Origin: Pelecanus crispus
Lineage: Eukaryota > Chordata > Aves > Pelecaniformes > Pelecanidae
DNA: 64,000 bases
Direction: 5' to 3'
Assembly: GCF_030463565.1 (NCBI RefSeq)
Contig: NC_134643.1
Location: 127,330,309 to 127,394,308 of the forward strand
Positions 1 to 64,000 of this stretch are shown here, piece after piece. How positions within the stretch are numbered: the first letter of the stretch is position 1; each line of letters starts with the position of its first letter. The notes under the pieces are model-generated. The model worked only from the letters and a program-made list of their open reading frames with translations. It made no database searches and was not told the origin of the DNA. A program made the translations under genes and the position numbers.

Positions 1-989
1 ATGTATTTGTTGTCATTTGATAGCTTAAACCTCGTTTAAAACTTGTTTCATACAGGACATAGACATAATGACTGGCTTGAAGAAATTGCTCCATATTGTC
101 TGAAAAACCTGATTTAGAATTATTTCAATTATAATTGTCTGAAATGTAATCTCATATGCAATTTATATGCTGTTTCTTTTTATCTCTGCCTAAGCATTTA
201 AGAACGTATTCCCTAATGTTCAGATAACCGATGTGGAAACAATTTCATGTATCCATAGGAAGTGAAAAAGAAAGCAAAAGTGAAAAATAAATATCAACCT
301 TTAGGAAAATAGTAAGAGTGTTGTAAAGTGAACTAAGGGTTCTACCGTATATATCTTCTTGCTCTTTGAGAATTTAGATGCATTTATTTAGCAGGACCTT
401 TAGCATCTTTGTTTGCAACTCTAGCATAATAATTAATTTTACTTTAAGTCATTCATTTAAGTCTTAAATCAGTACTATTTCACAGCTTCCAGAGTTGTTT
501 ATGTTTGCACACAGTGAGTATATTCAGCGTTGTGTTTTCCAATTGCTCTTCACGAGTACAAATGACTACATAGGCTGACAAGGCAATCAAATCCCTAGGG
601 TAGTGTAGATTAGTACAGGGGATCATTAACCTGACATGTACTGCATAGGTGGATTTTATTCTAAATTATAGTAAATCAGCATTTGGCTTTTGTCACAAGA
701 TCACATACTCAGCCGGATAACAGCTGTAATTCTTACAACAGAAGTTAACATGGAGTGTGAAAACTATAGAAATCTGATACAGCATTTTCCCTGGATAAAG
801 ACATTTTGGAATGCTGTTGTAGGAGAGCTGCTATTGTAAGTCTTCCCTAGCAAATAAAGTACCTTTTTATAATCAGCATGCCTCAAGCCTAATTTCTTTT
901 CATTCCCTATAAATGAGATTCATACATTGATACAGAGTACTGCTATTACTATGTTAACTGCCTTATTTCTTCTAAAATTATATGTGCAG
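1..989 (+). other. PKNOX1: PKNOX1 intron (partial)
   Basis: AT-rich intron sequence upstream of the first PKNOX1 exon in the window. It ends in a pyrimidine-containing tract and TATGTGCAG before position 990. I see no exon or repeat in it. Confidence 0.8.
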
Positions 990-1118
990 CTTCAGTTGCA
1001 ATTAAACCAAGATCTAGGCATCTTGCATCAAGATGATGGCTCATCAAAAAATAAAAGAGGAGTTCTTCCCAAGCACGCTACAAATGTGATGAGATCTTGG
1101 CTTTTTCAGCACATAGGG
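990..1118 (+). CDS. PKNOX1: PKNOX1 exon: start of homeodomain
   Basis: This 129-nt exon of 43 codons begins and ends in phase 0. It encodes a glutamine-rich lead-in (LQLQLNQDLGILHQDDGSS) and then homeodomain helix 1, with RGVLPKHATNVMRSWLFQHIG. The acceptor is TGTGCAG and the donor is GTAAGG at 1119. Confidence 0.95.
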
Positions 1119-4100
1119 GTAAGGACTGAACATGATCAGGAGTCACAGGTTTTTATGTAAGTCTTTTATGTGGTCTCTTATGATTTTGCTTCATAAAAAA
1201 GGTGAATTTATTCTCTTGTCATTTGTGTAATCTCAGTTCAGTTTTCCCTGAAGTCATTTGGTGTAGTTGTCAGTTGATTTTATTATTATTTTAATAAGTA
1301 TGTTACATTTGTACCTCATGATCTCAATAAACATTGTTAAAAGGGATCTTTCTTCATTTCATTGTGTTGAGAACTTAATGCTCTCTACGCCCTGGTTCAT
1401 GGCACAAGGAAAAATAGTTCCATCTGTGTTTTGTGGGGGTTTTTTGTAGAGGAGAATTTCAAATTTTCTGGCTTTATCTCCTTTCCAACAATCCTTCTAG
1501 TGTGTGCCAAGTGTGTTACTATCTACCTGTGCTTTCAACAGGATGTCTTTCCTTTGTATAAATCCATATCCTGAAAGGATAAATGGGTCTCAAGTTATAT
1601 CACAATGTTTAGTTGATTGATTTTTTTTTTTTTTTTTTTACAACTATTTTACAAGAGACAAACGATACAGGGAAACTGTATGTATGCTTCTTATGTTATG
1701 TACACTGTCTTTATCTGTTTAGTTCAGAGTAGCTTTATTTAACTAGAAAATGCTTGTCGGTACTTTCATATGATGTTGCCTTTAGACAGCATAACTAATC
1801 GGATCTTGTCACATGCTGCGTTGCCCAGGGATCACGCTGTTTAATAAAGACTGTCAGCCATGAGAAGATTTTTTTTTCCCCTGAATTATACATCAGCAGT
1901 TTAATGGTATCATATACACTTTCAAGGATAAAATCAGTTTTGTATAGTAAAGCACTCTTTGTTAAATGATTTTTATCTATAAAAGTTTGTGAGATTTCTG
2001 AAGTTTGTTATTTAATGAGTCAGGTGGTCTTAATCTAGCAGCTTTAATCAGTTGTAATAAAGGAGTCTTTATTTTTGATGAGGAGATGAAACAAGCTTAT
2101 GCCTTTTTTGTTTGGTTTTTTTGTCCTGTTTAGCATCCATATCCAACAGAGGATGAGAAGAAACAGATCGCAGCACAAACAAATCTGACACTACTCCAGG
2201 TTAACAACTGGTAAGAGCAAAGATTTAATGTCTGTTGTCATCCTCACGTGCTTACAACATAGAGAAATCGTTAAGAGTGGAACTTGGACATCTGAAGTTG
2301 AACTTACTGTTCTATATATGTTACAAAATGCATATAAAAATACAAGAATTATGCACTGATACACAAACATTTTTATAGTAAGGTATAATAATACTTGTGC
2401 TATTTAAATTATATAAGGACTGCAGAAAACTTTGCAACACTAAGGAATTACATTCTGTTCTATTACTAAAAGAGATGGAAGTACTCTCAAAGCTTCTGCA
2501 AGTAAAGAAATTGAAGTTTTCAAGGTGTTTAGTGACCTCAAGCTCTGAAAAGCGTTCTCTGGTAATCATGTTTAAGAAGTTACTGTTAACAGATATTCAT
2601 TCTGCTCTTATCAAAGGATGCTATCTGCCAAACTGTGAGGTCTGAATGGAGAGTGTCAGTACCTCATCTACTCTAGTTCATGGTTCAACATGTTTTAGCA
2701 TGTCTTATCTTCACTAGAGGTGTAAGAGAATACCCCTGCCCCTGCAGAAGAGAGGAGCGACGGTGCTGACATGCATCCTATTCTGCTTGTGGTATTGGTT
2801 GCTAAAATTATTGGAGCTAAGTCCAACAGGGATCTTCCTCAGATTTCAAAGATGACACTGGCTGCATAGCTGCAGAGGGGTCCAGTGGGGAAATACTCAA
2901 GACAGTGGCAGTACACTAGTTCCAAAAGTGGAACAGTGTAACTATGCCTGTGTGACACAGTAGTAACGGAGCTATATGGTACTGGGATCCAACTAGTGTC
3001 TCTGCAAAGTGTTGCATTACACCATGTGGACCTGCCAGGTGCACCCTACTTCCTTCCATTGCAGGTAAAGATGGGTCCTGGATGTGTTTTGTCAGATTTA
3101 GCAAGGGATGCTATCCTCAGTCACAGCTCCTTGCCACAGCTAGCTACATTGAAATTGATTCAGTTAACTGCTGGTAGCCAATTGAGATGTGCTTTAAGTA
3201 TTTTCTTGTTCACTAGCAGAAAGGGGAAGGGCAGCAATTAGCATGCTAAAGTAAACAAGTGAAAATCAGGGAATGAAAAGGAATTGGGAAAGATCTGAAA
3301 AATGTGTTTGCTATTGTCTTCTGGATCAGGAACCGGACCTTGGAAAGCCAGGGAGTCTATAAAGTAAGTAATGTGGGAGCTGAAGGAAGTAAATGAAACC
3401 AGACCAAACAAACTAGGTTAGGCAGGGGCTAGATTTCAGGTGAACTCTAATGAGAGGAGTATCAGCTTTCTGAGCTGTGCTGTCAGCAAGTTTTCTGGTG
3501 CTTAGTTTTTAATAAGCTCTTGAAATGTACATCTGTCATGCTGTCTGGAGAATTTCCCCTTCTGAGGTGGGGGAAAAAATGCTGCTAGCAGCAAAACGAT
3601 AGAAGTACTTTCTTAACTAGTTTGCCAAAATCAAAGGATGCCAGTGTTCTAGGAGCAGTTTTACATATTAAAAAGAATGTCAAGCCAAGCTGGTAGGGAG
3701 ATGACTTTATATTCCTAATTTTTTTTTCTTGCTGCATACTTTGTGAATCTGAGAGAGAATTTACAGCCAACTGGTCATAAGTACTTCTTGCCTTTGATTG
3801 TGTTTAGGTTTATCAATGCTAGAAGGCGAATTCTTCAGCCGATGCTGGATTCCAGTTGTTCTGAAACTCCAAAAACAAAGAAGAAAACGGCTCAGAACCG
3901 ACCGGTTCAGAGGTTCTGGCCTGACTCCATTGCCTCAGGCGTTGCTCAACAGCAATCTAATGAGCTCACGATGTCAGATGGTAAGGAGAACTGTCTAAAC
4001 CACAGATAATAAAGTTGATTCTTCTATAACAGGGAAATGAAGGGCTTGATGCCTTTGGGGGGAGGGGAACTTCTTGATATTCCAGTATAAATGTGTTTTT

Positions 4101-5194
4101 AATCTGGAAAAACATAACAGAAATGTGTCAGGTTTTCCCTCTTTAAAAATTTTCTGTGTTTTGCGGCGTGGGGGAGCGGTATTCTATCGGAATTTATGTT
4201 GAGAGACTGTTGCTTTTGTTTCAAAACTTATAAAGCAACAGAACAAAGGTTAGATGCGCAACTAAGTTCTCTCATGCGTACACACGTCAGTAGCATTCTG
4301 TTTGATTAGCAGTATTGGAATGCAGTTTCAGTTTCATGACTCCCCATGCTGTTCACATTCCTTTCACTGCTGCTAGAGGGACTGAGCATCTGGAATTCTA
4401 TATATGCCTCGTGTTTCAAGTTGAACACTGAGAAGCAGAGAAATGTAATAGAGCCTCCAAAGACTTTGACTGAAGTAAATTCCTTAGCATCAGATGAAAT
4501 AAATAGGCTCAATTTAAGAAAGATAAATAACTGCTTTAATCTCAGGACCATCCTTCCTGTCCTGCCGCCTGCTGCTTTATTCCTTTCTAGTTTGTAGCAA
4601 CTTTTCCCTCAGCCTCCACTGGATCTGACAACAGCTTTAACCATTTAAGTCACCTTGAATCTCTAGGAACACTTTTTTTTTTTTTTTTTTTTTTTCAATG
4701 AATTAAACTGGAATACTTTGCAGAAATGGTCTTGTGATGACTTGATTGGAGAATTGCTGTAATGGGTATCCATAACACAGCTAAGTTTAAGATTCCTGGC
4801 CAACTTAATTCTGGCATTTCCTGATATTTAAGTGTTTGACAACTTATATAGCTTTTATTTTAATTTAGTTCTTTAGGTTTTCTTCCTGTTGATTAGAAAC
4901 AAACTCTGTTATATGTAAATATGTGTTACATAAAATTAGAAACCAAGAAAGATGCTAAAGTACTCCAATTGTGCTTCTCCAGGTGCTGTTGTAACAATTA
5001 CAGCTCCAGTCAACATGAATGTAGACAGTCTCCAGTCTTTGTCATCCGATGGTGCTACTTTGGCTGTTCAGCAAGTTATGATGGCAGGGCAGAGTGAGGA
5101 TGAGTCTGTAGACAGCGGTGAAGATGATGGAGGAGATCTCTCAACAACAAATATCAGTGGGCTGGTCTTGGATAACAGCGATTCTCTGCAGTAG
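990..5194 (+). CDS. PKNOX1: PKNOX1 (PREP1), homeobox transcription factor, last four coding exons
   Basis: The 3' part of a TALE-class homeobox gene. PKNOX1 is a nuclear partner of PBX and HOX proteins that binds DNA through a three-residue-extended homeodomain. Four exons splice in frame: 990-1118, 2134-2210, 3808-3980 and 4983-5194. All have AG acceptors and GT donors. The first two encode most of the homeodomain (KRGVLPKHATNVMRSWLFQHIG, then HPYPTEDEKK to LLQVNNW, the start of the recognition helix). The third completes the helix with WFINARRRILQPML and adds a KTKKK basic stretch. The last encodes an acidic tail (SEDESVDSGEDD) and ends in NSDSLQ, as in mammalian PKNOX1. The N-terminal half with the PBX-interaction (MEIS/PREP) domains lies left of the window. 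I see no frameshift. The identification is from remembered family sequence, but the match is nearly continuous. Confidence 0.96.
1621..1639. repeat. Poly-T tract (19 T)
   Basis: Simple homopolymer in a PKNOX1 intron. Confidence 0.9.
2134..2210 (+). CDS. PKNOX1: PKNOX1 exon: homeodomain TALE loop and helices 2-3
   Basis: This 77-nt exon starts with HPYPTEDEKKQIAAQ, which holds the Pro-Tyr-Pro of the TALE loop. It ends inside the tryptophan codon of LLQVNNW. The acceptor follows a T-rich tract (CCTGTTTAG) and the donor is GTAAGAG. Confidence 0.95.
3808..3980 (+). CDS. PKNOX1: PKNOX1 exon: end of recognition helix and basic region
   Basis: This 173-nt exon completes the split Trp codon and reads FINARRRILQPML, the DNA-recognition helix end. 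A basic KTKKKT stretch and the conserved RPVQRFWPDSIASG segment follow. It ends in phase 1 at a GTAAGG donor. Confidence 0.95.
4673..4695. repeat. Poly-T tract (23 T)
   Basis: Homopolymer in the last PKNOX1 intron, about 290 bases before the last exon. Confidence 0.9.
4983..5194 (+). CDS. PKNOX1: PKNOX1 last coding exon: acidic C-terminus
   Basis: The acceptor is CTTCTCCAG at 4982. The reading runs GAVVTITAPVNMNVDSLQ to GLVLDNSDSLQ and TAG at 5192-5194. The tail is rich in Ser, Asp and Glu (QSEDESVDSGEDDGGD). Confidence 0.95.
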
Positions 5195-5995
5195 GAAGCA
5201 AGAGAGTGTGACAAAATGTTTAGGAAAAAGAATGGACTGACTGACTGTTTTTATAGTTTGCACAGCAAACATTTTACACAAGTTTTATTTCTAATATGTT
5301 TTATATGTAGATATAGAAGGGTGCACTTTTTTGTATTTCATAGTAAGCTTAAAGAGTGTTTTTGCAGGTGCAGCAACTTCTTTCAAATGTGTTTTTTCAT
5401 TTCTTTTCCTTATTTCAGAAAATTATATCTAGTAATATAAAGAACCACATAAGCACCCCTTTGTTCTATGAATTGGAAGTGCTGCAATTTCTAAAGAATT
5501 ATGCAGTTTCAATTAGTGCTGTTATTTAACACAGCTCTTGATGGGCAGGTGATGTAAATTTAAAGCATGTGACACTAGTGTGTGGAACTTAATGATCAAG
5601 TTAGATGCATATATTTGAAAGATGCTTCTGCACCTTAAAAACTGCTAGTCTGAGGTGGACAGCAACACACATAAAAAGAAAAAGTTGATGTGTGATTCAG
5701 TAGCGAATGTATGGCAATTTAAATAAGTTTAGTTTCTCTCATAGTCCGTGAGCCTGTTTATCATTTGCTATAAAAACTCCTATTTTTACCTTGCCGGGGT
5801 TATTGGATAAAAAATATTTTTATAAATTCACTAGGAATTGGGATGACGACTGTATTAAGCAGGAGGAGGGGGGAAGGAAAAAAAAAAAAAAAAAAAAAAA
5901 GAATTTCCAGAGGGGAAGAATAAATGTTTAGTATTCCTATTTGGAAGGTCTGAAAACTGACCAAATTTAATAAACAAGCCTACACTACTAGCATT
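5195..5995 (+). other. PKNOX1: PKNOX1 3' UTR (proximal part) with polyadenylation signals
   Basis: AT-rich sequence after the PKNOX1 stop. AATAAA hexamers at 5919-5924 and 5969-5974 are the first candidate polyadenylation signals. A 23-base A run at 5878-5900 sits just before them. Further AATAAA copies at 9827-9832 and 13414-13419 allow a much longer 3' UTR, and I cannot choose between them from sequence alone. Confidence 0.6.
5878..5900. repeat. Poly-A tract (23 A)
   Basis: Homopolymer in the PKNOX1 3' UTR. It could cause internal oligo-dT priming in cDNA libraries. Confidence 0.9.
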
Positions 5996-8900
5996 CTATG
6001 ATTCTCAGCTATCCCACAGTGATATACTATATTTGATAATAGCATAAAAAGGGCCCACTGTTTGATGGGATTTTGATATTGTCAAACATTGATTTATATT
6101 ATGTGTAAACTAATATTCACATTACATTAACTCTGTATCTAGACTTGTATCTGGAGATATTTGCTAAATGAGTATTCAGGTAAGTAAATTCAAATACCCA
6201 CAACTTTTCCAGTTATTAGAGAAATTTAACAGCTTGTAGTTTGTACAACTGAATCTGAAAAATGAAAAGTTGCCTACTATACAGTCATGAATTCTGATAT
6301 CACTCTTCTATTTTATTGCATTTGAAATATTTTCCCCTAATACAAAAAGAAATATAACTTATGGATTTATATAAAATTTCTTCAGATCTGAAGGTTACTA
6401 CCAGAATATACAGCAGGCTTTATTAGAGTAGAAAATCCTTGTGTGTCATTTAAAAACTAAGAGCTAGTGATGAAAATGCTTTTTTTGTGGTAACAGTTAA
6501 TTTCTTTCTTTTTTTTTTTCCCCTCGAAGTTTGGAGTCTGTGTCTGTCTATCCATGAACACTTACTTTTGGGACTTTGTATTTCCCGTTGTTAAGTACAC
6601 ATAACAGACTCCAAGAGTCTCATGGTAAGATCAACGTCCTCTTTTCCCCCTGTCCATTTGTCACAATGTTTGGTTAGATCAAAGCCAGAACTTCCTTCTC
6701 ATTTAGACCAAATCTAGTTGCATTTCTAATGTGACGGGGAAAAAGATGTTAGTTTTTAGAATCTTTAGACATTGTATTTGAACAAAGCCCTTTGACAGAT
6801 GCAAATATTTAATTGAATACTTCATTTCTGCTTCACAGAACACTCAGGCATGTGCTTAGGTCGCATTGATTTCAGTAGGATTAATGCATGTACTTTTTGA
6901 CATGCTTAAATGATTGGAAGCTGGTCTTTAAAGATTGTCTTCCAAGGTAATTATAAGTTGGTATGAAGAAAAACTTCAGAAAGAAATGTCAGTAGCATTG
7001 GCATACGTACAGGGAGAGTAATACTAGTTTTCAGTGACTAGTAGCTATTTTGAAGAATTGGTGTTGGGTTTTACTCAACACAAGTGATGTTTCTGCTGTG
7101 GCTTTCGCTTATTCCTGGCTGAGGATCTTGCTGCTTAGTTCAAATGCTGTAATGATCTACTCCAGCTGGAGTGGTAATTTCTAAAGAATCTGTTTTCTTC
7201 TAACGTCTCTGCTTTGCCACTAATGTGCCATGTTTGTTAAAGAGCAAAGTAAATGAATAATGAAAGATTTAATTAGGAAAGCTTTGACATAGCATAACTG
7301 TCTCAAAGGCTATTGTCAAATCCAGTTTGACCCCAAAACATTTAAAAAGACAGATACAACATACAAATTCATGCTCCTTTGGAAACATTCAACCTACTGT
7401 TCCTACAAAGGATACCTGAGATGACTAGAGCTGAGAGATGGATTCTGTATTCTTTTTAGTTGTTTTTGATTTAACTCCATAGTGCTTCATCACCCCCACA
7501 GTTTCCGTTATATAGTAGGTTATATTTGTTGGTTTGTTTGGGGCTTTTATTCAGCTACCCTTGTTCATATTTAATAGTGCATTAATCCTTGTACTTCTAG
7601 CATGTAGGCAGATGAATAGTCTACTTCTCAGTGTGTACAGACCTATGGACAAATATGTGCTTTTCCAAATCAACCTATGCTGGAGGAACAGGCCATTTCC
7701 CACTATCTCCTTTCCTTTCCCTCCCTGACCAGTTGTTGCTGCCTCAGATCTACCAGCAGAGCTTTCCCCAGCCTGCTTTGAGGTAGTCTAGGAAGCAGCT
7801 CAGCCGGCAGATCTGTTGGGGTAGCAAGTAGCCAGCAGAGAAGGGAAGGGTAAATCAAAATGGGCAAAAAAACCTCTGTGGTTTGGAGATAATGTGTCAA
7901 CAGGCATTCGCCCATGCTTCAAAACTATGAGAACTGAGATCTTAAAAAAAGAGACGGTGTTAAAACAATTTAATATCTGTACAGCTGGCTGGAAGAGGGT
8001 TCAGGAATATGTAGTTTACGTGCCATTTGGAACTCAATTGGAAACAACCAGGCATCAGGGTTTGCAAACTTCTGAAAGTGTTGGGTTTTTTCAGAAAGAA
8101 ACCGTTATCTGGTTAGCTTTTTTATTCCCCCCACCTTACGTGCAGCCAAAGTTTCACTCTTCTGAAACATTTGCAGCCTTGTCTTCAGCTAGTTTATCAA
8201 TACCTGGAAAGTGAAGTTGACAGAATTTACTGTGAAAGGGGGAACATGGAATAGTTTTACTGTCAAATTAGAAACCTAAAAACACAGGGACATGAATTCC
8301 TAAAACTGAAAAGGCTTTATCAATGTAATCAAAGGTACTGCTTAACATATGGAACTCAAACCTTGTCTTTTAAGTCATAAGAATTCTGTAGTGGGTATGA
8401 ACTGCACAGAAGTGCTTGTTCTTTTCACAATTTAAAAAAAAAAATAGTAGTGTCCTTTTTTTGCTGTATAAGAAAGATTGCTTGTTTAAGCAAAGCATCG
8501 CTATACAGGAAAGGCACATGTTTACATTAGTTAAAAAGTCTTAATAGGGGACCTAACTTTAAACCCATGTATAATTTCCACCCCCACCCCCCCTAATTAA
8601 AGTCATGTTCATATGCAACAGAAGTATTTGTTTTTAAAATCAATGTAATTCTTATGCAATTATGTTTATTGAAACTTCTACATTTTTTTTCAACATCATC
8701 TAGCTTATTAACCCCAAACAGGGTTCTCAGTCCAGTTTTTCCAAGATTTCTGTAACAGGCAAGGCAATTTCCTCTTGTTCTTTTAACTGTAGAAACATTG
8801 CATTTTAGTAAATCGATTCCAAATCGATCAGGATGTATTTTTAAATGACTGTTCCAAAGAAATAATCATGTTGGAAAACATTTAGAATTGACAGGCATGG

Positions 8901-11900
8901 CTCTGGCTCTGCAGAGAGTTTCCTAGATCTGGACATTGGGTCAAAATGGAGTCCTGCTGACCTCGGGGAAACTTGGTAGGGCTGCATGCCGGGCTGCATT
9001 TACCTGCAAGAGAATTGGTTCCTTGTTCTGGTCCCTGATCGCTATTAGGAACCTTTTGGAGAACCCTCCAACTTTATCTTGCCTGCATACCTAGGTTTTC
9101 TTCCAGTGGAAACCAGGGTATGGACAAAGGGCTTAGAAGGGCAGGAATTCGTGTTGACTTGGTGTGCACCACATAGCGGTTTGGTGTGCAAAATACGGCC
9201 AGAAGGCACACCTGCACTGAGGAAGTGGAGTTCCCAGTTCCTGCAGGTTTACAGATATTCTAGTGCAGTAGGGCTGCAAAGACTTAATGCATTAATAATA
9301 TATCTATTTGTTTCTCTAATCACATGGAAAAAGAATGAGAAGGCAGTTCAGCTTCCTGACTTTATGAACTTGGCAGCCCACAGGATGAAACAAAGCCTTT
9401 CCAAGGGATGGTAGTTTTGTAAAACCATTAGACTTGTAGCACTTAAACAAACAAAAACTCAAAACACCCTGGTATTTTGAAAAATTGGAACACGTGCATT
9501 TAATTGTAATTAAAGTTGATTTAAGATTTATTTTCTGAAGCTGAGTCGTCTTGGGAGAAAAAAATGAAAAAGTATTTGTCTATGCAAGACATAAATGTCA
9601 AAAATGTGTGAATTACCCATTTTTAGGTGCTGTATTGTTACTGTCTTTCTGACTTCTGTTACTTTGATTAGTCTTTTAAACCTTTCAGCCTTATATTCAG
9701 CTTAGTTTTTAGAGCTGAAAAGGCAAAATGTAGTTTTGAAATCCTATTGCAAATGTAACTAACCTTCATTCCCTCATGAAAATCTCACATGTTAAACAAT
9801 TAAGTGAAATGTTTTGGTTTCCTAATAATAAATTCCAGCTCTCACCACTTCCTAAAAACAGACCATATCCGTGAAAATGCAGGTTTACTTGTAGTGTGCA
9901 AATGATCAAATCATCAGCCTTGTGCTGAATACGCTTTGCTCTTTACTGCTCAGTGTAGCTGAATAGTAAAGGAGGTTGGGTTTGCCAAACTCAAACTCGG
10001 TGTGGATTCCCTCCCCCACACACCCCTGCCCTCGACTTGCTAACCTCCTTCAAATAGGTTTTTTTTAACTCCTAAAGTAACTTGATCATCCAGTGTAAAG
10101 TGTAGTGAAATTGGCACTAATGTGCTTTTAAGTGATTGCCCAAATCATGTTACTTGTTCATTCTTGTCACCTGGAAGTATAAAATCTGTTCCTTTTCTGT
10201 GACTCAGTTCTTTAGGACCTGCTGAGTGATCACAGCTGGTTTTGCCAGAGAAAAGCAAGATGTGAGAAAGCAGTGAAATGCCTTACCAACCTTGTAGACT
10301 AATGCAAGGATACTGACTTCATGTTAATAGATTCCAGTGTTTTCAGGTCGTGACAGAAGTTGCCCATAAATCTTTCCATGGGTTAGCAACATTTGGTCTA
10401 TACAATCGACAATCCTTAAAATGTGAACCCTGTAACTTTTTTTTTTCTTCCTTGGTTGTTAAGGGATTTGGAGACAACTGATCTATCAAGGGATAAAATT
10501 AAAAATCAGAATATGCTTTGTGGATGATTTATTTTTACACTACTGTTCTTTGCAAACTAAAAAAGCACATTTTTAAAGCAAAGCATTCACATAACTTTAA
10601 CAGTATTGTTTGGCTGAAAGACAAGTATGTTTTCAAGAAATCTTGAGTATAGTTTCAAACTAGTTAACCAGTTCTTGGCCAGGGACAATCCTCGGCCTTT
10701 TTATTTGTTTGGGTTTTCTTGTTTATGCAAATGAAGAAAAATGTTTACTAGTTCTTACCAGTATGGGGATTTTTATTACGCTTTTGTAATGCAGGAGCAG
10801 CTTCGATGAAAGAAAGAATTAGCAGGTAAATAGTCCGTAATGTGTGTGACTTTGGGGTTTTGTTGTTGTTGTTTTGAAATTGTTAATTAAAATGGCATGG
10901 ACGTCAAACTTTCAATAATGGTTCCAAGCATATATAGTAGCGACTTATTTGAAAAGACTTTCCCTTGTGTAAGTCCCATGTGTTAACTTGTTCAACCAGA
11001 TAGACTGTAATGCACTTGTAAAATTACCATGTTCTACTAGATCAGAAATCTTCAGGAAATGAGCAGCCTTTTTATTACAAGATGGCAATTCCTCTCCAGC
11101 AAGAAACTCAAACTCATTTCATCCAGTGTCTCTGAGCCTTGCTCGGCAAAGACAGAGGCAGACGTGGGTGCTCTGAAGATAAGATGTACTTCTGCTTAGC
11201 ACCGAAGCATTATTTATTCCTATTCTCGCTTTGCCAGCATCTGGCTTGGTGACATCCAAGTGTGATCCCAGTACAGCCCCGAGCCCAGTACACCTGGCTC
11301 AAGGGGTCCCATGTGCAACTGTGCTGGCTAGAGCTGGTACAGCCTCATGATGCCGTGCCAAATTTTTACAGCTTTTTACTTACGCCAGAACATGTCCCCA
11401 AGGATTTTGAACCATATTTTGTTTTTAAAGGCTTAATCTGTGATTAACCGAGTAGTATGTGTTCTAGACACAGGAGTATTTGATCATTTCTTTGACATTA
11501 AAAGAGTGCCTGAGAATAACTCCTGAGAATAACTGCTGGAAATAGTTTTAACTCCACTGCTGCCAGGGAGCAATTTTTTCCTTAATCTAAAGAGAATAAA
11601 AAGCCAACTGACCAAACAACCAAAAAAAAAAAAAAAAAAACCCTGTAAAGCAGATTATTTCACCTAAATTATGTCCAGTATAGTGTATTCCTAGTCCGTT
11701 GGTTTCAAATTCCTCTGAAAGAAGAATCCCCTTCTTCAAGAAGGCATTACGGGAGTTAGAAGCATAGTCATAAGGAACTAATGAGCCTGTTTGCCTTGTG
11801 GAGAACCTGTTTACAAAACAGTAATCCTTTAGTATGCAGCTTAGAGCTGTCTCTAAATACCCCTCTTTGTAAAAAAACAGAGCAATATCCTCAATGCTAA

Positions 11901-13950
11901 AATGAGGGAAAATAATAGTGTAAAATGAGGATTTGGCAAAAAGTATCAGATAGGGCTGGGACGCATACTAGGTACTGCATTATTTATTCAAAATCTGTAC
12001 TTAAATTCATGCAAGTTCAGGGTGTGCAAGCCATGCATGATTAAGCCTGTGGTGTATTTAAAAAAACAAAATGAAATTATAAAGCACCGTTTAGATACCC
12101 TGCTAAAATCTGAAAGCAATGTCACCTTCATAGGTCGGGTTTGGTTTGTCTTCCTCGTGCATCTAGAGTTTATGAAGTAATCAGGGAATATCTCCTATGT
12201 ATATTTATCATCTCTCTTGGTCTTTGGACTTTTGTGTCACTACTAGCACGAGTCAGAATTAGGCTGTTAGACCAACTCGTGACCATTTTTTCTAGCACGC
12301 TTTTTGTTCACTGAATCCTAAATATAAATTGATGATATACTAAATGTGAATGCAGTAATAAAATTTAATTTAGAGACATTTTTGTTAAGATCCAAGCATT
12401 TCTAAACTTAGATTTTTAATAGTCATGAAAACTATGCAGATCATACTTAACAAACTAGTGATTAACTTGTATGCCATTTTTGCTGTCGTCACCCCCCTCA
12501 ACCTTTCACTATGAGCTACAAACGGCAGAGACTCTCCTTAAGGTCTAAATGTTCATCAAATTATGTTTACTATGCATTTCTTTGTGGCTCAGTTTCTAAC
12601 CTTGTTGGGTCTTTCAGGATTCAGACTGCTTACTTTCAGCAGAGGCTAACACACAGAAGAGACAAGGGGACTTGACTGTATGTGTGATTACATAGGCAAA
12701 ATCAATTACTGCACCGGTACTGATTTTTCTAAGATACTTAGGAGTATATATCCAAATTAAGGCCAGGAAGGGGAGAAGGAGAGAGAATACTTCTGTTACT
12801 GGTGTCTCACTGTATTTTTATATTGGAGCAAGAGGGTGGTTGGTTGGGTTGGGTTTTGATACACAAAAGGACTATTTTGCACAGCTGATTCTGATTAACT
12901 TTCTTAACTCAGTACTATAGCTGGATTGAGACCTGAAAGCTCTTGAAAACTTTCAGCAGCAGCATCAAATGAAACCCAGAGATTTTGAGGAACTGGGTTG
13001 GCATTTGTTAGGTAATACCCACCCTGCCTTTTCAGCTTTTCAGATGCTGGGGACCTGACTCACTTGTAAATGCAGTGACACTTCAAGCAGCTACAGAAAT
13101 AATAATTTTCCTCCAAGATTCTTCATTCTGCTTTCAAACAACCATTTTTGTATTCCTGTTTGGTTTTTTTTTTTTTTCTCCTTTCTTCCTCCCCCCCTTC
13201 CTTTCTTTGAAAGCTGGCAACAATTACTCCTTGATTACATGCCCTAGACTTTTTCTGTGTCTCTTGAGCTTTTTCAACTGTGAATAGTGTTGAATAATGA
13301 CTCCGCAAATCACTCCCAAGATTCAAAGCCAGCTTTGCTGGAAAAAGTCCAACAACTTTACAGAACTGAGTTGTGGATGCTGCTATGAATGCCGTGTTAG
13401 AATGGCAACTAAAAATAAAGCTGTCCTAGCTTAGATGCACAACGTTAAAGCTAAATCACTTTAGGCCTAAAATAATTTGTACGTTGTTTTCCCAAATGAA
13501 TGTGTGTCATTTTTTTCACGTACATGCTTTTTTTTTTTTATAATGTTTGTGTTTGCTCCAGTAAAAGGTCTTGGGCATAGAAATGCATATTTTAATACTC
13601 TGCATCACAAAATATGCACATCTTAGGGAAACATGCAAAAACCCTCCCTATTAAATCATGCAAATCCTTAATTTAAAGAAATTACACTTAATAAGTGGTC
13701 AGAAAAATCCATTTCTGTTTTAAATTTCAGAAGCAAAATATATACTGCATCCAGTGTGGATATATTGAGTTTGCCGTGAAACTCCTGACCAGAAAATACC
13801 TCTTCTTGTGCAGCCCCGTGCTTGCTGTCCTGTAATTTTGGCTAAGAGAATCCAAACTGTCAGTCAGGACTTCTCTTATTACCATGCAATATTGTTTGCA
13901 GTTTCTTCTAAAATACCTCCATGATTTTTCACTGTGATATTGAACCAAAG
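5996..13950. other. AT-rich non-coding stretch: extended PKNOX1 3' UTR or intergenic DNA
   Basis: About 8 kb of AT-rich DNA with no open frame that resembles a gene, no CR1 copy and no convincing exon. Scattered AATAAA signals on the + strand (for example 9827 and 13414) would fit alternative long 3' ends of PKNOX1. An A run lies at 11622-11640. Confidence 0.55.
11622..11640. repeat. Poly-A tract (19 A)
   Basis: Homopolymer in the AT-rich region downstream of PKNOX1. Confidence 0.9.
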
Positions 13951-16900
13951 GGATGTGGGGAGAAGTTGCATTTAAAAAACCTGCTTCAGCTCAGTGTCCT
14001 GGTGTAGGTCAACTTTTACTTCATAAAATTTTTTCTTTTTATGTTGACGCAGTCACATCTGCATGTGCGAGTTCAGTTCTCATCCTTGTGCCGTTTGCTG
14101 GTTAGCATGTTGCATCATTGTCACACCAGCAGGCACGTCAGGGCAGCTGTATATGCCTAAAATTTCCTATAAGGAACACATTCAAAAGATAGTGTCAAAT
14201 TTTACCTCTGTCTGTGCCTCCAAAGTTAAAAGAAAAAGTATTTCTGGGGGATGTAGCCAGTCCATTACCAACACTGAGTGGGTACGGTTTAGTGAAATTA
14301 GGGGATCTTCTAGGAAACCTCTCTCATGCTGCTCTCATCCCGATCAGAAATTGCGAGTGCAGAACCTGCCACAGGATCAGGATTTCTGATAATTTAAGAG
14401 CATGATACCGAGACAGCCAGCCAGACAGCCGTCCCCCTAAAGCTGGGCTTTACAGGCGCAGGCTGGGGGAGCGGGGCGGCAGGGTTGCTAAAGCTGTTTG
14501 GTGAGCCACCCAGAAGGAATTCACTTTTTCTGGCAGGGTGTTGGGAAAGGAGAAGGACTTGGGCAAACACTTTTAACTCCTTGGCACTGGGTGTAACTGT
14601 GCTGAAAGGACACCTCCTAATGGGCTTTCACTCAGGAAATTTTTACCCTAATACTTTACAGCCTCAGGAGGCAGGAACTGAGAGGGCATGTTAAAAGGAC
14701 TGATGCCCGAAACGTGGTTCTATTTAAATCAATGATTAAATCAATCATACAGTGAAGAAAGGCCCTGTCAGTTCCACAACTAATGAAGCAGCAGTAAAGA
14801 TCTTTTACAAAGTTATGGGACACTGAAGAAAACAACCCCCCCAGACTTGATGGTGCTATAGGTAAAATGAGTTCTTTTCAGGAGTTGCAAATTTCAGCTT
14901 TTGACTCAATTTTTCAGGACTAGTTTAGGGATGCACAAGAGTTTGTATACTGCTTTGCACTGAAGAAACATGTAGGGCTCCTTACCTGCAAACACGTGCC
15001 TGGCTGTGATGCAAAGTTACAGTGACCGTGCAAACGGGTAGCCACAAAACTATGCCAGTGCCCAGACCATGGGGAAGATCTTACCTGGAAAAATCCAAAT
15101 AACAATACCAGCGATGTTGTGTCCAAAATGTAGACAAGCACATGTGTGATTAATATTGGAGAGTCCAGGACAACACCCGTTCAAATAAAGCATGCTAAAA
15201 AACGAGACGTTAAACTTAAGTGAATAAATTCTGACAACTGAACAGCTCATCGTCTTTGAACAGGGTTTTTTTCTCTTCTCCCTGTGCTGGTGCCGTTCAT
15301 GGAAAAAGTAACATAATGCAGCTACTTATTTCAGTGTGATGAAATGTAGACAGAGATCCTGCCAGACATCCAGGCAGAGGAGATGCAAGCTATCCTCAAA
15401 TCAGAGATGGTGGCAGAGCAAAGAAACTGTTCACCACCTCCAGCGGGCGGCTTGCGAAGGAGCCGGCGGGGACTTTTTTGCACAGACGTTTGAAGAAAAA
15501 CGCCTCATGGTTGCTGTGCTGACCCTGTATAAAGAGCATTCACACAAAACCAATGTTATTCGGGGATTGCTGTCTGTCGGTCATTCTTTCCTGTTTAAAG
15601 GTTATCAGTCACGCAAGGGGGAGAAGCGGTGGGACAGATAAGATGCGTGACAAAGAATAAACAGCCTCAGCTGACCACCACCCTCCCCAGGCGACAAGGA
15701 GTCTGCCCAAATCACTCGTGACTCCCTCCGAACAATCGCTACGCTTGCAAAACCGATCGCTGCGCTTGCAAACCCATCCTGATTTCCTTAAACGCTGGGC
15801 AGATGCAAAAGAGAGCTAACTCGGTGGACTGAAGTGCTCACACCTTGCAAGCACGTACAGGATGTGAATTTATTCAGCTATTTGGAAGTACCTGGAGAGC
15901 ATGTAATTAAAACCTGTAACTGAAGGAATTTCTTGCGCTGCTGGCTTCAGCAGCAGCACAGGTTGCTCACATATCAAGTATGGTTGGTGTAGGTTGGTGT
16001 AGGTGCTGTTTTCCACTACCCCACACCAGATCAGACGGGAGCCGCTTTCTCCCTGCTTCGTCCACGCTGGTGTCTGATCTGTAGGCTGACAATGAGCTTT
16101 AACCTTATTAAAAACTAAGAGATTTTTTTTTTTCAACCAAATGGAGAAGAGCGGAGGGGGAAGGGACGCTGGGTAAAACCCCTTTCCCCGTGCCAGGAAC
16201 ACATCCTCTGGGAACAGGGCAGGGAGGTGCATGAGGCCGGGGGCTCAGCTTGTGCCAGAGCTGGGGAGCCCTGGCAGCCGGCTGGACCCGGAGCACACGG
16301 AGGCGTGGGCACCCTCGCTGCTCGGGGAGGGCGATTTCTGACCCCCTCCCCGCGGCTCAGCTGCAATAACATCCGTGGTGGAAGAGCTGAGTGTTCGCTA
16401 TCACGGGCTCAATGTCGGTTTACATCTGGAGTCGCCGTCTACCTTCTGTAATAACACCTACCTCAGGAAACCAAGGGAAAGTAAGAGGTGTTGTTTCCTA
16501 ACCTTGTTTTACTTGTGGTAAGCGACAAGCTTCTCGACTCTGAACTGCAAAGCAAGCGCTGCAGAAATTGCTGACTGCCCGCAGATGACTCGACTGGGTG
16601 CCTCCTGTGGTTTTTCCACGTTGAGCGGGAGCGCGCGGTGGCTTCTGCGAGGCCACGTCACGTCTCGGTTTGCACGAGCTCTCTTCCTCGCCCAGACCGG
16701 CCCTCAGGTTTACTGCAGTTTTCTGCAAATCACACAGGCAGAAGGCAAAACTGCTGAGCACGTCGGCTCTGCGGGCTGGGTGATGGCCACAAAGGTCGTC
16801 CCGCCAGCAGGGACGGGATGGGGAACTGCCGGGCGCGGGTTGGGCACCCAGGGGGGATGTTTTCCGCATTAAAGGCGTCCTTCTCTCCCGCTCCCTTGCT

Positions 16901-17396
16901 TCCCAGTCCCCGCAGCAGCCCGTGCAGGACTGGGGTGGGGAGGTAGCCCGGCTGCCCCAGCCCCACACAAAACACGTCCCTAGCTTGTCCCCTTCATGTG
17001 CGCTCAAACTGCTCGGTGCAAGGCCCCGAACCAGCGTGGCCCTGTTAGTCCCCGGCAGCCCTCCAGCCTCGGGAAAACTCCGGGTTGGGGGTCCCAGCCC
17101 GCTCCCACCCTGCAGCTACCAGCCGAGAGCCGTCGGTGGGGTGGCTGCGTGGGGGGGGACAGTGCGGCCACTCGCATGCCCTTACTCCCCGGGCCCAGCC
17201 TGGAGGTGCAGCGGTTTTGCAGACGTGCTGAGCTCTCGCGTCTCTGGCCAAGGCTCACCAGACCCCCGGGCAGAGTCAGCCTGACGGTGCCAATTGACGG
17301 GGACCCTCGTTTCATCTTGAAAAGCAAATTCACCTGCTTCCCCCAACTTTTTTCTAGCTTTCACCTGAATCGCACCTGCTCACTGGTTTTTTGCAG
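13951..17396. other. Intergenic DNA with a GC-rich, CpG-containing block
   Basis: GC content rises clearly after about 14000 and is highest from about 16150 to 17300. Open frames on both strands there are not supported by any recognisable protein and look like products of GC-rich composition. The block could be a CpG island, but I see no clear promoter with an attached exon. Confidence 0.45.
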
Positions 17397-17456
17397 TCAA
17401 ACAGAGCAGTAAAGAGGAATATGAAAAGAAGCCAGGGATCACCTTTAAGTTTCCAG
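17397..17456 (+). other. Possible orphan exon on the + strand
   Basis: A 60-base segment has a good pyrimidine-rich acceptor (GGTTTTTTGCAG) and a GTATGC donor. In one frame (phase 2 in, phase 1 out) it is open and reads KQSSKEEYEKKPGITFKFP. I cannot connect it to other exons or to a known protein, and a chance arrangement is quite possible. Confidence 0.2.
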
Positions 17457-17539
17457 GTATGCCCGGGGCCAAGGTGGCCGGAGAGAGGCTTGCCTGGCCC
17501 GAGTAGCGCCAGCTAATGCATGAGGAAAGCGTATGTGCG

Positions 17540-18498
17540 CTCATCAGTAAAGTTTTCAAAAGATTTATTGGTAAAATTGATTTTATTCATCCTCTTGAAA
17601 GAACAAAATTAATGCTTGTTAATGTGATGAAGCCCTGTTTTTTATTACAGTCTCCCTACATATATATGTATGTATGTATATATCTATATATGTCAAAGCA
17701 TTCAGAAGATGCGGTTCTGCCATATCGTATGTCTGTCTCCAGCAGCGGTAAAGGGAGAGCATGAGTGAGGAGGACGCAGTCACCGACACAAAATTTGGGG
17801 TATTCCTGCCGAAACAGCACACAGTGGGGGCTGACAACAGGGTCAGCCCTGGGTAACTGCTTCGTCGAGGTGGCTGTGAAGGATTGACCCTCGACTGCCA
17901 ACTTCCTTTACGTGGGTCTTCGTGGCTTTGCTCCGGAGGATGGATGCACGAGATGGCCTTGCCTCTTCCTACGAACATAGCCATGTGGTAACCCACCTAC
18001 TCCTCCTACCTCAAAAAAAAGCCTGGAGAGCGGAACATCAGCCAATCTTCTGATTTTGGTCCCACCACTTCGAATCTGATGGAATTACAGGAAGCGAAAA
18101 CCTGGCTCCCGGGAGGAAGTTTATCCAGCGAGTTATATAAATGGACTATATAAACATAAACACGTACAAAAGCCCAATCGTGTTACAAATAAATAAATAA
18201 CTGCACTGTCGCCGTTGCATGCAGGCAGCAGTCTAACCTCTCGCAGCCCACCGCCACAGAACAAACCTTACAACAAAGCAAGCTCACCCGCTACAGACGC
18301 TTTGCCCTGGCCTATAAATGACATCCCATGCGGCATCTCTCCAGCGCTCTGCAGCGCAGCCCTATCCATCGCCAAGTCCTCTAGGACAGACTGAAGCATT
18401 TCATGCTTTTCAACGAGGATGCCCCAAGGTGCAGAAAGCCTTCTGCTGCCAGAGAGGCTCCCCTGCCCCCCTGCCCTCGGCTGGCAGAGAGGACAGGT
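17540..18498 (-). other. 3' UTR and polyadenylation region of the fibulin-like gene
   Basis: Downstream of the minus-strand stop at 18499, AATAAA signals occur on the minus strand near 17639, 17582 and 17562. Two lie about 20 bases apart in an A/T-rich context typical of a 3' end. This gives a 3' UTR of about 0.9 kb. A TA/TG simple repeat lies inside it at about 17659-17692. Confidence 0.5.
17659..17692. repeat. TA/TGTA microsatellite
   Basis: Short imperfect repeat of tatatatgtatgtatgtata type. Confidence 0.75.
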
Positions 18499-19005
18499 TC
18501 ACTCCTTGCTCTCGCCACCGCTGCACTGCAGCCGGCCCCCCTGGGGCGGGCAGGTGCAAATCTGGGCGCCCCGGGCGGTGACGGTGCCGGCGGGCACGGC
18601 CATCTCCTCCTCGTCGTAGCAGACGCAGCGGGGGCAGCCGTCGGCCACGGGGCTGCCCACGGCCTGGCAGGTGGGGGGCAGGCGGGGGCACAGTGGGGCG
18701 CAGGCGATGTCCCCGCCGGGGCGGCAGGTGCACAGCTTGCGGGCAAAGTCGATGTAGAAGGAGCGGCCGGCGGGGACGCGGCCGCTGGCGAAGCCTTGCA
18801 TCTCACAGTCGCTCTCCAGGTAGGGGGGGCAGGTGCAGGGTGGGGGACAGGGCGGGCAGCAGTTCCCGGCGGTGGCGGTGGTCGGCTCCTCCACGTCCCT
18901 CTCGGAGCACGGTGTGCAGGCGCTGGGGTCGCACATGGGTTTCGGGGCCGCACCGCAGAGCAGGAGGCAGGCGAGCGGCAGGCAAAGGGCGCTGGCGAGA
19001 GCCAT
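18499..19005 (-). CDS. Secreted cysteine-rich protein resembling the fibulin-2 N-terminal domain
   Basis: This 168-residue protein lies in one coding exon. The start is ATG at 19003-19005, just after a strong acceptor (CTTTCTCTCCCCAG, exon from 19009), and it opens a clear signal peptide (MALASALCLPLACLLLCGAA). The mature part is packed with cysteines: CxxxxCxxC at 25-33, CCPPC at 49-53, CTC at 57-59, C67, CTC at 92-94, C102, C106, C113, CPRCVC at 124-129, CTC at 150-152 and C161. The segment GFASGRVPAGRSFYIDF (71-87) followed by LCTCRPGG resembles the N-terminal cysteine-rich domain of fibulin-2 (remembered GRVPAG, then a YF-VDF type motif, then CxC-PGG). No EGF or fibulin C-terminal domain follows, and the frame ends in GGESKE and TGA. 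An extracellular matrix or ligand-binding role is inference. I do not recognise a named gene for it. Confidence 0.8.
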   Translation of the reverse strand: MALASALCLPLACLLLCGAAPKPMCDPSACTPCSERDVEEPTTATAGNCCPPCPPPCTCPPYLESDCEMQGFASGRVPAGRSFYIDFARKLCTCRPGGDIACAPLCPRLPPTCQAVGSPVADGCPRCVCYDEEEMAVPAGTVTARGAQICTCPPQGGRLQCSGGESKE

Positions 19006-19009
19006 GCCT

Positions 19010-20890
19010 CTGGGGAGAGAAAGGGGGAGACACGCGCAGGCGTCACGCTGGGCATGGGCACTCCAAACCCCCAAGGTCTGGACCCCACCCCTGAGGTTTA
19101 AAGTGAGTGGGACGCAGCCGCCTCCCCCTGACATGCCCGTTAGCCGTACTTTTGGTCATCTGCAGCTTGCTGGGACCAGGCTGGTTTGCTGCAAAACAAA
19201 AAGTCTTGTGCTCGAAAGCTCATCCTGGCTCGACCGAGATGTCCTCCACCCACCAGGTGTTCAGACAGCTGCAACGTGGGCACCGAGTTAGCAAAGTCCA
19301 CATCGCAGCACACACTGAGCTTTGGCACGGTTGCCCTGGCCAGCAAATGGCACTTGTTCTCCCCTCTACTGATGCTAATAATTTACATTTCAGTGACTAA
19401 TTGTTCCTGGGAGGTGTTCGGGCATGGATGCATGAAGAGTTCAAAGAAGCACCGTCTGCTTCGGTGGCTCATCCTGCGGCTGCCGCTGCAGCTGGGACCC
19501 TGCGTCTCCACGGGCCGGGTCTGGGTGTCCGCTCCCAGCCCCTCACGCTGTGCCGCTCGCTACCTGGCAGGTCGCTGCCTGCCTTTTCCAGCCACCTCGC
19601 TCCCTTGCAGGAAGCCAAGGGGGGCACCTCGTCCTTGTTTCAGCTTGTGAAGCCTTTGCTTCATAAGGAAGATGTTCCCGATGTTGGGCACTCCTGTGTG
19701 ACTGCTTTTTGCCGCCTTCAGTTTTTCAGCCAGCCCATTTTCAAGCAGAGAGCCGTTCATGGGCATGAAATCCCTTCCCTGTGCCTGCTCCCTCCTCCTC
19801 CACTTACACCTCCTAGGATGGCAGCTCATGCTGACTCCCTTCTCCGTTTTAAGGCTGAGGACTCTTTTTTCAGACCGCCAGCTTTTCAAGACCCAACATT
19901 CCCTTAAATGCAGCCCGCACTTTTGGATCCCTTCCCCCTGTCTGAGCGACCTTATGTGCTGCTGTATTAAATACGCTTGCTGCCCTCCTGCACTGGGTCC
20001 TTGCAGGTTGGGTCTCTTCTCCAGTTGCCGCAATGCCACCTTTCATTACAATTATATCATTACCTTCATGCTGTGCATTTCATAGCCCCGGTTTCCTACT
20101 TTTGCAGATGGGCAACTACTTGCAGTTACTTCTTAACATTTCTTTAAACAAAAATATTTCAAAATCACATAGCTATAAAGAAAAAACTTGAAAGCGTGAA
20201 CCCCATCTATCTTCAGTTTGAAAAAAGAACCACTTTAAAGCTTTCCTGTTTTTAAAGCAAACTCTTGCTTGTTTAAGTTATGGGTAACTGCTTCATCTTT
20301 GCTGTAAGTTACTGTTCTGCCCCTTCCTTTCTTTTGCACATTTTAATCTACTGGTTACTTTATCATCGTTCCCAGCTGATGGCTGTGCCGAGCAGCACGG
20401 AGCCCAGACCCACTCCCCGTGGAAAGGTTGCCGCTCGGCAGGGACCTCCCTTCTGCAGCCCCACGCCAAGAGCTCCCTGCCAGCTGCTCCCGCCTTCAGC
20501 CGCCTGGGTCATCTGGGCTTCACACACAGACAGACAAGGGCACTGCTCTCAGATGCCATTAAGTCAAAAGTTTTGCTCACCCAAACCTCTGTCTAACCCC
20601 GGCAGTCCCATTCACTGCCGAAACCTCTGATCCCACCTAGCAATGAAATCGGGCTTCGTCAACAGAGCCGATTTCCAGCAAACCCACAAGTTTGTCATCG
20701 GGCAGCCGCAGCGATAACAGCCTCCTGCTCAAGCCAGGCCACTTTTCCTGGTGAAAACGTTCATCCTCCCCCTTAGTTTTGGAAACCCAGGCTGTGGGTT
20801 GGCCGAGGCGCTCCCCTCCTGCCCCACGCCAGGTCCCTGCGGGTCTTGGCCGCAGCCGCGGCGCTGGTTACCTGCAGGGTGGCTGGTTAC
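19010..20890 (-). other. Intron of the fibulin-like gene
   Basis: Sequence between the non-coding first exon and the coding exon. It starts with GTAACC (minus strand) and ends in CTCTCCCCAG. Open frames inside it have no recognisable similarity. Confidence 0.5.
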
Positions 20891-20900
20891 CTGCAGGGTG
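20863..20900. repeat. 19-bp tandem duplication spanning a splice donor
   Basis: The unit gctggttacctgcagggtg occurs twice back to back (20863-20881 and 20882-20900). On the minus strand each copy carries CTGCAG before GTAACC, so there are two identical donor sites 19 bases apart. Confidence 0.85.
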
Positions 20901-20960
20901 GCCGGCCAGGCAGGACGGGTGCTGGGGTGCGGTGCAGGACCCTGAGCGGCGTCGCAGGTC
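20891..20960 (-). other. Predicted non-coding first exon of the fibulin-like gene
   Basis: On the minus strand a TATA-like box is followed after about 25-30 bases by this GC-rich segment, which ends in CACCCTGCAG before a GTAACC donor. The low boundary may be 20891 or 20872, because the donor is duplicated. The high boundary is estimated from the TATA box. Confidence 0.5.
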
Positions 20961-21130
20961 TTCGCCCTGCAGCCCGCCTGGGCCCTCTATTTATGTGCCG
21001 CCCTTGGTGGCTCCATGACGAAACACTGGTGGGGGGAGACGGGGGGAGGCGGGGAAGCCTCTGTAACACAAAAGGTGGCTGGGCAGGGTCAGCAAGATGT
21101 TTATCTTGCTAGTGGTGTTGGTTTAGTCTG
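20961..21130 (-). promoter_or_regulatory. TATA promoter of the fibulin-like gene
   Basis: The minus strand reads CACATAAATAGAGGG at 20983-20997, a good TATA box, in a C-rich context. About 100 bases upstream lies AGATAAACATCTTG, which holds a GATA-type site. Orientation and distance fit transcription towards the coding exon at 19005. Confidence 0.5.
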
Positions 21131-22600
21131 TCTGACCGCAGACTAATCCGGCATCTCCCAGCCGTCTGCAGGTCTGTCATCTTTTCCCACGCCCCTCTTT
21201 GCACACTTCAACCAGGATTTCTGAAGAGTCAGCATCCCCCCTGCGCTGCGCAGGCTGCCAGGGGCACAGATGCTGGTGTCCAGAGGAAAAGCAAAATGAT
21301 TTAAAAGTTCTAGCAAGGCAGCAGAGGTGGAGGGTAGCCAGCTCCGGAGCTGCAATGCTCCCGCTCGGGAGCCGGAGGTGGGCATGCACCTTCTTGGGGC
21401 ACCTGTTTTATCCCTGTCTCCCCACAGCTTCCCGGGACAGGGCAGCCCTCCCACGCCGCACGCTTGACACACACCGTTTAAAGCACTTTAGGCCCTGCGT
21501 GGCTGTTTTCCTCTGGATTAAGCTTCAGGGAGCCAAGGCCACGTGCCCCAGCGGAGAAGGTTTGCATGGGTTTCACGTGCGGGCATAACCCGTGTGCCCT
21601 GACTGGGGCGGGCAGCCCGAGCTCCCCCGGGGCCATTTGCTCCCTGCTGTGAAAACGTCTTAGCCTGACATACTGATGAACTTGTTGGAAAGGTGCCCCC
21701 CAACATTGGAGAGCAATGGGATGAAGAGCAGGTATGTCTTGCAGCAGATGGGACTGTGGAGAGCAGCAAGGGTTTCAGGAACGTGCACACCCCCCCATGC
21801 ACACCCCTCGGAGCAGGAGGTGTTGGAAGAGCGTGCGCTGGTGCTGCAGGACCAGGGTCTGTCTCCGGCAGCGGAGCTGGGTGCCGTGCCCAGGGCAGTG
21901 GGACGGGATGCTGCCCGGCCCTCACCCTCCTCCCACTGCCCTCTCACAGCTCCTTAAGCCTGAAAATCCCCATTCCTGTGGCAGACGTGTGGGACCCCCG
22001 TGCCCTGCAGAGCCCGAGAGCACTGAGCTGTGGCAAGCACAGTTGGGCAGCCGTCTCTCACCAGATATGAGAATATTGATAGGGCCTCAGTGGCCAGGGA
22101 AGGGAAACGAACTTGAAAGACCAGTTATCTCGAAGGGGTTGTCACTGCCGAGGGGCGGCCCTGGAGACGTGGGGAGAAGGGACGGCGGGTGCAACGCTCC
22201 GCTCTTGGTCCCGCTGCTGCCACCAACACTGTGTACGGGCGCGTCTTTACAGGTCCTGTGGGGATTTCTGCTGGCAAGGCAAATGAAACCTCCTCCCCTG
22301 CTTGCTGCGGCCTTTTCCACTGCAGAGATGCAGCGGGCAGGATAGCAGCAGCCAGTCCCTCTTACCACCCCATACGCCCATCCCAGCACCCCGGGGTGCC
22401 GGTGGGGCAGAGCTCTGCCCTGGTGCATGATGTGGGGCGTGTTTGCATCCTCAGGGTCACGGTCTATGGCAAACTACAACAGATGCAACGATGCCATCCC
22501 TGCCAGGGCAATGCCACCATCAGATGTGCCTGCTGGGAGCAGGGACAGGGGCCTTGGGAGTGCTTCAGTGAGGCTGGCTCCAGCCCCGGTGGAGCAATCC
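21131..22600. other. Intergenic spacer
   Basis: GC-rich spacer between the fibulin-like promoter and the probable 3' end of the CBS paralogue. It has several open frames of 100-200 codons on both strands, none with recognisable motifs. I see no gene here. Confidence 0.5.
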
Positions 22601-22619
22601 TGAAACATCCGGAGCTTGT

Positions 22620-25260
22620 GCCCAACTTTATTAGTTCCCACACTCATAGTTAACATACAGCAGCCGTTGTAAATATTCGTGGTTACTATTCAGCAGTTAC
22701 TTCACCTCCACTGAAGCGCAGGGGTCCGTCCCATAGCCTGCCTGCAGCTGGCAGCCACTGCCCCGCAGCGCTGCTCTGCTGCTGCTGCTGCTGCTGGCAG
22801 CGCTGGGGTTTGGGCTAAGCCCTGAGGGCCGCGGGGACTGTCTGGGCTGTCATTATGTCCTGTTAGCCCGTCAGGTGGGTTTTCAGCTGGTGGTTTTTTC
22901 AGAGCTGCCACATTTCGCATGCCCGGGTGGGCGCACAGCCCCACATGCTGCACGCTCAGCGTGCCGGGCAGCAGCCTGCTCTGCAAGCAAACATTCAGTT
23001 CAAACGCATCAAATATTGTATTTGTTTCTGTTCAAACTCACAGTAACGGAACATCTTCTGCATAAACATACGCAATTTTTGAGAGGACCGCCCATTAGCA
23101 TTGCTTGTCCCCCACAGCCTTGCTACTGCTAGATCAAAAGTAAAGCTGTCTTAAGCTCTTTGCACACATACGCACATGCAGCAGCAGCCTGGAGCTCTCA
23201 TTCCTGCTGCAAAGCTCTCAGGTGCGACCCAGGCACCTTAAAGCTTCCCTAACCCCCTGGGAGAGACCTGCCCAGCGTGCAGGGACTTATTTCCATGTGC
23301 ACTTAGAGGGGCTTGTTCTGGGGCAGGGTGGCAGCGGTCTGCAGGCACAGGCAGGTCACCCCCTCGAAGGTGCCCATGTCTCTGGAGCAGCCCAAGGAGT
23401 CATCTCACACCTGACCTTAAAACTCATGAGCTGCTTTTGGGACAAGAACCGTCCCACTGGGGTACTCACATAGGAGGTGGAGGATCTGGGGGTTGGAGGG
23501 GAGGGTCTCAGCCCCCACTGAAGGGGAGCTCCCTGCAAAGAGAGATGTCGGGTGGAGGCAGCTCTCCCCTCCTTCTCTTGCAGCCAGGCCTGCTGCACAG
23601 GAGGACATATTACAATTAGGGTCATCAGGAAAGGCCTGGCATGTCCCAAGCTTCAAAGTGGTCCAGAGTCAGACTCAGTTCTGCCTTTCATGGAGTTATG
23701 GGGTATTTTAACACTTACTCATGTTGAGTTTGGAATACATGCAAGGACTAATATCCTTCAATTTGCAACCGAGTTGCTAAAATAAATACAATACAATGAG
23801 GTTGATCTGATCAGTTTTTACTTTTTCTGGACAAATAGGGTTATTACTCAAGCAAAAACTTGCAGAAGATCTTCTTCAAGCACGTGTCACTCAGGAAACA
23901 AAAGACACTGGAGACACTCTTCCTAAATATAAATACTTCAGCATTCTATAATTTAGTAAAAGTCTCGCACAAACTAGATTAGATTGAAGGTATGGACTAG
24001 GCAAAATCAGACTTGGTTGTTTTCCCCTTGGAGCAGCTCCCGAGACATATGGAAAGACTGCAGAGCTCTTACGTGTTTTGGGACCAAGTGCCCCAAACCG
24101 GGCTTCAGCGGTGCTTCAGTTGGGTCCCACAGCCCTCCTTTCACATTTGCTTTCATTTATGTTTTTTTGCAGCCATGGCACACAGGTCTTCTGACCTGCA
24201 CTATCAGTTCCTGGAACATAATACCCTGAGAGGAAAATTAAGATCAGCCTCTCCTTCACCTCTACCCCTTGATAACGAGCTCTCAGGACGCAGATTCATG
24301 AGATGGCTGTTACAGGACACGGGGATGCAGCCGTATCCCCTCTCCCAGTTACTATATAACGAGAATTAGTCTTCTTGGATGGGTTTGGTTCACTGCCCCC
24401 TCCTGTGGGACCATACGGGAGACACTTGGTGCCACCAGCTCCCCCAGACGTGAGGAAGGTGCTTTCTAAAGGCCAGTTGCTGCTACAGGAGCAATCGTTC
24501 CCCACCAGCCCAGCACCTCGTCCCCCCTGCCCGCCACAGCCCTCTGCTGTCCCTTCCAATCCCTCCTGCCCGCGCCTGCCCAGCTCCCCGCTTTTCGTAT
24601 ACCAGGGTGCCACGTCCCACCCACTCCCATCCTCATCGCTCCCCTGGGGCCCTGCCTCTCCCGCTCGCCCCTGGGGAGGGGAGGAAGAAGCCGCCTCCTT
24701 GGCCCCCAAACGGAGCTGGGGGTGAGAAGGAGGGTCTCCTGGGGGGTGCCTGCAGCCCTCCCTGCAAGGGGTGGAGAGGCACAGGAGGGTGCAGCTGTGA
24801 TGTGGCTCGCCCCCAGACCTCAAGAAGGCTGGGGCTTCTCATGGCGGAGACAGGCTGCAGCCCCGGTGGGACCAGGGCGACTCGCGCAGCTCTGACACCG
24901 GCAGTGCATAGGTACCCGCCGCTAGCACACTCACCAAAACCCCCACCTGCTAAAATCTGGGCAGTAACTGCCACCCCCTTCCCGTCCCTACCTGCCACGT
25001 TACCTCTCCAGCCCTGGGAAGCTCGGTGTAACCACACATGGCTATTAAACGCAATTTCTTTAGTTATCTTCTCTTTAGTGATATTCTGGTTGGCATTTAG
25101 TGGACAAATGGTTATTACATTACAATTTTCACCTAGTCATTTTGAGAAACTATCAGCTGGATTAGACCAGAAAGCACCCTTGGCCGGGTGGTTCAGGCTC
25201 CGGGGGAGCAGCTGGCCCTGCCGGAGGAGCGGAGGTGGGGGCAGCCAAGCTGCTGTGCTG
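22620..25260 (-). other. Probable 3' UTR of the cysteine lyase gene
   Basis: The first AATAAA I find on the minus strand downstream of the stop codon is at about 22628, which would give a 3' UTR of about 2.6 kb. A nearer end with a variant signal cannot be excluded. No coding exon is visible here. Confidence 0.35.
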
Positions 25261-25355
25261 CTACTTCTCATTTCTGCTGACAAAGGTGAGGAGGTCCATC
25301 GCTGTGACCACACCGAACACCATCTGCTTCATGAAGGAACTGCCATTTCCATTGA
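25261..25355 (-). CDS. Cysteine lyase coding exon 15: end of second CBS domain
   Basis: This 95-nt exon encodes [20 protein letters not shown] and [10 protein letters not shown], then TAG at 25261-25263. The Thr and Asp of VVTAxD, which in CBS contact S-adenosylmethionine, are kept. The acceptor is TGTGCTTACAG. Confidence 0.94.
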
Positions 25356-28300
25356 CTGTAAGCACAGAAAATTCCAGTTTAGCAGGAAAAAAAAAAAAGA
25401 AGGAAAAAAAAAACCCCACAGCTGTCCAGAGGCTGCTGTTCATTTATTAAGAGAAAATGTTGATGGGGACAGCAGCTGTCTCTGCTCTGCCTCAACACAA
25501 ATGACTGATGCAGCCTCGGTCAGGTTACTGGGATCACGTCAGGGAGGTTTTAGCTGCAAATAATGCACCCTTTACCAGAGCAGGAAACTTAATTTCCCAG
25601 TTGTTTTTACCCAACCTCTGCTCCAGTCCCGCTTCTATCACCACAAAACTTTTCAGGCCAAACTAATGAGACTCTTTAAGGGCAGCAGTGAGACATTTTC
25701 TGCTCTGTTCTCATAAGGTCCTATGCCACCATTAATAAAACAGCATTGCACCAATTGCTTTAACTATCTGATAAATGTTTTCTTAAATAAAAATAAAACT
25801 AGCCACCAGAGTCCAAACACGAGATAAAATGCAAGCTCTGAAGGTCTGTGTGGGAAGAAAGTAATAAATAAGGGGTAACTGTGACAGCATTAAAACAGCA
25901 GCTCTGGAAAAGAAAACGGGTGTTGTTTAAAAACCAGAGCAAGAGGCACTGCACACAGCTGGCTGATATTTTTTGGTGTGTACCATTTAATTTGCAGATG
26001 CCATTTAATTTATATTGAAATGTGATACAAAATAGATTTTCGTTGTTTTATGACTACATAGCTGAGAAAGGAAATTCTGCCTAGTGTTATTTTTGGTGAG
26101 AGAATTGGAACTGTGCATCAAAGGCAGTTTCGACCGAGAGACTTTTGTTTACAGCGTTTCGTGGGAACATGGCTGGACTTGCAAGTCAGCTTTAGAGCTG
26201 ATGGGGCTTCGGGGCAGCAGGCCACAGAGATACAAGCAGAGGGGTTGGGGTGTTTGCACACGGTGGGTTTCGGAGGTTGCCGAGTTCAGCAGGCAGCCCT
26301 TTGCTGGCAGTCAATACAGCGCAATATTGCGTGTTGCTCACCACAGGAATGCTTTGCATGTTCAATGTGTAATCCCATCAAATCAGCAGAATTACACCCT
26401 TCAGCTCTAATTTAGAAGACCTAAACATGGGTCTCCTGACTGCTTTTTTTGTGTTGCTAACATTTTAAACAAAGCAGCTCCCCTGAGATAAGGCCACATT
26501 TGTGCTTCTAGAAGTTTTACGGTATAATTTTACTGGAAAGGTGTCTTAGGTGAGATTTGTAGAACAGCAGCTGCCACCATACCTGTTTTGGTCAAAGGAG
26601 CAACAAGGTGTGATCCCTGCTGCCATCACTGTGTCAGCAGCCCTCACGCTAACGTGGTCCTACTGCACGTGACTCTACTGAGCAGGTTTGCTTCACCGGT
26701 GAAGGGGTGGCTGTACAGTGGCTTGAGAATAAAGCAAAGCTGCTGGTGCGGCTGATGTATTGGACTAGTCTAATGGTGCTCCCGAACTGGGAGAGCAACC
26801 CTACACCCAGCCATGGTCCAGATAAGGCTCATGCACAGATGCCTCAGGCTGCACACATCAGTATGCGTTGTGCCTCCTGACTCCCAACTCATGCGCCCCT
26901 GCCGCCAGGACTTGCTCACAGGCCAACACATTTGTTTTCGGCTTTCTCAACTTACCCTGGACGTCCAGGGTAGGTGTCTGATAGCACCCAGTGCAAGAGG
27001 CCCCTTAGCGGATCAATTTACCCAGTCCCCTCGGGGCACACAGGCACAAGGGCGTCTCTTGGCTGCATCTCCAGGAGTGGCAAGTGGGAACAGTGGTGTT
27101 CAGAGAAGATGGCACAGCCTCTGGGGCATGCACAGCAGAAGGTCTTTAAGCAGTGGGATGCAGACTGTGTAGTTTGTTCCCTTGCACTTACATGCCTGAA
27201 TTCCACCTAAGCTTTATCTAATGTGCCCAAAATGCTCCTTTCGACCTTGCCTTTGGGCTACCAAGTCTATGGAGATCCCTAACTTCCCCCTTGTTTCCTC
27301 TGCTGCCCCCAACCAGGAAGGCAGTGATTTGAATTCAAGGTCAAGAGACTAAACGAGTACTAGAAGCCTGAGCCTACAGCTGTGTAGTGCAGCGAAGGCA
27401 CTGTGCCCCATGCTGCTGCCTACAGTCCACCTTGGCTGTCAGAGGGGACTAAATGAAATCCCATAATGAATACCTTCCCATCCCCAAAAGTGGGTTTCCG
27501 TGGGAAACCATGAGATGATGGGAGGGGATGGAGCTGATGGGTGCTTCAGCGTCACCCCTGCATGGGGGGACAGCACAGCTCCCATGTCCAGGATCTGCGA
27601 ACTGCTCCTGCAGGACACACACCCAGTAGTGTGCTGGTCCCAGGCTCATGTGGTTAAGGCTTTCCTGCCCTCCCTTCATCCCTGTGGTGTCAGGAAAGGA
27701 AATGGATGAGTAGTTGGCAGTTCCAGGGCTTTGCAGAGCCAGGGGGCAGAAATCCTTCCTGCAAAGGCTCAGGGGCTGCCCATGTGGGGCACCTGCGTTG
27801 ATATCTACCAAGCTCAGTTTGAGAATTTCCCTCTCCCCTCTCAAACAGTTGTGCAAAGCCTGTACAGTGCTTCTGCAGATACCTACACTGCATTTGCTCG
27901 TGTACAATGATAGCAAAATGGTCGTTCTCCAGGATGCAGGAAAGCTTCCCAAGGGTGTCCTCCAGGCCAACCTAAACAGGACAAAAGAGACGTTTTACGT
28001 TTCACTTCACATTTAAAGGCCAGTGGTGCGGACCCTCTGACTGTAGCCGTGAGTGGGCAGGGTGGCACCCACCTGGACCAGGATCAGGTGTGCCTCACCC
28101 ACCTGCACTGTTTTGGGAAGATGGGAGGGGATGCGGGTAACCTGCAAACCTGGCTTTGCTGTAGCTGAAATACAGTGCTGTCTCCCCCCAGCCCAAAGGG
28201 CCTCCATGGGCCAGCATGAGGTCATGGCTCCAGCTCCCCTAAAACACCATCCATTTACCTCACTCCATCTCTGGACCACTGATGGCCATCTGACCCAGAC

Positions 28301-31300
28301 ATCCCTTCCCTGCACACCCACAGGACCTGCCCTGTGTCACATCAGAGCCCGTGCCTGTTGCCCCAGCCCTGTTGAGCCCTGGCAATGGCTGGGCTCTGAT
28401 TTCAGAAGGTGCTGATCCCCCAGCTGGACGAAATCCTCTGATAACATAAGATTGGGGGTGGACATTCACATGCTTTGCTCCTGGCATGAAAGCTCCCGTG
28501 TCTGAACCCCACAGGCTCAGCAGCATTTTTGCAGGTGCCTGTCCTTACTCTCATCTCCATGTTGTCTCCATCGCCCTCCCCACCTCTCTCTACCTTCACC
28601 TCTCTGTCTTTTCATTGTCCTCCTCTCCCAGCTCCTCTCACACCTCAGGGTGGTGGTGCACCTCTCCCTGTCCCTGGACAGTGGGTGACACCAGCCACAG
28701 CCTTAGTGGTACCTTTGAGAACTGGTCGTAGATGACCTTCGTAACGGGGTCTGAGAACTGTGCGTTTCCAGCCAGCACCGAGGTGAGGGTGTTGCTGAGG
28801 GTCACCATTCCCAAAATAAGTCTGTAAGGGAACAGGGAGTTTTCCAAAGGGTCAGACCTGAGGTAGGGCACACGTTTTCTGTAGGGGCTGAACTGCTCCC
28901 CTTGAAGTCAGTGACTAAATTTCTGCTGCTGTCAGTGGGAGGCACCAGCTTTCTCCCCATCTGAGCAGGACAAGAAGATCCTTGTCCTCACCAAGCTGTT
29001 GGTTTAACAGTAGTTAAAGTCTGCTATTGCAGTCCAGGATTAGCAGCTAGGAGAAGGAAAACTTGAGAGCTCTCCAGCTGCGTTTTTGTGTGGGTTTCTC
29101 ACCCAGCCCTCACCCCTCCTCTGGCCTCCCCTTGGCAGTGCACTGATCCAGCCTCTGCTGAGTCTGGTGGGCACTGGATTTGGCTTTGACTTTAACTAGG
29201 TCATTTACAGTCAGTTTTCATGATGAATCTTCACAAGGAGGCAGATGATATTTTAAAAATATGCATCACAGAATCCAACACGAGAGCCCCATCACTGGAT
29301 CGGTAAATGGGACTTTAGCTTCATCATGGCTGCTTTTCCTATGTGAATGGCCATCTCTGTAATGAGTAAAAATAGTTACCCCGATTCAGCAACAACAGGA
29401 GCTTGGTCGTATCCCTTCTCCTGGAGGATCTCAATTGCCTTTTGACAGCTGACTTCTGGGAGGAGAATGAGAGGGGCTGAGAGATTCAGTTTCTGTACCT
29501 TGATGTTCCACCACCTGTTGAAAGACAAATGGCAGCACCAAGCTGTTACTCTCTGCTGTGCGGTGGTGGGCCTTGCTCAGGGAGGCAATGCCAGTGGAGA
29601 TGAGACCAATCATGTGGAGATAATCTGCCTGCCTGCAAAGCTCACCCCACTCCTATCCCCAAAGCAGTAATGCTACAAGTCCACCATGGCCAGGTCTTGT
29701 TGAAGCCAAGCTTTCCCTATGCCCGGTGTTCATACAACTCCAGAGGCAGGGCTGAGGCCAGCAGTTGGCAAGGTGCTGAGCTGCCCCGAATCCAAGGAAG
29801 CTACTGAGGGCTTCACTTCAAGCTCAGGAGTGGAGGCCTACCAGTTTTACTTCTTTGGTTTGTATCCTTGGTCCTCAAAATGCAGCATTTGCAGCTCCTC
29901 CAGGAGAGAGTCTGGCAGAGATGCTCATGTGGCTTACGAGGGACAAGCTATGCTTGTTTGTTGGGGACCACAGGCAACTCCCAATTCATCTCAGCCCTTT
30001 GTCCTTGCAGAAAAGACAGGACAATGCTAAAGGCTGGAAGGGCCAAGAGCAATTCTAACCAGGCATGAGAGGCCTTGGAAATGTACTAAGTTTTTAGGAA
30101 ATATTTTGCAATAACCTTTGGTTATAGTAACCCAAATGAACAGATGACATCAATAATACCTGCTGTCTTTAAAGTGAGATTCGGTGCTTTCTAAACAACC
30201 AGAATTTGCCCAGCCACATGTCAACTGACATCAGCAGTTTGTGATTCCCTGCTCTGAGGGGGCTCTTTCCCAATGGCGTGCAAGAGACAGCTTGTGCAAG
30301 AGACAGCTGAGTTGGTCATCTTTTCTGGCCCGCAGCTCTGGAAAGTGAAAATTTATTGTTCCCTGCCTGTAAAGACCTCCAGAGCTGTTTGAAAGGGTGC
30401 TTGCTACAGGAGGGACCCACCTGCCCGCCAGCCCGATGTTCCTTTGAACATCAGCTGCGGAGTAGAGAAAGGACGTTTGAGGGGAGTTAGATGTCCACCT
30501 TGGCCATTCTGCTCGGCAAGGTTTAGGTGGCTTGGACAACGACTGCCACATGGGAGGGGATTGGCAGCTTCAAGACAGAAATGGCTTCTTTATAGAGTTT
30601 GATTGGAGAACTAATATCTAACCACTCAAAAGAGAGGAGCTGACATTACAGCTTTCCCAGAGGGATCTGGACTTAATTGCATTTTTTCTAAATACTAAAA
30701 GATATTTCCTTTGAAGATAATAATTTCCAGACTCAGAAAGCTGATTCCCTTAGCACTGTTTATACCAGCGGAAGTTGTCTTACCAAGGCTTGTGCTCCTG
30801 GATGTCATTTAGGAAACCATGTTTTATCATCCACTTATCATTCAAAAATTTGGACCTAGAAATCACCAACAAAGAGTCAGTCTGTGAGCCTTCCAGAAGA
30901 AGTCGTGCTTTGTTTCATGCACTAGACCGCAGCACTGCCCCGGGGCTCCCATGATTTTTGCAGCTGGCTGCTCTTAGCCCCTTTTAAGGTCAACGGGAGC
31001 TGTGGGTGCTCAGTAACTCTTAGAAGCATGCCAGCTATTTGCCTTCCTAACTTTAGGCATGCAAGTTCAAAAACTGTAGCTTGACTGATTCCTGCTCCGT
31101 GCAGTAAGTCAGTGACAAGAGGAAATAAAACCCAAGTGTCCCAACACCCAGCCCCTGGTGCTTGCCACGGTAGTACGCTATTTCTCTCTGGTTTGGTTTT
31201 TTTTTTTCCTGTGAGTTGCTTGAGGGAGACTCCCAGCTCTGGGCTCACTCTGAGTGCCATGCTATCAGACTTATTGGGGTGGCTCTCCAGCAACTCGCAC

Positions 31301-34300
31301 CACCTGGGTTCAGCAGTGCTAACTAAGCTTGTGTCACTGAAGGGCCCCATGGCCCCAACCTGGGCCATGTGCAGAGAGGGTGGGGAGAAGGCTATGGGAG
31401 CTCCCACCCCGCTGCCAGAAAGCAGGCGAGGAAGTGAGAAACTCACATGTAGTTCCTGACAGAGTCGGGCAGGATGACGACGCAGCGCTGACCTTCCTTC
31501 AGGTCCTTGGCAGCCCGCACGGCGACGGACATGGCGCTGCCTGAGCTGCCACCTGGATGCGCACCGAGAAGAGAGAGACGAGCGTTGGGGCTGCCCAGGG
31601 TGTAGGGCCACAGTCCTGGTGTGCAGGGCACAGTGCTGCCCTGTCTAATGCTAGCAGGGGCACTGAGACCAAGCAGTAGCAGAGGTGGCACCTCATACAC
31701 ACCAGGGCAGCTCAAGACACTGGGAGTGGGAGGAAAATCGGCCCCACCCCTAGGTTTTAGGGTCAGGAAGAGGTAGGGACTGAAGGGATGTGTTCATATG
31801 GTGGCTCTTCACAATGGGCTTATGAGGCAACGTAGGAGTCACCTTATGAACTTCATGAACCTCTTCTTGTCATGACTCTGAGGGCAAGGCCAAGGGCGGA
31901 AAGGTTCAGTACAGGGCCATTCATACCACCGCTACCCACCCTTCCTTTGGGTAAGGAGAAGACCATGCCAAATCTAGAGCTTCTGGCTGACATATTTGAC
32001 TATCAAAGATTAGCTTTAAATGCATTGTAAAAACTGAAAAAAGCATAAACATTACATTCATGCTTGGAATACCAGGCCAACGTGATGGGAAGACTTAAGC
32101 ACTCCGTGTGTCTGTGTGCACGCATGTGGTTTGCTGCACGTAGGGAAAGCAGGTCCCTGCTTTACAGAGGCAATTCTTCCACCGGTAGTTCGAGTACTGA
32201 AGTCGAACACATTCCACTATCTGTGTGCCAATTACACACTGCATTCAAGGCAGCACGTATTTTACAGCAGGTTAATTAGCACTGGGTCACATTTTTCAAA
32301 CAAATGGGGAAAGGCCCTGAAAAATGCAGTTCAGGGAACATGAAGCTATTTGCAAATTACAGTTGAGTTCAGCAAGTGGTTTCTGTTGAAACATGGTGAC
32401 TCTGTGCCTGCTAGGTTAAATCAACATTTAAGCGTTTCATTACAAATGGCCTGGTCTTTTTCAAACCTCCCTGGATGTGAGCACTCAGGACTTTTATCAG
32501 CTGTAACCACAAGCCTACATATTGTCTGGTCCTGGACGCAAACCTATAGCTATCAGCTTGGTGGTAGCGAAGGCTGAAAAACACTGACGCTATGTAGAGG
32601 CTCTTAGGGTACAGGCAGGGTTTGTCTGAGGGCACCTGTTCATTTTGGAAAGCCGTTGGGATCACTTACAGCTTGTTGGCACAGGGAGAAACACTCAGTA
32701 AGAACATCTTACACTCCCTTTACTTTCAGACTTTCCTGGTCCAAACCTGGCACCTCTAGTGTGGCAACCGTTCAACGACAGAGAGTACAGCCTCGCAGAG
32801 TTGTTAGCAGAGCGACAGTTTTAGCCCACCTGTCCTGCCCCGAGTCCCATTAATCCTCTCTTCATCTCATGTAACACTACACTGCACAGAGTTCGGCCTG
32901 AAGATCCAGTTCCATGTGCAAAAGTGCTCCAGTAAGGGGAGAGTTATTGCTTCTATAATTATTGCGGCTGATGAGTCAGATCCCAGGCCACGGACTCACT
33001 GCCACACATCTGAAGTCTACAGTGACCTACACACCAGCTTAGGGTTCGGCCATTCAGCCCTGTTAATGTAGCAGACACAAAATGCAGAGAGCACCTACCC
33101 CAAAGCATTTTGGTCCCAAAAGGATGAGGTTCAAAAAGTTTGTTAAGAGAAGCAACTGTTGTCATTGGTGCTTACCGCACAATAATCCCTCCTCTCTAAT
33201 CAGCCTGCGAGACATGAGGAACGAGTCTCTGTCGTTGCATTTATACCACTGATCAACCACCTGAGGAGAAAGCAAGAAGGTTGGTTTCTGGAAGTGTTAT
33301 TTCAGGCTGTCCCGAGCCTGTGAGGCATGCCATGGTGCTGATGCCTACAACATCTGGCAGCTTTGAGCTGCTTTCCACACTTGTTGAAAACAAACGCATT
33401 TGTCAGGGTATCCTTGGTCCGGAGGATGTGTCCTTGCTTGTAGGCATCCACTCTAGCCTTTCCAGCCAGCACCCTTTCCTTGGAGAGTTAAGGATGTCTG
33501 AGAGGTCCAGAGTCAGGATGTAGTGTTCATGATGTCCCAGGCTAGGCTACATCAATGGTCAAGATTTTACCAGGCAAAATCAGATCCAAATACAAAAAGA
33601 GTTTTACGTTACTACAGCTCAAAACTCTAAAGCCGTGTGCAGACAGCAGAGACGTAGTTACCACAAGACCCGAAAACAGAAAGAATCTGAGGTCGGAGGC
33701 TGTGGGGGACCTTTCTAAGAACGAGGCTGGGGGAGCACAGGCAGCTTGAGTTAGGGCTTTAAAGCTCTGTGCCTGGTGGCAACTGATACACAAAGAAGAA
33801 ACTTGACAAGAAGCTGTATGAGGTTCATGATCTGTTGTTTTACATAGCCTGGATCTTGTCTTCCAACCCATAAATGGTGCAGGGTTTCTGCTGCGTGCAT
33901 GTGGTGCCTACAGCAGTGAAGGCTCAGGAAATGCTAGCGTGATGAAGAGCAGCCTCAGCACTGACCTCTTCTGTGTGATCATAGTACAAGAGGCACACTC
34001 TGAACATTGGTGAGGCTGAGCTGAGGCGGCCGGTACTGTGGCATATTCTTTGTTTGCCCCTGTGTTTGGCTTCTCCTTGTAGGTCAGTTATAATCAGATT
34101 TACTCAGAGAGATGCTTTAGTGCTGGGGTCCCAACCCCCACACAACAGCTTGTTCTGCACCGGGAAGGTACACAAGTAGCCTTAGGGCTGGGACACAGCT
34201 GCATGCCAGAGCAGGCTACCTCTGAACTTGGGAATAGGCTGGACACAAAGGCAAAATTCAGACAGAGGCCTCTCATCACACATTTACTTACTGATCTGTC

Positions 34301-37300
34301 AAGGACAGTAGGGATAAAGTCATGCCCAATGCCTTCCACTTCGATGGTTGTGGTGTTCGTCCTGTTCATCTCACTAGGCAGAGCGACGATGGAGCCGTCA
34401 GGATCTACACCAATGATCTTTGGGAGAAGGAAGTCTTGTTAAACCACAAAGGGAGTTCAGAAATAGTCAAACACACAATTCAAAGGAAAAATAGCAAACA
34501 CCCTTATTAGCAACATTTTCCTTCCCATGGTATTCATTAATATTCCTATCCACTGGCAGCATGGAGAGCTTCCAGGGTAAAAGGGTACTGTTTCCCACTG
34601 GCTTTTTACATAGATCCTGGGTAGTGTTTAGGTGCTGCAGAAGTGACTTGTAGCTTAAACTGTTATCACTCTCAAGGTGTTTGTCATCACCCCTTTGGCA
34701 CAGCCTGCTACTTCCAGAACTCAACCCTTAGGACAGTGTGAGTGCTCCTTAATCTGCTCCAGTGCAAAGCCAGCCAGCTAGCTCAAACCTGTGGAAACCC
34801 ATGGCTACAGACATCCTTTCTGGATCTAGCTGTGCTGGCTGACAGTGGCACCTCCCTGGTTGCTTATAGCTTTATGTCGGGGCTGAGGTTGCCTCCCTCA
34901 GCGCTCAGCTTAAGAAGGGATGGTGACATTGCTCCACACGCAGCTTTGAGCAGTCAGCAATGTTATCTCATGCCCAGGTCCCTCAGTGGCTGGGTCCACA
35001 CCATCTCAATTTGCCTCTGGTGGATCAGGGATCGCTCACATGCTGGCTACACCAGCAAGGCAGTAACCATCAAGCCCCCAGTCTGCCTTGAAGCTCAGGC
35101 TCTGCAGAATGAGCAGCTATGACTAGTGTCAACCATACAGCACACAGGCTTTTGCAATGGCACATGAGAAGCACTTGCACGGTCTTCCCCCCAGCCCCGT
35201 GGAGCTGCCAGAGCAGAAACTCTGTCAGCTGGGCCAGCCACTTCTGCAGAGGACATCTGACAGTGTCCTGCAAAGGGCAGGGCACCGGGCAGGGTGGGAT
35301 TAGTAATGGGGCTGTGGAGCCTTTGACTTCTAAGGCACTCGGATGGATGTAGGTCAAGCTGAGCGTAACACCAAATGGCTTCCAACAAAAGCCAAGCTCA
35401 CTGTGAAAAAACAAATAGGTGGAGACAACAACTGCTAGCTCAGGTGAGCCGTGCACAAGCAGGAAAACCCAGGGGGGCCATGACTCCCAGCGGGCAGCCC
35501 TGCCTCCCAGCTTACCTTACACTCTGGGCACTTCTCCTTCAGCTTCCTGGCGATGCCAGTGACGGTGCCTCCTGTGCCAGACCCAATCACCACCATGTGG
35601 ACCTTGCCTGCAGGTCAGGGAAGAGAGAGGCTTGCAGGGACTCGGCATGGCCTCCAGCACGTTCTCGCCTTTATTCAAGGCCCTGCGCAGATGCACAGCC
35701 CGCGTCCCTCAGCTGCTAGAACCCCATGTGTGGAAAGGATAGGCAGGGGTCATGCTGGCGGCCAAAGCGTGGTCCTGTGGAGAAGCTCAGATGAGCTTGC
35801 AGGAACCGAGCACAGCTGGTCCTGCCTCAGTGCAGGGGGCTGAAGGTGACCTCCAGATCTCCCAGTGGTCTCCATGATTTCTGCGTCTTTGGCATCTACT
35901 GGCTTAAGGGGGAGGGAGGATCTCAGCGTTTCCAGCCCTTTCAAACCGCACCACGTCAAAGCAAAGCACGCATGTCAATAGCAGCACAGTATCAATAACA
36001 GGCACAACCTTCCAGCTAGCATTAGCATCCACAGTGGAGAGATGGCAGAGGTCTGCCCTGGCACCCATGTCAGTCAGATGTAGCCCCACTGACATCAGTG
36101 AAATTACACTGATTTAGGACGGGTAGGAGCTGAGTCAGAGTCAGGCCTTCAGAGCCTTGTGCTGCAACTGCACTGGGTAAAGGGATTTATTTTATCATTG
36201 CTGGCAGCCAGTAGGAGCAAATCTAGATGTTGTAGTGGAGGGAAGGCTGGGAGTCTCTTGTTCCTGTTGCTACCCGACTGCTTTACTGTTATGATAACTG
36301 CTCTCCAGTTAAAACCTTGGAGTCTTTTCTACATTTAGCAGTGCTCCCAGTACTGGCAATAAATTTCTCTTCTATCTGCACAGACATGGACTGGGATAAT
36401 CCTTTATCCTCCCCCAGCCGTCACACCAAATGTCACTGCGAAGTTTTAGTCTATTTTAATTTGCAAATGAGTGTGCTGGATCAGCCTGCCACGGCCTGAT
36501 GGACTTGTATTCCCCAGTGAGGCTTCTTGGGCCAGGTTGTGCTCTCAGCTGACAGGCTGCAGAGATGTTGTAGCCACCGAGAGATGGGCTTGTCCTCCTA
36601 GGGTACAGCCTGAATTTCTTAAGCCTCTGGTCTCCTCCCTCTGGCTTTTGAAATGGGAGGCCATAGCAGGGAAGCCCTGCAGGCTTAGATAGATCTGGAG
36701 TGGATTATGTGAAGTTGCTACACCCTGCATGTCAGTATTATCAAAGGTGCTTTCACCTACAGGGCCCTTTTGGCCATTTCTATATATTTAGATCAATAAA
36801 TGATGTAAAATAAGCCTCCCAGAGAGGGCTATAGCCCTACGCACATCCTCAGCACGTGGAAGCGACAGCGCAGACGGTACCTTCACACTGGTCCAGGATC
36901 TCCTCAGCTGTGGTGTCGTAATGAGCCAGGGGGTTGCTTGGATTTCGGTACTGTTTATTTCAACGGAGAACAGCATGAATTACTGTGTGAAGCATAGGTC
37001 AAATACCAAACTAACAATAGCTCCTGACAAGCTTTACGCGGAGTATGGAACTGCCCCCTCCACTCCCTGGCGGGGGGTGCCCTGCCACCCAGCCTGGCCA
37101 GGTCACAGGTATTCCTCCTGGTTGTCACTTTGGGACAGGTTTCTAAGGACACTTAGGATTTGTTCACACTGGAAGATTAAACGTGCCCACCAACACTCCC
37201 TCTCTGGTTCTTGGTGCCTATTTGGTGTGGGGATGGTGCAGCTGTCCCATATGCTGCATTGCCAGGTTTTGTGGATCTGGTGGTTTTGTTAAAGCCCCAG

Positions 37301-40300
37301 CTGCTGGACACAGGAGAGGTCCTCAGTATTTTAGCTATTGCTTAGAAAGGAACATTTTTAGCCTTTTCTGTTACTTTGAAAAAGTTGAAAATACAGCCCC
37401 ACAATACTCACCAAAAGCTCAGAAAACAAACAAAATCCCTCCTCAAATGTCTTATTAGAAAACTTCTTTCAAGTATCACATATATAATTTTAGGAGCTGC
37501 TTTGTCATTTAGGGGTATTTGTGGCTGGCAATGCAGCAAGGTGGCTGGGAAATGTGGGCCAGAGTAGTTGTCCTACCTGTACAGAGGGGTTTTACCTCAG
37601 GGGGTACACAGGTACAGCACTGAAATGTGTGCAGCCCCGTGTTCACATCCGTAGACCAGGCTGCTTCTGAAAAGCGTATTCAGACATTGAGCTCCCTTTT
37701 TGTTAACAGAAAGGAAATTTGTGGCTTTCCTGACTTTTCTGCACTATAGGAGCTCCCTACCCACTATAGGGATCCCCTCCTGCAGCGGGGTCAGACCAGA
37801 GGGAGAAGTGCCCTCCTCCACAAGACCCAGTGCTGCAGGAACCACTGGCGTGAATCAATGATGTTTGCCCTTCACAGCATGAGGCTTATTTTTGAGGCAG
37901 AACAGAGGCTGCTAGCCAGGCATAAAAAGTTATTGTTTCAGGTCAGAGTTCTGAAGCAAGAATCTTCCAAGTGTGCAAGAAAACCTAGCCTTACTCACAT
38001 CAGGCTTTGGCATGAGTATTACAGGCTTGGAAGTGTCCCTTACTTTGTTTCTGCCACCCCGTGCTTTACAGAGGAGAGATTAAGTTTCAAATGCCATAAA
38101 ACGCTGATGAAATCTGCCTCCATCGCCAGTTTGAGTGAAGCCCCCGAACACAGGCAGACTTGGAGCACACACTAGAAACTGTGTTTGGAAAGAGAGTCAG
38201 TGGAGAAAGTGTTTACCTGGTCCAGGATGTGAGAGTTTGGGATTTCACTTTTCAGCTTCCAGGCGACACGAATGTTAGACTCCGGGGCATCAAAGCGGGT
38301 GCACGGGGTCCTCACAATTTCAACACCCAGCGCCTTCAGAATATCGACCTTTGGGAGGGAAGAGAGTAGATGTAACGCAACTGATCCCACGTCGCGATGG
38401 TAATCTGAACCCGCAGGCTCATGGAAGCGGCAGATGCCAGAGGATCTTTGCATGCGGGAGACATTTGGCATTTGGAGATACAATGTCCGATTCTCGGTTA
38501 TACTATCTCCGAGATCCTCCTGGCACCCAGGGCCTCCTGCCTGAAGTTGGCACACGGGTTCAAGCCTGGCCTCGTGCCCTGTCCTACTCAGAGGGCAGGC
38601 TGGGGACACGGCAGAGGTAGCTAATGCTGTGCTGCTCCTTGGTGCCTGGAGAAGGGGGCAGAGGGAACCGGGGCAGGGAGCAGCATCTCCTACCTGCTGT
38701 GGTCTGAGCCCCTGCATGCAAGGAGGAGGTCTTAAAGCTGTCTTTGCCCCAAGTCCCTTCTCTCCCCTCACCAAGCATGGGGAAGGAGCAACCACAAATC
38801 AGCCCTAGGGTATTAAACCACTGGCAGATGTGGCTGTCGGGGGAGAGGAGGTCAAAAGAGAAGGCTGGGTGAATGTTGGGGTGCCTGGAGATGAAGCCCA
38901 TGGCAGCTGGAGGTGGCATCTGATCCAGACTGAGCTTAAGTGAGATTTAGGTTGAAATGAGGGTGGTGCTTTGGAGAAGGGCTCAGTTTTGAGCCAAGTC
39001 AGGGTCCAGGTCTGGCTTCACTGCATGAGTTCAGCTGGGCAGTTTGTGAGACTTTTGGCTCCCCAAGGCAGAGATTTCTGCCACCGCTGGGACGGTTGAC
39101 TTCCACCATCTCAAGAAAGCGGCTGAGACAACCATAAGTGTCTCCAGGTGAAAGAAAACCGTAGAGACACAGAGAGACCAAGTGACATGTCAGATGTCAG
39201 AGGGGAAGTTAGCAGGACCGGCAGCTGAGGCCCAGCGCCCTGCCTCCCGCTCCTCCGCTCCATCCAGCCCTTGCCCTCGCAGACAGCAGATATTGCTCCA
39301 TTTCTCTGCAGCCACACACCGTGTTGGGCTGACATGAGCCCAGCTGCACCGCTGATGCTAGATAATCAGCCAAGCCATCACAGTGTGCTTTTTTTTTCAT
39401 TGAGAGGAAATCTTCTGAATAACTACAACGCTATGTCAGTGTGTGTGGCGAGGCTTGTTACCTTTTAAAGGAGAGGGCATTCCGTCTCTAGAAAGGGAGA
39501 GGCAGACAGAGACAGGGAAAGAGATGTTCCCCGACTGCGGGGTAATACCATACAGAACTCTGACCTTTTCCATGCTCATTTTCTCCGGCAAGACAACGAT
39601 GCAGCGGTAACCTTTCACTGCAGCTACCAGTGCCAGCCCGATTCCTAGGTGGTGGGGAGGAAAGGGAATTGGTTGACAACAGCATTTGGCAAGGTCGACA
39701 GACATGCATTGCTTCCTACGTTCCTCTCTCTCCTGCCAGTGAACATAACCTAGAAACATTCACCGATGAGCGACAGGTGAGGGCATCCTCCACGAGCCTC
39801 TTGGGACGTGCCAGGGAGCGCAGGAGGATGTGCTAATGGGCGAGGGGAGCTGCAGTGTCCCTCTTGCTGGCAGTATTAGTGTGGCACAGAGCGAATGGCA
39901 AGGCTGGGGAGTGCTTTCTTCCCCTCACCAAGGTTCAGGCCTCTTCCTTTGTGTTCCAAAACACAGGAGAGGGGTGATTTTGCTTCAGGAGTGCCTTTCC
40001 CTCCCCCTCAAACGCTCTCAGCTGGGGACACACACACACAAAGCTGCACACGTCACCCCGTGGCGCGCAGGCGAAGGGGACCTCTGCTCCAGTTTCACTG
40101 GGGGTGATGGATGGAGCCAGCTGCTGCCCAGCTAGAGGAGGAAGGTGAGGCCAGAGCAGCGTGTCCCTGCGAGAGGCTGCAGGGAACATGGTGCCGCCCC
40201 GGCTGGGCAGGGAGCCAGCATGAGCCACCTGGGCAACAGTGCCACGGGCACACCGGTCCCCTTGTCCCCGTGTCTGGGGGGTGTCCGGGGAAAGGGGGGG

Positions 40301-43300
40301 CTGGCTCTGGGGAGCCTGGAGCAAGAGGGCTGGTAAGGGGCAAAATTCCTAGAGACGAGCCCTGTTCCGCATGGCTAGTGAGGGGAAGGTTGCAGCAGTG
40401 CAGCAGAGGAGAGCGCAGTGAGGGACACGGCCTCGACTCTGTCCAGAGCACCTCGACAGCCCCCGCTGTGCCTTTTTGCAGGAAAGCACACTGTGCACAC
40501 ATACGTCCCTGACACGGCAGGGACACTGGTGCAGGCAGCAGCAAAGGGACATGGAAACTTGCACTGATGGTCCTGTGCAGGCTGCACAATAGTGGGGAAG
40601 GCTCCTCTCTTGTCCCCCACCTCATGTCATACCCCATCATAATCTAGTGCCTGAGCAGGATGACAGTGACAAGGAAAAAAAAAAAAAATATTTATCTTCT
40701 ATCCCATCAGGAAAACCCTCTCTGGGATCCTCTGAATATTCAAGAGTTTCCCAGCTTGAAAACACCTGGGGTTGCCCTGGCTCCTCCAGCTTCCAAGGCT
40801 GTTTGCCTTGCCATGAGGCAACCTGCCATGCATGCCTGCACAGGAGTGGGACCCTCGCAGGCCCTCGGAAATTTCAGCAACAAGGCACCTCAGCACTCCG
40901 GGCTTCCCGCGGCTGCTGGGAGGGGAGCTGAGGGGAGGACAGAGCCCGAGCTGCGGGGCCGCAAGCTGACCTTGTAACTGCAAATGCAAGAGCCCCTCAA
41001 ATCCCTGCCCCTCCCGCAGCCCCTCAGGGATGCCACCCTGCCCGGTACCCTAGCGGAGGGAGCATCCCTGCCCTTCCCACCTGTGTTTCCTGAAGTGGGT
41101 TCAATCAGCGTGTCTCCTGGTTTTATGATCCCGGCTCTCTCTGCATCTTCCACCATCCTCAGGCTGATGCGGTCCTTCACACTGCCCCCCGCGTTGAAAT
41201 ACTCACATTTTGCCACTGGAAATGAAAGGGGAGGCTCCATCAGGGACAAGCTGCAGCTGGGAGCACCAGCTCCTTGCTCCCCCAGCCCTCACTGCAGTCA
41301 TTTGAGGACACCCATTCCTCCCCTGTGGGACAGTCCTTTGCTCAGGAGAGTGCATCCTCCATCTGCTTACAGGGTGCCACAGCTTGTCATGGGATTACCC
41401 ATCAGCATACCTGCCCATAGTCCATCTTTCCACCACATTTCGTCTACCTTCAGCACCCTGAAGGCAGCGGGCAGGCCCGGTAAGTGCAGGATGGGTTTAA
41501 AATCAACTGGACATACAGTGATTGCTAGGTGGAAGATCCCACACGGGTACGATACACCTTGCTGCCCTGCCTTGAGGTCTCTTTGCTGAGCAAGGCACTG
41601 TCAGGGTTAACAGCCAGGTCTCACGATCTTTCCTGGGGCATGGCAATTATTAACAGGTGTCTAAAAAGGTGCCCTTCTGTAGGGATGATGTGTAGTCCCG
41701 AATGGGGTGCCATAAAGAAAAACAAACAATAGAAAGGATACTGTCAAGTGCCAGCCAAAATTATGCTTTCTTCGCTGAACTACCAAAAAAAACCCAACTA
41801 ACAAAGACTTTCCAAGGTGTGCTCAAACTGCAAGGCACACCTTATTCCTAATCAGGCCTTCCACACTGCTAGCGCTCAGGGCAGGACTCTTCCCACCAAG
41901 GTGTCGATGAACGTCTGCACCTGAACTGATGGTACTGAGCTCTGTTTTATGGACAACAGGGCAAAATGGGTACTTTGAGGGTGTCATTCACTTCATCCTA
42001 GCAGAGACAGCTACTTCAGGCTGACAAATCAGCCAGATACTTGAGCAGCCAAAGCAACGGGGGAAAAAATCTTGTGCTTATCATTACATTTGCAATGCAA
42101 AGTGCCAAAACTTCAGCTACTCTGAGATCCCTGGAGGCACAGAGATTACAAGGTAATCGTGTCCAACCATAACTGCTTCTTTGACGCGGGAGCGCCGCAA
42201 GCTTTGGTATATTTGTTTGGTAGGAGGCTCTGTGCTGACCTGCAGCTCAGAGAGGCCCACGCAGCTGCTCTGCCTGTCCTGCTCTCCTTCCCCTGCTGCG
42301 CCAGGGGAGGGAGACACCATCCCAGCAAACAGGGTCTCCCCAGCTTCGCCGCTGCTGTTTGCACCAAATCCTCACGCTCCCGTAAGGCACTTGTCCCAGC
42401 AAGACATCCTCCAAGGGACAGACTCCTTCAGAGGGGGACCAGACATTGCAGACCTGTCCTCCTGTCTCTGCCACCTCTGCTCCACGGTCCCCTACCATCC
42501 CCTGAGGTCTCATTCCTGGAATCGAGGGGTGGTGCCACATGGAGGTTGCAGGGTGAGGGGCCCGAGGGTCCCAGATCCTGAGAGGGGATCTGGTCGAAGA
42601 GCACAGCACTCTCCGTGTGGCCATGTGCCCGGTGGATGCTGGCTACCAGGTGGATTCCGGGCTGTCACATAGGACTGCAAGGTCCCGCTGTGCCCTTTTA
42701 TTGATTGTCAGCACTCATCAAATCTCTCCTTCCTACCCAGCTACGTGACACTCATGAATCTTACTGCCTGAATCATACTGTCCTTCTGCCCAGCTTGGCT
42801 GAAATTCATTAAATAGGGTTAAAAGGTATAGGAAAGGAGACTGAAAAGTCCATATACACAGAGACAGCCTAATCATATCATCCTTATTTATGTAGGGGAC
42901 TAGACCTGAGATACCCTTACCTGAACCCTTACCTGAGATACCACCAGTGCTGTGCTAACATGCCCTCAGAGGGAGGACTTGGTTCCTGCTAGAAAACCTG
43001 GCCCCACAGCCAGCGCTTTGGCCTGGCTTTTAGCACCAGGGTCTGGCACACGTGTTGCTGATAAACCCAGCTGCCTGCAGCCCCCCGCTGCTCTGCCAGG
43101 GCTGTGTTTTGGGAAGGTCCCCAAGGGAAGCTGTCGCTGCCCCCGGTGCAGAGTCCCCGCTGTGTGGGAGCTCTGCCTGGCAGGCAGGGGCTACGCTGGC
43201 ATGTGTCCCCCACAGCCCGAACTGCCCCCTCTGCCTGGGCAGGCTGTGGGAATGGTCCCACTGTGCACTGCACCCCATTCCAGCCACCACGTTTTGGGAA

Positions 43301-46300
43301 GGCTCGGCCAGTCTCTCCTGTGCACGCCACGTGGTACCCTGGGTGCCGCAGCATCCCTGCCCATTGCCATGGTGCCATCCACTCATTCCCAAATTCAGCC
43401 CAGCTCTTCTCTGAGCTTATGCTGCAGTTATCTGGGAAGAGATGCCTCCACTACCATTAGCTCCCTGCTCATTGCAGCCTGAAACCATCCTGTTTGGTCC
43501 GACAAATGACTGTAGTGTAACCTAATAAGTGGGAGTACCCAACACGTGCCACATCTGGCCCTCCCCACCTGTGCTTGCTCTCCACAGAGCCTCTTCTGAA
43601 GCCCCCCTCCAACACCGCCCCTCACCCTCACCTCGTGGCACAGAAAAACCTGGTGGAAAGGGGACACTCACAGAGCTCACACTTGAGCCCATAGGACTTC
43701 CCAATCTTGTTGACTTGGACCATTGGGGTGCAGCCAATTTTCTTCAGGATGTTGGGCAAGATCTTTGTTTCTTCTGGCCTGAAATAATGCAGAAGAAAAA
43801 AAGAATTATGTCAAATCAAAGCAACTGTTACGCGACATGAACCAAGATAAAAGCAACTTTAGCAAGGCTACCGGGACACCCCAAATTCAAGAGAAAAGGT
43901 CCCCATTGACAATTAATGGCAGCAGGAGCTAGTTAGAAGAATAGATTTAGACTGGATATAAGAAAGAAATTTTTTACAATGAGGGTGGTCAAGCACTGGA
44001 ATGGGTTGCCCAGAGAGGTAGTGGAGGCCCCATCCCTGGCAACATTCAGGGTCAGGTTGGACGGGGCTCTGAGCAACCTGATCTGGTTAAAGCTGTCCCT
44101 GCTCACTGCAGGGGGGTTGGGCTAGATGACCTCTAAAGGTCCCTTCCAACCCAAAGCTTTCTATGATTCTGTCATTCAGGGCTGTTCTGAAATGTCTTGT
44201 TCTGGAAGGCCCTAGGCCAGACCTATAACTAAGTGAAGTGCGAAGAGCTGATGAGCCTTGGGATTTTACATAGTAGGTGAGAAAGCCAGAAGGCCATGTA
44301 CAATACAAGGCTCCTCCTCTTTCCTCCGTCCTACCCAGCACCACCTCTGCTTTTCACATTTTCAGCTCTCTCTAGGCCAACTGTTGCTTGCCTGGCCGGG
44401 ACTCCCAGACTTGCAAGGATGGCTCCAAGCCATCAGAAAGGCCCAAGCCACAGGGGACTGTGGAGGTTTTTTTGCAAATAATTAAACTGAGCTCTTGATC
44501 AGTGCAATCCAGCCTCCTGGTTCTGCTAGTCTGTGTCAGACTCTGGCAGTAGCCAAGAACCATGTCACAGCAATTGCAACCAGAATGAAAAAGACTTGTT
44601 TGCCCAACACACAACCGAACACATCTTGCCACGCAGCCAGGGAAGTAGTGTCCTCGAACTTTTTAAAAGACGGAGGGAAAAGATTGACGAGGAGGGCTGT
44701 GTTTATTGGGACCACAAACGTATTGCTGCTGGTTGATAGCCAGCACGTCCCTCTCTGAGTGGGGTGACAAAGCCCCACTCCCTTGCTGTTCAGCTCTCCT
44801 TTGCACAGCTCTCGCCTACTATCATCCTTTGAACCTTGAACCCAAGTTATCCTTGTCTGCTATCGTGGCCAGGCAGATGGCTGTCTGCTGACAGAAAGTC
44901 CATATGGTGCAGGGATGACATGCTGATTTACTTAAAGACACGCACGTCCCTCCAGGTTTTGCAAGCGCAATATAAACACTTCTTGCTTTGCAAGAATACA
45001 GGGGTAGTGGTTTAATGCAGGTCTTTACTACCGAAAGGAGCCAGCCTCCTTATATCTCAAGCCCAGAAATGATGAAGTATTACACGTGTGCTGTTATCTC
45101 TCCCTCCATGGAAAGTGTTACCGCACACATTACAACCTCTATTGAGTGCTGGTAAATGTGAGGCAATAACTCAATAAATGAGCTTCCCCCACAGCTGCAG
45201 CTATTTTCCATCTGCTGTAAAAGCCACCAAAATGCTCAAGAATTTGAGTCGGGCTGAGCACAAGGAGACTCCAGCTCCTTCAGGCGGTGTTTAACTAAAG
45301 CCTGGCTTTCAAGAGAGTGACCTGTGTATTACATTACACATCTAGATTGCAGGAAGTCAGCTCGAGAGAAGAAAGCAAGGCCATTTGTTTACCTTCAGCC
45401 AGTAATTGTGGTAAGCAAGATGCTACCGTGCCCTTTGAACCCCAGCAAGGCGTGATGTGGCACGGCAAGGTGCTGTGCGGCTCCGGGGTCTGCAGTGGTG
45501 GAGCCTGGCAAGGGGACGGGGAAGGGGAAGGCAACCCTGCGCTGCCTTGCATGCTGGGGCGAGCTTTGCCGGGAGGGCGAAGGTGGGAACCAGAAACTGG
45601 ACTGCTCTTTTGCATTGCCACCAGCTACCATCCCCAAAAAGAATAGCCTTTCTCTCACCCTGGGGCAAATTTTCGACAGTTCCTATCAAATTCCTTTCCT
45701 AATCGCTACCATATTTCACTACAAAAATAAGACGAGCACGGTCAGCTTCCTTCCCCAGCTGAGCGAGCTCTGTGCATGGACCTGAAGGCGGCAGGACTAT
45801 GGATACAAGAATCTGTGGCAAATGCCTTTGGTGGTCCTAAAAGATGTGGTGGGGTCACTCTGGTCCTGCTGCTGCTGGTATCAGTTCAGGATCGCAGTGG
45901 ACAAGGATGGTTTTCCTCCAAGATTTCTGCTTTTGTTCATGGCATGTTATTGCGTAAGATGTCCAGGAGGAAAAACAGCCCTGGCAAACCAAGTGATTCT
46001 TGCTGAGGTTATAGTGGGTCAGAATTGGCTCAAGGGGTATCAGAACTAGTCTAGCTCTGTACCTTTGGAAAAAATTAAATAATATTCTTAATTAAAATAA
46101 CATCTTGTCTTCTCCCATTCTCTGCTTCTACTCCCAAAACTCAATCAGATTTCACATGGGAATCTCAGAAAGTCCAGAGATTTTTGCTACATCAGCTGCC
46201 ATCTGTGGTTTACCCAGAGCAGAGAAAACAAACAAACCCCCTCCATGCGATTCTGCAAAGTAAAAGAAACAGTGTGGTGTGTCCCAGTGTATTTTCTTCA

Positions 46301-47941
46301 CTGCTGTACAGTGGGATATGTTTCAGTTCCTGCCCCAGCGATGCTGCATGGGCCCCCTCGGCCAGACCCCATCCCCAGGGAGGTGCCCAATGCCGAGGGC
46401 TGAGGCTGCCCCGGTGCCCCCCATGGTGCCCCCCTCCTGGCTGGGGGGTGGCATGGGCCCTGGCAGCGGCCCCGCCTTGCTGCCCTGGGGCACCCTGATG
46501 CTAATTTGCTAAAAACCAAGAATGTTATCCTGTTCAGCATAATTGAGAAAAAAAAAAAACCCAAAACATCATTTTGACTGAAAAGACCTCATCCTGTCCT
46601 CGGGTGCTAGCTGCAGGGGTTGCACTGGGTGAATGCCTGCATGCATGTTCGCTGGATCGGCTCTGAGGCTGTGGAGCACACTCCTCCTTCACAGGCCAGA
46701 CCTGGAGGCTGTTCTGGGCTGCACACATGCCGGTGGCTGCGCTCCGGCTGTGTCCTGCCTGGCACGCTGTACGGAGCTCCCCCAGCCAGCTCCCCGCTGG
46801 CAGGCGTCCACGCAGAGCAGTGCCGCACCTCCCATGGGCCCCAGTTCCTCACATGCTGGAGCTGAATTCATGTTTTACATCTTTGGCACAGCAGGGATGT
46901 GTCCGCAGCTCCCCTGACATTTATAGGACAGCCTTATCTTTAATAGCTTGTCTGGGTCTGGTTTGCTGAGCCATTAAAGCACCTCTCATCTAGTCCAGTC
47001 TGGACACTTTGGCAGGCTTATCTCACCCTGGGAGGAAGCCTGCTGCTGTGAGGAAAAGAGCCACTCAGAGCAATCACTTTGCCTTGCACTGCACTCTTGG
47101 GTCACTAACGCAGGGTGGGAAATCTCTGCGTGGGCCGTTTTCTGGTTATTTGAAAGTCCAGGCCCTGGTAACCTGGTTTTGTGAGGGTCTCTCAGCCATC
47201 AGTGAAGACATTGCTAGTATTTTAAAATCTTCTTACACACAGCCTCGGACTGTTTGAGTGAACAAGGGCAGCCAAACTGCAGCCCTCGACTGATGACCGC
47301 ATGGCTGTTACTGACTGTGCTGTACAACAGGATGGGTGCAACAGCTTTGGGGTGTATGTGTGCATTACACTACAGCCAGGAAAGGCATTGCTGCATCTCC
47401 TTGAGTGCCTAGCAGTTGGGAGTGCCTTCACTTCTGCTGTGCAACACCAGACCTCACAGAGTCCACTTTGCAGAAGTATACAAGTCCCTGGTTGAAATCT
47501 ATCTCTGAAATATCTTAACCTTAATTCTTCTGAAATGAGATGCCCTGAACTAGCAGATGCTTTCATATGTGTGCTGGAAAACACAGAGCTGAGCCACATC
47601 TTTCTGCAAGATTAAAGGGAGTGAGAAAGTTCTTCCTGGAGAGGAGATACTAGGTGGGTTTTGCCTTCTTAAACCATCATCAATGTAACATATGGTCAAA
47701 CTACTGACTTCTGGTCATGACCATCCTGGTGTAGCAATAGAACTTCATCTTCAGAAAAAGATATTGAGCTTCCCACACACTGAAATAACCAGCAAGAAAG
47801 AATTACTTACAAGGGCATACAGGAGTGTGGAGACTTGGTAGCAGGCATTGTAGCTGTCCATGTGCATTTACTGGGCAAGCTGGGAAGAATCCACGTGCTG
47901 TCGGCTTTGCTTTCCTGACTTCCCACGCAACTGCCATTCAT
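25261..47941 (-). CDS. Cysteine lyase-type paralogue of cystathionine beta-synthase (CBS-like), 15 coding exons
   Basis: A complete haem- and PLP-dependent enzyme of the CBS family, read by splicing 15 exons with consistent phases into 519 residues plus TAG. Domains: haem-binding segment with SKCTW (Cys26) and SPH (His39); PLP fold II core about 44-360 with PLP lysine Lys93 in GGSVKDR, TSGNTG at 120-125, GTGGT phosphate loop at 229-233, CPEC at 245-248 and CGGSSGS at 319-325; then two C-terminal CBS (Bateman) domains. Compared with remembered human CBS it has changed active-site surroundings (Cys60 for Asp86, Ile-Gly-Ser 226-228 for Ala-Ser-Val 253-255, His281 for Tyr308). Cysteine lyase (EC 4.4.1.10) turns cysteine plus sulfite into cysteate plus H2S in bird yolk sac, and is known to come from a CBS duplication. 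That this copy is cysteine lyase is inference from synteny and divergence. A second CBS or a pseudogene are alternatives, but the intact frame argues against decay. Confidence 0.88.
27887..27971 (-). CDS. Cysteine lyase coding exon 14: second CBS domain
   Basis: This 85-nt exon encodes [20 protein letters not shown] and IIVHEQMQ. It ends in phase 1 at a GTAGGT donor, and the split codon gives Phe with the last exon. Confidence 0.9.
28713..28821 (-). CDS. Cysteine lyase coding exon 13: first CBS domain, end
   Basis: This 109-nt exon encodes [20 protein letters not shown], then [16 protein letters not shown]. The acceptor is CCCTTACAG. Confidence 0.93.
29380..29514 (-). CDS. Cysteine lyase coding exon 12: first CBS domain
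   Basis: This 135-nt exon encodes [20 protein letters not shown], then [20 protein letters not shown] and AESG. The EKGxDQAPVV core of the first CBS domain is kept. Confidence 0.93.
30784..30855 (-). CDS. Cysteine lyase coding exon 11: linker to the CBS domains
   Basis: This 72-nt exon encodes [20 protein letters not shown] and HKPW. It is two codons shorter than in human CBS, in the linker between the catalytic core and the regulatory domains. Confidence 0.92.
31447..31552 (-). CDS. Cysteine lyase coding exon 10
   Basis: This 106-nt exon encodes [20 protein letters not shown] and [15 protein letters not shown]. It includes the conserved serine of the GGS motif (Ser322, human Ser349). Confidence 0.94.
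33176..33260 (-). CDS. Cysteine lyase coding exon 9
   Basis: This 85-nt exon encodes [20 protein letters not shown] and IREEGLLCG. It has the CBS length but is one of the more diverged exons. Confidence 0.92.
34292..34417 (-). CDS. Cysteine lyase coding exon 8
   Basis: This 126-nt exon encodes [20 protein letters not shown], then [20 protein letters not shown] and RS. His281 replaces the tyrosine of the CBS motif EGIGYDFIP. The donor is GTAAGT. Confidence 0.94.
35516..35607 (-). CDS. Cysteine lyase coding exon 7: PLP phosphate loop
   Basis: This 92-nt exon encodes [20 protein letters not shown] and [10 protein letters not shown]. The GTGGT loop and the CxxC are kept. The three residues before the loop (IGS) differ from the ASV of human CBS. 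Confidence 0.94.
36881..36950 (-). CDS. Cysteine lyase coding exon 6
   Basis: This 70-nt exon encodes [20 protein letters not shown] and QCE. The active-site tyrosine that begins it (Tyr223 in human CBS) is kept. Confidence 0.94.
38217..38348 (-). CDS. Cysteine lyase coding exon 5
   Basis: This 132-nt exon encodes [20 protein letters not shown] and continues to NSHILDQ. It is one codon shorter than in human CBS, just after the RTP motif, with the frame kept. The donor is GTAAAC. Confidence 0.93.
39565..39644 (-). CDS. Cysteine lyase coding exon 4
   Basis: This 80-nt exon encodes [20 protein letters not shown] and KMSMEK. The donor is GTCAGA, a weaker but valid GT site. Confidence 0.93.
41081..41215 (-). 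CDS. Cysteine lyase coding exon 3: PLP lysine
   Basis: This 135-nt exon encodes [20 protein letters not shown], with the Schiff-base Lys93, and ends in EPTSGNTG, the substrate-carboxylate loop. The acceptor is TTTCCAG and the donor is GTGGGA. Confidence 0.95.
43672..43778 (-). CDS. Cysteine lyase coding exon 2
   Basis: This 107-nt exon, the same length as its CBS counterpart, encodes [19 protein letters not shown] and [16 protein letters not shown]. It has Cys60 where CBS has an aspartate (IGDTPM). The acceptor is CATTATTTCAG and the donor is GTGAGT. Confidence 0.93.
43940..44175 (+). mobile_element. CR1 non-LTR retrotransposon, 3' fragment
   Basis: The end of a CR1 element: GGGCTAGATGACCTCTAAAG, then GGTCCCTTCCAACCC and the terminal TTCTATGATTCTGT. 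It is truncated at the 5' end, as is usual for CR1. It lies in the intron before cysteine lyase exon 2, antisense to the gene and about 160 bases from that exon's acceptor. Confidence 0.9.
44176..47810 (-). other. Cysteine lyase intron between coding exons 1 and 2 (main part)
   Basis: Intron sequence without recognisable exons. Open frames on both strands have no known motifs. Confidence 0.6.
47811..47941 (-). CDS. Cysteine lyase coding exon 1: haem-binding segment
   Basis: This exon encodes 43 residues from [12 protein letters not shown], through [14 protein letters not shown] to KSPHSCMP, and ends in phase 2 at a GTAAGTAATT donor. The order W-I-x-P, S-K-C-T-W, S-P-H matches the CBS haem exon (haem ligands Cys52 and His65 in human CBS). 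The acceptor is CCACAACACAG, so the exon reaches 47965. The 24 bases before the ATG stay in frame and would read ELTKTCPL. Confidence 0.85.
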
Positions 47942-47965
47942 GAGCGGGCACGTCTTGGTCAGCTC

Positions 47966-50900
47966 CTGTGTTGTGGAAATAGAGACCCACAGTCACCTGG
48001 GAGGAAAAGCAGACAGGCAGGCACCTGGGCAATAATTGTTGAAGGCAAGGAACAACTTCCATGTTTGGCTGTGAAAGCAGGGTGGCCAGCCTGAATGGGG
48101 CATCCCTACCATGGCATTTCAGAAACCTGGTTCTACGGATGCATCACATCACTCTTTTTGGAGTGGTATACTGAACCACATACATGGTAAACCATCACCT
48201 GGCCACCATCTCCAGTAAGTCTTCCCCTGCTCTAATGTACATTGAAGCATCCCCTCCACTAGAGAATTTGGTGCTCTGTATTTCATTATTTGGTCAAGAG
48301 CAGTATTTTTCACCCTAGCAGTGAAGAAACTGTAGGTAAGTCTACCGAGCAATAATTTGAGAATACTTGTATGGTGCTAATGGGCCTCAAAGGGCCAGAA
48401 GACACCTCTACTCTGACATCAGAGTGTATTAAAAGTGAAAAGAGAGAATTGATAGAAACAAAACATCAGGGAAGGGCAGCAAAAGTGCTCAGGAGTACAG
48501 AGCAAGTTCCACAGTAAACCAGCTTAAATAGCTGTGTAATAGAGGAGGATTCATCAGACTGGAAATGAGACTGGTGCCTGGTGGTGAAAGCGGGCTGTAA
48601 ATCCTGGGGGATCTGGAGAAGGTGACTGAGAAACACTTTTTTTTTTTTTCTCTGCACCAAATAATAAGGCAAAATGAAATTATGAGGAACAACTATAGGA
48701 GCAGAGCAGGTAAAAGTGGAACCAGAAAAGGGTTAAACAAGTTTGCAAAGGTCGAGTTCATTAGTGGCTTTTAAACACACTGGCCCTAATGGTACCTGCA
48801 CTCTGTGAGCATGGCAGTTTGCTGTGCTGGTTTCTCTGTATTGCTGGTGCATATGCAGAGAAAAGGAGGAGTCTGGTTTTATAGTTTCTTCTCAACATTT
48901 GCTGTTGACCAATAGCAGAAACAAGGGTTACATGGAGCTTTGGTGTCACCTTCTCTGGTGTGACCCTCTGCAATTCATCAGCCACCCTTTTGTGCTAAGG
49001 AAACCAGCTGCATGGAGAGAAGACACATGATTTTGGTAACTGGAAGTTTCTTTTCTGGCTTGTTCACAGAATGAATTTGCCCTGATTCAGACTTTGTTGA
49101 ATAAAGGGACCTTGGAGCTCAGTAGGGTCATGGTTAAAGACTTGGGTCTTACTTCGATTGATGATGGAAGTTGGCCTTAACCTGCTTGTTGTAGCATAGC
49201 CTGCCCTATACTACACTATACCCCTTCCTACACTACTGCGGTGGTGCCTTTTGCAATTAGAGCAAATGTAATGCTCTCATTAACTTTACTGTAGTAGAAA
49301 TTCTCAAGGGCATGATGTTGGACCTTCCTTCTACATTTAACTTCAGACTGAGAAGACGTAATTTTGAAATTTGATAGGACCAAAGAAGTGACACAAAGAA
49401 GAAGTCCCTCATTTCTAAACACAGAGGACCTGCAGAAGGACCAGGCCTGCTGCCATTGCAGAGGGGAGGGGATGGGATGTGGGAAATCCAGTCCATCTAC
49501 TGCCCCAGGGAGGGAATTCAGGCAGCTGACAGGAGGATGCTGGAGCCAACACGTGCAGCACAGATAGCAGAGGCCAACAGGTCTGCGGAGCATCACCTTC
49601 ATCCCAGGCCATAAAGCCACCGCTCTGCCCCTCCTCGACACCTGGGCTGCCTGCAGTGCCTGCGAAGCCCAGCTGACTCACATCGGCCGGGCGAGCAACC
49701 AGCACGCTGTTATGGCTGCGTTCCGATTATCTAATTCATTTGTGGCTTGCCACGTGAGCCCACAGGCAGCCTTGATTACCATTTCTGCCATCCTCCTTCC
49801 GCTGTCTTGCTCGCTTCACCCACTTGGCAGGAGCTTCTCTGAAGCAGCACGGCTGGACTACCTGAGGTCAGCGCTGGGCTTTGCCGGTGGTTTCCCCAGT
49901 AGCTGGGAAGATGGGGCTGCGGTTCGCTCCCAGCGTGTTGGGCTGTCCCTGAAACACGGAAATACACCGCAGCGTTATTGTAGCCATAGCAGAGGGCTGA
50001 AATGGCCCGCAGTGTGCAGCCGAGCCTTCTTCTCAGCCAGAGGCACTTGGGCATCTCTGAAGATGGAGGTCAACAACCTCCTGTCACCGCCTGGCCCCGC
50101 GACTGAAGCTTGGAGCGGCATGGCAGGCAGGGGACGCTGGGCCACCGCCACGTCAGGCCCTGAGCCGCCTTTTCTCCTCTGCAGACACCAACCCCGGCCC
50201 CACAAAGCAGCGAGAGACCAAGAGGGTGCAGGGCGGTCATGCCAAAACGGCTTGGATCCCGCAGCCGACAAAAACTCTCCTGGCAAATTTTGCCTCCCAG
50301 CGCTCTTCCCTGCCACTGCTCAACCTGTTGCTTCTTGGGAGGGATTAAAGGAAAAAAAAAAATGTTCATTTCCTTGCAAGCCAGGATTTGTGTTGGCCTT
50401 GAGTGTATCTCCCCAGGCAAATCCTTGTTTACCTAATGAATTAACTGGGAAGGAGCAAAAGTCACTTGTGGATAAAGAAGAGATAAGCCGCAGTATATCA
50501 GAGGTAGTTATCACGCTTTCACAACTGAGGTCACCAGTTACCAACCAAAATGTTGGCAAACTAGATTTTACAAGTTTGGGTTTTTTTTTTTTTTCCTGGT
50601 GATGCCCATCTCCACCATTTTGTGGTGGGATGGCAAGAGAGGAGAGGCAGGGGGCTGAAATTATTAGGGCTGCTTTTGTGGGTCTTTTCCCTCTTTGCTG
50701 GCACGTGGCTCCCTGCCCCGGTGGGTGCCGGCCCCAAGGGAGGCCCTGCGCAAGCCCCCTCTCCCCTCCAGCCCCGGCTGCGTGGGCATGCCGCTTGTGC
50801 CCCATTTTTCCCCATGGGGCACCTCAGCAGAGCTGCAGGAGTGACATGGAGCTGCGGGGATCACTGGAGGGGGCCCGGTGCCACCGTCCCGCCCTCCAGA

Positions 50901-52907
50901 CTGGGGTTTGCACCCCCACTTTAGGGCAGCAGTCCCAGAGCCACTTGGTGTTTCAGCTGAGCACATGGGGAGCCAACACCACGCATCCAGCTGCGGGCAC
51001 AGCTGCCTGCTAAGCCTAAAGGTGAGTGTCCTCCTCGGGGGCTCAGGAGCGCCCCGACACCCCTCGGGCACCCACCTGGGAATGGCAGCACCCGAGCACC
51101 TCCCTCACCACCGCCAAGAAGTGCCACAGGCCTCAGCATCGCCCCTGCCAGGAGCAGCCAACCCCACCCTAAAGCTGTGCTGAGATGGCTACTGCAGGAG
51201 GACTTCATGCAGGGAAGAGCATTACTGGCTTTCCACCTTCTAAAATAAGGTTGCGTTCTGCTCGTTGTGTTCAGTTCCCTTAACATCTGATATTAAAAAA
51301 ATGCCAGGAATGAGGGTTTCATTTGTTTGCTCACCCGAAGTAGATACAGACGTATTTTCTAGACGGCCAGAGAACAAAGAAAAAAGACCTGACCCTTGAC
51401 TAGGTCAACATCTACATTCCTCTCTGCCGGAGGATTTCTCATGTATCTCCTCAAGGATTGGTTTATTCCTAGTGTGGTGCTGCAGGACTGCACAGATGTC
51501 CTTCCAGTTACAAATCACTCTCAAATCTCTGCATCGCTGTGCCCAGGGTCTGGATTCATATTTAAATTAAGACATGTCTAAAGCCACTGTGGTTCAGAAG
51601 GTAAGCTTAAAAATTGCCTGAAGTGTAGGAACTCCGATACCGTCTACATGAGATGGCAGACAACCTGAAAAGGTACCAAAGGATGGGAAGAATATGACCT
51701 TCCCATATCTTTCGGAGGCCCTGGCATGACACCAGCCAGCTGCTCCCCTGCTGACGGTCTCAGCAGTCACATCCCATGAACATGCAGGCTGGGTGGGAAG
51801 TGTGGGTGGAAAGGGGCACAGGGCCACTGCGGACAGTCTGACTGCCGTCAAGGATGCCTGAGAGGAGCAACGTCCAGTGCAAACATCTCCCCACACTGCC
51901 TCCAGTGTGGTTTTAAGTCACCTTATATCACAAAGCAAAGATACATCCTCTCTTGATTACCAGAAGTCTTACCTATGTCCCAATACTCCTCCTAACCCCT
52001 GCCCAAAGCTTCAGCTATCATCTGATCAGCCATCAAATACATCTGACCTATTGTAGGTGTCCTCCAACAGACCCGTTACTCTCTTCTAAATAGAGAAGCT
52101 TGAGACGGCACAAGACTGGACAAAGGATGAATGGAAATACCCACTGGAACTGGGAGGCAAGCCAAGAGACCGGGCATGCTAACATGCAATTCTGCAGCTG
52201 CTGCCACTTACTGAAAATACATGGCAAAGACCACAGGCTAATGTTTATAGAGTACTTTGCAGATAGGAGATTACAATTATTAGGTTATCAGACTGCACTG
52301 ATAACTTCAAGAGGAAGAAAATCAAGACACTCATTAAGTAGACTTAGGGAAAATAAGATAAACTCAGCAGGCAGAGAGAGTTACATGCAAACTTGCCCCA
52401 TTCAAAGCAAAATGTCATTTTCTTGCTTTATTTTAAAGAAATGGTATTGCTGTCACTGAGCAAGACAAATGCAACATCAGTTTAACAGAATCACAGAGCG
52501 ACCCAGGCTGGAAGGGACCTCGGGAGGTCCACAACCCAGCCTCCTGCTCAAAGCTGGGTCAGCACTAAGTTCAGACCAGGTTGCTCAGGGCTTGGTCCTC
52601 TTGGGTCTTGAAAACCTCCAAGGATGGAGACTGCACAAGCTCTCCAGACAACCCGCTCCACCGCCCGACTGACCTTGTAGCGTAAAGCCAGAACCTCCCT
52701 GGTTTTCAGATTTATTCAGATCTTGCTGAAAGCACAAACACTGCCCCGATCAGAGTCAACCTTTGAACAGGCTGAGAAGCAGAGGCTACCATATTCTTCC
52801 TCTTTTCAAGTCTCTCCACGACAACAAAGTTACCTGGTTAGTAGCATGGCTCCCATGCAGTCCGCCATTAGAAAAGCAGCATGATGAGATAGATGAGCCG
52901 TACTTAC
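47966..52907 (-). other. Cysteine lyase 5' intron
   Basis: Intron of about 4.9 kb between the non-coding first exon and the haem exon. It holds a CR1 fragment and a 296-codon open frame on the other strand (49712-50602), which I could not relate to any protein. An additional untranslated exon cannot be excluded. Confidence 0.5.
52485..52712 (-). mobile_element. CR1 retrotransposon, 3' fragment
   Basis: Reverse-oriented CR1: the + strand begins with ACAGAATCACAGAG, the complement of the CR1 3' terminus. GGCTGGAAGGGACCTC and TTGAAAACCTCCAAGGATGG follow, both typical of CR1. It sits about 200 bases downstream of the non-coding first exon. Confidence 0.9.
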
Positions 52908-52935
52908 CACCTTCAGCGTACGAGCCGAGTGTCTT
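52908..52935 (-). other. Predicted non-coding first exon of the cysteine lyase gene
   Basis: A short segment ends in GCTGAAGGTG before a near-perfect GTAAGTAC donor, about 30 bases downstream of a TATA box. It has no ATG. Its upper boundary is estimated from the TATA box. Its link to the haem exon at 47965 is inferred from strand, order and the lack of any other gene between. Confidence 0.55.
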
Positions 52936-53095
52936 TGCTGCGCTCCAGCACTGAGCTTATATGTGCCCGGTGGCAGGGGACACCAATGAGTGGAGGTAAG
53001 CGCTCTGCGGAGGGACGCTGATTGGGTCCTGCCCCACACCTAATTATGCCCAGCACCTGATTGCTCTCCGAGTGTAAATGATTGGGGTATAAAAA
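52936..53095 (-). promoter_or_regulatory. TATA/CCAAT promoter upstream of the cysteine lyase gene
   Basis: The minus strand has CACATATAAGC at 52955-52965 (TATA box). Several CCAAT-type elements lie upstream: an inverted CCAAT at 52978-52990, CCCAATCAG near 53020-53029, GCAATCAGG near 53060 and CCCCAATCA near 53083-53091. This looks like a regulated, tissue-specific promoter rather than a CpG-island promoter. Confidence 0.6.
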
Positions 53096-53110
53096 AAGAT
53101 AAGCAATTTG

Positions 53111-56100
53111 CTTATGTGCTGTCAACCCATCCCCCAGCAATTTTGCGGTGGGTTTAGGATTTCATTTCTGATCTGATTTTGTGTCTCATACTTAACCTGC
53201 TGCTTAAACCCAGCTCATCTGTGTCAGCATGTACCTTGCTGAATCAGGCACAAGCAATGACAGAAATGACATATTACGTTAGGTGCTATCTGGTATGGAT
53301 TCTTTGTGTTCTCTGGGAACCGAGGGTTAGTCTCCGCACGACCTCCAGCCCTAAACTTCTTTCTCTTTCTCATGCTAGCTCCCTCTCCTAATGCAACTGC
53401 TTTACTATTAAATCAGCTGAAAGCAGTGAGCAGCTTCTGCTCTGCGGTGATTCTCAAAGGCCAGCTGGGCAATTAGGAAATTATGTGGGTGCAGATTTAC
53501 TGGAAGAGGAAAAGCCCACAGGAATTTTGGTCCCTTCTTTCCCCGCTCCTTCCCACAGCCGGGGCAGTGCACAGAGTCGCCTGGCCCGGGCTGGGGCCGT
53601 GCTCCCCCAAAATACAGTCACGAAGGAAACTTCACCTCTATTCAGATGATCAGGCAAGAATAAGGTTTATTGGAACGCTTATTCTGGAATTAAACCTTTC
53701 AAAGACATGACTGTCATAGGTATTAGCACAGGAATGACATTACCTTTGGTCTTTTTGCAATAAATGAACTCTCTGGAAAACATTGCCAGAGGTAATCCGT
53801 TGTAGAAAAATCTTGTGGGCTATCTGATGTGACGCAGAGCATGCAGGTCTCTTGTAAAGAGGCTGCAAATAACCCTAACCCCGGCAAGAATTGTGTTTTC
53901 TGGGCATTGCAGTTACAGAATAACCCAGCCACCCCTTCCTGGCTACCTCCTGAAGCAGCGTGTGCTCGGAGTGAAGCCACATTAAAAAATAAGATTGTTC
54001 CTTTCAGTGACCAAGCTGCAAGAGATGGTGATCTTTCCAACCTGAAAGGAAACCAAGATTGAGATGGGTATTGGAGGGACAGAAGATCATTTTGAAATAA
54101 AACACTTTGTTTAGAGAAATATTTTTTTCTTAATGGAAGATTTTCTTCAGAAAACTTCTAAATGGCAAGTTTGGGGACTTTGAAAAAAAATCTCCCACCC
54201 ATGTCCCCTTTTTTGGGGCAAAGTAAAAGCTGTTAGCTACATCTGATCAGAATGCTCAAGTAATTGGGCCACCACCACCACCCCAGAGCTGCTACACGGT
54301 CTCACTCTGTGCGGCATCACCAGCCGTACGGGCAAGTGTGCAACTGGTTTTGCCCCCGGCAGGTGAGGCCGGCAGGCATTTTGACGTGGGTTTTCCTGCT
54401 TTGCCTACGCCTGGGTTAAAGGCAGAGGAGGAGCTGGTCCGCGGGGGGCTGGCTGGGGTCCGCACAGGCATCCTTGTCGTGCTTCCACTCCCCGTAGACA
54501 CACCAGGCGCTTCACAGCCCATGCACATAATAAAAACATGTCCCGTGGGTACCTGATCTTACCTTGCCGTTCTGCAGTGCTTGTGTTTAAGCGTTACTAA
54601 GTTGAAGAAAAACCACATGAAAGCACATCGCACAGCTGTTTATTCCACAGCGGGCTTGCACCACCCTGTCCTTTATCGGAACGGTTACCTTGCAGCTTTT
54701 ACCCTGCAGGATCCCGCTGACCAAACGGCAGTGTCCTCAGGCCGGGAAGCAACAACCGGAGAGAACCGGCCAGCCGGCCATAAAAAGAGAGGGGGGCACA
54801 GGGAGTGACAGAGGCGGCCGAGAGCACTGGGATGGCTCCTTGCTCTCACAGGGAGTGACGGGAGAGTTCATGCCCTGCACAGGGAGAGGGCCTCTGCTTT
54901 TAAAGCATCATCAAAAAGACTCTTTTGCAGAGGTAGTTTCATAGTACTTGTCTCAGCAGGGTCGGAGGGGACGCAGCACTCAGGTTTTACTTCTGGGCGC
55001 TTGGGAGGAGAGATCTTTTGTGACCACAGAGCCACCTCCTCCCGGTGAATTTTTCTCCTAGAGGAGACAATCCAGTTTTAAAACGTTCCTGATTCTGCTG
55101 TACCAAGCGGGAAGAAAACCATGTTTTTCCCTCCCATGTAATTTAATAATTGAAATGGCTTTGTCAAAGCGGTTGAAGCTCCATGGTAGGGCTTGATAGG
55201 ATGTCAGGAGAAGAAAGGTTAGCAATGTTCTGGGAAGGCCCAGCGGACAATTCAAGGCAGAACAGGCTTTCCTTGGCTCTTGGCTTATCTTTGGCCATCA
55301 GAGAAAGCCATTTTGCTGTAAGGACATGCAGTTAAAACTGCTACTGGTCAAGCTGAATGGGGCTGTGAGTTGGAATACTGGTGATAATAGCTGCTATCTG
55401 AATTATGTGGGTAAACTGGGAAAAAAAGGGGGTTACTTGCTGTTAAACAGATTTTTCACCTGTTCAGCACACTTGGTGTAAAAGCCTTATTTTCGTGCAA
55501 AACTATTCTAGCTGAAACATGACAAGTGTCATCTGTCCAAAATATGGATTTTTATGAAGCCCTCCTCCCCATAATTTAAGTCTTACTAAAACCAGAGGAA
55601 GAATGTAATTACTCGTGGCTAGACCCCATTGACACGTCTGAGCAGGGCTGCGTTTCGTGAGTAGCTTCACCTCAGCAGGGCTCTGTATGACGGAGCTCGG
55701 TGCTCGGTGTAAGGTGCACTAGCCCAAGCCTGTCACAGTCCAAGGCAGAAATGGGTTAGAAAAGTTCCAGTTTTGTTACTGGGTTGATGAAGCCATTCGC
55801 ACCCACCTGTTTCAGGAGAGGTCAGCATTTGCTTGTACAACCCATGGAGGTTTTCAGTGCATCTGATGTGCCTCCTTTGCTGATGCCTCTACTGTAGGTG
55901 GCTGTAGGGAGAGCCATGCTCCAGAGACAGGCAGGGGAAGAGCAGACCTGCTAGCTTTTCCTAGGAGGACACCAAAAGGAACCCAAGGCATGAGCAGCTC
56001 CAAACACGCTGGGTTTCCCACCCTTCACAGGTCAGACCCGCTGTGCTTGCCCCACGGGGCTGATCAGCGCATTCCCGTAGCCTGATGGGTCCAAAAGGCA

Positions 56101-57392
56101 GCGGAATCACTGTGAATCAGCACATTGCCTTTACTCCAGTTTCCCCACAGACGTGGAATATCTATTACATACCACGCTCCGCAGGGAATATAGGGGCGGT
56201 CGGTGCATGCAGGCCACTTGCCCTGTTTGTTTGGGCATACAAATCCAGCTGGTTACCGCTAGAAGAGGCAGCGACTTTTCAAAGCCCGAGAGTTGGCAGG
56301 TGTGAAAGAAAAAGGTGTATTTGTTTGCAGAAGCTATGGTGTTTTTAGCTACTGAAAGAGTAGTGCAAGCTGTGGTGCAAACAGCACTTGGCTTTTCCCC
56401 AAAACAGGGGTAGATTTTTTTTCTTAAGACTAAGGCAGGGGTGCACGGGTGGTTGCAGGCGAGTTGGCTGTTCTTCTTACTGCCACACCACGGGTCGGGT
56501 CCTGCAGGCTCTCCCCTCGCCCACCGTCGTCCAGCACTGCAGCCACTGGGTGACTCCCGGCGTTTGGCACCGAACGAAGCAGTGGTTGGACATAGCCATG
56601 ACACGCGGCTCTCCTCCATCGTTCCCCCCGACCTTGAGGAAGGCACGGGGACGGTCCGGATTTGCAGGAGCCGCTGTTTGATGCAGCAGCCATACGCAGC
56701 TGGGCAACCCTTGCCTGCAGCCCTCCCTCCCCCCCACCCCTATCATACATCGCCCTCTCTGTTATGGATGCTTAGAAAAACAAACCAGAAAACTGATTTC
56801 ACTGATGATGTAATGTGGTGTGGGGGGAAAGCTGCATTGCAGCTGGATGTGGTCCGCAAGGCAGTTCACTGTGCAGAGCTAGGGCAGCTCTGAGGCCAAG
56901 CCGGGGCCCCGGCAGGCAGGACGGCCGCGTGGGTGGCTGGGTGCAAGGCTGGGTGCAATGCTGGGCACAGGCATGGCTGCAGCACAGCTTCGGCAGGGAC
57001 TGAGGGAGAGGGCCCAGGCTCTGTGGGACCCACACGCACACAGAACATCCCCACTGTACGTGTTTAACCCCACAGCAAGCAGGGCCAGCACCCTGGTGCA
57101 GGCTGGGCTCCTTGCTCCCTGGCAGGGGCTGTGCCTCCACACGCCTTCGCACAGCCACTTCCCGCTCCAAAGCCCTGCTTCCGATAAGCCCATATAGATA
57201 AAGAATGCCTTCAGGAATATTTCATGAGCAAAGCCCAAACACATCTGCCTTTACCTTGTAGTGGCAAAAGGTACTGGCACTTCCATCAGCAACACAAGTG
57301 TGGGTTGGTGGTTTGTTTTTTTTTTTTTTCTAAAGGGAATTTATTGCTTTTGTAAGGTAGCTTTCCAGACTGAAGTCCTTTGTTTATCTCCA
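53111..57392. other. Intergenic spacer between cysteine lyase promoter and CBS 3' end
   Basis: I see no exon, RNA gene or CR1 element here. Confidence 0.5.
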
Positions 57393-57545
57393 GAGCCAGT
57401 GCAGCAAATTGTACCCAGTAATTTTCCCCCAGAGCCCGTGCAGTGAATTGTACCCAGTAATTTTCCCCCAGAGCCCGTGCAGCGAATTGTACCCAGTAAT
57501 TTTCCCCCATAGCCCGTGCAGTGAATTGTACCCAGTAATTTTCCC
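57393..57545. repeat. 39-bp minisatellite, about four copies
   Basis: Four consecutive units begin at 57393, 57432, 57471 and 57510, each with gtacccagtaattttcccc and a gagcccgtgcag-like start. They differ by only a few bases. The period is a multiple of three, so several frames stay open across it on both strands. Confidence 0.95.
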
Positions 57546-59149
57546 TGTGTCCGTGACCCACGAGGAGGGGCACCTCCGCAGCTGGGGCCAGTTCAGTCCC
57601 AGCAGTGCCATTAGGAGTGCTGAGGCACCCCTCAGCAGTCAAGAAAGGTCTTGCCCCCTTCTGCAAAACCGGGGTGTGTGTGGTCACCTGCACGCAACCC
57701 CAGAGGGGGCTGCTGCTAACGGGACGCCCTTGGGGCATGCAGAGGAGCCCCAGATGTTTCTCTCAATAGCTGCACTGGCTAAACTCCCCCCCATCTACCT
57801 TGCTAGGGTATTTTTTAACTGGGTCAGCTCTCTGTTGGGGACCGTGGCCGCGGCCTGGCTGCAGGAGCAGCAGCAGCGCAGAGCAGGGGCCGGGGCCGGG
57901 GCCAGGATGCCTTCAGCCCGCTGGCAGGTGGAACTTGATCCCGCGTGCTGCCTGCTGCTCTCGGTGCCGGGTTGGCCTTTGGCCTTTTTGCTGAAACGCT
58001 TTTTCCATGCACGGGCGAGCCTGGGAGCGATGGCAGCCTTCTGCGTATCAGACTGCGATACGGGGATCCTTTTTGCCTCCAAGCAGACAGCCAAAAGGCA
58101 AAGGTAAGGCAACGATCTGCGATTGCTGCCGGCAATGACAGCATTTCAACTTATCACATAAAACGGATGTGCAAGGTGAAGAAAGTTTAGTGTATCGTTT
58201 GCCTGCTGTGTCAGTCACCCCATGCTGCTGGAGAGCACACCGGATCAGGAGTAAGAAGATAAAGCCGAGCACAGAGCACGCAGTTGCGTGAGGAGGTAGA
58301 TGAACCGTGCCCCTGTAAGAAAACCCAGAACACAGACGAGCGAGCCAGCAAGTTCATGACACACGCCCAGGGGACTGGCCCTGGCACCCGAGGCAGAGGA
58401 AGCCCCCGCCCCGCACCCCTCCACCCACCGGCCTGTCCCCGTGCCTCTGCGAGACGGAACAACGTCCCAGTGAGACAGGCAGACAGGGTCCTAAGCTATT
58501 TGGATGGGGCTGAGCAAGGACTGACTGCGTAAGGAAATGGGGACTAAAAAAACCAAGGGATGAGGAGTTTATTCCCTTGCCTAGCAGATACAAACCACCT
58601 TCATCACGAGCAATCGACCAAGACGCTAAGCGGCAACACAAATATGTAGCTCTCAAATACACAGCCAGCCCCTTCGGTTTCTCCTAGCTGCTCCTTAGCC
58701 ACAGAACAACACCCACGCACCTCACTTGAATTCACACACCTTTTAACGTTATAGCTTCACCGTAATTCCCAAAAGACATTGCCTTCTCACAGAAACACAG
58801 GCTGGCCCACACCCCTTGCATTTATTCAGAAAGATCCATCCAATTGACCACACAGGCACCTGCTGCTGTCGGAACTTCCAAAGGTGGCACCCGAGCCCTA
58901 GCTCTACGTCCTTCCTTTCCTACCCCGTACAGACACACCAGGACTGTACTAAAGCCGGCCACAAGAAGCAGACGGTGGGCTGGCTCACCGACAGTCCTGC
59001 CACACCAGCAGCTCTCCGGAGACAGAAGAGAAGAACTGCAGAGCATTGCAGTCCACGCGCTGAAAGCGAGAGGTCTTCTGCAGCCGACAGAAATTTCTCA
59101 GTCTACAGTCTCACACGCTTTCAACTTGAACTGCCATTAAAAAACCCAG
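57546..59149. other. Intergenic spacer, GC-rich in part
   Basis: It contains the continuation of a 232-codon + strand frame (57409-58107) that starts in the minisatellite and has no recognisable domain. I see no supported gene. Confidence 0.45.
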
Positions 59150-62100
59150 AGTCATTCTGCAATCAAACAGCTTTTATTGAACTCTTTATATTGTACATTT
59201 GTGCAATAAATACAGCGCACAGTATTGATTTTTCCCGGCTCCTTAAAGCATAAGAAGTCTTCCCTTTGTCATGGCGGCGTGTTGACGCTACGCAGTAAGA
59301 AAGGCTATAGGATGAGAGTGGCAATGCTAGGCAACGCCTGACAGTGAGCGTGTTGTGTGACATTCATAACGGCAAGCAGACGTTTTCAGAAACCATTTAG
59401 TGATGAGCTTGGTGCGCAGATGAGACTGGTCTGGCTGCTTAGAGGAACCTCAGCTAGACAGAGTTCCGGAGTCAGCCACAGCTTGTGGAAGAAGTGGGAA
59501 GTAATACTGGATGCAACGGCTTCAAAATGATCCTTAAGTCATCACCTGATAACTGCTTGCAAAATATTACACAGATTTTATTGGGTAACTGTCTTCAGGT
59601 GAAAAAATAAAAGCATTTTTGCAGAGCCAACATTAGACCAAAAGCACTGATATTCTCTTACAGTGACAAACAAATACAGCATAAATTGTTGATATAAGTA
59701 TCCATGTGCAAAATAGTTTCCAGGCTTAGTCAGCACTTGCATAACCAGCACAGGTAAACAGAAGATGCAGGCACCCACTTCAGGAAAAAAAAAAAAATAC
59801 AGTTCTGTTCAAGCACTGGACTTGAACTTCAGGTTAAAGACCAAACAAACAAACTGCAATGTCTTTCTTGGTCCTCACAGTATTTGAAACAGAGAAACGA
59901 GTCAAGCATTAATCCAGCCCTACAACTACTAAGCAGGACCAGGCTAGTAACAACATTCTCACACATGCAAAAAAGCATCACGCTCATCAGCTTTTGCATC
60001 AAAGAAACTTCAACTTTGCAGGATTCCCTGTCCCCTTCTCTTTCCTGCCTTCATCCCTACTACCGGAAAGAGCTCTGAAAAGTTTTTCAGTCATTCAGCA
60101 ATTCCCATCTATCTCCCCAATTCCTCTGGTCAAATAGGGTCGCTACTGTCGGTAAGAGAGGCTGGCGGCCACCGTTCCCTCCTTGTGCCAGTGCAGAACA
60201 GGAAACAGCTCCTGCTCTTAACAAACCGCACAGGCAGAGCGGCGCAGGTGGATTTCTTGGATACTTTGGCTTACTTGGATTGCTTTAGACTCGCATCCCC
60301 TCTTCCCTACCAGCTCTAACCACCTCTTCTTTCTTAATCAGCAATACTACCTGATTTCATGACGCTGCGGAGATTAATCTATGAACACTAAACTAAAAAA
60401 GCAAATTAAAATCTTTACACACTGTTCTCTGTGTCACAGGTAAAGCTACCTATTAATCTTCTGCTGCCCCAACTCTTAACTTCTCTCCCTTGCTGCTGTT
60501 CTAAAAAGCAACTTTGAGAATCTCCTTCTACCGTCCTCCTATTTCTTGCTGAATTCAGTTAGGCTGGGACACGGAGCTTTTACAGGCACAAAAAAAGGAA
60601 GAAAAATCCCAAATACTTAAGCACCCTCCTCCCCACCGCCATCAGTGAAGGTCAGATGGAAAATGGAGGGGGGAGGGATCACATAAAAGCAAGTAGGGTA
60701 GATGTTCAAGAGCAACAGTACTGCCAAAATTTAGCAGCAGTGACAGCTACGATTACAGCAAACACTTCAGTTAGTAGCATCTAGTGAAGTACACAGGTTC
60801 TTTTACAAGTGTGGGAATCGAAGGATGCAGTGAAAACACAAGTAATCAAAGAAATAAGTCCCTCTCAGCCTTCTGTGTAAATTAAGAATAGATAGGAAAA
60901 TATATCTGACAACAGTATTTGAAATAATTGGAAAATGAGTGTAGAAGCTTGGCTGAAATACTGATGTCTCAAGGGATAAAACTGACCATTCACAGACTCT
61001 CTCTACACTGAGAAACATAAAGGATATTAAAGTGTTAAGATCAAAGACTGTGCCCTTAACTCTGCTAAGTTATTTATGACCCCTTGGGAAGCAGCTAAAA
61101 AATAGTTTGAAAGACGAGTTATTAGGCTCTGCCAAGCAGCAACAGAGGTAAGACAGAACTGTTCAGCCTAGAAAAGTTAATCCAGGTTTGAAAACAGCGT
61201 CTTTAATGCACAGGTACACACATCTGATACTCACACTAGTTCAGCTTTCCACTAGTCAAAGCTGGGGTTGCTACTACAGCGATGGGGAACAGTGAGAAAG
61301 GAATCACTGCACAGCATAAGGTGGGGGGGGAATCAACCACCCTAGAACCAATTACTGAAGATGCACATTTTTAGACTTTTAGTAGTTTATTGCAGAGCCT
61401 TGGGAAAACTTAAAGTATATGAATTTAACAGTTAAACCATAGTTTAAGGCAAGTATGGGTCATGTTACTTCAGTAGTAGCCCTAATCTGAAGGAACAGCC
61501 GATGTCTAAGGAAATAAACTGAACAAGGGCAGAATAAACTTAGCATTCACCAGCACGGCATTTAAAGAGTTATCAGAAATCAGTCTGAGGCTTTTTATTA
61601 TTACAACAAAGTTCTTAACAATCACAAATCTAAGGTGACAGGGAAGCAGCTAGAAAACAAACCAGGCTGTCACACTGCTGGCAGGCAGACACTGTCCCTG
61701 GTGTCACTTCTTTGGCTTCGAGCTCTTGCCTCCCTGTGGCTTGCCTCCCTCCTCCAGCCCAGCACCACCCAAGGCACAACTGCGAAGGCTCTGCTTGATG
61801 TTCTTTGCTCAGCACCGACATGGGACAGTGCGGCTTCCACCATCTCTCTCTCTCTCCTCTGAGCACGCGCTTCCAAAACGTACAGCAAATGCCACTGCCA
61901 CAGGGGAGGGCAGCAAGGTAAAAAGAAATTTATATACAGGAGGTAGTAATTGTGATTTTTAAATAACCCCTTTGTTTTCTTTCAGCTGACTCACAACTCC
62001 CTTCAGGTTTTTTTTTTTTTTTTTAAAAAACAAACCAACCAACCCAAACACCACCACCACAACTTTGCTATCCTACCAGCAGTAGCCCCAGCCTAAATAG

Positions 62101-63491
62101 TATTTTTCTACTGCAGTGGAAAGAGAGACAAGCTAAGAAAAGTGTCACTCTTGCTGGTCAAAAGCTTCATTCTTGGCAAAAGGCCAGTCAGAAGATGTTT
62201 AGAGCAGTCTTTCTGAAGATGAAGAACAGCTACTTTTCTCCTGTAACCACAGGGCGATTCCACTCATCGTTACCACTAACAGCAGTCAGTAGCCTGAGCA
62301 CAGCCGAATATGGATGGGGCTGCTAGTGTTAAACTGTGCCATGGCTACGCGAGTCAAATATTACTGAAGAATCCAGAGTTACAGAAGTGGTGAAAAGTTG
62401 TAGCTGCATACACCTACTGCACATTACTCTTGTGTACTCTTGACAGTACCAGTCCACATCACGTTTGCCAGTTACTTCCAAGCTTGGCTACAGTAAATTA
62501 GATTAGTAGTAGAGTTTTTCTCCCGGAATAAGGCGCTACAGTGTAGGAGCACTTGAACAGGACTTGAAAGAGTTTACAGCTTTTGACAGATTACCTTTGG
62601 CTTTTCTAAAACAGGCATAAAAAGAAGCACTTCAAGATAAATAAGAGGGTGGGGAGGTAAGGGGAAGGTACTAGATGAAACAGCGTGATTTTCAAAAACC
62701 TTCAGGCAAGAAGCTAGATCTTACCTTTTAATCTTTTCACTTGTGCTTACTTATCAGGGTACAAGTGGAAAAAAAGAAAGGTCTGTCTTCACAGTGAAAG
62801 CTGGCGCACCGTGTGGAACAAAGTCACTAGTTTATGTTTGTCACTTCACTGTAAGGCTTCCACTGAAGTCAGTTTTTCCTCAGAGCAGCTGGTTGAAACA
62901 AGCTTCAATTCCAGCCCTCAGAATTTCCTCCTGTTTTACACCAATGTCATCAAAAGAGAACACTCCCCCTGCCTTCCTTCTCTCCACACCCCAGTCCCAT
63001 TTTTGTCTCCACACAGGTATTACCTAACTGAACAACCTTGTACCAAAAAAAAAAAAAATTCCAGAACTTTCCAGAGCTCTCTTGGGCCTCCGCTTCAGTA
63101 ACTCTTTATTTCAACATATTTTATGAATCTGAAACAATGTTTTGGAAAGCCAGACTTTAGACATACAAGTAAGGAACATACCTTAACATACCATTACCTA
63201 CCATTAATTTAGGAAATATTTTTACTTATATATATAGGTAAAAAAATAAATTGTCTTGATAAGAAATACTGTGTAACCTGATTAAGAAATAAGTCCCCAG
63301 AAACTGTGCAATACAGCAAAATGCACTGGCTGTATAGCTGACACCAGGATAGCTAATTGCTTATTTTCAGAATTTAAAAACCAAAACCAAACCCACCCTA
63401 AGGACAGACCGTTCTACCTAAGAAATAAACCTGATTCTTTGTTGGAGATTGCAAAATGTTGTTGGAAGAGGCTCCACGTTGCTACTTGACT
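59150..63491 (-). other. CBS: 3' UTR of CBS
   Basis: AT-richer sequence downstream of the CBS stop with no exon or repeat. Minus-strand AATAAA signals lie at 63105-63110, about 61386, about 59577 and 59173-59178. The last reads CAATAAAAGCTGTTTGATTG and looks like a strong terminal site. The UTR is therefore between about 0.4 and 4.3 kb, probably with alternative ends. A T run occurs at 62008-62024. Confidence 0.5.
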
Positions 63492-63601
63492 TTAGTTGGA
63501 CTTTCTTTCCCGTTCTCGTGCAGTCACAAAGTTAAGCAGGTCAATGGCTGTAACGATGCCAAACACCATTTGCCGCTTACTGGAGGAACCATCAGAGTTA
63601 T
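63492..63601 (-). CDS. CBS: Cystathionine beta-synthase, last coding exon
   Basis: CBS condenses homocysteine and serine to cystathionine in the cytosol (transsulfuration) and also makes H2S. Only the final exon is in the window: acceptor TTTCTGTGTAG, then [35 protein letters not shown] and TAA at 63492-63494. It completes the second CBS domain, which binds S-adenosylmethionine in mammals. The Thr and Asp of VTAID are present. It is closer to human CBS ([20 protein letters not shown]) than is the neighbouring paralogue, so I call it the canonical gene. The incoming phase (one base in the previous exon) is the same as in the paralogue, as expected for a tandem duplicate. The other exons and the promoter lie to the right of the window. 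Confidence 0.93.
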
Positions 63602-64000
63602 CTACACAGAAACAAAGAGGGGATTCTGGCTTTAGGAGGCACAAAACCACACCATCCCACTTGGTTTTAATGGCACCGTTGGTAAAGGCGGGTGCCAAGC
63701 CATCCCAGCTCCACGCGTCAGGGCCGGTTGGTGGAGCTGGTGATCACTGATGACCCTTGTACATTGAAGGGGAACCCAAACAGCATCTTGGCCAACAGTC
63801 ACATAGGAAGTGGCAAGGATTTTCATTTCCGAAAGGCTCCACAACAAAAGGGATATAGAAACTGAAACATTATGGAAGGAAGGATAAGGGTCCATCAGAT
63901 TTATTTTTCTTGACATGAAAATTCAAACCAAATCCTCCGTTATGAGCCTATTTTCCTCATACATTAGTTTCTGTGTCTCTACCTGAACAGCTGCAAACTG
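63602..64000 (-). other. CBS: CBS last intron (partial)
   Basis: Intron sequence up to the window edge. The preceding CBS exon (HEQIQ-type ending) is not found in it. Confidence 0.7.

Follow-up and report, generated by a model that had tools for sequence, protein, structure and literature searches.

The closest described system is the cysteine lyase of the chick embryo, which Malatesta et al. 2020 reportedly characterised as an enzyme of CBS origin that carries both heme and PLP and acts on cysteine plus sulfite; the H2S that it gives off is said to be reused by CBS. That such an enzyme is already known, as an initial annotation of this locus had stated, is borne out by an excerpt of one source, which reports cysteine lyase in chick embryos and not in mammals (PMC11260490). 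Excerpts of two further sources list CYLY separately from CBS among chicken genes (PMC10000371) and describe the chick area vasculosa as very rich in cysteine lyase activity (PMC3628655). Here we describe a CBS-like gene of Pelecanus crispus that, judged from its sequence and setting, is very probably the bird cysteine lyase (EC 4.4.1.10, chicken symbol CYLY), an old tandem duplicate of CBS.

Layout of the locus and structure of the CBS-like gene

The analysed stretch of 64,000 nucleotides, hereafter the window, corresponds to C1:127330309-127394308 and has the gene order PKNOX1 > < CBS-like copy < CBS. The 3′ coding exons of PKNOX1 (1026..5191, plus strand) encode the homeobox and the C-terminus and adjoin the CBS pair, as had been proposed. 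The CBS-like gene, which occupies 25261..47941 on the minus strand and is best read as cysteine lyase (CYLY), faces PKNOX1 tail to tail. The initial annotation had further described two minus-strand CBS genes placed head to tail. This arrangement stands, although of the upstream gene, the canonical CBS, the window includes no more than the last coding exon (63492..63601, minus strand), and the other 14 exons lie past the window end. In the extended window, whose flanking sequence is identical to the window where the two overlap, these 14 exons fall within 83898..65260, and the canonical CBS gene is intact, encoding 551 residues on the minus strand from 83898 to 63492 (extended window numbering). 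U2AF1, a neighbour of the locus in human, has no match within the extended 103 kb.

Human CBS served as tblastn query, its letters 34-547 being identical to the PDB chain. It yields co-linear minus-strand matches that run from 47.9 to 25.3 kb and follow nearly the whole of CBS one exon after another, with one extra match upstream at 63599..63501 (minus strand). The best PDB match is a CBS chain (816 bits), the aligned letters being those of human CBS. A CBS match this long and this well ordered could not plausibly arise by chance.

The downstream copy had been called complete, and a splice-exact reconstruction agrees with that description in coordinates, exon count and length: 15 coding exons with consistent phases encode 519 residues. 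The coding sequence (47941..25261) comprises 1560 nt including the stop, contains no internal stop and shows GT..AG boundaries at 14/14 introns. All exons lie on the minus strand, and residues are given here in human numbering. Exon 1 (47811..47941) keeps the heme-ligand positions C52 and H65, and exon 15 (25261..25355, including the stop) keeps T535 and D538 of the AdoMet site. Exon 2 (43672..43778) is followed by exon 3 (41081..41215) with the PLP lysine K119 and the TSGNTG loop, by exon 4 (39565..39644), and by exon 5 (38217..38348), in which Q222 is kept and the 192-202 entrance loop lacks one residue relative to CBS. Exon 6 (36881..36950) precedes exon 7 (35516..35607), where the GTGGT phosphate loop is kept, and exon 8 (34292..34417) carries the substitutions Y301I and Y308H. 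Downstream of exon 9 (33176..33260), S349 is kept in exon 10 (31447..31552); exon 11 (30784..30855) comes next, the Pfam CBS-domain match starts in exon 12 (29380..29514), and exons 13 (28713..28821) and 14 (27887..27971) lead to the terminal exon.

A CpG-island promoter was considered for the copy and rejected, as the sequence upstream of the copy contains no strong island. Between the two genes, weak CpG stretches just pass the thresholds of GC >0.5 and observed/expected >0.6; the longest run (57801-59000, observed/expected up to 0.74) is located ~10 kb upstream of the first coding exon of the copy. A strong CpG island with an observed/expected ratio of up to 0.92 is present upstream of the canonical CBS (90701-92800, extended window numbering), and the copy and the canonical gene may have different promoter types. 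Four 39-base copies (94% matches) make up a minisatellite at 57390-57545, between the two genes. GC content is ~0.37 over the 3′ part of PKNOX1, climbs to 0.46 between 14 and 16 kb and reaches 0.54-0.60 from 16 to 24 kb, and the tested long open frames of the GC-rich segment between PKNOX1 and the CBS-like gene (14001-24000) are without Pfam match. In total, 0/14 long open frames scanned in the window, ten outside the span of the CBS-like gene and four overlapping one of its exons, matched a Pfam family, and Rfam gave 0 matches in the window at gathering scores.

Divergence, constraint and age of the duplicate

The copy and the neighbouring CBS share the same phase at 15/15 exon starts and have equal lengths in 11 of the 15 coding exons. 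Their proteins are identical at 371/515 aligned residues (72.0%), in keeping with the earlier description of the copy as clearly diverged, and identity to human CBS amounts to 68.1% for the copy and 78.3% for the neighbouring CBS. Like vertebrate CBS, the copy contains the Pfam domains, the PLP lysine, the heme-ligand positions, the CXXC motif and the CBS-domain module, and it resembles the neighbouring CBS in particular in its exon phases; unlike vertebrate CBS, it carries Y308H and Y301I, a shortened and changed 192-202 loop, and shorter N- and C-termini. The NCBIfam CBS equivalog model nevertheless scores the copy at 680 bits against a cut-off of 510, with both PLP core and CBS-domain module present. 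Since the CBS family model accepts the copy, automatic naming can hide a cysteine lyase gene.

Comparison of the two coding sequences by NG86 gives a dN of 0.193 and a dS of 1.59 (ratio ~0.12), and YN00 gives a dN of 0.191 and a dS of 1.93. Only 85/171 fourfold sites agree, synonymous sites being near saturation. A dN/dS of about 0.1 marks the copy as constrained. The duplicate is old and maintained by purifying selection, neither recent nor decaying. Gene conversion between the copies was considered for exon 10, where the proteins agree best (94% of residues). Its fourfold sites, however, agree at only 13/20, set beside the overall value, so that purifying selection suffices to explain the likeness of this exon.

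The initial annotation had dated the duplication to early sauropsids, and a published account reportedly places the origin of cysteine lyase in a proto-reptile. Our tree analyses do not bear out the early sauropsid date, as in four of five the copy branches outside a group of bird and human CBS, but they do not reject it either. Quartet trees of human CBS, fly CBS, the neighbouring CBS and the copy were calculated under LG, JTT, WAG+F and LG+C20, and a core tree was built in which 12 of the 63 bacterial homologues served as outgroups. Under LG, JTT and WAG+F, bird and human CBS are joined in the best tree with the copy outside; the sauropsid-duplication topology trails it by 1.8 to 2.9 log units at full length, with AU p values of 0.33 to 0.41 (0.38 under LG). 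LG+C20 instead prefers a third topology, copy plus human, by 0.24 log units, and rejects none. In the core tree, the sauropsid topology is 5.7 log units worse (AU p 0.064). When gapless alignments were simulated under the sauropsid topology, the observed preference was reached in 0/100 full-length and 0/40 core replicates; a simulation test of this kind is known to reject too readily under a misspecified model. The copy is united with fly against bird and human at 12 sites, with bird against human and fly at 8, and with human at 1.

It is conceivable, if rather unlikely, that the duplication preceded the mammal/sauropsid split, with both copies kept in the reptile/bird line and the cysteate-making one lost in mammals. 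The best topology in three of the four quartet models and in the core tree, the simulations and the excess of 12 over 8 site patterns all lean this way. Against it, none of the AU values is significant, neither at full length nor for the core, LG+C20 favours another grouping, and fly and bacteria are distant outgroups, which tend to attract a rapidly evolving paralogue. The lean of both trees and site patterns can be accounted for by long-branch attraction and by a shift of selection on the copy. A duplication before the split would make the cysteine lyase lineage older than sauropsids and would be compatible with the function proposed for the copy, and the question deserves a tree with more species.

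Substrate-site changes and the predicted reaction

For human CBS, an excerpt of PMC9304066 states that Tyr308 activates the serine hydroxyl, and names 11 substrate and PLP contacts as well as an entrance loop at 192-202. The copy retains 10/11 of the contacts named there, the sole change being Y308 to His. Residue counts were based on 63 of 72 bacterial homologues, nine with short best matches having been left out. Position 308 is Tyr in human, fly and neighbouring CBS and in 63/63 of these homologues, and Y301, M169 and L287 are each invariant across the same set; the copy has His, Ile, Leu and Val at 308, 301, 169 and 287, respectively. Within the 192-202 loop, it shows the substitutions T193C, A195T and S199A, and residue 194 is deleted. 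This loop is also variable at several positions among bacteria and accordingly weighs less than the changes of Tyr308 and Tyr301. Altogether, the copy is broken at only 7 of the positions that ≥90% of bacteria share with human, fly and neighbouring CBS. Without the neighbouring CBS as a criterion, a somewhat wider count of conserved columns came to 117. The Tyr is likewise missing from an O-acetylserine-dependent enzyme of H. pylori, which works with a good leaving group and reads IEGIGVE, according to an excerpt of PMC7474069.

Y308H, Y301I and the shorter loop are consistent with an enzyme whose first substrate is cysteine instead of serine, and cysteine lyase is on these grounds the best reading of the copy. 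PLP bound to the lysine equivalent to K119 would accept cysteine, HS- would depart to leave a PLP-aminoacrylate, and sulfite would add to this intermediate, whereupon cysteate would be released. Loss of Tyr308 would be cheap with a thiol as leaving group, while CBS uses the residue for the poor hydroxyl leaving group of serine; His308 and the shortened 192-202 loop may adapt the pocket of the second substrate to a small anion. As a beta-replacement that uses cysteine should need no hydroxyl-activating Tyr, the copy most likely makes aminoacrylate from cysteine. Sulfite is the most likely second substrate, a proposal that is drawn from the known enzyme rather than from any residue comparison. 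The CBS origin, the heme and PLP cofactors and the chemistry reported for the chick-embryo enzyme (CYLY) agree with the residues retained in the copy. The initial annotation's view that the copy fits cysteine lyase is thus upheld as far as a tandem, intact and constrained paralogue with Y308H, Y301I and an altered 192-202 loop can carry it. A bacterial cysteate synthase (NCBIfam CysteaSynCapA, NF053679) has a related PLP-dependent core and, by name, the same product. Its model, which covers the core only, scores the copy at 303 bits, far under the cut-off of 600, and the neighbouring CBS at 314 bits; being no closer to the copy than to its neighbour, it lends no support.

The retained residues also suit a different function. 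In such a case, the copy would be a second, subfunctionalised CBS that is expressed differently and combines serine or cysteine with homocysteine, or mainly produces H2S from cysteine. The cofactor, heme and AdoMet positions, the ten retained contacts and the score above the CBS equivalog cut-off are all consistent with this, but loss of Tyr308 and Tyr301, invariant in 63/63 homologues, and of a loop residue would be unexpected in an enzyme that takes serine first, and we regard it as improbable. Within the cysteine lyase reading, the copy may still have some residual cystathionine synthesis, as most of its catalytic residues are those of CBS. A CBS duplicate in decay, its function being lost in this species, could account for the 72% identity and the few changes at otherwise invariant positions, but is hardly credible given an unbroken frame, splice sites that are all intact, a dN/dS of about 0.1 at near-saturated dS, and only 7 broken positions where the wider count gave 117 conserved columns.

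Relatives elsewhere and meaning of the gene

A search of the assembly (1.31 Gb, 310 contigs) for the PALP-fold family returned at least 11 matches, of which eight loci were examined; the three left out lie near others on C10 and C12. Two of the eight match human CBS, both on C1, and these are the two neighbours described above, so that no third CBS is known from the loci examined. A search of viral contigs likewise yielded no relative that would count as a further vertebrate CBS. The bacterial homologues (L027-L098), mostly Marinimicrobia with a few Oligoflexales and others, have CBS-like cores that match the bird protein along all 315 residues of the query with up to ~65% identity, a closer resemblance than might be expected.

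Decarboxylase exons in the genome display PLP motifs resembling CSAD, GADL1, GAD2, DDC and a GAD1-like gene, names assigned by motif resemblance. PLP motifs did not single out a dedicated cysteic acid decarboxylase among the decarboxylase loci, and a further matched locus on C7 (L024) contains none of the motifs sought. The same CSAD-like exon occurs on L020 (C32) and L022 (C230), reflecting a duplicate contig or a second copy. Apart from the other decarboxylase matches, L023 (C2:83346001-83356000) harbors a diverged GAD-like PLP-motif exon (NPHKLMGPLQCSAF), which from its letters may be either a pseudogene or an unusual decarboxylase.

Cysteine lyase would allow an embryo enclosed in its egg to build sulfonated amino acids from sulfite, with the sulfide reused by CBS, and the copy would presumably be put to such embryonic use in this bird as well. 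The kind of enzyme is already known from chick, and the gene characterised here would add a further example, preserved intact beside CBS. Y308H, Y301I and the one-residue loop deletion form a small candidate set of changes for the substrate switch from CBS to cysteine lyase.
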